Shown here one piece after another: positions 1 to 41,274 of a stretch of 41,274 bases of DNA. The stretch is taken from the NCBI GenBank assembly GCA_944385365.1, contig CALWWW010000021.1, positions 1-41,274 of the forward strand, given 5' to 3'. Source of the stretch: an uncultured Oscillospiraceae bacterium (GTDB lineage Bacteria > Bacillota > Clostridia > Oscillospirales > Oscillospiraceae). Below the pieces are notes generated by a model that saw only the letters and a program-made list of their open reading frames with translations, was not told the origin of the DNA and made no database searches. Both the position numbers and the translations under genes were made by a program. The stretch's first letter is position 1; each line of letters starts with the position of its first letter.

Positions 1-76
1 TCTAACAGCTTCAGCTCTGAGATGGAAAAAGACGCGGCTGGCTGCCGCGCCTTTCACCGTAATCCTATTGTAGGAG
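1..76. other. 5' flank of uvrB
   Basis: There is no coding signal. A short GC hairpin (GCGGC, loop TGGCT, GCCGC) lies near position 36-50 and has no T-tract. AGGAGG at 72-77 is the ribosome site of uvrB. The promoter is probably left of the window or inside an upstream gene. Confidence 0.4.
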
Positions 77-88
77 GTGCTTTACCCC

Positions 89-2071
89 TTGGAATTTGAG
101 CTTCACGCCCCATACCAGCCCACCGGCGACCAGCCGGAGGCCATTGCTCAACTGGTGGCCGGTGTCAAAAACGGTCTCCATGAGCAGTCTCTGCTGGGCG
201 TCACCGGTTCCGGCAAGACGTACACCATGGCCAATGTTATCGCCCAGGTCCAGCGGCCCACGCTGGTGCTGGCCCACAACAAGACGCTGGCCGCACAGCT
301 CTGCGCCGAGTTCCGGGAGTTTTTCCCCAACAACGCCGTGGAGTATTTTGTCTCTTACTACGACTACTACCAGCCTGAGGCGTACATTGCCCACACGGAC
401 ACCTATATTGAAAAGGACGCCTCCACTAATGACGAGATTGACCGTCTGCGGCTGTCGGCCACCTGCTCTCTACTGGAGCGGCGGGACGTCATTGTGGTGG
501 CGTCGGTCAGCTGCATCTACGGTTTGGGCGAGCCCGACGATTTTGCAAAAATGATGATTTCTCTGCGGCCCGGTATGACCATGGAGGTTTCCGAGCTGCA
601 AAGGCGTCTGGTGGAATCCCGCTATGAGCGCAACGACATCGATTTTTCCCGCAACCACTTCCGGGTCCGTGGCGACACCGTGGACATCTACCCGGCCTAC
701 TGGCGGGAGAAGGCCATCCGGGTGGAATTTTTCGGGGACGAAATCGACCGGATTTCCCAGATCAACGCTGTCACCGGTATGCCGGAGAAGGTTTTGAATC
801 ATGTACCCATTTACCCGGCCACCCACTACATCACGCCCAAGGAGAAAATGGCCAAGGCCCTCATTGAGATCGACAAGGAGCTGTGGGAGCGGGTCAAATA
901 CTTTGAGGAACACGACAAGCTGGTGGAAGCCCAACGCATTCGCCAGCGGACCCTCTACGATATGGAAATGATGCAGGAATTGGGCTTCTGTTCCGGCATC
1001 GAGAACTATTCCCGTGTCATCTCCGGCCGCCCGGTGGGTTCGGCCCCCATGACCCTTTTGGACTATTTCCCCGAGGACTTCCTGATGCTGGTGGACGAAA
1101 GCCATGTGACGCTGCCCCAGGTCCGGGCCATGTACAACGGCGACCGGGCCAGAAAGGAAAGCCTGGTGGAGTACGGCTTCCGGCTGCCCTGTGCCTTTGA
1201 CAACCGGCCTTTGAAGTTCGAGGAGTTTGAGGAGCGCATCAATCAGGTCATCTATGTGTCGGCCACCCCCGGCGATTACGAGCGGGAGCGGTCCGGCCAG
1301 ATTGTGGAACAGGTCATCCGGCCCACGGGCCTGCTGGACCCGAAAATCGACGTGCGGCCCATCGAGGGGCAGATCGACGATCTGATGGAGGAAATCCAGC
1401 TGCGGACCGAAAAGGACGAGCGGACCCTGATTACCACCCTGACCAAAAAGATGGCCGAGGATTTGACCACCTATCTGTCCACCAACGGCGTCCGGGTCCG
1501 GTATATGCACTCCGACGTGGGCGCCATGGAGCGTATGGAGATCATCCGGGACCTGCGCCTGGGCAAATTCGACGTGCTGGTGGGCATCAACCTGCTCCGC
1601 GAGGGCCTGGATTTGCCGGAGGTCAGTCTGGTGGCCATTCTGGACGCCGACAAGGAGGGCTTTCTCCGTTCCGAAACCAGCCTGATTCAGACCATTGGCC
1701 GCGCCGCCAGAAACGCCGAGGGCCAGGTCATTCTCTACGCCGATAAAATCACCGCCGCCATGCGGTCGGCCATCGACGAGACGGAGCGCCGCCGTTCCAT
1801 TCAGAACGCCTATAACGAGGCCCACGGCATTGTCCCCAAGACCATCCGCAAGCCGGTCCATGAGCTGATTGAGATTTCCAAGGACGCCACGGAAACCCTG
1901 AAAAAGGACGGCGTCCGCATGACCAGCCGGGAGCGGGAGCAGGCCATTGCCCAGCTGGAAAAGCAGATGCGCGAAGCGGCCCGCATGATGGAATACGAAT
2001 ATGCCGCCGCTCTCCGCGACCAGATTATCGAGCTGCGGGGGCTGCAAAATCAGAAAAAATCAAAAAAGTGA
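89..2071 (+). CDS. uvrB: UvrABC system protein B (excinuclease subunit)
   Basis: UvrB is the damage-verifying helicase-like subunit of nucleotide excision repair; it is loaded by UvrA and recruits UvrC. Seen here: Walker A GVTGSGKT at about residues 37-44, the tyrosine-rich beta-hairpin that clamps DNA ([11 protein letters not shown], about 92-102), the DESH box in [11 protein letters not shown], helicase motif [11 protein letters not shown], and a C-terminal UVR domain (about 618-653) that contacts UvrC. The length of about 660 aa is normal. I chose TTG at 89 because it gives the family N-terminus ([16 protein letters not shown]) and lies 11 nt after AGGAGG (72-77). The upstream in-frame GTG at 77 overlaps that ribosome site and is unlikely. 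A cupin gene follows 14 nt after the stop, probably in the same operon. Confidence 0.97.
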
Positions 2072-2085
2072 AAGGAAGACCCACC

Positions 2086-2427
2086 ATGATCAAGCGCAGA
2101 GAATCCATGTCCATGGACCGCCAGGAGAATTTCAAGGGTGGCACCGGCTCCCTGTCCTTTGTCCATCTGTTCACCAAAGACGAGCTGCCCAAAACCCGTC
2201 TCTGTTCCGTGCTGACCGTGGAGCCGGGGGCTTCCGTTGGCCAGCACAGCCACACGGGGGAAGGGGAGCTGTACGTGGTGCTGGACGGCCCTGTAACCTT
2301 GCAGGAGGACGGCGTGGACCACATTCTCCATACCGGCGACGCCGAATACTGCTCCGACGGCCATTCCCACGGCGTCTATAACCACACAGATAAGCCGGCG
2401 GTCCTCATGGCCATTGTCATGCTCTGA
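2086..2427 (+). CDS. small single-domain cupin protein
   Basis: This is a 113-aa protein made of one cupin barrel. Cupin motif 1 is visible as G-A-S-V-G-Q-H-S-H-T-G-E-G-E and motif 2 as G-D-A-E-Y-C-S-D-G-H-S-H-G-V-Y-N. The two His of motif 1, its Glu and a His of motif 2 are the usual metal ligands, so a metal-binding barrel is likely. The substrate cannot be told; related small cupins include sugar isomerases, dioxygenases and uncharacterised stress proteins. The start is ATG at 2086, preceded by AAAGGAAG at 2071-2078; an upstream in-frame GTG at 2068 overlaps the uvrB stop and has no ribosome site. The 14-nt gap suggests co-transcription with uvrB. No signal peptide is seen, so it is probably cytoplasmic. 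Confidence 0.85.
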   Translation: MIKRRESMSMDRQENFKGGTGSLSFVHLFTKDELPKTRLCSVLTVEPGASVGQHSHTGEGELYVVLDGPVTLQEDGVDHILHTGDAEYCSDGHSHGVYNHTDKPAVLMAIVML

Positions 2428-2486
2428 CCCTGCCGACGCAATGGTCCCGTTTTGTTCAGTATAGCAGTCCTAATAAAGAAAAAGAT

Positions 2487-2690
2487 AAAAGTTTTACTCG
2501 ATTTTTTCAAAAAATCGCGGTTTCCAAAGGCAGAGCCTTTGGTCGCCCGTCGCAACGGGCGAAATTCCCGCGCCGCGCACGGCGCGAAATCCCCAATCGT
2601 CCATAGCGCCATCCGCAGATGGCGCTATCCCCGGCCAAAGGCCATGGCCCCCGCCGCCGCCCCTGTGGGGTGGACGGCGGGGGCCATTTA
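2487..2690 (+). repeat. modular hairpin repeat, copy R1
   Basis: This is copy R1 of the modular family, in plus orientation, 59 nt after the cupin stop. Modules in order: AT inverted repeat (CGATTTTTT/CAAAAAATCG); hairpin CCAAAGGC-AGA-GCCTTTGG; hairpin GCCCGT-CGCA-ACGGGC then GAAAT; hairpin GCGCCG-CGCA-CGGCGC then GAAAT; hairpin GCGCCATC-CGCA-GATGGCGC; a GGCCAAAGGCC palindrome; and a terminal 13-bp stem (2644-2656 with 2675-2687). The last stem probably works as a terminator for uvrB-cupin. Apparent ORFs here are by-products of the repeat. Confidence 0.85.
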
Positions 2691-2711
2691 TTGACGATGG
2701 TGCGGCGTGGC

Positions 2712-2845
2712 ACATTCCGTCCGGGGCCGTCAAGGATGCCGGCCCCTACGTTGTTGTTGGTCGATGATGCATACCAGCGGCGGGACACGCAGGTCCCGCC
2801 CTACAAGATCAAACGGGTGTGCCTGCCGAACTTCTCATCACCGCC
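2712..2845. repeat. dispersed hairpin repeat, family 2, copy 1
   Basis: It contains inverted GC hairpins (GGGGCCGTC...GATGCCGGCCCC; GGCGGGAC-ACGCAG-GTCCCGCC) and a unique tail (AGATCAAACGGGTG... through CTTCTCATCACC). Positions 2722-2803 match the reverse complement of 34232-34322. The tail at 2780-2844 matches 34414-34480 in direct orientation. It is non-coding. Confidence 0.75.
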
Positions 2846-2850
2846 ATACT

Positions 2851-2898
2851 AAGAATCAGGGCGCGTTGCAAAACTAATTGCAGCGCGCCCTGATTCTT
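2851..2898. terminator. convergent hairpin between cupin and tadA
   Basis: A 15-bp stem (2851-2865 with 2884-2898, AAGAATCAGGGCGCG and its complement) is extended by TGCA/TGCA. It sits 4 nt past the tadA stop, between converging genes. It has no strong T-tract, so termination efficiency is uncertain. Confidence 0.6.
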
Positions 2899-2902
2899 TG
2901 GT

Positions 2903-3370
2903 TTATTCCGCTTTTTCCCGTTTCCTCCGTTCCCGCAGGTCCCGGAAAAAGGTCTTTAAAATCTCGGCGCACCGCTCCTGTTCCAGCCCTTTTTCCGTCC
3001 GGGGATGGTGGTTGAAGGACATGCAGAACAAATCGCAGACGCTGCCGCAGGCCCCGGCCTTGGGGTCCTCGGCTCCGTAGACCACCCGTGGAATCCGGGC
3101 GTTGAGAATGGCCCCAGCACACATGGGGCAGGGCTCCAGCGTCACATACAGGGTACACTGCCAAAGCCGCCAGCCCCCCAGGGTCCGGCATGCCTCGTCG
3201 ATGGCTTCCAGTTCCGCATGGGCCAGGGCGTGTTTGGCCGTCTCCCGGCGGTTGCGGCCCCGTCCCACAATCCGGTCCCCCTGGGCTATGACGCAGCCCA
3301 CCGGCACCTCGCCTTCGGCCGCCGCCTCGGCTGCAAGGGCCAGGGCTTCCTCCATCATTTTTTCATCCAC
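2903..3370 (-). CDS. tadA: tRNA-specific adenosine-34 deaminase
   Basis: TadA converts A34 to inosine in the anticodon of tRNA-Arg(ACG), which allows CGN wobble decoding. The zinc-deaminase signature is complete: H51-A-E53 (zinc ligand and proton-shuttle Glu) and P-C81-P-M-C84 (two zinc ligands), within the family pattern TLYVTLEPCPMCAG. The start is uncertain. I use GTG at 3370 (V-D-E-K-M-M-E-E-A-L), preceded by GGGGAAG and matching the usual N-terminus, giving 155 aa. In-frame ATGs at 3412 and 3424 would add 14-18 residues but have weaker ribosome sites. The gene lies just downstream of a dense DnaA-box cluster, so DnaA could affect its transcription. Confidence 0.93.
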   Translation of the reverse strand: MDEKMMEEALALAAEAAAEGEVPVGCVIAQGDRIVGRGRNRRETAKHALAHAELEAIDEACRTLGGWRLWQCTLYVTLEPCPMCAGAILNARIPRVVYGAEDPKAGACGSVCDLFCMSFNHHPRTEKGLEQERCAEILKTFFRDLRERRKREKAE

Positions 3371-3442
3371 AGTCCATTCTTCCCCTGTGGAATACTCCGG
3401 TTTTATGTTCATTCCTGCCCCCATTCTTTACTCACATTTGGT

Positions 3443-3602
3443 TGTGGATAACTATGTTAGCTCTGTGGATAACCGTGGATAATCTGTGGAAACGCCTTGT
3501 GGAACCACTAAATACCATGGTTTTCGACCATATGTTTGCGCACATCTTGGGGTTATCCACATATCCACAATTTTATCCACATCTGTCAACAACTGTGGAA
3601 AT
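3443..3602. promoter_or_regulatory. DnaA-box cluster upstream of tadA
   Basis: Perfect TTATCCACA boxes occur at 3443-3451 and 3464-3472 (minus orientation) and at 3553-3561 and 3573-3581 (plus orientation). One-mismatch boxes are at 3474-3482 and 3561-3569, and weaker TGTGGAAA sites near 3485 and 3594. The left boxes point one way and the right boxes the other, around a core of about 70 bp. This is the densest set of perfect boxes in the window, about 21 kb from dnaA. It could be an origin part, a DnaA titration site or a regulatory site for tadA. Confidence 0.75.
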
Positions 3603-4048
3603 CATTTCAACAGGCTCAGTTTATGGTCAACCTTTTGGAATACCCGTTCCAGCACCGCCACCTCCTGATCGCTCAGGTCCTCCGTGAGAAAATGAAAGAA
3701 TTCCTTCTGGGACTGCCGCAGCAAGCTCACCGGCAGGGAGGCCCGCTCCGTCAGATGGAGATACTGCACCCGCCGGTCCGCCGCCGACTGTGCCGTGGTC
3801 AGCAGCCCCTGCCGCACCAGACTTTCCACGGACCGGGAGACATACGTCTTGGAAAATCCCCGGTACTGGACCACATCCCTGGCGGTGTTGTACTGAGGAT
3901 TGTTGGCCAGAAACAGCAGCACATCGGCTTCCGGTTTGGCCAATCCCAACCGGTGGGCCGTCTCCTCAATGCGGCGGTTATAGGCCTGGATGCCCTGCTT
4001 CTGCATCCGCAAGAATTTTGTGATATGCTCCATGGCAATGACGGCCAT
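3602..4048 (-). CDS. MarR-family transcriptional regulator
   Basis: This is a 148-aa winged-helix protein. The HTH and wing are visible around residues 54-105 (ARDVVQYRGFSKTYVSRSVE as recognition region, then QSAADRRVQYLHLT as wing). MarR proteins bind palindromes as dimers and release DNA on binding a ligand. The start is ATG at 4048 with GGGAGGA 7 nt upstream. The gene is divergent from a MATE efflux pump, and two AGTTT-N6-AAACT palindromes fill the shared promoter region. The inferred role is ligand-responsive repression of itself and the pump. The ligand is unknown. Confidence 0.9.
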   Translation of the reverse strand: MAVIAMEHITKFLRMQKQGIQAYNRRIEETAHRLGLAKPEADVLLFLANNPQYNTARDVVQYRGFSKTYVSRSVESLVRQGLLTTAQSAADRRVQYLHLTERASLPVSLLRQSQKEFFHFLTEDLSDQEVAVLERVFQKVDHKLSLLK

Positions 4049-4080
4049 ATGCGTTCCTCCCAGATGGTTGATAGAATAAA

Positions 4081-4131
4081 ATAGTTTTCACGTAAACTAT
4101 GTTGACAAAAAATAGTTTTAGTGTAAACTAT
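4081..4131. promoter_or_regulatory. twin MarR-type operators in divergent promoter
   Basis: Two 20-bp palindromes of form ATAGTTT-N6-AAACTAT occupy 4081-4100 and 4112-4131. They are spaced 31 bp centre to centre, about three helical turns, so two dimers would bind the same face. A TTGACA at 4102-4107 lies between them and suits the rightward MATE promoter (-10-like TAAACT at 4124-4129). The opposite strand offers TTGTCA with TATTTT for marR. Binding should block both promoters. Confidence 0.8.
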
Positions 4132-4175
4132 ATTGTATCCATCAACGGGTTTCTTGTCAATGACCTGGGAAAGAA

Positions 4176-5585
4176 GTGTTACTCTTGCAACAGAAACAAA
4201 CGGAAGCCCTGGGCACCCAGCCCATTGGCAAGCTGCTTCTGCGGCTGGCGGCACCGGCTGTGGCGGCACAGATCATCAACCTGCTGTACAATCTGGTGGA
4301 CCGCATGTACATCGGTCACATCACCCCCACCGATACGGTGGGTCGGGTGGCCCTGACCGGCGTGGGCGTCTGTCTGCCCCTGATCATGATTATTTCGGCC
4401 TTTGCGGCCCTGGCGGGCCAGGGCGCCGCGCCCCGCGCTTCTATCTATCTGGGCAAAGGCGAGACGGCCAAGGCCGAAGAGGTCCTGGGCAACGCCACGT
4501 CGGCCCTGGTCTTTCTGTCCGTGGTGCTGACCGCCGTCTTTTACATCTTTGCCGAACCCATGCTGCTGGCCTTCGGCGCCAACGACGGCACCGGCAGCAC
4601 GGACAATACGCTGCTGTACGGCTTTGAATATCTGCGGCTGTACTCCCTGGGCACCCTCTTCGTCCTGGTGACGCTGGGCCTGAACACCTTTATCAGCGCC
4701 CAGGGCTTTACGGTCACCAGTATGCTGACGGTTCTCATCGGCGCGGTCTGCAACATCATTCTGGACCCCATTTTCATCTTCGGGCTGGATATGGGCGTGC
4801 GGGGCGCGGCCCTGGCCACCATTCTCTCCCAGGCCGTCAGCATGGTTTGGATTCTCAAATTCCTGACGGGCAAAAAGACCACCATCCGCATCCGTCTGCG
4901 GTACCTGAAGCCCAACTGGTCGGTGCTGCTGCCCAGTCTGGCCCTGGGCCTGTCGCCCTTTATCATGATGGCCACGGAAAGTCTCATTGCCGTCTGCTTC
5001 AACACGTCCCTCCGGAAATACGGCGGCGATCTGGCCGTGGGCGCCATGACCATTCTCTCCAGCGTCATGCAGTTTTCTATGCTGCCCCTGCAGGGTTTGA
5101 CCCAGGGTGCGCAGCCCATCATCAGCTACAACTACGGCGCGGGCAACGCCGACCGGGTCCGCCATGCCTTCCGGCTGCAAGTTGCCTGCACCACCACCTT
5201 TTCCGTGGTGCTCTGGCTGGCGGTCCAGTGTTTCCCGGACGTCTTTATCAAGATTTTCAACGATGCCCCGTCCCTGCTGGAAGTGGCCCGTCCGGCCCTG
5301 CGGATTTACACCGCCGCCGTCTGTCTGCTGGGCGTACAGATCGGCTGCCAGCAGACCTTCGTAGCCATCGGCAACGCCAAAAGCTCCCTGTTTCTGGCTC
5401 TGCTGCGGAAAGTGTTCCTGCTGATTCCCTTTATCTACATTCTGCCCCATGTTCTGCCGTTCCAGAAGACCACCTGCGTTTTCCTGGCGGAGCCTGTGGC
5501 CGACATTCTGGCCGTAGCCACCACCGTTACCCTGTTCTCCATCCAGTTCCGTCGGGCCATGAAGCGGCTGGAAAACCGTTCCTGA
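4176..5585 (+). CDS. MATE family multidrug efflux transporter
   Basis: This is a 12-helix MATE antiporter of 466-469 aa, expected to export drugs or metabolites in exchange for Na+ or H+. Family features: N-terminal LGTQPIGKLLLRLAAPA, VDRMYIGH, GQGAAPRASIYLGKG in the first half, and GLTQGAQPIISYNYGAGN in the second half, the pseudo-symmetric counterpart. There is no ATG start. GTG at 4176 and TTG at 4185 are both in frame after GGGAAAG (4168-4173); the TTG has the better spacing. The neighbouring divergent MarR gene and operators imply induction by the pump's substrate or a related compound. Confidence 0.93.
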   Translation: MLLLQQKQTEALGTQPIGKLLLRLAAPAVAAQIINLLYNLVDRMYIGHITPTDTVGRVALTGVGVCLPLIMIISAFAALAGQGAAPRASIYLGKGETAKAEEVLGNATSALVFLSVVLTAVFYIFAEPMLLAFGANDGTGSTDNTLLYGFEYLRLYSLGTLFVLVTLGLNTFISAQGFTVTSMLTVLIGAVCNIILDPIFIFGLDMGVRGAALATILSQAVSMVWILKFLTGKKTTIRIRLRYLKPNWSVLLPSLALGLSPFIMMATESLIAVCFNTSLRKYGGDLAVGAMTILSSVMQFSMLPLQGLTQGAQPIISYNYGAGNADRVRHAFRLQVACTTTFSVVLWLAVQCFPDVFIKIFNDAPSLLEVARPALRIYTAAVCLLGVQIGCQQTFVAIGNAKSSLFLALLRKVFLLIPFIYILPHVLPFQKTTCVFLAEPVADILAVATTVTLFSIQFRRAMKRLENRS

Positions 5586-5616
5586 TTCCCACCCGAAATC
5601 TTTACGGGTTACCGCA

Positions 5617-5645
5617 TTTACAAGCCAATGAAAATTTGGTATGAT
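5617..5645 (+). promoter_or_regulatory. promoter of EamA gene
   Basis: TTTACA (5617-5622), a 17-nt spacer and TATGAT (5640-5645) preceded by TGG (extended -10). It lies about 40 nt before the EamA start. Confidence 0.7.
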
Positions 5646-5685
5646 GTACTTTAATTGGTAAATGAAATGAGGGGGGAAGCCGGGG

Positions 5686-6570
5686 ATGCTGCAGCCAAGA
5701 ACCATGAATATTTTGGCCATGGTGCTGTTTGGAACGTTGTCTATTTTTGTCCGGGGCGTGGACCTGGGTTCCCTGGAGATCGCCTTCTGGCGGGGCCTGA
5801 TCGCCCTGGCGGTGCTGTCGCTGCTGCGGCTGGTGACGCCCCGCAGTGAAACGCCGCCGCTGTCGGGCCGTCAGAAGCTCGTTATGGTTCTGACCGGCAT
5901 GGCCGTGGGATTGAACTGGGCCCTGCTGTTTACGGCGTATAACTACACCAGCGTGGCCGTGGCTACCTTGGCGTATTACTTTGCGCCGGTGCTGGTTATG
6001 GCGTTAAGCCCCCTGCTGTTCCGGGAGCGGACCACTCCGTGGCAGTTTCTCTGCTTTTTAGCCGCCACAGCGGGTCTGGTACTGGTTATTTCCGGCGGGG
6101 CCACCCTGACGGCGGGCAATCTGGTGGGCGTGGGCTTCGGTTTGGGCGCCGCCTGTCTCTACGCCACGGTGGTTCTGATCAACAAGTTCTGTCCCGGCGG
6201 CACCGGTCTGGACCGGTCCATGTATCAAATGGCCGGTTCCTGTCTGCTGCTGGTGGTGCTGGTACCCCTGCGGGGCGGCTTCCATCTGCTGGAATGCGAT
6301 GTGACCTCCCTAGTCAATCTGCTGATTGTGGGCGTGGTCCACACGGGGTTGGCCTACTGGCTGTACTTCACCTCCATTCGGGACCTGCCCGGCACCCAGA
6401 CGGCCATCCTCAGCTATATCGATCCGGTGGTGGCCATTTTTGTCTCCACGCTGTTTTTCCGGGAAACCGTGGCCGTATCCCAATGGGTGGGCGCGGCGCT
6501 GATTCTCGGCTTTACGGGGCTGTATCAGGTTCTGTCCATCCGGCGGCCTGCTGCGGCCAAGGGCGGTTGA
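5686..6570 (+). CDS. EamA/DMT-family permease
   Basis: This 294-aa membrane protein is built of two EamA repeats of five helices each. The first runs from about residue 7 to 140, the second from about 150 to 285 (for example HTGLAYWLYFTSIRDLPGTQ, then ILSYIDPVVAIFVSTLFFRE, a typical EamA repeat ending). Members export amino acids or other small metabolites, or import nucleotide sugars; the substrate cannot be read from sequence. The start is ATG at 5686 after GAGGGGGGAAG. An internal ATG at 5704 is possible. The gene has its own promoter, and the promoter of the next gene overlaps its stop codon. Confidence 0.9.
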   Translation: MLQPRTMNILAMVLFGTLSIFVRGVDLGSLEIAFWRGLIALAVLSLLRLVTPRSETPPLSGRQKLVMVLTGMAVGLNWALLFTAYNYTSVAVATLAYYFAPVLVMALSPLLFRERTTPWQFLCFLAATAGLVLVISGGATLTAGNLVGVGFGLGAACLYATVVLINKFCPGGTGLDRSMYQMAGSCLLLVVLVPLRGGFHLLECDVTSLVNLLIVGVVHTGLAYWLYFTSIRDLPGTQTAILSYIDPVVAIFVSTLFFRETVAVSQWVGAALILGFTGLYQVLSIRRPAAAKGG

Positions 6571-6595
6571 CCCGGCAGGCCCTTCGTGGTATGAT
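6567..6595 (+). promoter_or_regulatory. promoter of BFD-like gene
   Basis: TTGACC (6567-6572), a 17-nt spacer and TATGAT (6590-6595) with a TGG extension. The -35 box overlaps the stop codon of the EamA gene. Confidence 0.7.
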
Positions 6596-6625
6596 GGGTC
6601 CATCTTGATACAGGAGGGATCGACC

Positions 6626-6823
6626 ATGGTATCCAATGAAATGATCTGTAAATGTAAGCAGGTGTCCTATCTGGATGTGGAAAACGCGCTCCATGAGATG
6701 ACCCGCTTCGAGGATGTGCTCCAGGCCTTTGACGAGGTCCAGAAGATCACCCACTGCTCCACCGGCTGCGGCGGATGTCACGACAAGATCCTCGACGCCA
6801 TTTCCCAGATCATGATGCAGTAA
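6626..6823 (+). CDS. BFD-like [2Fe-2S]-binding protein
   Basis: This is a 65-aa protein with the bacterioferritin-associated ferredoxin pattern: C8-x-C10 near the N-terminus and C48-x2-C51 near the C-terminus, expected to hold one [2Fe-2S] cluster. An extra C44 gives the tail HCSTGCGGC. Such domains pass electrons to larger redox enzymes or act in iron storage. The start is ATG at 6626 with AGGAGG upstream. It has its own promoter and a strong terminator, and hcp follows 135 nt later. A partnership with Hcp is suggested only by position; no bacterioferritin gene is seen in the window. Confidence 0.8.
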   Translation: MVSNEMICKCKQVSYLDVENALHEMTRFEDVLQAFDEVQKITHCSTGCGGCHDKILDAISQIMMQ

Positions 6824-6829
6824 CCGTTC

Positions 6830-6862
6830 TTCGCCGCACCGCAGGTGCGGCGAATTTTTTTA
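6830..6862 (+). terminator. rho-independent terminator after BFD-like gene
   Basis: A perfect 11-bp stem TTCGCCGCACC / GGTGCGGCGAA (6830-6840 with 6844-6854), loop GCA, then a T-rich tract. Confidence 0.92.
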
Positions 6863-6958
6863 ATTTTTATTTCGTTGCATTTCCAACATACGATTGGCCC
6901 ATCTTCCGATATACTGAACCCATGAATTGAAAAACCCCCGGAAAAAGGAGTTTCTTGT

Positions 6959-8593
6959 ATGGATCAGAAAATGTTTTGCTATCAATGTCAGGAAGCCGCC
7001 GGCTGCACCGGCTGCACCAACGCCGGTGTCTGCGGCAAGAAGCCGGATGTGGCTGCCGCTCAGGACCTGCTGGTCCATGTAACCCGCGGTCTGGCCGCCG
7101 TCACCACGGCTCTGCGGGCCCAGGGTGAGGACATTGCCCCGGAGATCGACCGGCTTATCACCCTGAACCTGTTTACCACCATCACCAATGCCAATTTTGA
7201 CAAGGACGCCATCGACGCCCGGACCCGGGAAACCCTGTCCGTCAAGGCGAAACTGCTGGGCCGTCTGCACACCACCGACGGGCTGCCCAAGGCCGCCCTG
7301 TGGAACGGCGAGAGGGATTGGGAAGCCTATGCCCGCACCGTGGGCGTCCTGTCCACGGAAAACGAGGATGTCCGCTCCCTCCGCGAGCTGATTACCTACG
7401 GCCTCAAGGGCCTGTCGGCCTATTCCAAGCACGCCAACGCCCTGCTGAAGCAGGACGCAGCCATTGACGCGTTCCTCCAAAAGGCGTTGGCCGCCACCAT
7501 CGACGACACGCTGACCGGCGACGATCTGGTGGCCCTGGCGTTGGAGTGCGGCAAGTACGGCGTGGACGGCATGGCTCTGCTGGACGCCGCCAACACCGGC
7601 GCTTACGGCGACCCAGAGATCACCTCCGTCAACATCGGCGTGGGCCAGAACCCCGGTATTCTGATTTCCGGCCACGATCTGCGGGACCTGGAGATGCTGC
7701 TGGAGCAGACCCAGGGCACCGGCGTGGACGTGTACACCCACAGCGAAATGCTGCCCGCCCATTACTATCCGTTCTTCAAGAAGTATCCCAACTTTGTGGG
7801 CAACTACGGTAACGCCTGGTGGAAGCAGAAAGAGGAATTTGAATCCTTCAACGGCCCCATTCTCGTCACCACCAACTGTCTCGTTCCGCCCCGCGACAGC
7901 TACAAGGACCGGCTCTGGACTACCGGCTGCACCGGATATCCCGGCTGCAAGCACATTCCCGGCGAGGTAGGGGAGACCAAGGATTTCTCTGCCATCATCG
8001 AGCAGGCCAAAACCTGCGCCGCGCCCACGGAGATTGAGACCGGCGCCATCGTCGGCGGCTTCGCCCATGCCCAGGTCCTGGCCGTGGCCGATCAGGTGGT
8101 GGAAGCCGTCAAGAGCGGTGCGATTACAAAGTTTGTCGTCATGGCCGGCTGTGACGGCCGGGCCAAGAGCCGCGACTACTACACGGAGTTTGCCAAGGCC
8201 CTGCCGGACAGCGCCGTGATTCTGACGGCGGGCTGTGCCAAGTACAAGTACAACAAGCTGAACCTGGGCGACATCGGCGGCATTCCCCGCGTGCTGGACG
8301 CCGGACAGTGTAACGACTGCTACTCCCTGGCCGTCATTGCGCTGAAGCTGAAAGAGGTCTTCGGCCTGGAGGATATCAACGATCTGCCCATCGTCTATAA
8401 CGTGGCCTGGTACGAGCAGAAGGCTGTCATCGTGCTGCTGGCCCTCCTGTACCTGGGTGTGAAGAACATCCATCTGGGCCCCACGCTGCCCGCTTTCCTG
8501 AGCCCCAACGTGGCCAAGGTGCTGGTGGAGAATTTCGGCATTGCCGGAATTGGTACCGTGGAGGACGATTTGCAGCTGTTCTTTGGCGCATAA
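6959..8593 (+). CDS. hcp: hydroxylamine reductase / hybrid cluster protein
   Basis: Hcp reduces NO and hydroxylamine and protects anaerobes from nitrosative stress. The N-terminal [4Fe-4S] ligands are C7-x2-C10-x8-C19-x5-C25, the Desulfovibrio-type spacing. Downstream are motifs that supply hybrid-cluster ligands: [47 protein letters not shown] and the region [12 protein letters not shown]. The length of 544 aa is normal. The start is ATG at 6959 with AAAAAGGAG upstream. A TATACT at 6910-6915 has no clear -35 partner, which would fit activator-dependent transcription, though no known HcpR or NsrR site is recognised. The adjacent BFD-like gene may supply an electron carrier (inference). Confidence 0.97.
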
Positions 8594-8609
8594 GAATATG
8601 GTGTTCCGT

Positions 8610-8646
8610 TGTCGGGGCCGCTGCGCGGCCCCGACAAAATTTTTTT
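8610..8646 (+). terminator. hcp terminator
   Basis: A 10-bp GC stem TGTCGGGGCC / GGCCCCGACA (8610-8619 with 8627-8636), followed by AAA and a run of seven T. Confidence 0.92.
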
Positions 8647-8650
8647 CCTC

Positions 8651-8679
8651 TTGTGCAGGGGACCAGTCCTTGCTATACT
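8651..8679 (+). promoter_or_regulatory. promoter of S-layer-homology gene
   Basis: TTGTGC (8651-8656), a 17-nt spacer and TATACT (8674-8679), located just after the hcp terminator and 35 nt before the next start. Confidence 0.75.
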
Positions 8680-8713
8680 CAACCTTGGAAATACACCAAG
8701 GAGGAAGCAGCCC

Positions 8714-9811
8714 ATGAAGCATTTGAAAACTCTGGCCGCGTCTGTCGTGGCTCTGGGTCTGACCCTGGGGTTGAGTGTCCCGGTTCTGGCCGCCGACAGC
8801 GTCACCATTCAGCAGAACTACACCGATGGCAAGCGGGACCTGTTCACCGTCCAGGGCATTACTGCCACGTCCACCGTCACCGTCGGCGCCGACTACTGCA
8901 GCGACAACTGTATGGTCCTGCAAAAAGGCGACACCAAAACGGTTTATGAGGTGCCGGTGGGTCAGCCTGTCGTCTTCCATGCCGTGGAGCGTACCGAACT
9001 GCTCCGTGCGGAAGTCCGCGATGGTCAGCTCTACATCACCGGCGACACGGGTCTGTCCGGCCTCTTCGACGATCTGACCGTATCCCAGGTGGCCTGGGAG
9101 GAAGACCCCACTGTGACCCTGGACCTCTATTCCGGTCCTCTGAATATCAGCAAACCCGGCTATTATGCTGTGTCCGGCTACATGGGCGGCTCTCCCATTG
9201 CCCCGGAGCTGGAGACCGTTTCCACCATTCTCCATGTGGTGGAGCCCTCCACCACCGAAACCCCGGACGAACCCGACCATCAGACGGCCTTTACCGATGT
9301 GCCCGCTGATGCCTACTACGCCGCCGCCGTCAACTGGGCCGTGGCGCAGGGTGTCACCGGCGGCACCGGGGCCAATACATTCTCTCCCGACGACGCCTGC
9401 ACCCGCGCCCAGGTCATTACCTTTTTGTATCGGGCCGCAGGAAGCCCCGACGTCAGCGCCTATCAGAATCCCTTTGACGATGTATCCGCCGATGATTATT
9501 ACTATGCCGCCGCCATCTGGGCCGCCGCCAACAACATTGCAGGCGGCACCAGCTCCACCACCTTCGCCCCCGGCGCCACCTGTACCCGGTCCCAGGTGGT
9601 AACCTTCCTCTATCGGGCCGCCGGCAGTCCGGCCACCAAGGTGACCGACGCCTTTACGGATGTGGCCCCCACCGATTACTTCGCTTCTGCCGTGGCCTGG
9701 GCCGCCGCCAACAACATCACCGGCGGCACGGGGACCGGTACCTTCTCTCCCAACGCGCCCTGTTCCCGCGCCCAGGTGGTGACCTTCCTGTTCCGGGCCA
9801 ACGCGGACTGA
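8714..9811 (+). CDS. secreted protein with three SLH domains
   Basis: This is a 365-aa exported protein. A signal peptide covers about residues 1-26 (KHLK, hydrophobic stretch, VPVLAAD cleavage region). The middle, about 27-185, is beta-rich and matches no family I recognise. The C-terminus carries three S-layer-homology repeats, each starting F-T/D-D-V and containing AV.WA...GG..FxP...TRAQV.TFLYRAAG. SLH trimers bind pyruvylated secondary cell-wall polymer, so the protein is probably anchored to the wall. The start is ATG at 8714 with AAGGAGGAAG upstream. It is a single-gene unit with its own promoter and two terminators. The role of the N-terminal domain is unknown. Confidence 0.9.
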   Translation: MKHLKTLAASVVALGLTLGLSVPVLAADSVTIQQNYTDGKRDLFTVQGITATSTVTVGADYCSDNCMVLQKGDTKTVYEVPVGQPVVFHAVERTELLRAEVRDGQLYITGDTGLSGLFDDLTVSQVAWEEDPTVTLDLYSGPLNISKPGYYAVSGYMGGSPIAPELETVSTILHVVEPSTTETPDEPDHQTAFTDVPADAYYAAAVNWAVAQGVTGGTGANTFSPDDACTRAQVITFLYRAAGSPDVSAYQNPFDDVSADDYYYAAAIWAAANNIAGGTSSTTFAPGATCTRSQVVTFLYRAAGSPATKVTDAFTDVAPTDYFASAVAWAAANNITGGTGTGTFSPNAPCSRAQVVTFLFRANAD

Positions 9812-9825
9812 ACCTGTGAAAAACT

Positions 9826-9854
9826 CCACAGGTTTTTAAAACCTGTGGAATTTT
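9826..9854 (+). terminator. terminator 1 after SLH gene
   Basis: CCACAGGTTT pairs with AAACCTGTGG (9826-9848), followed by AATTTT. Confidence 0.8.
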
Positions 9855-9864
9855 CAGCAGAACA

Positions 9865-9901
9865 ACCGTCCCCCGCTTTTGGCGTGGGACGGTCGTTTTT
9901 T
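9865..9901 (+). terminator. terminator 2 after SLH gene
   Basis: ACCGTCCCCCGC pairs with GCGTGGGACGGT with one bulge or mismatch (9865-9893), then CGTTTTTT. It backs up the preceding terminator. Confidence 0.85.
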
Positions 9902-9944
9902 CGGAATTGTTGCGGTTTTCCATAGATTTTGGGGAAATTGAAAA

Positions 9945-9973
9945 CCCCGGCGCCGGAAGGTCCGGCGCCGGGG
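9945..9973 (-). terminator. GC hairpin in SLH/jag convergent region
   Basis: A perfect 13-bp stem (CCCCGGCGCCGGA, 9945-9957 with 9961-9973). On the minus strand it is followed by TTTTC, so it reads as a leftward terminator. Confidence 0.75.
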
Positions 9974-9986
9974 TCGCAGTTATCCG

Positions 9987-10019
9987 CAGATTTGTTCCAC
10001 AGGCTGTGGAACAAATCTG
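9987..10019. repeat. perfect 15-bp inverted repeat
   Basis: CAGATTTGTTCCACA and its exact complement are separated by GGC. It lies between two leftward terminators in a non-coding convergent region. No T-tract follows. It contains the half-sites TTCCACA/TGTGGAA. Confidence 0.85.
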
Positions 10020-10055
10020 TGAAAATACCCGCCGAAGGCGGGTCGCGCAAAATTT

Positions 10056-10090
10056 GAAAAATGCCCCCTGCGCTTCTGCGCAGGGGGCAT
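10056..10090 (-). terminator. jag terminator
   Basis: A 13-bp stem ATGCCCCCTGCGC (10061-10073 with 10078-10090), loop TTCT, then TTTTTC on the minus strand directly after the jag stop. Confidence 0.93.
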
Positions 10091-10093
10091 CGC

Positions 10094-10990
10094 TTATTTC
10101 TCGGTACTGCGGTAGCGGCTGTAGGCCACCACAATGCGGCGGTTGGGCTCGGTGCCCGTGGAATAGGTGGTCACATCGGGGGTATCCTGCAAAGCCGCGT
10201 GGATCACATGGCGCTCATAGGCGTTCATGGGCTCCAGGGTGATGTTGCGGCGGTAACGCACCACCTTACCGGCCACCTTATTGGCCAGACGGACCAGGGA
10301 TTCCTCCCGCTTCTGGCGGTAGCACTCGGCGTCGATGTTGATGCGGGCCCGCTTTCCGGCCTCCCGGTTCACCACGTAGTTGGTCAGATGCTGGATGGCG
10401 TCCAGCGTCTCGCCCCGGTGACCGATGAGCATACCCAGGCTGTTGCCCACCAGGTCCACATTGTAGACATCGTCGCCGGACTTGACGGCGTGGGGCACGG
10501 CGTCGGAGCCCATATGCTCCAGCAGGCCCTTGACGAAGGTCTCAATGCGCTCCTCAGTGGAACCGGCTTCGGCCACAGGATACTCCTTGACCACTTTGGG
10601 CTCCTGGGGCTTGGGGGCCTCGGGCTTTTTCTCCGGCTTCCGCTCGGTCCGCTGGGCCTTGGGCGCTGCAGGCGTCTCCGCTTTGGGCGCGGGGGCGGGA
10701 GCGGGCTTGGCCTCAAACTTGATCTCGGCCTTGGACTGTTCCGCGGCCTTTTGGGCCTTGGGCTTGCTGCGGGAGGCGGAGGACAGGGCGGCGGCGGGAA
10801 CGGCCACCGGCTCGTCGGCCTCATAGCTCACCTTGACCTTGGCAGGCTGAGCGCCGAAGCCCAGAAAACCGGACTTGGGCTGCTCCAGAACCTCCACCGA
10901 CACGCTGGTGCGGTCCAGCTTCAGCTCCTCCAGAGCGGCGGCAATGGCCAGATCCAGCGTCTTACCAGTGGTGATAATAAACTTTTCCAT
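10094..10990 (-). CDS. jag: Jag/KhpB RNA-binding protein (Jag-N, KH, R3H)
   Basis: Jag (SpoIIIJ-associated, KhpB) is an RNA-binding protein that works with KhpA and is linked to cell elongation. Domains: Jag-N at about 1-55 (MEKFIITTGKTLDLAI ... KSGFLGFG), an Ala/Pro/Lys-rich low-complexity linker at about 60-155, a KH domain with the GxxG loop GHRG at about 205, and a C-terminal R3H domain (ERHVIHAALQD region). The linker is longer than usual, making 298 aa. The start is ATG at 10990; GTG at 10996 is too close to AAGGAG. It lies 41 nt after yidC, in the rpmH-rnpA-yidD-yidC-jag order. The usual next genes mnmE and mnmG are absent. Confidence 0.95.
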   Translation of the reverse strand: MEKFIITTGKTLDLAIAAALEELKLDRTSVSVEVLEQPKSGFLGFGAQPAKVKVSYEADEPVAVPAAALSSASRSKPKAQKAAEQSKAEIKFEAKPAPAPAPKAETPAAPKAQRTERKPEKKPEAPKPQEPKVVKEYPVAEAGSTEERIETFVKGLLEHMGSDAVPHAVKSGDDVYNVDLVGNSLGMLIGHRGETLDAIQHLTNYVVNREAGKRARINIDAECYRQKREESLVRLANKVAGKVVRYRRNITLEPMNAYERHVIHAALQDTPDVTTYSTGTEPNRRIVVAYSRYRSTEK

Positions 10991-11031
10991 ATTCACTGCT
11001 CCTTGCTATAAACGTCAGCTGTTGCAGAGTC

Positions 11032-12267
11032 TCATTCTTCTTCCAAATTGGCTTCGCTGGTATCCCGGCCGTAGCGCTGGGGCTGATAGGCGCGGCCGCG
11101 GCAGTAGGGCCGGTCCTCGATGCCGGAGAAGTGACGCTCCTCGTCGGCCTTTTCCTTGGCCAGACGCAGTGCTTCCTTCTGTTCCGCCGTCAGCTTGCCC
11201 TCCACATGGTTGGCCCGCTCGGCTTTCTCTTTGGCGGCCAGCTTCTTTTTGGAGGTGTTGGGGTCGGCCACATCGCCCAGCTTGGCGCGGCGTTCGGCCC
11301 GCAGACGCTCCTTCTCGGCCTCCCGGGCCTCCTCCTCGGCATACTCCTGGCGGCGGATTTCATCCTCGGCGTCGTAAACCTTGCGGTAATGCTTCGTCAG
11401 GAAGAACTCCTGCACCAGACCGAACAGGCCCTGGGTAATCCAGTAGACGGACATACCGGCTGGCATGGAGAAGCCGATCCAGAGGGACATGACAGGCATG
11501 ATGATATTCATGGACTTCATGGACTGATTGACGGCGGAAGCCGCGTCGTTGTCCTGTTCGCCGCGGTTGTTGGTGGCCACGGAAGCGTTGAACTTCTGCA
11601 TGACGACCATGGAGAACCACTGGGACGCAGCGGAAATGACCGGCATCAGGAACAGGCCGATCTCCGCCCAGCCGGTGAGAGTCCAGAACTGCCAGGTGGG
11701 GATTTTACCCAGGTTGACTCCCAGGAAGGTGAAGTTGATGGGAGCCAGATTCACATTGGCCAGGCTGGGGATGGCAGCCTTCACCTCGTTGACATACTCG
11801 CCCAGGTAGCTGGCGGCGGCCAACTGATGGTAATAGCTGTTGCTGCCCAGCTCCACATGCTGGCTGATGACATTGACAATTTCGGTGGTCTCTTCGCGGC
11901 TCAGGTGCATCATATAGACCATGGGCTCACGAATGACCTGATACAGGGGAATCAGAATCAGCAGAGGGACGAAGGCCCAGAGACAGCCGCCGGTGGTGGA
12001 GACGCCCTCTTTTTTGTAGAGCTTCATGACCTCCATCTGATATTTTGTTTTATCGTCGCCGTACTTGGCTTCCAGAGCCTTGACCCGGGGGGCCATACGG
12101 GACATCTTCATCATGCTTTTCTTGCTCTTGGCGCTGACTGGCAGCAGAATCAGTTTGATGACGATGCCGAACAGGATCAGGGCCAGGCCGTAATTGCCGG
12201 AGAAGTTGTAGAGGAACTCCAGCATATAGCCAAAGGGGATCCGAATGATGTCAGCTATTGAAGTCAA
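11032..12267 (-). CDS. yidC: membrane protein insertase YidC
   Basis: YidC/Oxa1 insertase places membrane proteins alone or with SecYEG; in spore formers the SpoIIIJ paralogue also serves sporulation. The N-terminus (IRIPFGYMLEFLYNFSGNYG) and the first core helix with a conserved basic residue region (KLILLPVSAKSKKSMMKM) are typical of the Gram-positive type. The remaining core helices lie at about 85-110, 190-215 and 240-290. A long charged C-terminal tail (about 300-411) rich in Arg, Glu and Lys probably binds ribosomes. No lipobox is seen. The start is TTG at 12267, six nt after GGAAG; no upstream ATG fits. Confidence 0.95.
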   Translation of the reverse strand: MTSIADIIRIPFGYMLEFLYNFSGNYGLALILFGIVIKLILLPVSAKSKKSMMKMSRMAPRVKALEAKYGDDKTKYQMEVMKLYKKEGVSTTGGCLWAFVPLLILIPLYQVIREPMVYMMHLSREETTEIVNVISQHVELGSNSYYHQLAAASYLGEYVNEVKAAIPSLANVNLAPINFTFLGVNLGKIPTWQFWTLTGWAEIGLFLMPVISAASQWFSMVVMQKFNASVATNNRGEQDNDAASAVNQSMKSMNIIMPVMSLWIGFSMPAGMSVYWITQGLFGLVQEFFLTKHYRKVYDAEDEIRRQEYAEEEAREAEKERLRAERRAKLGDVADPNTSKKKLAAKEKAERANHVEGKLTAEQKEALRLAKEKADEERHFSGIEDRPYCRGRAYQPQRYGRDTSEANLEEE

Positions 12268-12309
12268 AGTATTCTTCCTTTCCTGATTGGCTCCAAAGGG
12301 ACAGGTCCC

Positions 12310-12522
12310 TTACGGAACCGGATCGAAGTAGTCCCCCTTGTAGAAGGGGTGGCAGCGCAGAAGCCGCCGAATGGTCAGCCAACCGCCCTTCCAGGCGCCG
12401 TACTTCTCGATGGCCTCCAGCGCGTACTGGGAACACGTGGGGCTGAAGCGGCACTGTGGCGGAAAGGCGGGCGAGACAAATCGGCGGTAAAAGCGAATGA
12501 GGGCAAGAAGCAGACGTTTCAT
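12310..12522 (-). CDS. yidD: membrane protein insertion efficiency factor YidD
   Basis: This 70-aa protein has the YidD pattern: an N-terminal amphipathic helix ([20 protein letters not shown]), C-R-F-x-P-T-C-S-x-Y-A, and [12 protein letters not shown]. It assists YidC-dependent insertion at the inner face of the membrane. The start ATG overlaps the rnpA stop by four bases, indicating translational coupling. Confidence 0.95.
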
Positions 12523-12863
12523 TGGTCGCCTTCCAGCAAATGAAGCTTTTTCGCCAGGGCCAGATAGGACCGTTCCAGCTGCTGGTACGACGCGGTCACG
12601 GAACGGCTGCGGGCCACGACTACAATGTCATAGCCGCGGCAGAAGGACCCTTCGTGCAGCCGGTAGATCTCCCGCAGACGGCGGCGCAGCTTGTTGCGGA
12701 CCACGGCATGTCCCAGCTTGGCCGAAACGGTCAAACCGATGCGGTTGGTCTGGGAACCGTTGCGGCGGCAGTAGAGCACCAGATAGCCGTTGGCGGCGCT
12801 TTGCCCCTTGCGGTACAGGCGACGAAACAGGTGATTGAGCTTCAGAGACTTGGAAAATTCCAT
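12519..12863 (-). CDS. rnpA: ribonuclease P protein component
   Basis: RnpA is the protein cofactor of RNase P, which matures tRNA 5' ends. The family signature [10 protein letters not shown] is visible around residues 57-66. The F-x-x-x-[YF]-R-K-G pattern appears as LFRRLYRKG, and the protein is strongly basic. The length of 114 aa is normal. The start is ATG at 12863 after AGGAGG. It lies between rpmH and yidD as in most bacteria. Confidence 0.96.
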
Positions 12864-12966
12864 GGAATTTCTGCCTCCTATAAATAGACGGAGGGGGCGA
12901 ACAGAAACAGGTTTCCATTCACCCCTCTAATCATTCGCTTCTCGAGCAGTATTCTGCGAGCCGGGA

Positions 12967-13107
12967 TCAGTAGGACAGCTTGGCTCTGCCCTTGGCACGG
13001 CGGCGGGCCAGGACCTTACGGCCGTTGGCGGTGGACATTCTCTTGCGGAAGCCGCAGACCTTGGAACGGTAGCGCTTCTTGGGCTGATAGGTACGAACGG
13101 TAGCCAT
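12967..13107 (-). CDS. rpmH: 50S ribosomal protein bL34
   Basis: This 46-aa ribosomal protein is [16 protein letters not shown], then [20 protein letters not shown], then [10 protein letters not shown]. The core GFRxRMxTxNGRxVLxxRRxKGR is the bL34 signature. The start is ATG at 13107 with a perfect AGGAGG and a 9-nt spacing. It heads the rpmH-rnpA-yidD-yidC-jag operon and has a near-consensus promoter about 105 nt upstream. In most bacteria this operon is divergent from dnaA; here it lies about 10 kb away and is codirectional. Confidence 0.98.
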
Positions 13108-13211
13108 TGTGGTACACCTCCTGAGTCAGAATCATGCTCAACAGCCGCCCAGTGCGGCCGCAGCGAGTAAATTTAGGCATAATTTCCCCAAAGGGAAACG
13201 ATACGAGAGAT

Positions 13212-13241
13212 ATTATATCCCATGTGGATAGGGAATGTCAA
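13212..13241 (-). promoter_or_regulatory. rpmH operon promoter
   Basis: TTGACA (13236-13241) and TATAAT (13212-13217) on the minus strand with an 18-nt spacer, both perfect consensus. A one-mismatch DnaA box (CTATCCACA, 13223-13231) lies inside the spacer. Confidence 0.93.
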
Positions 13242-13299
13242 TAAAAATTCCTGATTTTTTTACGGAATCCATACAATTCCCCGGATTCGTTGGATTCTA

Positions 13300-13482
13300 T
13301 GGTCTGCGCTGTCCACCCCTGAGGGGGCGGCAGCGTGGACCATGGCCTTTGGCCGGGCATTGCGCCATCTGCGGATGGCGCTTGGGGACGATGGGGGAAT
13401 TTCGCCCGCTGCGGCGGGCGACCGGGGCTTTGCCCCTGGACCCTACAATTTTTTTGTAAAAAAATTGAGTAAAAACTTTAAT
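13300..13482 (-). repeat. modular hairpin repeat, copy R2
   Basis: This is copy R2 of the modular family, in minus orientation, starting 19 nt after the hemW stop. Minus-strand order: AT inverted repeat (CAATTTTTTT/AAAAAAATTG), GGGGC-AAA-GCCCC, GCCCGC-CGCA-GCGGGC then GAAAT, GCGCCATC-CGCA-GATGGCGC, GGCCAAAGGCC, then a GTCCAC.../...GTGGAC terminal stem. The rest of the hemW-rpmH gap holds only the rpmH promoter and leader. Confidence 0.85.
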
Positions 13483-13500
13483 TTTTGGCCTTTTGCAACG

Positions 13501-14676
13501 TTATCGGCCCCGGCGGGTCAGCGGTTGGGAGCGCTCCTGGAGCTCCAGCAATCCGCCGATAATCCGGTTGGACAGCAGGAAGCCCTTGGGCGTCAAATGC
13601 CAGCAGCCCTCCTCGCAGACAGCCAGTCCCTTTTCCGCGTAGAACCGCATACCCTTTTCCAGAATGTCAAAGGGCAGCAGGAACCGGCTCTCGTACTCGT
13701 CGCCGTTGATGCCCTGGCTGGTCCGCAGCCGCAGCATCAGATATTCACCGGCCCGCTCCCGGGGCGCAATGGTCTCGCACTCCGACAGGACCACGCCGCC
13801 GCCGTGGACGCCTTTCAGGTACGTCTCCAGGCTGGCCGCCGCCGTAAACCGTTTTCCGGCAAAGTCCGACGAGGCCGAGGGGCCAAAGCCGATATATTCG
13901 CCGCCGGTCCAGTATTTCAGGTTGTGGCGGCAGGCCATGCCCTCCCGTGCAAAATTGGAGATTTCATATTGGGCATAGCCGAAATTCTCCAGGGTCTCCA
14001 CGGCGTAGAGATACATGTCGGCCTGGGTGTCGTCATCGGGCAGATTGGCACTTTCGTAGTACGTATACAGCGGCGTACCCGGCTCCACTTTCAGGCCGTA
14101 ACAGGACAGATGATCGGGCCGCAAATCCAGAACGGTCCGCAGGGTCTGCATCCACTTTTCTCTGGTCTGATTGGGCAAACCGTACATCAAATCGAGAGAA
14201 ATGTTCTCAAATCCAGCCTTTCTGGCGTTTTCCACCGCAAAAACAGCCTGCTCATAGGTGTGGGGACGGCCCAGCGCCTTCAAGACCTCGTCGGCCTCAT
14301 TCTGAACGCCCAGGCTCATGCGGTTGAATCCGGCGGAACGCAGCTTGTGCAGCGTCATGGCGTTGACCGATTCCGGGTTGGCCTCGAAGGTTACCTCACA
14401 GTCCCGGTCCATGTTGAACCGCTTACGAATTTCCGCCAGAATTCGTTTCAGGCCGTCGGCGCCGAAAAAGGAGGGCGTACCGCCGCCGAAATAGACCGAA
14501 TCCACCAGGTAGTCGGGGGCCAGGGCCGCCGTCTCCCGGATATGCAGAATCAGCGCATGGAGGTAGCGGTCCATCAGCTCCTTGCTGCGGCCGCCGCCCA
14601 GGGAATAAAAGTCGCAGTATTCACATTTGCTGCGGCAAAAGGGGATATGGACGTAAACGCCCAGTGTTTTTTCCAT
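13501..14676 (-). CDS. hemW: radical SAM heme chaperone HemW-like
   Basis: This is a 391-aa radical SAM protein of the HemN/HemW family. The cluster motif is C14-x3-C18-x2-C21 followed by D-F. It lacks the fourth Cys typical of true HemN coproporphyrinogen dehydrogenase, so HemW (heme transfer) is the better name. Other family motifs are GVYVHIPFC, VYFGGGTPSFFGADGL and NRMSLGVQNEADEVLKALGR, plus a C-terminal HemN domain (about 300-385). The start is ATG at 14676. It is the last gene of the dnaN-to-hemW run, 28 nt after a SHOCT membrane protein. Whether the organism uses heme cannot be told from this window. Confidence 0.92.
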   Translation of the reverse strand: MEKTLGVYVHIPFCRSKCEYCDFYSLGGGRSKELMDRYLHALILHIRETAALAPDYLVDSVYFGGGTPSFFGADGLKRILAEIRKRFNMDRDCEVTFEANPESVNAMTLHKLRSAGFNRMSLGVQNEADEVLKALGRPHTYEQAVFAVENARKAGFENISLDLMYGLPNQTREKWMQTLRTVLDLRPDHLSCYGLKVEPGTPLYTYYESANLPDDDTQADMYLYAVETLENFGYAQYEISNFAREGMACRHNLKYWTGGEYIGFGPSASSDFAGKRFTAAASLETYLKGVHGGGVVLSECETIAPRERAGEYLMLRLRTSQGINGDEYESRFLLPFDILEKGMRFYAEKGLAVCEEGCWHLTPKGFLLSNRIIGGLLELQERSQPLTRRGR

Positions 14677-14704
14677 AGCATCACCTCGTGGTGGGTTTCC
14701 CGCG

Positions 14705-15229
14705 TTACCGGCCCCGGAGTTTCCGAACCTCGGCGTCGTACTCCTCCCGGGTCAGCAGTCCCGCTTCATAGAGCGTCTTGCGGTTTTCAATGAGCCGCGC
14801 CCCATTGCTCCGGGGCTGGCGGGGCGGTTCATAATGGCGATGGGGCTCCGGATTGGGGCAAGCCGGTTCTTTGGGCTGGGGTTTTGCCGCCTGCTGTTGG
14901 GGCTGCCACTGCTGCGCACGCTGCTGGGTTCTGTTCTCCGCCATGCGCACGGCCTCCTTGACCTGTTTGGATACTTCCTGTTTGGCCTGGAGAATGGGCT
15001 CCCGGTACAGCTGCCGGGCATGCCGAAGCGCCTCGCGGGTCTCCTGCCGGCGCTGCTTTTTACCAGAACCGGCAAACAGCATCACCAGGCCGATAATAGC
15101 CACAACGATGCTGGGAACACCCTCGCCGGAAAAGGCGTTGCCCAGACCGGTAATCAGCAGCAGGATGCCCAGGACCCGGACGATGCCGGTGGCACAGCCG
15201 ATGGATGTGCCGTTGGTGTTCTGTGCCAT
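14705..15229 (-). CDS. membrane protein with C-terminal SHOCT domain
   Basis: This 174-aa protein has two hydrophobic segments (about residues 8-30 and 38-55), a Lys/Arg-rich turn, a Gln-rich helical stretch (about 85-120), a Pro/His-rich linker and a C-terminal SHOCT motif (RKTLYEAGLLTREEYDAEV). SHOCT is a short helical domain of about 30 residues found at protein ends, thought to aid oligomerisation. No catalytic motif is visible and the function is unknown. The start is ATG at 15229 after GGGGGAG. It is sandwiched between gyrA and hemW with short gaps, so it is probably co-transcribed. Confidence 0.8.
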   Translation of the reverse strand: MAQNTNGTSIGCATGIVRVLGILLLITGLGNAFSGEGVPSIVVAIIGLVMLFAGSGKKQRRQETREALRHARQLYREPILQAKQEVSKQVKEAVRMAENRTQQRAQQWQPQQQAAKPQPKEPACPNPEPHRHYEPPRQPRSNGARLIENRKTLYEAGLLTREEYDAEVRKLRGR

Positions 15230-15262
15230 AAATTCTCCCCCGTTTCTCAATCCGTCAAACGG

Positions 15263-17776
15263 TTATTCTTCCGTCTCCTCGCCGGATTCTTCCTTTTCCA
15301 CCCGCTCCAGGGCAATGACCCGGTTGCCCTCGTCAATGCGCATGACGATAACGCCCTGGGTATCGCGCTTGTAGATGTTGATATCGGAAGCGGCCATGCG
15401 GATCATCACGCCGCCGTCCTCAATGAGCATAACATCGTCGTCGTCGCAAACCACCCGGACACCGGCAATGGGTCCGGTTTTTTCCGTGAGATTGTAGGCT
15501 TTCAGGCCCTTGCCGCCGCGCTTCTGGGGCTGGCGGGTGCCGTCTTCACCGGTACGCAGATACTCTTCCACGTTGGTGCGCTTGCCGTAGCCGTTTTCCG
15601 TGACGGCAAGCAGCTGTTTGCCCTCCTGGTACAGCTCCGCGCCCACGACCCGGTCGCCGTCCTCCAGACGGATGCCCCGGACACCCTGGGCGTCGCGGCC
15701 CATGGGCCGGACGTCGTTTTCATCGCAGCAGAGGGCCATACCGTCCTTGGTGCAGATGAGAATTTGGTCGCTGCCGTTGGTTTTCAGCACGGAGATCAGC
15801 TTGTCGCCTTCCTCCAGGGTCAACGCCCGGATACCGGCCTTGCGGGCCGTATGGATGGACTCCATCACCAGCCGCTTGACGGTACCGTTCCGGGTGACCA
15901 TGAACAGGTAACTGTCCTCGCCAAATTCGCGGGTAGCCAGCATGGCCGTCACCTGTTCGCCGGGCTCCAGAGGCAGAATGTTAACGATGGCCGTACCGCG
16001 GGCCGTCCGGCCCGCCTCGGGAATCCGATAGCCCTTGCGGCGGTGGACCTTGCCGGTACTGGTGAAGAACAGCAGATAATCGTGGGTAGACGCCGTCACC
16101 ATGGAGCGGACATAGTCCTCCTCCTTCAGGTTCTGGGCGTTGACGCCGCGGCCGCCGCGGCGCTGGGTCCGGTAGGTGGAGGCGGGCATCCGCTTGATGT
16201 AGCCCTGACGGGACAGGGTATAGCAGCACTCTTCCTCTTCGATCAGGTCCTCAATATCGATCTCGTCCTCCACATCCTCAATGTCCGTGTGGCGGTCGTC
16301 GCCGAATTTTTCGGCAATCTCCAGCAGCTCTTCCTTGAGGACCTGCTTCTGCATCTCCTCGCTGGCCAGCAGCCGGTTGTAGTAGTCAATCCGCTCTTCC
16401 AGCTCCTTGTACTCGGCTTCCAGCTTCTCCCGGTTCAGACCCTGGAGAGCAATGAGCCGCATATCACAGATGGCCTGGGCCTGGACGTCGGACAGGGAGA
16501 ACCGGTCCATCAACCGCTGTTTGGCGTCGTCGTAGCTGGTGCGGATAATGCGGATGACCTCGTCGATGTTGTCCTGGGCAATGAGCAGACCTTCCAGCAG
16601 GTGGGCCCGCTCCTGGGCCTTGCGCAGATCGTACTGGGTGCGGCGGATAATAACCTGCTGCTGATAGTGGAGATATTCGTCGAGAATGTGCCGCAGAGAC
16701 AGGATTTTGGGCTGCAATTTGCCGTTGACCTCGGTCAACGCCAGCATATTGATGGCAAAGGTGGTTTGCAGCTGGGTCTGGGCAAACAGACGGTTGAGCA
16801 CCACCTGGGGATTGGCGTCGCGCTTGAGCTCGATGACAATGCGCATACCGTTGCGGTCGGACTCGTCGCGGATATCGGAGATACCCTCCAGCCGCTTGTC
16901 CTCCACCTGGTCGGCCATGTTCTTGATGAGCATGCGCTTGTTGACCTGGTAGGGAATCTCGGTGACGATGATGCGGGTCCGGTCCTTGTTGAACTCCTCA
17001 AATTCCGTCTTGGCCCGGACCATGACGCGGCCGCGGCCCGTGGCATAGGCGGCCCGGATGCCGCTGCGGCCCATGATGGTGCCGCCGGTGGGGAAGTCGG
17101 GTCCCTGGACGTGCTCCATCAGGTCAATGAGCTCGGCTTCCGGGTTGTCCAGCACCTCCACCGCCGCGCCGATGACCTCCCGCAGATTGTGGGGCGGGAT
17201 GTTGGTGGCCATACCGACGGCGATACCGGCGGAGCCGTTGACCAGCAGATTGGGGAACCGGGAGGGCAGAACCTTGGGCTCCTTCCGTGTCTCGTCGAAG
17301 TTGGGGTCCCAGTCCACCGTGTCCTTTTCGATGTCCCGCAGCATTTCAGCGGAAATCTTCGCCAGTCTGGCTTCCGTATAACGGTAGGCGGCGGCGGGAT
17401 CGCCGTCGATGGAACCGAAGTTACCGTGGCCGTCCACCAACGGGTAGCGCATGGAGAAATCCTGTGCCAGACGGACCAAAGCGTCATAAACAGAAGCGTC
17501 GCCGTGGGGATGGTACCGGCCCAGCACGTCGCCCACGCAGGTGGCCGACTTTTTGAAGGGCTTGTCATGGGTCAGATTGTCCTCGTACATGGCGTAGAGG
17601 ATGCGCCGATGGACCGGCTTGAGGCCGTCGCGGACGTCGGGCAGCGCTCTGCCCACGATGACCGACATGGCATATTCGATATAGGACTTCTCCATCTCCT
17701 CCACCAGCGGGGCGGAGACGATGGTCTGATCCGGGAATCGAATCTCCTCGGGATCGTATTGTGGTTTCTTGCTCAT
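15263..17776 (-). CDS. gyrA: DNA gyrase subunit A
   Basis: GyrA is the DNA breakage-reunion subunit of gyrase, which introduces negative supercoils with GyrB. The catalytic tyrosine is Y133 in R-Y-T-E. The C-terminal beta-pinwheel starts with the GyrA box QRRGGRGV (about residue 560), which distinguishes it from ParC, and ends in an acidic tail. The length of 837 aa is normal. In the quinolone region H-G-D-A94-S-V-Y-D98, the residue equal to E. coli Ser83 is Ala, while Asp87 is kept. The start is ATG at 17776, 36 nt after gyrB. Confidence 0.98.
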
Positions 17777-17812
17777 GTATGTGCCTTCCTTTTCTCGTTG
17801 GCGATTGGCAAC

Positions 17813-20052
<2,240 letters not shown>

Positions 20053-20056
20053 CCGG

Positions 20057-21166
20057 TCACGCTCCTTCCAGCAGCGCGCCGTGCTCGATGGTCAGCACCT
20101 TGCCGATCTCTGTCACGCGGCTGCGCTCACAGCAGGTGATAAACACCTGGCCCGAGGCGATGCGGTTAAGAATAAAGTCCTGCCGGGCCGGGTCCAGCTC
20201 CGACAGCACATCGTCCAGCAGCAGTACCGGCTCTTCGCCGGTGTCCCGCCGGAAAATTTCCCGCTCGGCCAGCTTCAGCGAAATGGCCGCTGTGCGGATC
20301 TGGCCCTGGGAACCGTAGCCCTTGAGACTGACGCCGTCCAGCAGTACGTCGAAATCGTCCCGATGGGGGCCGGAAAGGCATTGGCACGATTCCAGCTCCG
20401 CCCGGTAGTGGCTGTGCTGGTGCTCCAGCAGCTTTTGCAGCACCTCCTGCTGGGGGGCCAAGGGGTCGGGAATATTGGAAACCGTCTGGTAAGTGACGGT
20501 TAAATGCTCTTTTCCGCCGGAAAACTCCTGGTGAAAATCGGCGGCCAGCTGGGCCAGCCGTTCCATAAACCGGGCCCGATAGGCGATTAAAATGGCGCCC
20601 ACCTGAGCCATCCGGAGGTTGAAGTCCGGCAGCGTCTCCAAAAGGGACGGATTTTGGAACCGGTCCTTTAAAATCCGACTTTTGTGGTCGTGGAGACGGG
20701 TATATTGGGTCAGCGCCCGTTCATAGCCGGGCCGCAGCTGGGTCAAGGCATTGTCCATGAGCCGGCGGCGGGCCGACGGGCCCATTTTCAGCGTCAGCAG
20801 GTCCTCGGGACAGAACAGCACTGTGGTGAGAATGCCGGGCAGCTCTGCCGCCGTTTTCTGGCGGACACCGCCGATGTACAGCTGCCGGGACCGGCGACCG
20901 GGAAACAAAACGGCCCGGATGGACTGTTCCCGTCCCTGGGAGAACAGCTTCGCCTCCAACTCCGCAAACTCCGCCCCCATGCCGATGAGCTCCTGCTCCT
21001 TGCGGGTACGGAAGGAGTGGCCCATGGACAGATAGGTGATGGCCTCCAGCAGATTGGTTTTTCCCTGGGCATTGTCCCCGACAATCAGGTTGACGCCGGG
21101 GACAAAGTCGGCCGTCAGCGATTCGTAGTTGCGAAAGCCCCGCAGCCGCAGCTGCTCAAGCCTCAT
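20057..21166 (-). CDS. recF: DNA replication and repair protein RecF
   Basis: RecF is an SMC-like ABC ATPase that helps RecOR load RecA at gaps. Visible: the N-terminus MRLEQLRLRGFRNYESL, Walker A GDNAQGKTNLLEAI (about 31-44), the signature region SLKGYGSQGQIRTAAISLKL, Walker B LLLDDVLSELD and the GPHRDD element. The length of 369 aa is normal. The start ATG overlaps the preceding S4 gene by 11 nt, so coupling is likely. Confidence 0.97.
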   Translation of the reverse strand: MRLEQLRLRGFRNYESLTADFVPGVNLIVGDNAQGKTNLLEAITYLSMGHSFRTRKEQELIGMGAEFAELEAKLFSQGREQSIRAVLFPGRRSRQLYIGGVRQKTAAELPGILTTVLFCPEDLLTLKMGPSARRRLMDNALTQLRPGYERALTQYTRLHDHKSRILKDRFQNPSLLETLPDFNLRMAQVGAILIAYRARFMERLAQLAADFHQEFSGGKEHLTVTYQTVSNIPDPLAPQQEVLQKLLEHQHSHYRAELESCQCLSGPHRDDFDVLLDGVSLKGYGSQGQIRTAAISLKLAEREIFRRDTGEEPVLLLDDVLSELDPARQDFILNRIASGQVFITCCERSRVTEIGKVLTIEHGALLEGA

Positions 21167-21410
21167 GGGCAGTCACCTGCCAGCGGTTGGGGCCGAAGGA
21201 GACCACGTCGCCGGGATACAGCTTCCGGCCCCGGCGGGTCTCCGTCTCTCCATTGACGGAAATTTCCCCGTTCTGAATGAAATTCTTGGCCATGCCGCCG
21301 GAGGAAACCGCGTCGCAGAACTTCAAAAAGTCCTGTAATTTGATAAATTCCGTGTGAATGGCCACGGGAATGGGGGCATCCGATTGTTTTCTGGTGACGC
21401 GAACTTTCAT
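21156..21410 (-). CDS. S4-domain RNA-binding protein (YaaA/RlbA-like)
   Basis: This 84-aa protein carries a single S4 RNA-binding fold, with pattern KLQDFLKFCDAVSSGGMAKN, then NGEISVNGETETRRGRKLYPGD. It is the YaaA-type protein regularly found between dnaN and recF in Firmicutes. Its exact function is unsettled; ribosome assembly has been proposed. The start is ATG at 21410, nine nt after AAAGGA; a TTG six nt upstream is less likely. It overlaps recF by 11 nt. Confidence 0.9.
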   Translation of the reverse strand: MKVRVTRKQSDAPIPVAIHTEFIKLQDFLKFCDAVSSGGMAKNFIQNGEISVNGETETRRGRKLYPGDVVSFGPNRWQVTAHEA

Positions 21411-21446
21411 AACCAATCGTCCTTTACAAAATGTTGGGCTCTGCTC

Positions 21447-22559
21447 TTACATGGATTCCTTCAACCGGACCGGCAGAACCATATAGGCAAACTGGTCGCT
21501 GCCGTCGGTGGGGGTCAGGACAATGGGGCTCAGGCCGTTGCTCAGCTCCAGCGTAACCTCCTGGGCGGGAACCGCCTTCAAGGCGTCCAGCAGATAGCGG
21601 CAGTTGAAGCCGATTTCCAGATTTTTGCCGTCACCGGCCACGGGGCACACATCATGGGCCGCGCCGATGGTGGTAACGGTCTTGAAATCGGCGCTGTTGT
21701 CGGAAAAGACGCAGCGGACCGGGCTCTTGAGCCGTTCGGAGACAATCAAACTCACACGTTCAATGGAAGCGTTGAGCTGCTCCACGTTGGCCGTCAGCTT
21801 GATGGGATTTTCCGTGGGCAGCACCCGCCGCCAATCGAGGAATTCACCCTCCAGCAGACGGCAAACCAGGGTGGCTTCTCCGATCTGGAACATCAGATGC
21901 TTGCTGCCCAGGGTGAACCGGGCTTCCTCGTCGGTGTCGCCCAGAATTTTTTCCACTTCTTTCAACGCGGCGCCGGGAGCTACAAAGGTCATGACGCGGC
22001 CGGGAGCCTCCTCAAAATGGAACCGGCGCAGGGCCAGACGGTAGCCGTCCACGGCCACCACGGTCATATCGGTTTCCGTGACCTCAAAGCGGCAGCCGGT
22101 GTGGACCGGGCGGGTCTGATTTTCCGACACGGCAAAAATGGTGCCGGAGATCAGCTCCTTCAGGGCCCGCTGGGGGATGGAAACGCCGTTGGCGTATTCC
22201 ACATCGGGCAGCTCCGGGTAGTTTTCGGCATCGGTGGCCGTAATGGTAAAGGAGGAAATGCCGCAGCGGATGGACACCTTATAGCTGTCGTCCACAGAGA
22301 CGGTGACCTCCTCATCGGGGAGCTTCCGCACAATATCGAAAAACAGGCGGGCAGGCAGAATACAGGTACCGGTCTCCACAATCTCCGCCGGTACCGAAAC
22401 GGTAATACCGGTTTCCAGATTATAACCAGTGAGCTGTAACTTCATGCCGGCGTGGACGTGAATGCCTTCCAGGGCCGCCATGGGACTCTTGGGGGCCACC
22501 GTCCGGGAGGCCACAGAGATAGCGGAAACCAGAAGCGCTTTTTCACAGACAAATTTCAT
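21447..22559 (-). CDS. dnaN: DNA polymerase III beta subunit (sliding clamp)
   Basis: DnaN is the ring-shaped processivity clamp for the replicase. It has the MKFVCEKALLVSAISVASRTV start, three clamp folds of about 120 residues, and the C-terminal QFAYMVLPVRL typical of the family (usually ...YVVMPMRL). The length of 370 aa is normal. The start is ATG at 22559, seven nt after GGAGGA. It is 36 nt upstream of the S4 gene and separated from dnaA by 532 nt of non-coding DNA, so it probably has its own promoter. Confidence 0.97.
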   Translation of the reverse strand: MKFVCEKALLVSAISVASRTVAPKSPMAALEGIHVHAGMKLQLTGYNLETGITVSVPAEIVETGTCILPARLFFDIVRKLPDEEVTVSVDDSYKVSIRCGISSFTITATDAENYPELPDVEYANGVSIPQRALKELISGTIFAVSENQTRPVHTGCRFEVTETDMTVVAVDGYRLALRRFHFEEAPGRVMTFVAPGAALKEVEKILGDTDEEARFTLGSKHLMFQIGEATLVCRLLEGEFLDWRRVLPTENPIKLTANVEQLNASIERVSLIVSERLKSPVRCVFSDNSADFKTVTTIGAAHDVCPVAGDGKNLEIGFNCRYLLDALKAVPAQEVTLELSNGLSPIVLTPTDGSDQFAYMVLPVRLKESM

Positions 22560-22637
22560 GAACAGTTCCTCCGTGTATTCTCTCTTAGTAGAAAGAAAGG
22601 ATTTTTTAGTAGTTGCAGTAGTCGTAGAAGAAAATTA

Positions 22638-22804
22638 TGTGGAAAACTGCCGCGAGCCCTGTCGTATCAACGGTTTTTTCTCCACAGGCCCCTGTGCATT
22701 CCACAGGAAGTTTTCACAATCCACTGTGGAGAAAATTTTTTCTTTCAAAAAACCGCAAATTTTCCACAAAAATTACCTAACATTCCACAAGCCGCTGTGG
22801 AAAA
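22638..22804. promoter_or_regulatory. degenerate DnaA-box region between dnaA and dnaN
   Basis: One-mismatch boxes of the TTTTCCACA type occur at 22638-22646, 22760-22768 and 22796-22804, with weaker TTCTCCACA and ATTCCACA sites between. There is no perfect box. This is the position of the unwinding region in B. subtilis. The remainder to 22969 shows no ORF, only an imperfect hairpin around 22888-22938. Confidence 0.55.
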
Positions 22805-22969
22805 CTTTTGGCGCGACAAAATCCACTGCGGTCGCCGACAAAAAACGCCATCACGCCCTTGTGATGCACAGACTTTTCGTCTACCTCCGCAGCAATGCGA
22901 AGCATGGATTCAGAGCGTTGCTGCATCGCTTCTGCGGCACCGCGCTATATAAAATCATGAACCAAATTC

Positions 22970-23082
22970 TAAAAGTTTTACTCGATTTTTTTCAAAAAAT
23001 CGCAGGGTCCAGGGGCAGCGCCCCGGTCGCGCCTCGCAAGGCGCGAAATACCCGCCCGCCGCAGCGGGCGAAATCCCCATAA
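22970..23082 (+). repeat. modular hairpin repeat, copy R3
   Basis: This is copy R3 of the modular family, in plus orientation, ending 9 nt from the dnaA stop and antisense to dnaA. Order: AT inverted repeat (CGATTTTTTT/CAAAAAATCG), GGGGC-AGC-GCCCC, GCGCCT-CGCA-AGGCGC then GAAAT, and GCCCGC-CGCA-GCGGGC then GAAAT. It is the shortest multi-hairpin copy and lies inside the dnaA-dnaN interval. Confidence 0.85.
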
Positions 23083-23091
23083 CCGCACCCA

Positions 23092-24402
23092 TTACAGCCG
23101 GTTATTGATGTTGGCGGTGATGTCGCGGATGGTTTCGGCCAGGACGCCGCCCTGATCCATGGCTTTTTCCACCTTGCGGATGGCATAAATGACGGTGGAG
23201 TGGTCCTTGCCGAATTCGCGGCCGATGTCGGGGAGGCTCAAATTGGTCAGCTGACGGATCAGATACATGGCAACCTGGCGGGCTTCGGCGGTGCCTTTGT
23301 TCTTGAGGGTACCCCGGAGGGTGCTCTCCGGAATGGAATAGAAGCGGCTGACCTCGGAAATGATGAGACTGGGGGTGGGAAGGGCTTCCGTTTTGCCCTT
23401 GTACATGTCCTTGATGGCACGGGAAACCGACGGCACATCAATATTCATGCCGTTGAGCTTCTGATAGGCCATAATCTTTTTCACGGTGCCTTCAATCTGC
23501 CGCACGTTGGAGGTGACATTCTCCGCAATATAGGCACAGACGTCGTCGGGCATATCCAATCCCAGGGACGTGGCCTTGTTTTTGATGATGGCCATACGGG
23601 TTTCGTAGTCGGGCGGGATAATATCGGCCTGGAGACCCCACTGGAATCGGGTTTTCAGCCGGTCCTCCAGCTTGAGCATCTCCTCGGGGGGACGGTCGGA
23701 GGTGAGGACAATCTGCTTTTTGGCCTCGTACAGGGTGTTGAAGGTATGGAAAAACTCCTCCTCCGTGGAGGCCTTGCCGGCAATAAACTGAATATCGTCC
23801 ATCAAAAACAGGTCGGCATTGCGGTATTTGCTGCGGAATTCGATATTCCGGCCTTCCTGGAGGGCGGCCACCAGTTCATTGGTGAATTGATCGCCCTTGA
23901 TGTACACAATATTATAGTTGGGGTGCTGCTTGTGGATTTCCGCTGCAATGGCGTAGAGCAGGTGAGTTTTGCCCAGGCCCGAGGGGCCGTAGATCAGAAG
24001 GGGGTTATACGCGCCGGCGGGATTGTTGGCCACGGCCACGGCCGCCGCGTGGGCAAACCGGTTGGACGAGCCGACCACGAACTTTTCAAAGGTAAACTCC
24101 GGGTTGAACTCCACAAACTTGGGCTTTTCCATGCGGCTTTTGTACTCTTCCACATTCTCTTCCAGCAGGACAACCACCTCGACCTCCTGGTTGTAGAGCT
24201 CCCGCATGGCATCCTGAATGTATTCCATGCAGCGCCGCTGGATCACATCCTGCTGATATTCGTAGGGTGTGGACAGAATCAGCTGATGGTCGGTGATCTC
24301 CACCACATTGGTATCGTCAAACCAGGCGGATGTGGCCGCAGCACCCATTTTATTTTCAATATGGCCAAGCACCTTGGCCCAAATAAACGCGGCAGAAGGC
24401 AT
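23092..24402 (-). CDS. dnaA: chromosomal replication initiator protein DnaA
   Basis: DnaA is the AAA+ initiator that binds DnaA boxes and unwinds oriC. It has four domains: N-terminal domain I (about 1-80), a short linker, AAA+ with Walker A G139-P-S-G-L-G-K-T146 and Walker B LFLMDDIQFI (about 205), and a C-terminal helix-turn-helix with GKDHSTVIYAIRKVE that reads TTATCCACA. The start is ATG at 24402 with AAAGGAGG; an in-frame ATG at 24435 has no ribosome site. The 436-aa length is normal. The promoter carries an adjacent perfect DnaA box, so self-control is likely. Confidence 0.98.
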   Translation of the reverse strand: MPSAAFIWAKVLGHIENKMGAAATSAWFDDTNVVEITDHQLILSTPYEYQQDVIQRRCMEYIQDAMRELYNQEVEVVVLLEENVEEYKSRMEKPKFVEFNPEFTFEKFVVGSSNRFAHAAAVAVANNPAGAYNPLLIYGPSGLGKTHLLYAIAAEIHKQHPNYNIVYIKGDQFTNELVAALQEGRNIEFRSKYRNADLFLMDDIQFIAGKASTEEEFFHTFNTLYEAKKQIVLTSDRPPEEMLKLEDRLKTRFQWGLQADIIPPDYETRMAIIKNKATSLGLDMPDDVCAYIAENVTSNVRQIEGTVKKIMAYQKLNGMNIDVPSVSRAIKDMYKGKTEALPTPSLIISEVSRFYSIPESTLRGTLKNKGTAEARQVAMYLIRQLTNLSLPDIGREFGKDHSTVIYAIRKVEKAMDQGGVLAETIRDITANINNRL

Positions 24403-24448
24403 GGGCCCCTCCTTTCCCCCAGTAAAAATGGGCATATAAAATCAACCT

Positions 24449-24490
24449 ATTCTATCACAAAAGGCGGTGGTCCGCAAGTAGTTATCCACA
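24449..24490 (-). promoter_or_regulatory. dnaA promoter with DnaA box
   Basis: On the minus strand, TTGCGG (24472-24477) and TAGAAT (24449-24454) have a 17-nt spacer. A perfect DnaA box (24482-24490) sits just upstream of the -35. The region also marks the strand switch of the window. Confidence 0.8.
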
Positions 24491-24527
24491 GGCCCTTGTC
24501 TATAACCTGGAAAACCGGCGGCCGCAG

Positions 24528-24556
24528 TTGCAAAGAAAAAGGGACTGTGTTACAAT
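24528..24556 (+). promoter_or_regulatory. sufC promoter
   Basis: TTGCAA (24528-24533), a 17-nt spacer and TACAAT (24551-24556), about 54 nt before the sufC start and divergent from dnaA. Confidence 0.8.
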
Positions 24557-24609
24557 ATCGGCAAACTGTGCCAACAAAATTCGAGTGCGATTGTTGAGGT
24601 TATGAACAG

Positions 24610-25344
24610 ATGCTGGAAATCAAAAATCTCTCGGTGACTGTCAACGACGAAAACGGCAGAGCCGACATTTTAAAAGACATCAATCTGACGGTGGAGGACC
24701 GGAAATTCATCGTCATCACCGGCCCCAACGGCGGCGGCAAAACCACCCTGGCCCGGGCCATTATGGGTCTGGCTCCCGTTACCGGCGGCTCCATCCTCTG
24801 GAACGGCACGGAATTGGCCGACAAATCCGTGACGGAGCGGGCAAAACTGGGCGTTTCCTACGGATTTCAGCAGCCGCCCCGGTTCAAGGGCATGAAGGTG
24901 GCCGATCTTCTGTCCATTGCCGCCGGCCGGAAGCTGAACCACGACGAAACCTGCTCCTATCTGACGAAAGTGGGATTGTGCGCCCGGGACTATTTGGACC
25001 GGGATGTGGACGCCAGCTTGTCCGGCGGCGAGGTCAAGCGCATTGAAATCGCCACGATTCTGGCCAGGAAATGCCCCCTGATGATCTTCGATGAGCCGGA
25101 GGCCGGTATCGATCTCTGGTCCTTTGCCCGTCTGACGGAGACCTTTTCCGAAATCCACGCCAAAAAAGAGGCCACCATCCTCATCATCTCCCACCAGGAG
25201 CGGATCATCCGTCTGGCCGACGAAATCATTCTGGTGGCCGACGGCCATGTAAAGGACCGGGGCCCCGCCGAAAAAATCTATCCCCAAATTCTCGCAGACA
25301 CCGTTTCGGGCTGCAACCGGCTGGAGGTAAACGGAACATGCTGA
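24610..25344 (+). CDS. sufC: Fe-S assembly ATPase SufC
   Basis: SufC is the ABC-type ATPase of the SUF iron-sulfur scaffold. Walker A is GPNGGGKTTLA (about 37-47), the signature SLSGGEVKRIEIATIL (about 138-153), Walker B PLMIFDEPEAGIDLWS, and the switch His ISHQER. The DEPEAGID form fits the SufC branch rather than importers. The length is 244 aa. The start is ATG at 24610. The sufB/D-like partner overlaps the end by seven nt. No sufS, sufU or sufE is in the window. Confidence 0.93.
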   Translation: MLEIKNLSVTVNDENGRADILKDINLTVEDRKFIVITGPNGGGKTTLARAIMGLAPVTGGSILWNGTELADKSVTERAKLGVSYGFQQPPRFKGMKVADLLSIAAGRKLNHDETCSYLTKVGLCARDYLDRDVDASLSGGEVKRIEIATILARKCPLMIFDEPEAGIDLWSFARLTETFSEIHAKKEATILIISHQERIIRLADEIILVADGHVKDRGPAEKIYPQILADTVSGCNRLEVNGTC

Positions 25345-26261
25345 ACGACGTACAAAAGCACATTCTGGAAGTGGTCGCCGCCATGAAAAACGGCGAGACC
25401 GACGGCGCGGTGAACATCCGCATCGACGGCAAAAAGGCCCATCGGGTCAACTCCGAGCACATCCGGATTGAATCCAAAACCGACAAGGACGGCATTGACA
25501 TTCACATTGCCCCCTTTACCAAGCATGAAAGCGTCCATATTCCCGTGGTGCTGACGGAGAGCGGCTTCCATGACAAGGTTTACAACGACTTTTATATTGG
25601 AGAGGGCGCGGAGGTCAACATTGTGGCCGGATGCGGTATCCACAACTGTGGCTGCGACGACTCCCAGCACGACGGCGTCCACACCTTTTATGTGGGAAAA
25701 AACGCAAAAGTCACCTATTCCGAGACCCACTACGGCGAAGGTGAAGGCGGCGGCAAGCGGATTCTGAACCCGGAAACCATCCTCTATCTGGAGGAAGGCG
25801 CTTCCGTCACCCTGGACACCACCCAGATCAAGGGTGTGGACGATACCAAGCGGTACACCAAGGCCGTTTTGGGCAAGGACGCGGAAATTGTCATCACCGA
25901 AAAGCTGCTGACCCATGACAACCAGTACGCCGAAAGCGAAATGGACGTGTTTTTGAACGGCGAAGGCTCCAAAACCCGTGTGATTTCCCGGTCTGTGGCC
26001 CAGGATAACTCCGTTCAGGTGTTTTATCCGCGGGTGGAGGGCAATGCGCCCTGTTTTGGACACGTCAGCTGCGACGCCATCATTATGGGCGAAGCCAAGG
26101 TCAAGGCCATTCCCGCCATTTCCTGTAACCATGTGGACGCGGGGCTGATTCATGAAGCGGCCATCGGCAAAATTGCCGGCGACCAGCTGTTGAAGCTCAT
26201 GACGTTGGGCCTGACGGCGGAGGAAGCCGAAGAGAAGATTCTCGAGGGCTTTTTGCGGTAA
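25338..26261 (+). CDS. SufB/SufD family Fe-S scaffold protein
   Basis: This 307-aa protein matches the beta-helix core and C-terminal helical part of SufB/SufD. Motifs: HVSCDAIIMGEAKVKAIPAI and the family ending HVDAGLIHEAAIGKIAGDQL, followed by L-T-A-E-E-A-E-E-K-I-L. It is much shorter than SufB (about 465 aa) or SufD (about 420 aa) because the N-terminal domain is absent. As sole partner of SufC it resembles the minimal two-gene SUF type, where one SufB/D protein would form a homodimer on two SufC. A possible cluster-binding motif is CGIHNCGCDD (about residue 98). The start is ATG at 25338 after CTGGAGG, overlapping sufC. Confidence 0.88.
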   Translation: MLNDVQKHILEVVAAMKNGETDGAVNIRIDGKKAHRVNSEHIRIESKTDKDGIDIHIAPFTKHESVHIPVVLTESGFHDKVYNDFYIGEGAEVNIVAGCGIHNCGCDDSQHDGVHTFYVGKNAKVTYSETHYGEGEGGGKRILNPETILYLEEGASVTLDTTQIKGVDDTKRYTKAVLGKDAEIVITEKLLTHDNQYAESEMDVFLNGEGSKTRVISRSVAQDNSVQVFYPRVEGNAPCFGHVSCDAIIMGEAKVKAIPAISCNHVDAGLIHEAAIGKIAGDQLLKLMTLGLTAEEAEEKILEGFLR

Positions 26262-26270
26262 ATCAAGGGA

Positions 26271-26475
26271 TTTTTTGGGGGCTCTGCCCCCAAACCCCCG
26301 CGATTTTTTGAAAAAAATCGAGTAAAACTTTTTATAACGCCATACCCGTTCCGGGCATGGCGTGGATTTGTATTGAGAATAAACAAAAAATAAAAGTTTT
26401 TACTCAATTTTTTTACAAAAAAATTGCGGTTTCCAAAGGCAGCGCCTTTGGTCGCCCGCCGCAGCGGGCGAAATC
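26271..26475. repeat. modular hairpin repeats, inverted pair R4
   Basis: Two copies face each other. The left copy (26271-26332) is in minus orientation, with TGGGGGC-AGA-GCCCCCA and the AT inverted repeat. The right copy (26391-26475) is plus, with AT inverted repeat, CCAAAGGC-AGC-GCCTTTGG and GCCCGC-CGCA-GCGGGC then GAAAT. Between them is a hairpin CGCCATACCCG/CGGGCATGGCG (26339-26363). The whole sits between sufB and rlmH and can fold into one large cruciform. Confidence 0.85.
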
Positions 26476-26493
26476 CATGGACAGGAGGGCCTT

Positions 26494-26976
26494 ATGCTCC
26501 ATGTAACAATCCTCACCGTGGGAAAATTGAAAGAAAAATTCTATCTGGAAGCCTGTAAGGAGTATGCCAAGCGGTTGTCGGCCTATTGCAAGCTGGACCT
26601 GCTGGAGCTGCCGGAATACCGGCTGCCGGATAACCCCTCGAATGCGGAAATCACGGCGGGACTGGAGCGGGAAGCGGAACAGATTTTTGCCAAAATTCCC
26701 AAAGGGGCCTGGGTTTGCGTTCTGACGCCGGAGGGCAAGCTCCTGTCGTCGGAACAGCTGGCCGATCAGCTGAAAGCCGTCAAATCGGCGGGAAAATCCT
26801 CCATCTGTTTGATTTTGGGCAGCTCGTTCGGCATGGCCCCCGCGGTCAAGCAGCGGGCCGACTTCCGGCTGTCCATGTCTCCCATGACGTTTCCCCACCA
26901 CCTGGCGCGGATTATGGTCCTGGAACAGCTGTATCGGGCCGAATCCATCCAGGCCGGCAGCCGGTACCACAAGTGA
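26494..26976 (+). CDS. rlmH: 23S rRNA pseudouridine-1915 methyltransferase RlmH
   Basis: RlmH, a SPOUT-class enzyme, N3-methylates pseudouridine 1915 of 23S rRNA in assembled ribosomes. It has the trefoil-knot motif region LILGSSFGMAPAVKQRADFR and the family end MTFPHHLARIMVLEQLYRAE, finishing in YHK. The length of 160 aa is normal. The start is ATG at 26494 with GGACAGGAGGGCC upstream. It is commonly found near oriC in Firmicutes, as here. Confidence 0.95.
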   Translation: MLHVTILTVGKLKEKFYLEACKEYAKRLSAYCKLDLLELPEYRLPDNPSNAEITAGLEREAEQIFAKIPKGAWVCVLTPEGKLLSSEQLADQLKAVKSAGKSSICLILGSSFGMAPAVKQRADFRLSMSPMTFPHHLARIMVLEQLYRAESIQAGSRYHK

Positions 26977-26987
26977 AACAAGGACAT

Positions 26988-27178
26988 CTGTCCACAGGAG
27001 TTTTTCACAGGTGTCAATAACTTGCTCACACTGTGTGGAAAACTTGTTGGCGGATGTGAATAACTTTCTGGCTGTACAAAATAATAGTTTATATATCTGC
27101 TGATATTGGTTAAAATCAACAGATATTTTGCGCAAAAAACGCAATCGGGGCAAATTATCCACAAATGACTGTGGATGA
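26988..27178. promoter_or_regulatory. origin-like region: DnaA boxes plus AT-rich segment
   Basis: Perfect boxes: TGTGAATAA at 27055-27063 (TTATTCACA) and TTATCCACA at 27155-27163. One-mismatch sites: 27034-27042 and 27170-27178, and TTTTTCACA near 27001-27009. Between them, 27075-27130 is AT-rich and contains the inverted repeat ATATCTG...CAGATAT (27092-27126). Boxes flanking an AT-rich segment are what an unwinding region looks like. No ORF is present. Confidence 0.6.
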
Positions 27179-27190
27179 TTTGCCCCGGTT
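27145..27190 (-). terminator. ung terminator-like hairpin containing DnaA boxes
   Basis: CGGGGCAAAT-T-ATCCACA pairs with TGTGGAT-G-ATTTGCCCCG around the loop AATGAC, about 17 of 18 bp. It starts directly after the ung stop. Two DnaA-box sequences form the upper stem. No T-tract is seen. Confidence 0.6.
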
Positions 27191-27192
27191 GT

Positions 27193-27867
27193 TTATTGGG
27201 AGAAGTCGATGGGCTGTTGATGGTTGGCTAACAGGAAGTCGTTGAGTTTGGAATAAACGTGGCTGCCGAAGAAGCCCCGATAGGCGGAAAGGGGACTGGG
27301 ATGGGGAGATTCCAGAATGCAGCGCACGTAGGGGGATGCGGCAATGGCTTTGCGCTTTTTCTGGGCTTGACTGCCCCAGAGGACAAAGGCTATGGGCTGG
27401 GGAAATGTGGCCAGCGTCGCCACTACCGCGTCGGTGAAGGTCTGCCATCCAAAATTTTTATGGCTGTTGGCCCGGTCCTTTTCCACGGTCAGCACGGTAT
27501 TCAGCAGCAGCACGCCCTGCTTGGCCCAGCCGGTGAGATCGCCGTGAGACGGCGGGGGACAGTGGAGATCGCTGTCCAGCTCCTGAAACATATTGCGAAG
27601 AGACGGCGGAATTTTCACGCCCTCCCGGACGGAAAAGGCCAGACCGTTGGCTTCACCCGCTCCATGGTAGGGGTCCTGTCCCAGAATCACCACCCGCACC
27701 TGGTCCGGCGGTGTCAGGGAAAAGGCGCGGAATACCTCGTTTTCCGGCGGGTAAACGGTGACGGTGGAGCGGGCCTCGTCCACGCGGCGGGTCAATTCCG
27801 CAAAATAGGGCTTTTGCAGCTCCCGTTCCAGCAGCGGCAGCCACGGGCCCAAAGGCGAAAGGTCCAT
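27193..27867 (-). CDS. ung: uracil-DNA glycosylase (family 1)
   Basis: Ung removes uracil from DNA to start base excision repair. Motif A is G63-Q-D65-P-Y-H68, with D65 as the catalytic base, followed by the uracil-binding pattern GEANGLAFSV. The leucine-loop motif is H189-P-S-P-L-S, then AYRGFFGS. The length of 224 aa is normal. The start is ATG at 27867, eight nt after GAGGAGG; a TTG six nt upstream is too close to that site. It is the only minus-strand gene between dnaA and the transporter at 34.5 kb, so it runs against the inferred replication direction. Confidence 0.96.
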   Translation of the reverse strand: MDLSPLGPWLPLLERELQKPYFAELTRRVDEARSTVTVYPPENEVFRAFSLTPPDQVRVVILGQDPYHGAGEANGLAFSVREGVKIPPSLRNMFQELDSDLHCPPPSHGDLTGWAKQGVLLLNTVLTVEKDRANSHKNFGWQTFTDAVVATLATFPQPIAFVLWGSQAQKKRKAIAASPYVRCILESPHPSPLSAYRGFFGSHVYSKLNDFLLANHQQPIDFSQ

Positions 27868-27908
27868 ATACAATACCTCCTCAACGGAATTTCTGTAGGA
27901 TTTTGTCT

Positions 27909-27937
27909 ATCATACCGGAAGAACGGCACCTTGTAAA
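27909..27937 (-). promoter_or_regulatory. ung promoter
   Basis: On the minus strand TTTACA (27932-27937) and TATGAT (27909-27914) with a 17-nt spacer. Confidence 0.75.
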
Positions 27938-27980
27938 CCGGCTTCTCATAGGATGAAAAAAACCATGGGAGGAGATTGCC

Positions 27981-29252
27981 ATGCAGCTGCATACGGTACG
28001 GGCCGGGGAGACTTTGACGGCCATCGGCGGGGAATACGGGGTGTCGCCGGGGTTGATTGCGCGGGTCAACGGGTTGGAACCGCCCTTTGCTCTGGCTGTG
28101 GGACAGAGCCTATTGATTTTGAAGCCCCGCGTTTTACATACGGTCCGTTCGGGGGAAACCCTCTACAGTGTGGCCCAGCAATATGATACGGACCCATTGC
28201 AGCTGCTGCGGAACAATCCCAATCTGGAGGGCCGCGCCGCATTGTTTCCCGGCCAGGTGCTAGTGATCGATTGGGAGGATACGCCGGATACAAAACTGGA
28301 GATCAACGGCTACGCCGAACCGGATGTGCAGGAAGCGGTGCTGCGGACCATTCTGCCCTACAGCACCTTTCTGGCCCCTTTTACCTATGGGGTGTCGAAA
28401 ACCGGGGGATTGGTGCCGTTAAACGACGAAACCCTCCTGCGGTGGGCGGACCAATACGGCGTGACGCCGTGGCTCCATCTGTCCACGCTGACCGAGGACG
28501 GCACCTTTTCCAATGAGCGGGCTGCCGTGGCGCTGGCCACCGCCGAAAGCCGGGCGTCTCTGGCCGATGCGGCCATCGGTACGGCGCTGGAAAAGGGATA
28601 CGGCGGCATTGACGTGGATTTTGAATTTATTTTCCCGGAACAGGCCGAGGCCTACGCCGATTTTGTGGCATTGCTGCGGCGGCGGGCCAATGGGCTGGGG
28701 CTGGAAGTGGTGGTGGCCCTGGCTCCCAAGACGTCAGCGGACCAGGCAGGGGTTCTCTATCAGGGCCATAATTACCGGTTACTGGGGGAGGCCGCCAACG
28801 CGGTGTTATTGATGACCTATGAGTGGGGCTATACCTATGGCCCGCCCATGGCAGTGGCCCCCATCGACGCCGTGAAACGGGTGCTGGATTACGCCATAAC
28901 GGAGATCCCGCCGGAAAAAATCTTTATGGGCTTTCCCAATTACGCCTATGACTGGACGCTGCCCTTCATCACCGGAGAGAGCCGGGCCACCAGCATTTCC
29001 AATCCGGAGGCCGTGGCCCTGGCGGTCCGCATGGGGGCGGAAATCCAATTTGACGAGAAGGCCCAGACGCCGTATTTCCACTATACCGATGACCGGGGCA
29101 TGGTCCATGAGGTCTGGTTTGAGGACCCCCGCAGCTGTCTGGCCAAATTTGATCTGGCAGCGTCCTACGGCTTTCGGGGATTGGGAGTTTGGAATTATAT
29201 GCGGCCGTTTCCCGCGTGTTTTTCCCTGCTGAATGTGCGGTTTTTGCTGTGA
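27981..29252 (+). CDS. LysM and glycoside hydrolase 18 protein, SleL/YaaH-like
   Basis: This 423-aa protein has two N-terminal LysM repeats (about 3-47 and 52-96; HTVRAGETL and HTVRSGETL starts) and a GH18 barrel (about 105-415). The catalytic segment is YGGIDVDFEF with D211, D213 and general acid E215; the first Asp of the usual DxxDxDxE is not present. This is the layout of SleL/YaaH, spore N-acetylglucosaminidases that cut cortex fragments during germination. No signal peptide is seen, which fits coat-assembled spore enzymes. The start is ATG at 27981 after GGGAGGAGA. Holin- and amidase-like genes follow. Confidence 0.88.
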   Translation: MQLHTVRAGETLTAIGGEYGVSPGLIARVNGLEPPFALAVGQSLLILKPRVLHTVRSGETLYSVAQQYDTDPLQLLRNNPNLEGRAALFPGQVLVIDWEDTPDTKLEINGYAEPDVQEAVLRTILPYSTFLAPFTYGVSKTGGLVPLNDETLLRWADQYGVTPWLHLSTLTEDGTFSNERAAVALATAESRASLADAAIGTALEKGYGGIDVDFEFIFPEQAEAYADFVALLRRRANGLGLEVVVALAPKTSADQAGVLYQGHNYRLLGEAANAVLLMTYEWGYTYGPPMAVAPIDAVKRVLDYAITEIPPEKIFMGFPNYAYDWTLPFITGESRATSISNPEAVALAVRMGAEIQFDEKAQTPYFHYTDDRGMVHEVWFEDPRSCLAKFDLAASYGFRGLGVWNYMRPFPACFSLLNVRFLL

Positions 29253-29331
29253 CAGGTCACAACGGAACGCCTTTTGTCATAGACTGGACGGCGGCAAAAG
29301 TGCCGCCAGGTTGTGAAAGGAGGCATTGCCT

Positions 29332-29547
29332 GTGAATAACAAACAAAGGTTATGGATTCACAATACCTGTATTCGGGCCATCCAGTCCATGGCCCAGACG
29401 GCCCTGGCAACCATGGGCACCATGGCCACGTTTTTCAATGTCAGCTGGAAAGGCGTTATCTCCGCCACGCTGATGGCCGGGGTTTTGTCGATTCTGGGCA
29501 GCATTGCCAAGCTGCGGCCCATCAATGAACCGGAACAGGGGGCGTAA
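29332..29547 (+). CDS. phage-type holin-like membrane protein
   Basis: This 71-aa protein starts at GTG 29332, eight nt after AAAGGAGG; a TTG at 29326 is too close. A basic N-terminus (NNKQRLWIHNTCIRAIQS) precedes two hydrophobic segments (about 18-35 and 40-58, including SATLMAGVLSILGSIAKL) and a short tail. The A-Q-T-A-L-A-T-x-G pattern and length resemble r1t-type phage holins. It ends two nt before an amidase gene, the usual holin-endolysin order. It could be a remnant phage lysis unit or a transporter for a cell-wall hydrolase. Confidence 0.7.
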   Translation: MNNKQRLWIHNTCIRAIQSMAQTALATMGTMATFFNVSWKGVISATLMAGVLSILGSIAKLRPINEPEQGA

Positions 29548-29549
29548 CC

Positions 29550-30311
29550 ATGAAACTGCTGCTGATTGCCGGCCATGGGGCCGGAGACCCGGGGGCCGTG
29601 TCCGGCGTGTTTCAGGAGGCCGTGGAGACCCGGCGGGTGGTGGGCGCTCTGGTGCGGCTGCTGAAAGGGTACTGTGATGTCACCCAGTACCCGCCTACCC
29701 GCAACGCGTTCAGCGACTTCCGCACGGGACAGCTGAACAAACAGGTCCAACTGTCGGACTTCGACTATGTGTTGGAGATTCACTTCAACGCTTCGGCCCC
29801 CGGACCGAAGGACGGCAAAACCAAGGGCGTGGAGATTTTTGTTCCCACCGGCGCGACGGAGACGGCGGCGGAGGAACAGATTTGTCGGGCCGTTGCCGCT
29901 GGCGGGCTCACCAACCGGGGCCTGAAACGGTACAACTGGGCCGTCATCAACGCCGCCCACCGGGCCGGGGTCCGGTCGGCGCTGCTGGAGGTCTGCTTTA
30001 TCGACGATCCCGACGATATGCTGGTCTATACGACCAAATTTGACGCGGTGGCCCAGGCTATTGCCGATGCCATCATTACCCAATTTTCTCTCGAAAAGGA
30101 GGAGAAGCCTGTGACCTATGAGGAATTCGCGGCCTTTATGGACCGTTATCTGACCAACCGGGCCAAGCTGGCCCCGTCTGCCTGGTCCAACGAGGCCAGA
30201 GCCTGGGCCGAAAAGGCCAATATTGTCCAGGGCGGCAGCGACGGAGAGAAAAAGTACCAATCGTTTGTCACCAGGGAAGAGCTGGTACAGATGCTGTTTC
30301 GGTCCAAATAG
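29550..30311 (+). CDS. N-acetylmuramoyl-L-alanine amidase (Amidase_3, endolysin-like)
   Basis: This 253-aa zinc amidase cleaves the bond between MurNAc and the stem peptide. Zinc ligands are suggested by IAGHGAGDPGAV (first His, about residue 8), the region EIHFNA (second His) and the catalytic Glu in SALLEVCFIDDPDD. The C-terminal 65 residues (TYEEFAAFMDRYLTNRAKLA onward to FVTREELVQMLFRS) look like an SLH-like or cell-wall-binding tail seen in phage endolysins. There is no signal peptide, so release would need a holin. The start is ATG at 29550 directly after the holin-like gene. Confidence 0.87.
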   Translation: MKLLLIAGHGAGDPGAVSGVFQEAVETRRVVGALVRLLKGYCDVTQYPPTRNAFSDFRTGQLNKQVQLSDFDYVLEIHFNASAPGPKDGKTKGVEIFVPTGATETAAEEQICRAVAAGGLTNRGLKRYNWAVINAAHRAGVRSALLEVCFIDDPDDMLVYTTKFDAVAQAIADAIITQFSLEKEEKPVTYEEFAAFMDRYLTNRAKLAPSAWSNEARAWAEKANIVQGGSDGEKKYQSFVTREELVQMLFRSK

Positions 30312-30333
30312 GAGCACGGAACACCGGAGAATC

Positions 30334-30566
30334 AAAAGTTTTACTCGATTTTTTTCAAAAAATCGCAGGGGTCCAGGGGGCAGCGCCCCCGGTCGCCCGC
30401 CGCAGCGGGCGAAATATCCGCGCCGCGCACGGCGCGAAACACCCGCCCGCCGCAGCGGGCGAAATCCCCGAATCGTTCTAAAGCGCCATCCGCAGATGGC
30501 GCAATCCCCACGGCGTCAGCCGTAAGGCCGCCGTACCCACCCCATCGGGTGGGACGGCGGCCTTTT
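30334..30566 (+). repeat. modular hairpin repeat, copy R5, ending in terminator
   Basis: This is copy R5 of the modular family and the longest, in plus orientation, starting 22 nt after the amidase stop. Order: AT inverted repeat; GGGGGC-AGC-GCCCCC; GCCCGC-CGCA-GCGGGC, GAAAT; GCGCCG-CGCA-CGGCGC, GAAAC; GCCCGC-CGCA-GCGGGC, GAAAT; GCGCCATC-CGCA-GATGGCGC; a GGCGTCAGCC element; and a terminal stem AAGGCCGCCGT / ACGGCGGCCTT with inner ACCCACC/GGGTGGG, followed by TTTT. The last part is a convincing terminator. Confidence 0.88.
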
Positions 30567-30654
30567 CCGGCTCTCCAGCCAATGTACAGAACCATCATAC
30601 CGTCCATTAACGACTTCTTAACGGGCTAAACCTCTGTTTTTTCCCGCAAAAATC

Positions 30655-30663
30655 TGCTATAAT
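30655..30663 (+). promoter_or_regulatory. extended -10 promoter of the two-component operon
   Basis: TGC-TATAAT at 30655-30663; no good -35 is seen. It lies 31 nt before the kinase start. Confidence 0.6.
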
Positions 30664-30694
30664 GGTTCCACTTTTCCGAAAGGCGGTGAACCCC

Positions 30695-31786
30695 ATGCAG
30701 ACTGGTAAACTGCGCACAGTGGTGCAGCGGCTCCACCTGTCCCGGCGGGACACGGCGGTAACGGCGGGCATCCTGCTGGGGGTGTCCCTGCTGTGTCTGG
30801 CTCTGTGGCAGATGGACCCCCAGGGCCACTATGTGGCGGAGCTGTATCTGCTGGCCGTGTTCCTGATTTCCCGGTTCACCACGGGATTTTTCTACGGCAT
30901 CGCCGCCTCCTGTCTGTGCGTGCTGGCCGTCAACTATTTTTTCACCTTTCCGTATTTTGCCTTTAATTTCACCATTTCCGGCTATCCGCTGACCATTCTC
31001 TGTATGCTGGCCGTGTCTGTGGCCACCAGCGCCATGACCACTCAGATCAAGCGGCAGAGCAGTCTGCGGGTGGAGGCGGAGCGGGAAAAAACCCGCAGCA
31101 ACCTGCTGCGGGCTGTGTCCCACGATCTGCGGACACCGCTGACCTCCATTCTGGGGGCCAGTTCAGCCCTGGCCGATGATGACGGGCGGCTGACGGAGCC
31201 GGAACGGCGGCAGCTGGCCAGGGAAATCGGCGAAGACGCCCAATGGCTCATCCGCATGGTGGAAAATCTCCTGTCGGTGACCCGAATGGATGACGGCACC
31301 AGCGAGGCCCGGCTGCAAAAGCAGGTGGAGGTGGCCGAAGAGGTGGTCAGCGCCGCCGTGGACCGGCTCCATAAACGGTTCCCCCAGCAGGATGTGACCG
31401 TGTCCGTGCCGGACGAACTGCTGATGGTGGCCATGGACGCTATGCTGATTGAACAGGTGCTGATCAACCTGCTGGAAAATGCCATTCTGCACGGCAAAAA
31501 CGCCACCCATATCGGCCTGATTCTGGAACGCCGGGGGGATTTGGCTGTGTTCCGGGTGGAGGACGACGGCTGCGGCATTGATCCGGCCATTCTGGACCGG
31601 CTCTTTGAACAGTCCATTTCCCACGATGACCGGGAGCGCAGCGACAGCCGCCGCAGTCTGGGCATCGGACTCAACGTTTGCAGCACCATCATCCGGGCCC
31701 ACGGAGGCCGGATGGCCGCCTATAACCGCCCCAAGGGCGGCGCGGCGGTGGAGTTTACCCTACCCTTGGAGGACGAAACCGTATGA
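30695..31786 (+). CDS. KdpD-like sensor histidine kinase (short form)
   Basis: This 363-aa kinase has a KdpD-type four-helix membrane domain (DUF4118, about 20-115, including VAELYLLAVFLISRFTTG and NYFFTFP), a HisKA domain with phospho-acceptor H143 in RAVSHDLRTPLTSI, and an HATPase with NLLENAI, VEDDGCGID and RRSLGIGL boxes. The cytosolic N-terminal KdpD and Usp domains of full KdpD (about 370 residues) are missing. The start is ATG at 30695 after AAAGGCGGTG. It overlaps the response regulator by four bases. No kdpFABC genes are present nearby, so the signal and target are uncertain. Confidence 0.9.
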   Translation: MQTGKLRTVVQRLHLSRRDTAVTAGILLGVSLLCLALWQMDPQGHYVAELYLLAVFLISRFTTGFFYGIAASCLCVLAVNYFFTFPYFAFNFTISGYPLTILCMLAVSVATSAMTTQIKRQSSLRVEAEREKTRSNLLRAVSHDLRTPLTSILGASSALADDDGRLTEPERRQLAREIGEDAQWLIRMVENLLSVTRMDDGTSEARLQKQVEVAEEVVSAAVDRLHKRFPQQDVTVSVPDELLMVAMDAMLIEQVLINLLENAILHGKNATHIGLILERRGDLAVFRVEDDGCGIDPAILDRLFEQSISHDDRERSDSRRSLGIGLNVCSTIIRAHGGRMAAYNRPKGGAAVEFTLPLEDETV

Positions 31787-32490
31787 CAGTGAAACCGAAG
31801 ATTCTGATTATTGAGGACGAGCCCAATATTGCCAGCTTCATGAGCACCATCCTGTCTGCCAACGACTTTACGGTGCTGCGTTCCGCCAACGGCGCCGACG
31901 GGCTGATGATGGCCTCGTCCCATTGCCCCGATATGATTCTGCTGGATTTGGGCCTGCCGGACATGGACGGTAAGGAGATCATCCGCAACATCCGCCAGTG
32001 GTCCCAGATGCCCATTATCGTCGTGTCGGCCCGGACCCAGGAATATGACAAGGTGGAGGCGCTGGACATGGGCGCCGACGACTATGTGACGAAACCTTTT
32101 GGCACCAGCGAGCTGCTGGCCCGAGTGCGGACAGCGCTGCGCCACGCCCGCAGCAGCAGCCTGGAGGGGGCCATGGCCCAGACGGGCAAGTTTACGGCCG
32201 GTCCTCTGGTGGTGGACTTCGACAAGCGCCACGTCTATGTGGACGGCCGTGACGCTAAGCTGACCCAGAATGAATTCCGCATTGTGGCTCTGCTGGCCAA
32301 GCACGCCGGGCGGGTGCTCACCTACGATATGCTGCTCAAAGCCGTATGGGGACCCAACGGCAGCAGCGACAACCAAATCCTCCGGGTGAACATGGCCAAT
32401 ATCCGCCGGAAAATCGAGGAAAACCCCGGCAAACCCCAGTTTATTTTCACCGAGATGGGCGTGGGATACCGAATGGTGGAGGGCGACTGA
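31783..32490 (+). CDS. OmpR/KdpE-type response regulator
   Basis: This 235-aa regulator has a receiver domain (about 1-120) with acidic E11-D12, phospho-acceptor D55 in MILLDLGLPDMDG, S82 and K104 in YVTKPF. A winged-helix DNA-binding domain follows (about 135-230, with LTQNEFRIVALLAKHAGRVL and ENPGKPQFIFTEMGVGYRM). The ATG overlaps the kinase stop, so the pair is translationally coupled. Its similarity to KdpE fits a response to potassium or osmotic state, but no target is visible here. Confidence 0.92.
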   Translation: MTVKPKILIIEDEPNIASFMSTILSANDFTVLRSANGADGLMMASSHCPDMILLDLGLPDMDGKEIIRNIRQWSQMPIIVVSARTQEYDKVEALDMGADDYVTKPFGTSELLARVRTALRHARSSSLEGAMAQTGKFTAGPLVVDFDKRHVYVDGRDAKLTQNEFRIVALLAKHAGRVLTYDMLLKAVWGPNGSSDNQILRVNMANIRRKIEENPGKPQFIFTEMGVGYRMVEGD

Positions 32491-32625
32491 AAAATAGACA
32501 AGTGTCCATAATAAACGGACAAAACCAGTGCAAATGCCCACCGTGGGTACAACGGTTTTATTAGAACTCCATACAAAAATTTTATAAACTTTTTTTCAAT
32601 TTGTGCAGAATTTTTCTTTGATATC

Positions 32626-32634
32626 TGTTATGAT
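32626..32634 (+). promoter_or_regulatory. pyk promoter (extended -10)
   Basis: TGT-TATGAT at 32626-32634 in an AT-rich stretch, with no clear -35. It leaves a leader of about 55 nt. The rest of 32491-32625 shows only a short TGTCC/GGACA inverted repeat. Confidence 0.5.
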
Positions 32635-32694
32635 ATACAAGTGGAATATTGATCTAAAATTTGAAATTGTGTTTGGAAAGGATATTCAAAACGT

Positions 32695-34125
32695 ATGCGT
32701 AGAACGAAAATTATCTGCACCATGGGCCCCGCTTGCAGCAATGAGGAGACCCTCGAGAAAATGGTGCGCAGCGGCATGAACGTCGCCCGCCTCAATTTCT
32801 CCCACGGTGATTATGAAGAGCACGGCGGCCGCATTCAGCTGATCCGCACGGTCCGGGAGCGTCTGAATGTGCCCCTGGCCATTATGCTGGATACCAAGGG
32901 CCCCGAAATCCGTCTCAAGGAGTTTGTGGACGGCCGGGCCACTCTGGAGGATGGCAAGCCCTTTGTCCTGACCATCGAGGACGTGGAGGGCACCGCGGAG
33001 CGGGCCACCATTACGTATCGGGACCTGCCCAAGGACCTCAAGGGCGGCGAGCGCATTCTCATCGACGACGGCAAGCTGGAGCTGCGGGTCGATCACTGCA
33101 CCGAGTCCGAGGTCCACTGCGTGGTGGTCCACGGCGGTATCGTCCGAAACCGCAAGTCCATCAACATTCCCCATTCCCGCCTGTCCCTGCCCTATCTGAG
33201 CGAGCAGGACAAGAACGATATCCTGTTCGGCATCCAGCAGAACGTGGACTACATCGCCGCGTCCTTCACCCGCAACAAGGAGGACGTCATCTCTCTGCGG
33301 AAGTTCCTGGACTATCATGGCGGCCACGATATCAAAATCATCTCCAAGATTGAGAACATCGAGGGAGTGGAGAACTTCAACAAGATTCTCCGGGAGTCCG
33401 ACGGCATCATGGTGGCCCGCGGCGACATGGGCGTGGAAATCGAGTTTGAGCGCCTGCCCGGTCTCCAGAAGCGGTTCATCCGCCGCTGCAACCAGGCCGG
33501 TAAGATCGTCATTACCGCCACCCAGATGCTGGATTCCATGATGACCAGCGCCAGCCCCACCCGTGCCGAGATCACCGACGTGGCCAACGCCGTGTTCGAC
33601 GGCACCAGCGCCGTTATGCTGTCCGGTGAGACCGCTGCCGGCAAGTATCCCGTGGAGGCCGTCCAGGTCATGGCCAAGATTGCCACCCAGGCCGAAAAGG
33701 ACGCCTTTGATATGCTGGCCAACCGCAAAATTCGCTTCGACCTGGAGCTGGCCGACAAGACCAACGCCGTCTGCGACGCCGCCTGCACCATGGCCATGGA
33801 CGTCCATGCCAAGGCCATCATTGTGGTGACCAAGTACGGCCACACGGCCCGCCGTATGTCCAAGTTCCGTCCCTTTGTGCCCATCGTGGCTGCTACCCAT
33901 GTGGAGAAGACGTACCACCAGATGGGTATGAACTGGGGCGTGTTCCCGGTTCTGGCCCAGCCCCAGAAGAATTCCGACGACCTGATGCGCCATGCCATCG
34001 ACTGTGCCAAGCAGATCGACATGGTGACCAACGGCGACCTGGTGGTTATCGCCGCCGGTGTCCCCGTGGATACTCCGGGCTCCACCAACCTGCTGAAGGT
34101 GGAAGTGGTCGGCGAAAGACGCTGA
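32695..34125 (+). CDS. pyk: pyruvate kinase
   Basis: Pyruvate kinase makes ATP and pyruvate from PEP at the end of glycolysis. Signatures: RRTKIICTMGPACSNEETLE at the start, NFSHGDYEEH, the Lys-containing segment IKIISKIENIEGVENFNKIL, the metal site VARGDMGVEI and the SGETAAGKYPVEAV region. The length of 476 aa is the standard short form, without the extra C-terminal PEP-utilising domain found in many Bacillota. The start is ATG at 32695 with AAAGGA about 12 nt upstream. It is a single-gene unit. Confidence 0.97.
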   Translation: MRRTKIICTMGPACSNEETLEKMVRSGMNVARLNFSHGDYEEHGGRIQLIRTVRERLNVPLAIMLDTKGPEIRLKEFVDGRATLEDGKPFVLTIEDVEGTAERATITYRDLPKDLKGGERILIDDGKLELRVDHCTESEVHCVVVHGGIVRNRKSINIPHSRLSLPYLSEQDKNDILFGIQQNVDYIAASFTRNKEDVISLRKFLDYHGGHDIKIISKIENIEGVENFNKILRESDGIMVARGDMGVEIEFERLPGLQKRFIRRCNQAGKIVITATQMLDSMMTSASPTRAEITDVANAVFDGTSAVMLSGETAAGKYPVEAVQVMAKIATQAEKDAFDMLANRKIRFDLELADKTNAVCDAACTMAMDVHAKAIIVVTKYGHTARRMSKFRPFVPIVAATHVEKTYHQMGMNWGVFPVLAQPQKNSDDLMRHAIDCAKQIDMVTNGDLVVIAAGVPVDTPGSTNLLKVEVVGERR

Positions 34126-34149
34126 GTATCCCATTCCAACAGATTGTAA

Positions 34150-34180
34150 ACGGGTGCGCTGCTTTTGGCAGCGCGCCCGT
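34150..34180 (+). terminator. hairpin after pyk
   Basis: A 13-bp stem ACGGGTGCGCTGC / GCAGCGCGCCCGT with one G-U pair. It has no T-tract, so efficiency is uncertain. Confidence 0.6.
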
Positions 34181-34231
34181 TGTGCGTGGTATGGCGGTAA
34201 TATGAAGTACAGTATGGGGGCTGCATTGTGT

Positions 34232-34482
34232 TTGTAGGGCGGGACCTATGTGTCCCGCCGCTGGTATGCACCATCGACCACCAACAATGTAGGGGCCGGC
34301 ATCCTTGACGGCCCCGGACAGATTGTGCCAGGGGCGCGTCAGGGATGCCGCGCCCTACGGATGTGGATGCGGATTCGCCCCAGTGCTGTCCAGTAACTGC
34401 CAGGAGTTGCCGCATGGCGGGACACGCAGGTCCCGCCCTACGAGATCAAACGGGTGCGCCTGCCGAACTTCTCATTACCGTG
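34232..34482. repeat. dispersed hairpin repeat, family 2, copy 2
   Basis: Hairpins in order: GGGCGGGAC / GTCCCGCC; GGGGCCG / CGGCCCC; GGGGCGCG / CGCGCCCT; then GGCGGGAC / GTCCCGCC with the AGATCAAACGGGTG tail. The first 90 bp match the reverse complement of 2722-2803, and the last 66 bp match 2780-2844 directly. It fills most of the pyk to transporter gap and is non-coding. Confidence 0.78.
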
Positions 34483-34491
34483 AAAATCAGC

Positions 34492-34524
34492 AACCGGGCG
34501 TGCTGCCAAGCAGCACGCCCGGTT
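34492..34524 (-). terminator. terminator of NSS transporter gene
   Basis: A perfect 15-bp stem AACCGGGCGTGCTGC (34492-34506 with 34510-34524), loop CAA. On the minus strand GCTGATTTT follows. Confidence 0.82.
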
Positions 34525-34530
34525 GGCGGT

Positions 34531-35886
34531 TCAGACGAGACCCTGAATCAGAATGACCAAGACCAGAATGGGCAGGATAAACTGGAAATAGAACTTAAAG
34601 CATCGGGGCATTTTCAACCCCGTACCGGTGTTGCACTCGGCCAGATATTTGTCAAAGCCCCAGCCCCATTTGCTGACGCAGAACAGCAGATACACCAGAG
34701 AACCCAGGGGCAGCAGCAGATTGCTGACCACAAAATCCTCAAAGGTTTGAATATCGGCCATGCCGAAGGGCTGGATATTGCTCCAGACGTTGTAGCCCAG
34801 GACACAGGGCAAGCTCAGCAGGAACACAGCGATCAGATGGACGATTACAGCTTTTTTGCGGCTCCAGCCGAAATTGTCGATGGCGCTGGACAGGAGATTT
34901 TCAAAGACGGCAATGATGGTGGTAAAACTGGCAAAGGTCATAAAGAGGAAGAACAGGGCGCCCCACACGCGGCCGCCGGGCATGTTCAGGAACACATTGG
35001 GCAGCGTCTGGAAAATCAGGGGAGGACCGCTGTCCGGCTTGACGCTGAAGGCGAAGCAGGCGGGGAAAATAATCAGACCGGACATAATGGCCACAAAGGT
35101 GTCCAATACGCAGATGCGGACGGCCTCGCCGGTGAGGCTGTGGTCCCGGCTCATGAAGCTGCCGAAAATCTCAATGGCGGCAATGCCCAGGCTCAGGGTG
35201 AAAAACGCCTGATTCATGGCGGCCATGATGACGTTGCCCAGACCCACCTCCATGGCCCGGTCAAAATCGGGCAGCAGGTAGAACTTCAGACCTTCCAGTG
35301 TGTCATCCAGCAAAATGGAGTTGACGGCCAGAATGACAATCAGGGCCAGCAGGGCCAGCATCATCCATTTGGAAATCCGCTCCAAGCCCTTTTGAATGCC
35401 GAAGGAGCAGACGACAAAGCCCGCGACGACAATGACGGCCATATAGAGCAGCATTTCTGTGGGATTGGCCAGCATGGAGTTGAACACGCCGTCTACAGCG
35501 GCGGTGTCCATGGAAGTGGTGAACTGCCCCGTCAGGAACTTGAGGAAGTATCCCAGCATCCAGCCGGCTACGGTGGTGTAGTACATCATCAGAATCAGAC
35601 AGCCCAGGACGCACACCCAGCCGTGGATGTGCCACTTGCTGCCCTTGGGCTCCAACGCCTTGTAGCCCTGTACGGCGCTTTTGCGGCTGGCCCGGCCCAC
35701 AGCCAGTTCCATGGTCAGCACCGGGACGCCCATGATAACCAGAAACAGTAGGTAGAACAGTACGAAGACGCCGCCGCCGTTGGCGCCGGTCACATAGGGG
35801 AATTTCCACACGTTGCCAATGCCGATGGCACAGCCGGCACTGACCAGCAGAAATCCCAGCCGGGATTGGAAGTTTTCTCGTTTCAT
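34531..35886 (-). CDS. NSS-family Na+-dependent amino-acid transporter
   Basis: This 451-aa membrane protein belongs to the neurotransmitter:sodium symporter family (LeuT/MhsT type), which imports amino acids with Na+. The first helix has the unwound Na+ and substrate site (SAGCAIGIGNVWKFPYVTGA), followed by GGGVFVLFYLLFLV. Later helices include AFFTLSLGIAAIEIFGSF and TFASFTTIIAVFENLLSS, the helix 6 and 8 regions. About 11 helices are visible. The start is ATG at 35886 with AAAGGAG upstream. A GTG at 35910 lacks a ribosome site. It is divergent from the helicase gene. The substrate is unknown; a hydrophobic amino acid is possible. Confidence 0.92.
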   Translation of the reverse strand: MKRENFQSRLGFLLVSAGCAIGIGNVWKFPYVTGANGGGVFVLFYLLFLVIMGVPVLTMELAVGRASRKSAVQGYKALEPKGSKWHIHGWVCVLGCLILMMYYTTVAGWMLGYFLKFLTGQFTTSMDTAAVDGVFNSMLANPTEMLLYMAVIVVAGFVVCSFGIQKGLERISKWMMLALLALIVILAVNSILLDDTLEGLKFYLLPDFDRAMEVGLGNVIMAAMNQAFFTLSLGIAAIEIFGSFMSRDHSLTGEAVRICVLDTFVAIMSGLIIFPACFAFSVKPDSGPPLIFQTLPNVFLNMPGGRVWGALFFLFMTFASFTTIIAVFENLLSSAIDNFGWSRKKAVIVHLIAVFLLSLPCVLGYNVWSNIQPFGMADIQTFEDFVVSNLLLPLGSLVYLLFCVSKWGWGFDKYLAECNTGTGLKMPRCFKFYFQFILPILVLVILIQGLV

Positions 35887-35941
35887 CTCTTGTAGTTTCT
35901 CCTTTTTCACACCAATGTATTACATTGACAGTAGCCCATTT

Positions 35942-35970
35942 ATCGTATCGAAAAAATGCCGCCCTGTCAA
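35942..35970 (-). promoter_or_regulatory. NSS transporter promoter
   Basis: On the minus strand TTGACA (35965-35970) and TACGAT (35942-35947) with a 17-nt spacer. Confidence 0.8.
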
Positions 35971-35980
35971 GCGCTGCCGC

Positions 35981-36009
35981 TTGCCCGCGGAACAAAACCG
36001 CGGTATAAT
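35981..36009 (+). promoter_or_regulatory. helicase gene promoter
   Basis: TTGCCC (35981-35986), a 17-nt spacer and TATAAT (36004-36009). It is back to back with the transporter promoter, 11 bp apart. Confidence 0.8.
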
Positions 36010-36046
36010 AAAAAGAATCCTGTAAAAGCGACCAAAGGAGCAGACT

Positions 36047-38062
36047 ATGACCTTTGCAGACTTTCGGGCGCAGCTGGCGCCGGACCTCAACGAACAGCAG
36101 GCCGCCGCCGTGGAAACCCACCGGGGGCCGGTTTTGCTGCTGGCCGTACCGGGCAGCGGCAAAACCACGGCGCTGGTGACGCGCATTGCCTGTTTGATCT
36201 ATGTGTACGGCGTCCATCCGTCCAACATTTTGACCATGACCTATACGGTGGCTTCCTCCAAGGATATGCGGGAACGGTTCGCCGCCCGGTTCGGCGCGGA
36301 ACTGGCGGCCCAGCTGGCGTTCCGCACCATCAACGGCCTGTGCCATACGGTCATCCGCCAGTATGAGCGGATGCTGGGGCGGCAGGCCTTCTCCTTGCTG
36401 GAGCCGGGCCCCCAGGCGGCGCTGCTGGGCCAGCTGTGCCGGGAACAGACGGGGGAGTTTGCCAACGAAAACACCGTCAAGGCGTTGCAGACGGCCATTA
36501 CTTATATCAAAAATTCCATGACCGCCCCGGAGGACTTCGACGACGGGGAGTTGGAGGGCGTGGAGTTTCCCACGCTGTACCGCCGGTACAACCAGGTTTT
36601 GCGGGAACAGTGCCGCATGGACTACGACGACCAGCTGGTGTATGCGCTGCAAATTCTCAAGCGTTATCCGGCGGTGCTGGAAGTGTTCCGCAGCCAATAC
36701 CCCTACATTCTGGTGGACGAGGCCCAGGACACTTCCCGCATTCAGCACGCCATTCTGGACCTGCTGGCCGGACCGGGGGGCAACCTGTTTTTGGTAGGCG
36801 ACGAGGACCAGTCCATTTACGGCTTCCGGGCCGCTGACCCGTCGGCCCTGGTCCACTTTGAGGACACCCATCCGGGGGCCAAAATCCTGTTTTTGGAGCA
36901 GAATTACCGGTCTCTGCCCGACTTGGTCCGGGTGGCCAACCGGTTTATTGCCCAGAACAAAAGCCGCCGGGAAAAGAACATGGCGGCGGTCCGGGATGGC
37001 GGCGCCATTCTCAAGGCCATTACCGTGGCCGACCGGGACAGCCAGTACGCGCCGCTGCTGGAGCTGGCGGCGGAGCTGCCGTCGGATACGGCGGTGCTGT
37101 ACCGGGACAACGATAGCGCGTTGCCCCTCATTGACCGGCTGGAACGGCAGGGGCTGCCGTACCGGTGCCGTCAGGTGGATTGCGGCTTCTTCACCCACCG
37201 GATTTTAAGGGATGTGACCGACATCATCCATCTGTCCCAGGACCCGGAGGACGGGGACGCCTTTCTACGGGTCTATTTCAAACTGGGCGCGGGCATTTCC
37301 AAGCAGAACGCCGAAGCGGCGGTGCGGGCCTGCCGGGGCACCGGAACGCTGCCCGTATCCTATCTGGCCGACAGTGACCTGGGCAGCCAGTGGATGCGCC
37401 GTCAGTGCCGCAATCTGGCGGTCCACTGGGAATCCCTGGCCACCGACGACGGCGAGACGGCCATTCGCCGCATTCAGAACGCCATGGGCTATGGCGATTA
37501 TCTGACCCAGCGGGGAGCCGACACGGGCAAGCTGGATATTCTGGCGTCCCTGGGTTCGGCGGAGCCGTCGGCTGCGGCGCTGCTCCAACGGCTGGCGGTC
37601 CTGCGGGAGATCATCCGCCGGGGCGGGGGAGAGCGGGGCCTGATTCTGTCCACCATCCATTCCAGCAAGGGATTGGAATACGACCGAGTGATTCTGCTGG
37701 ACGTGGCCGACGGCCTGCTGCCCCGGCTGCCCAGGGAAAACCAGTCCGAGGCCCAGGCGGCGGCGGATTTGGAGGAGGAGCGGCGTCTGTTCTACGTGGC
37801 CATGACCCGGGCCAAAAACGAACTGGATGTGTTCCGGTTCCGCAGCGCCGATCTGGCGTCGTCCTTTGCCGAGGAGCTGTTTGCCCCCGACGACAGCCAG
37901 TACCAGGCCGGTGTGGCCGTCCACCATCTGATCTACGGCCCCGGCACCGTCACCGACCGGCAGGGCGGCATCGTCTCCGTCACCTTCACCACCGGCGAGA
38001 CCCGGCGGTTCCTGCTGTCGGCGGCCTTGCAGGCCCGGCAGCTGGCGGTCCGGGCGTCGTAA
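36047..38062 (+). CDS. UvrD/PcrA-like superfamily 1 DNA helicase
   Basis: This 671-aa SF1A helicase has motif I VPGSGKTTALVTRI (about 30-43), motif II LVDEAQDTSRIQ, motif III GDEDQSIYGFRAADP, motif IV QNYRSLPDLV, motif V STIHSSKGLEYDRVILLDVADG and motif VI EERRLFYVAMTRAKNEL. UvrD and PcrA translocate 3'-5' on single strands in excision repair and in removal of RecA or blocked polymerases. It is somewhat shorter than PcrA (about 730 aa), and the C-terminus has a short beta domain (VHHLIYGPGTVTDRQGGIVS) like the UvrD/PcrA Tudor. The start is ATG at 36047 after AAAGGAG. The exact subfamily is undecided. Confidence 0.92.
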   Translation: MTFADFRAQLAPDLNEQQAAAVETHRGPVLLLAVPGSGKTTALVTRIACLIYVYGVHPSNILTMTYTVASSKDMRERFAARFGAELAAQLAFRTINGLCHTVIRQYERMLGRQAFSLLEPGPQAALLGQLCREQTGEFANENTVKALQTAITYIKNSMTAPEDFDDGELEGVEFPTLYRRYNQVLREQCRMDYDDQLVYALQILKRYPAVLEVFRSQYPYILVDEAQDTSRIQHAILDLLAGPGGNLFLVGDEDQSIYGFRAADPSALVHFEDTHPGAKILFLEQNYRSLPDLVRVANRFIAQNKSRREKNMAAVRDGGAILKAITVADRDSQYAPLLELAAELPSDTAVLYRDNDSALPLIDRLERQGLPYRCRQVDCGFFTHRILRDVTDIIHLSQDPEDGDAFLRVYFKLGAGISKQNAEAAVRACRGTGTLPVSYLADSDLGSQWMRRQCRNLAVHWESLATDDGETAIRRIQNAMGYGDYLTQRGADTGKLDILASLGSAEPSAAALLQRLAVLREIIRRGGGERGLILSTIHSSKGLEYDRVILLDVADGLLPRLPRENQSEAQAAADLEEERRLFYVAMTRAKNELDVFRFRSADLASSFAEELFAPDDSQYQAGVAVHHLIYGPGTVTDRQGGIVSVTFTTGETRRFLLSAALQARQLAVRAS

Positions 38063-38086
38063 CCGGGAAAAAATCACGCTGGTTTC

Positions 38087-38115
38087 TTGCTATTTTTTTC
38101 ATCCGTTGGTATACT
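38087..38115 (+). promoter_or_regulatory. metG promoter
   Basis: TTGCTA (38087-38092), a 17-nt spacer and TATACT (38110-38115), 33 nt before the start. Confidence 0.8.
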
Positions 38116-38148
38116 AACGGTAACTGATTTTTTGTGGAGGAATTACCT

Positions 38149-40119
38149 GTGAGTGAAGCGAACAAGGGCAAATTTTATATTACAACGCCCATCTATTATC
38201 CGTCCGACCGTCTGCACATCGGACACACCTATTGCACCGTCGCCACCGATACCATGGCCCGCTACAAGCGGATGCAGGGCTATGACGTCATGTTCCTGAC
38301 CGGCACCGACGAGCACGGCCAGAAGATCGAGGACAAGGCACGGGAGGCCGGTAAGACCCCCCAGCAGTTTGTCGATGATATTGTCACCGGTCCCCGCGGC
38401 GTGCTGGACCTGTGGAAGCTGATGAACATTTCCAACGACCGGTTTATCCGCACCACCGACGACTATCATGTGGCCGCCATTCAGAAGATTTTCAAGAAAA
38501 TGTATGAAAACGGCGACATTTACAAGGGCAAGTACACCGGTAAGTATTGCAAGCCCTGTGAATCCTTCTGGACCGAGAGCCAGCTGGTGGACGGCAAGTG
38601 CCCCGACTGCGGCCGCGAGGTCCAGGACGCCGAGGAGGAAGCCTACTTCTTCCGTCTGTCCAAGTACGCCGACAAGATTCAGGACCTGCTGGAGAACACC
38701 GATTTCCTGGAGCCCCGGTCCCGCGTCCATGAGATGGTGAACAACTTTATCAAGCCCGGACTGGAGGACCTGTGCGTGTCCCGTACCTCCTTCACCTGGG
38801 GTGTGCCCGTGGACTTCGACCCCGGCCATGTGGTCTATGTGTGGATTGACGCCCTGTTCAACTATACCACCGCCCTGGGCCTGTACAACGACAAGTACAA
38901 CGATTACGACAAGTTCTGGCCCGCCGACGTCCACTTTGTGGGCAAGGAAATCGTCCGGTTCCACTCCATCATTTGGCCCGCCATGCTTATGAGCATGGGT
39001 ATGCCCCTGCCCAAGAAGGTCTTCGGCCACGGCTGGCTCCTGCTGGACGGCGGCAAGATGTCCAAGTCCAAGGGCAATGTGGTGGACCCCTATATTTTGG
39101 CCGAGATGTTCGGCGTGGACGCTCTGCGGTTCTTCCTGCTGCGGACGTTCCCCTTTGGTTCCGACGGCAACTTCTCCAATGAGCTGCTGATTCAGACCAT
39201 CAACACGGACCTGGCCAACGACCTGGGCAACATCGTCAGCCGCACCGTGGCCATGGCCCAGAAGTATTTCGGCGGTACGCTGCCCGCCGAGCAGGTGGCC
39301 GACGACGCGCTGGACGCCAACCTGATCGAGATGGTGTCCGGTCTGCGGGACCGCTACGAGGCCCAGATGGAGAAGTACGCGTTCCAGAACGCCCTTTCCG
39401 AGGTGTTCAACGTCATTTCCCGTGCCAATAAGTATATTGACGAGAATGCCCCCTGGGTCCTGGCCCGCGACGAGGCCAACAAGCCCAGACTGGCCCGTGT
39501 GCTGTATAACCTGCTGGAAACCATCCGCATTTGCGGCGCGCTGCTGCTGCCCTTTATGCCCGCCACCTCTGCCGAGATCATGAAGCGCATCGGCGCCGAC
39601 CGGTACGATTGGGACAGCCTGAACCAGTACGGCCTGCTGCCCGCCGCGGCCACCGTCACCGACGGCCCCAACCTGTTCCCCCGTGTGGACATGGAAAAGG
39701 CGCTGGCGGAGCTGGAGGAGGCCGAGGCTGCTGCCCGCAAAGCCGCCCTGCCCGCCCTGGAGATTGAGCCCTACGCCGAGGAGCAGGTGGATTTCGATAC
39801 CTTCTGCAAGAGCGATCTCCGCGCCGTCAAGGTCAAGGACTGCCAGCCGGTGAAGAAGTCCAACAAGCTGCTGAAGTTCACTCTGGACGACGGCACCGGC
39901 ACCGACCGGCAGATTCTCTCCGGCATCGCCATGTATTACAAGCCCGAGGACCTCATCGGGAAAACGCTGGTGGCCATCACCAACCTGCCCCCCAGAAAGA
40001 TGATGGGCCAGGAAAGCTGCGGTATGCTGCTTTCCGCCGTCCACACCGAGCAGGGCGAGGAAAAGCTGAACCTGATTATGGTCAGCGACGCCATCCCCGC
40101 CGGCGCGAAGCTGTGCTGA
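38149..40119 (+). CDS. metG: methionyl-tRNA synthetase
   Basis: MetRS charges initiator and elongator tRNA-Met. It is a class Ia enzyme with HIGH as HIGH (in DRLHIGHTYC) and KMSKS as KMSKSKGN. The zinc knuckle is C-K-P-C ... C-P-D-C (about 127-147), one four-Cys knuckle. The C-terminal EMAP/Trbp111-like tRNA-binding domain spans about 555-655 (FCKSDLRAVKVKDC; LPPRKMMGQESCGML) and aids dimerisation. The 656-aa length is normal. The start is GTG at 38149, eight nt after GGAGGAA; an in-frame GTG at 38134 overlaps that site. No T-box leader is seen. Confidence 0.97.
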   Translation: MSEANKGKFYITTPIYYPSDRLHIGHTYCTVATDTMARYKRMQGYDVMFLTGTDEHGQKIEDKAREAGKTPQQFVDDIVTGPRGVLDLWKLMNISNDRFIRTTDDYHVAAIQKIFKKMYENGDIYKGKYTGKYCKPCESFWTESQLVDGKCPDCGREVQDAEEEAYFFRLSKYADKIQDLLENTDFLEPRSRVHEMVNNFIKPGLEDLCVSRTSFTWGVPVDFDPGHVVYVWIDALFNYTTALGLYNDKYNDYDKFWPADVHFVGKEIVRFHSIIWPAMLMSMGMPLPKKVFGHGWLLLDGGKMSKSKGNVVDPYILAEMFGVDALRFFLLRTFPFGSDGNFSNELLIQTINTDLANDLGNIVSRTVAMAQKYFGGTLPAEQVADDALDANLIEMVSGLRDRYEAQMEKYAFQNALSEVFNVISRANKYIDENAPWVLARDEANKPRLARVLYNLLETIRICGALLLPFMPATSAEIMKRIGADRYDWDSLNQYGLLPAAATVTDGPNLFPRVDMEKALAELEEAEAAARKAALPALEIEPYAEEQVDFDTFCKSDLRAVKVKDCQPVKKSNKLLKFTLDDGTGTDRQILSGIAMYYKPEDLIGKTLVAITNLPPRKMMGQESCGMLLSAVHTEQGEEKLNLIMVSDAIPAGAKLC

Positions 40120-40140
40120 GAGTGTGAAATAGTGTAAAAA

Positions 40141-40170
40141 TGTCCCGGATTCCCTAAGGAATCCGGGACA
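40141..40170 (+). terminator. hairpin after metG
   Basis: A perfect 13-bp stem TGTCCCGGATTCC / GGAATCCGGGACA, loop CTAA. It has no T-tract and may act with the next hairpin. Confidence 0.7.
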
Positions 40171-40194
40171 AAGCTATATCAGGATAAAAAATTG

Positions 40195-40341
40195 CAAAAA
40201 TACAAAAGAGCCACCTGCGCGGTGGCTCTTTTGGTATCAGGTTCGTTGCCGACGGTACGTTTCTCGGTACATAGCTTGTGGCTATTCCAGTGATTATCTC
40301 TATGCAAAGCATGAAACGCAACTGGCGTCTCCCAATCCTTC
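40195..40341 (-). ncRNA. candidate small RNA of about 145 nt
   Basis: On the minus strand a near-perfect promoter (TTGACA 40371-40376, 17-nt spacer, TATACT 40348-40353) is followed by about 108 nt without an ORF and then a T-rich terminator (40233-40195). The transcript region can form GAGACGC/GCGTTTC, ATGC/GCAT and ATAGC/GCTAT hairpins. It does not match SRP RNA, tmRNA, RNase P or 6S RNA as I know them. It may be a regulatory RNA or a decayed gene's promoter. Confidence 0.45.
40203..40233. terminator. bidirectional terminator, metG and candidate sRNA
   Basis: A perfect 13-bp stem CAAAAGAGCCACC / GGTGGCTCTTTTG, loop TGCGC. The plus strand has CTTTTG. The minus strand has CTCTTTTGTATTTTTG, a stronger T-tract for leftward transcripts. 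Confidence 0.88.
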
Positions 40342-40347
40342 AACCAT

Positions 40348-40376
40348 AGTATAGCATATGATATTTTTTATGTCAA
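40348..40376 (-). promoter_or_regulatory. strong leftward promoter
   Basis: On the minus strand TTGACA, a 17-nt AT-rich spacer, TATACT. It points toward metG's end, where no gene is found. Confidence 0.82.
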
Positions 40377-40385
40377 TATGCGCAC

Positions 40386-40598
40386 TTACGGCATATATTT
40401 TACGCCAAATCGACCGGGCTGCTGCAACAGACCGTCATAGCAATGGTACTTCAACGTACTAAAAATATTGTATTTGCCTTGCGCATACCCTGCATGATCC
40501 CGAGCAAAGGCATTGGGTATAAAATCGGCAATTTGCAATCCGGCTACATTATCGGTTTTGGGAGCGTGAGGCCGGAGTTCGAGCCGCACTTTCCCCAA
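40386..40598 (-). pseudogene. possible C-terminal remnant of a DUF3800-like protein
   Basis: An open frame of 70 codons ends in G-R-F-G-V-K-Y-M-P. The segment NVAGLQIADFIPNAFARDHA resembles the C-terminal GLQIADFIAGA region of DUF3800 proteins. There is no convincing ribosome site (a TTG at 40598 is the only start) and no N-terminal domain. It lies in AT-richer DNA between metG and tRNA-Pro, so a decayed accessory gene is likely. The stretch 40236-40709 otherwise holds the candidate small RNA and a GGTTTTGGG/CCCAAAACC inverted repeat (40554-40602). Confidence 0.35.
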
Positions 40599-40709
40599 AA
40601 CCCTGGAAAGCTCTGGGACGCTAAGGCTGACGGAGTTTTACCCCTCGCCGGGAACTGGTCAAAAACCGGCGTTGACCCCATATTTGACCACAATCAGAAA
40701 ACTTTATAA

Positions 40710-40785
40710 CCGGGTGTAGCGCAGTTGGTAGCGCGCTTGCTTTGGGAGCAAGATGCCGGGAGTTCGAGTCTCCCCACTCGGACCA
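40710..40785 (+). tRNA. tRNA-Pro (anticodon TGG)
   Basis: A complete cloverleaf of 76 nt. The acceptor stem is CCGGGTG with CACTCGG (one G-U), followed by discriminator A and encoded CCA. T8 and A9 precede a D-arm GCGC...GCGC. The anticodon stem is CTTGC/GCAAG with loop TTTGGGA, giving anticodon TGG, which reads CCN proline codons. The T-arm contains GTTCGAGTC. CCA is encoded in the DNA. Confidence 0.96.
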
Positions 40786-40810
40786 AACAAGGAAAATCCG
40801 AACGACATTC

Positions 40811-41274
40811 GTAAGCGTCAAACGTAACGGCACCACATAGACAATCCCAGCTCAGAGATGATTCTCAGAGCTGGGATTGTCTCGTCATTTTACTTTACAC
40901 GTCTCCGGAGCCTTCCAGGGGAGGAGACTCTGGAGTATGTCCGATCTGGTCAGATCTGTACCGTTGGCCATTTTCAGCAGCCAGGTCAAGTAGCGGTAGG
41001 GGTCCAGTTGGTTTTCCAGGGCTGTCTGGATCATAGAAAAAATTACAGCACTGCCAGCAGCCCCATTGGGCGTATTGGCAAACAGAAAGTTCTTCCGGTC
41101 AATCACAAAGGGCTTTATGCTTCGCTCAGCACGATTATTGGAAATCTCCAATCTGCCGTCCCGCAGATAGTTGACCAGGTACGGCCATTGCTCCTTCAGA
41201 TAGGTAAATGCTTTGCCCAGGGCAGACTTCGGCGCTGCCGTTCTGGTATTTGCCCATGCCAATAAAGCGTCCAG
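40811..41274 (-). mobile_element. IS66-family insertion sequence, one end, partial
   Basis: The putative left end starts GTAAGCG at 40811, the typical IS66 terminal sequence, followed by a 14-bp hairpin (GACAATCCCAGCTC, 40840-40853 with 40868-40881) after the transposase stop. The expected 8-bp target duplicate would be CGACATTC (40803-40810). The element continues past the window, so the other end cannot be checked. It is inserted about 25 bp downstream of tRNA-Pro. Confidence 0.8.
40885..41274 (-). CDS. tnpC: IS66 family transposase (TnpC), C-terminal part
   Basis: About 130 residues of the C-terminus of an IS66 transposase are seen. Characteristic segments are YLRDGRLEISNNRAERSIKP followed by F-V-I-D-R-K-N-F-L-F-A-N-T, and GAAGSAVIFSMIQTALENQL then DPYRYLTWLL. 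The conserved E in NNRAERSIKP is part of the DDE active site. The frame continues open to the window edge, so the N-terminus lies outside. Whether the element is intact and active cannot be judged. Confidence 0.93.
   Translation of the reverse strand: MDALLAWANTRTAAPKSALGKAFTYLKEQWPYLVNYLRDGRLEISNNRAERSIKPFVIDRKNFLFANTPNGAAGSAVIFSMIQTALENQLDPYRYLTWLLKMANGTDLTRSDILQSLLPWKAPETCKVK

Follow-up and report, generated by a model that had tools for sequence, protein, structure and literature searches.

The element described here is most readily compared with the pneumococcal BOX repeats and with the GTAG- and CGTC-tagged REPs and their BIMEs. BOX is a composite, boxA-(boxB)n-boxC, whose variable middle unit folds for the most part independently and whose terminal inverted repeats pair mutually; it is over-represented between convergent genes and has been suggested to influence co-transcribed mRNA, 3′ ends included (PMC3049150). 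GTAG- and CGTC-tagged REPs and BIMEs are short, high-copy palindromes with complementary stem variation; many lie no more than ~20 bp from the 3′ end of a gene, and some provide its stop codon (PMC3733652). Both REPs and BOX prefer 3′ ends and are regarded in these accounts as mobile or parasitic sequences (PMC3049150, PMC3733652). SPRITE repeats of pneumococcus, as outlined in the same BOX source, are also enriched at the 3′ ends of convergent genes (PMC3049150). When repeats occur behind genes in high copy, they are often written off as debris or classed as REPs maintained by RAYT.

We analysed a window of 41,274 nt from an uncultured Oscillospiraceae bacterium of the genus of Candidatus Avoscillospira avistercoris (GCA_944385365.1, contig CALWWW010000021.1), which carries six copies, or arms, of a modular intergenic repeat. 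By published layout it resembles BOX in being an A-(B)n-C composite with variable n, but no second copy of its leader stands at the far end, i.e. it lacks the terminal inverted repeats of that layout. Whereas boxB is one near-uniform sequence, the middle units here are built from six stem words around one loop, with identical neighbours excluded. Like the REPs as described, these are high-copy intergenic palindromes near gene 3′ ends; unlike GTAG REPs, their B modules have a GAAAY or GGAAY tail in place of an unpaired GTAG tag at one hairpin end and are independent of RAYT. In CGTC REPs the tag sits at the end of the hairpin, with a CCA-type tail; here CGTC is absent at B, and by eye many arms have it slightly ahead of hairpin C, a few bases away. 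The head-to-tail arrangement of several hairpins in fixed order separates the element from REPs and BIMEs, and the SPRITE in its published outline differs in being a single, terminator-like 18-bp duplex with a U-rich tract (PMC3049150). It is small, intergenic, highly paired and gained and lost like a MITE, but inspection by eye of the few sites compared showed neither a terminal inverted repeat nor a target duplication. At curated gathering cut-offs, Rfam 15 recognized tRNA alone in the window and 20 further loci, and at a relaxed cut-off gave only sub-threshold matches; the preliminary description had named no family for this layout, and none matching was found in Rfam or literature searches.

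Anatomy of the repeat

All six arms lie where the preliminary description had placed them (Table 1). The leader of each is an AT inverted repeat, either AAAAGTTTTACTCGATTTTTTTCAAAAAATCGC, a form one T shorter, or a paired variant ending in CAATTTTTTTACAAAAAAATTG, and next to it in all six is a tri-loop hairpin (H) with the loop AGA, AGC or AAA. The core layout continues with hairpin B, which has a CGCA loop, and often, at some distance, with another CGCA hairpin, C; this additional hairpin was also found in 19 of the 36 elements of another family. A module order common to all six arms had been proposed, but it holds for five, because the minus-strand arm at 26274-26335 stops after the tri-loop hairpin and has no CGCA hairpin. 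The number of modules does vary as described, from 0 to 5 per arm in the same genome, and every stem named earlier was found and is perfectly paired, although the stems differ from one another. B modules begin with TCG or CCG, and in Avoscillospira the CGCA hairpin occurs in 25-nt arrays built from the six stem words.

The CGCA loop is in excess in the window arms, more so than chance would allow. The plus strand of the window has 39 perfect tetraloop hairpins with stems of 6 bp or longer; CGCA was the most frequent loop in this set (10 hairpins; runner-up, 2), and all 12 CGCA hairpins of this length on both strands fall inside an arm, in five of the six arms. Arm 6 folded as RNA gave z = −7.0. 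All ten window genes checked by Pfam matched on the called strand.

Table 1. Arms of the repeat in the window and their component hairpins
Feature	Coordinates	Strand	Details
Arm 1, AT-rich leader inverted repeat	2487..2523	+	begins ~60 nt past stop of cupin gene (2086-2427 +)
Arm 1, tri-loop hairpin H	2524..2542	+	CCAAAGGC-AGA-GCCTTTGG
Arm 1, module B1	2543..2562	+	TCGCCCGT-CGCA-ACGGGCGA, then AAT
Arm 1, module B2	2569..2586	+	CGCGCCG-CGCA-CGGCGCG, then AAAT
Arm 1, hairpin C	2603..2628	+	ATAGCGCCATC-CGCA-GATGGCGCTAT
Arm 1, small hairpin and long GC-rich hairpin D	2633..2687	+	without U-run
Arm 2, full	13300..13486	-	leader runs down from 13486; ~15 nt past stop of HemN-type radical SAM gene (13501-14676 -)
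Arm 2, hairpins	H 13424-13436; B 13402-13421; C 13362-13381; D ~13300-13354	-	AAA loop in H
Arm 3, short, with leader	22971..23078	+	end ~14 nt from dnaA stop (23092-24402 -); antisense to dnaA
Arm 3, tri-loop hairpin H	23012-23024	+	AGC
Arm 3, modules	B1 23027-23046; B2 23053-23070	+	B1 GCGCCT; B2 GCCCGC
Arm 4	26274..26335	-	leader and tri-loop hairpin TTTGGGGGC-AGA-GCCCCCAAA only, without CGCA hairpin; behind and antisense to SufBD-type gene (25338-26261 +)
Arm 5, short, leader variant	26393..26474	+	H 26433-26451, B 26452-26471; 19 nt ahead of RlmH-type gene start (26494-26976 +)
Arm 6, leader and spacer	30334..30375	+	~22 nt past stop of amidase gene (29550-30311 +)
Arm 6, tri-loop hairpin H	30376..30390	+	GGGGGC-AGC-GCCCCC
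Arm 6, modules	30393..30461	+	B1 30393-30412 (GCCCGC); B2 30419-30436 (GCGCCG); B3 30444-30461 (GCCCGC)
Arm 6, hairpin C	30483..30502	+	GCGCCATC-CGCA-GATGGCGC
Arm 6, small hairpin and terminal GC-rich hairpin D	30510..30566	+	TTTT at end

Copy number and taxonomic distribution

A 31-mer of the leader, with up to three mismatches allowed, matched 110 copies in the genome, and a control pattern matched none. With a covariance model, the element was detected in 37 of the 295 genomes examined from this Clostridia order, with 11 to at least 150 matches per genome in ten chosen genomes; in a sample of the phylum the model was positive for 4 of 398 genomes, all in the same order. A scan for the pattern of two neighbouring modules, which by design is blind to single-module genomes, returned at least 56 stretches, those listed coming from two genomes of the genus.

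Covariation and loop conservation

We compared pairing and covariation with shuffled and slid controls in two sets. Within the first, 51 leader-H-B1 segments chosen for variety among 74 distinct parsed ones, 97.9% of cells pair (89.5 when shuffled) and the covariation score is 0.230 (0.079 shuffled, at most 0.086 slid); one of five measures, further pair types, did not exceed the shuffles (466/500). The second set holds 19 B hairpins from 19 genomes and 13 genera, with 99.3% of cells pairing (74.0 shuffled) and a covariation score of 0.728 (0.190 shuffled, at most 0.130 slid); two of five measures, both-sided-change pairs (171/500) and further pair types (74/500), did not exceed the shuffles. 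Covariation thus persists as copies are added, though not by every measure, and that between genera is the more independent. The constant CGCA loop was likewise borne out across genera: 18 of the 19 stems differ, and the loop is CGCA in 17 of 19 genomes, in a B search that had given CGCA a bonus. Of the compensatory change claimed earlier, what stands is that structure is kept by paired changes; within the genus, differences are largely swaps, losses and gains of whole pre-paired modules, which were seen in 9 of 12 listed pairs of close orthologs. Such whole-module differences between species suggest that copies recombine with, or convert, one another.

The mismatches that remain in the stems carry no strand signature. 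Among 3090 pairs in 515 modules, 12 were of the G-U type and 13 of the A-C type, so the signature expected of an RNA strand is absent; this set required a GAAAY tail, at least 4/6 pairs and a loop differing from CGCA by no more than one base, and its 504 CGCA loops are therefore conditioned. Between genomes, the mismatches amount to 3 U-G cells and 0 A-C cells, which are too few.

The paired changes might instead be mutational and free of selection. In quasipalindrome correction, a hairpin on the replicating strand templates the correction of one arm from the other, and stems would come to look covarying without any function. The missing strand signature is compatible with such a process, as is the perfect pairing in genome G404 (0 mismatches in 288 pairs, where the parser required at least 6/8 pairs). 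Correction would not keep the loop, however, yet CGCA persists where stems have changed, and it yields neither a position bias nor a second CGCA hairpin at ~80 nt; we regard it as a very unlikely source of the pattern.

Position and orientation at gene ends

Of the full arms that have a confidently called gene end no more than 150 nt away, 59 are sense to that gene and 4 antisense, and the sense arms follow the stop codon at a median of 18 nt. Under a like rule 27 of 34 elements are sense in G404 (27 of 36 overall) and 7 of 7 in G424 (7 of 10 overall; 11 elements were parsed there from 20 stretches, and the parser missed others), and single loci in other genomes are sense in 15 of 21 cases at any distance. 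Both orientations do adjoin genes, though sense prevails for full arms, and several short arms are antisense to a gene end or lie in a 5′ UTR. Placement of full arms in sense right past stop codons had not figured in the preliminary description.

Placement past stop codons, together with the T-run that ends some terminal hairpins, might suggest ordinary intrinsic terminators in repeated form. Such terminators have a GC hairpin with an immediate U-run, but hairpin D is rarely followed by one (12 of 94 arms), T after D and A before it are about equally frequent, and a pattern scan of arm 6 (loops of 3-8 only) found no terminator-like site; this explanation is therefore quite improbable. Replacement of terminators by arms is also unsupported, terminator-like sites being found at 0 of 9 gene ends with an arm and 6 of 62 without, in a comparison of few cases and low sensitivity.

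Because full copies lie mostly in sense just past a stop codon, most of them are probably transcribed as the 3′ end of an mRNA and fold there into a chain of hairpins; their position should place them within the message. We tentatively interpret the element, with somewhat less than even confidence, as a new REP/BOX-like modular intergenic repeat of one Clostridia order that acts as such a transcribed 3′-end hairpin chain. The chain may shield or shape mRNA 3′ ends, as proposed for REP and BOX hairpins, and the constancy of the CGCA loop and tail suggests that both could be read by a shared factor, i.e. a common binding partner. In Avoscillospira, the B unit would have been multiplied into the 25-nt arrays. 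If transcribed, the repeat concerns a large number of 3′ ends in a group that has received little study, and it constitutes a natural library of many stems and one loop behind many genes.

Mobility and transposase association

Alternatively, the arms might be a non-autonomous selfish element of the BOX/REP kind, moved by some enzyme that needs paired hairpins and found at 3′ ends where insertions are least harmful. Arms are indeed gained and lost between genomes of ~92-96% identity: G000 bears one (C5 73942) where its counterpart in G006 has a short terminator-like hairpin, and an arm of G006 (C5 110467) is missing from G000. By eye, G002-G005 lack a counterpart of arm 3, and a counterpart of arm 5 is missing from G002, G004 and G005; H and B of arm 5 have the same sequence in three species. 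High copy number and the 62 of 71 examined gene ends without an arm also suit a mobile element. Against it stand the strong sense orientation of full arms, the absence of terminal inverted repeats and target duplications noted above for the few filled and unfilled sites compared by eye, the lack of any match of arm 6 in phage and plasmid collections, and the distribution of candidate transposases. A REP-type partner had been suggested earlier, and the genome does hold two RAYT-like genes, which score below the curated cut-off, but 10 of 14 other element-rich, near-complete genomes lack a Y1 transposase (E 0.001), and RAYT occurs in 10 of 24 element-bearing family genomes as against 132 of 300 overall, i.e. 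without enrichment. A RAYT/Y1 partner is thus rejected as a requirement, and we consider a selfish mobile element possible but unlikely. One fixed-loop structure persists across a Clostridia order, mostly without a Y1 transposase in the element-rich genomes tested.

Among the 100 matches listed, 16 of the 17 pairs of leaders lying close together are convergent, which could suggest a transposon with terminal inverted repeats. This was rejected because in 12 of the 16 convergent pairs each arm lies in sense behind its own gene, and solo arms, which have no second leader at the far end, abound.

Neighbouring modules in Avoscillospira arrays

Neighbouring stems in the arrays were never identical (0 of 303 pairs, ~45 expected; comprising 0/147, 0/72 and 0/84, with 23.5, 10.0 and 11.2 expected). 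These counts are not independent events, since the species share ancestry and copies exchange modules. Collapse of identical neighbours during assembly is unlikely because longer tandem arrays do assemble, and the existence of ABABAB arrays argues somewhat against loss of tandem units by simple slippage. The rule, which the preliminary description had not mentioned, is a clear-cut, quantitative indication that folding or the stability of palindromes is constrained in vivo.

The exclusion is most simply explained if two equal adjacent palindromes (AA) merge into a single long hairpin in which their loops are lost, a cost that may fall on RNA or on DNA. The energetics behind this account were computed for RNA, in which merging of equal neighbours gains 5.6-7.2 kcal/mol. 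Four near-equal ordered pairs predicted to misfold were observed 10 times (32 expected, among 291), and the predicted minimum-free-energy RNA structure keeps all hairpins separate in 114 of 161 arrays (69 as the sum of shuffled means). However, ABA merges as strongly as AA by RNA energetics and is nonetheless tolerated in two species: its frequency matches expectation in G001 (4 of 31, 4.4 expected) and exceeds it in G006 (12 of 37, 4.9 expected), and ABA is depleted in G000 (1 of 64, 10.1 expected). Arm 6 is itself ABA, and its predicted structure fuses those stems. Equilibrium RNA misfolding is therefore insufficient alone, and its simple form as the sole cause of the rule is rejected. Folding also does not account for the absence of the word order GCCCCG-GCGCCG (0 observed, 8.2 expected).

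A bolder version of the 3′-end reading, which we find doubtful, would make the repeat an order-wide RNA element with as many as 150 copies or more in a genome, its unit being any stem with CGCA and GAAAY or GGAAY, read by a dedicated, putative RNA-binding or processing factor; the Avoscillospira arrays would then obey a grammar in which neighbours must differ so that each loop stays exposed.

If the cost fell on DNA, the arms might be cruciforms or palindromes to which a nucleoid, gyrase-like or recombination protein binds, and the neighbour rule would reflect the loss of long quasi-palindromes from DNA. We judge this improbable as an account of the whole element, given the 59:4 sense bias of full arms and the gain of only 0-0.4 kcal/mol for AA over separate hairpins with DNA parameters. 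It would nevertheless suit the lack of strand asymmetry in the mismatches and the occurrence of both orientations beside genes, and a rule specific to adjacency, with ABA tolerated in two species, fits the instability of palindromes with short centres. An inversion between two species also accords with it, having its breakpoints at or beside two inverted arms; arms may thus drive rearrangement.

Organization of the arms and their spread across the order

The six arms that the preliminary description had placed at five intergenic sites were found as described. Arms are built from an AT-rich leader inverted repeat, a tri-loop hairpin H and at least one module B of 25 nt, which comprises a stem, a CGCA loop, a GAAAY tail and a spacer. 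This shared order holds for five arms, but arm 4 consists of leader and H alone. Arms 1, 2 and 6 carry an additional CGCA-loop hairpin (C) and a long GC-rich terminal hairpin (D). Among perfect tetraloop hairpins of at least 6 bp on the plus strand of the window, CGCA was the most frequent loop (10 of 39; the runner-up had 2), and all 12 CGCA hairpins of this length on both strands lie inside arms.

Features with coordinates or locus assignments (G000, the window's own genome; G006, a relative; RAYT, REP-associated tyrosine transposase)
Feature	Location	Strand	Remark
Arm 3	within window 22690-23092		
Arm 4	window 26274-26335	minus	leader and H, without further hairpins
Arm 5	window 26393-26474		short
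Other dispersed repeats (GGCGGGACACGCAGGTCCCGCCCTACGA..., GTAGGGGCCGGCATCCTTGACGGCCCC...)	window 2708-2872, 34195-34330, 34416-34509		
Upstream repeat before short-arm leader	L066, L090, L097-L099, L105, L106, L109		
RAYT-like gene	G000:C32:18391-18837 (L032)		best model REP_Tyr_transpos
RAYT-like gene	G000:C11:41296-41568 (L033)		best model REP_Tyr_transpos
Inversion of about 15 kb	G000:C5:7300-23450 vs G006:C5:41770-57180 (L234-L244)		
Foreign repeat in leader	L027		
Foreign repeat in leader	G006:C5 near 64760-64960 (L242)		

A covariance model of leader, H and the first B (R1), searched in relatives as had been proposed, found the element in other families of the order, which we defined through kinship to the window's genome. 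Cut-offs were E 1e-3, 1e-4 and 1e-5, and the filters were so strict that weak matches are lost. In the family sample R1 had matches in 24 genomes out of 300, spread over 13 of 106 genera. In the order sample it had them in 37 genomes out of 295, the window's own included, from 26 of 149 genera and eight families, and in the phylum sample in 4 out of 398, each belonging to the host's order. Rescoring ten order genomes picked because they had R1 matches gave 68, 88, 132, 32, 87, 41, 11, at least 150, 57 and 60 matches.

A clear B hairpin was present at 18 of 22 loci inspected in 22 genomes. These 18 were aligned with one hairpin from the window; the 19 rows, from 13 genera, have 18 distinct stems, with 99.3% of cells paired and a covariation of 0.728, compared with 0.190 in shuffled and at most 0.130 in slid alignments, bearing out the paired stem changes first seen in the window. 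The loop, likewise described as constant, is CGCA in 17 of the 19 rows, although the B search itself favoured CGCA. Within G404, a genome of another family, 36 elements with 14 stem types had no mismatch in 288 pairs under a parser demanding at least six of eight pairs, and CGCA was the loop in 35 when five loops were permitted. A second CGCA hairpin follows about 80 nt further in 19 of the 36, and elements stand in sense behind a gene in 27 of the 34 with a near, confident gene (27 of 36 overall). Arrays of several B modules were found neither among these 36 elements nor among 11 parsed in a further genome, G424.

Position beside genes

The host genome (2.58 Mb, 64 contigs; its genus placed by NCBI in Oscillospiraceae, Clostridia) has 110 copies of a 31-mer of the leader, 61 on the plus and 49 on the minus strand, and none of a control pattern. 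When named GTDB genomes were scanned for adjacent pairs of modules, at least 56 stretches were returned; among the matches listed, all belong to two genomes of the host's genus, Candidatus Avoscillospira avistercoris and an uncultured Oscillospiraceae bin. For context we parsed 87 arms from the window and 60 stretches at part of 100 listed leader matches; 70 of them were full and carried C, 13 were short, and the other 4 had just leader and H. Genes around them were called with a self-trained gene caller.

Arms stand in sense behind the upstream gene in 73 of the 84 that have one. Where a gene end was called with confidence no more than 150 nt away, full arms were 59 in sense vs 4 antisense, and all classes pooled were 63 vs 5 (two-sided P = 8e-14). 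Sense full arms lie a median of 18 nt from the stop codon, which in some overlaps the leader start. We limit the orientation claim to full arms because short arms differ in placement: several adjoin the stop of a convergent gene with their end or precede a gene start. Since many short arms have another common repeat upstream of the leader (GGGGCTGAGGGGCC...CCGCAACAATGCGAAGCATGGATTGAG...CACCGCACCAAATC, in some only parts of it), they may be pieces of a larger composite element.

Pfam matches in the window include DnaN and DnaA, a methyltransferase of RlmH type and a YidC-type protein. Arm 3 is flanked by dnaA on one side and on the other by clustered TTTTCCACA-like boxes, judged by eye to be the probable oriC. 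Arm 5 lies 19 nt ahead of the RlmH-type gene start; its H and B are constant across three species while the preceding spacer varies, in contrast to the fast-changing 3' arms, and it perhaps has a 5' UTR role. The other dispersed repeats of the window recur in many of the intergenic regions viewed.

Identical modules are not neighbours

Almost all of the 204 modules in 83 arms of the host genome use six stem sequences, or words (GCCCGC, GCGCCG, GCTGGC, GCCCGT, GCGCCT and GCCCCG), at a spacing of 25 nt with few exceptions. No identical neighbours occurred in 121 adjacent pairs (shuffled mean 25.0; minimum over 20,000 shuffles, 10). In larger sets from three species of the genus, counting C hairpins as one-module arrays, the first of which overlaps these pairs, there were 0 of 147 in G000, 0 of 72 in G001 and 0 of 84 in G006, compared with 23.5, 10.0 and 11.2 expected. 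In the host genome GCTGGC chiefly took inner positions (28 modules, with 3 in first and 6 in last place). GCCCCG was never followed by GCGCCG in arrays of the three genomes (8.2 expected).

We folded two-module RNAs for all ordered pairs of the six words. All six identical pairs are predicted to fuse into one long hairpin, favoured by 5.6-7.2 kcal/mol over separate hairpins, with both loops lost, and only four unlike pairs, the near-identical ones, are predicted to misfold; these were observed 10 times in 291 pairs (32.2 expected). Among arrays of at least two modules built solely from the six words, 55 of 79, 27 of 40 and 32 of 42 keep all hairpins separate in the RNA minimum free energy structure (shuffled means 32.8, 16.1 and 20.1 in the three species). 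With DNA parameters, fused and separate forms of identical pairs are almost equal in energy.

Equal words two apart also fuse by RNA energy (mean 6.3 kcal/mol), as predicted for arm 6, which itself has this ABA order, but are not avoided in two of the three species: they occurred in 1 of 64 cases in G000, 4 of 31 in G001 and 12 of 37 in G006 (10.1, 4.4 and 4.9 expected), and G006 has ABABAB arrays. The rule is therefore strict for immediate neighbours alone. Local rearrangement during transcription would fit such a rule, and so would DNA instability of a 41-nt quasi-palindrome; because near-identical words would also be the likeliest to recombine, their depletion does not discriminate between these causes. 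Sense placement behind genes and the RNA energetics speak for action as RNA. Neutral or contrary are the stem mismatches (12 of G-U and 13 of A-C type), the usual lack of a U-run in D, and the short arms antisense to or upstream of genes. Judged from sequence and predicted folds, the element more likely acts as RNA than as DNA.

Turnover within the genus

The arm family is dynamic. Among 12 listed ortholog pairs behind genes, all with flanks that are 90-96% identical, H, B words or module number had changed in 9, and 3 kept the same words; the leader was nearly constant. Loci L085 and L136 have 95.9% identical flanks, yet H and all B words differ in order and kind. The ortholog of arm 6 has one module less in G001 and is a decayed remnant in G006; arm 3 has a different H and one module in both. 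By eye, no counterpart of arm 3 stands at its site in G002-G005. The same is true of arm 5 in G002, G004 and G005, and G003 has a different gene at the arm 5 site.

Along about 90 kb of synteny between G000 and G006, arms were gained or lost, one was reversed, and another repeat interrupts one leader. An inversion between these two related species has its breakpoints at, or next to, two arms of opposite orientation, as would result from recombination between the arm repeats. In two different arms a foreign repeat of about 150-200 bp is inserted in the leader hairpin and separates its T-run from its A-run, a placement that would fit this hairpin being a preferred insertion target.

Known families and a transposase partner

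Rfam gave no match above the cut-off and only sub-threshold matches at relaxed limits, and phage and plasmid collections held no match to arm 6. BOX and REP, as presented in PMC3049150 and PMC3733652, are the nearest known systems by layout and position. PMC8040213 reports 250 palindromic candidate RNAs from human microbiomes, 20 of them not predicted as terminators, and the element may be among them; the listings from a search of chiefly openly readable papers showed no description of it.

As to the suggested RAYT partner, the host genome has two RAYT-like genes, scoring 73.5 and 61.1 bits on their best model, below its cut-off of 80. Of the 300 family genomes, 132 have RAYT genes; of the 24 that R1 matched, 10 do. 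No Y1/RAYT enzyme seems required to keep the repeats, because 10 of 14 element-rich order genomes, each at least 97% complete, lack any Y1 transposase at E 0.001. By eye, no hairpins of the arm family stand directly at the ends of the two RAYT-like genes, one of which has an arm pair about 1.3 kb away. Contig C54 of the host genome encodes a Y1 transposase with an in-frame TAG.
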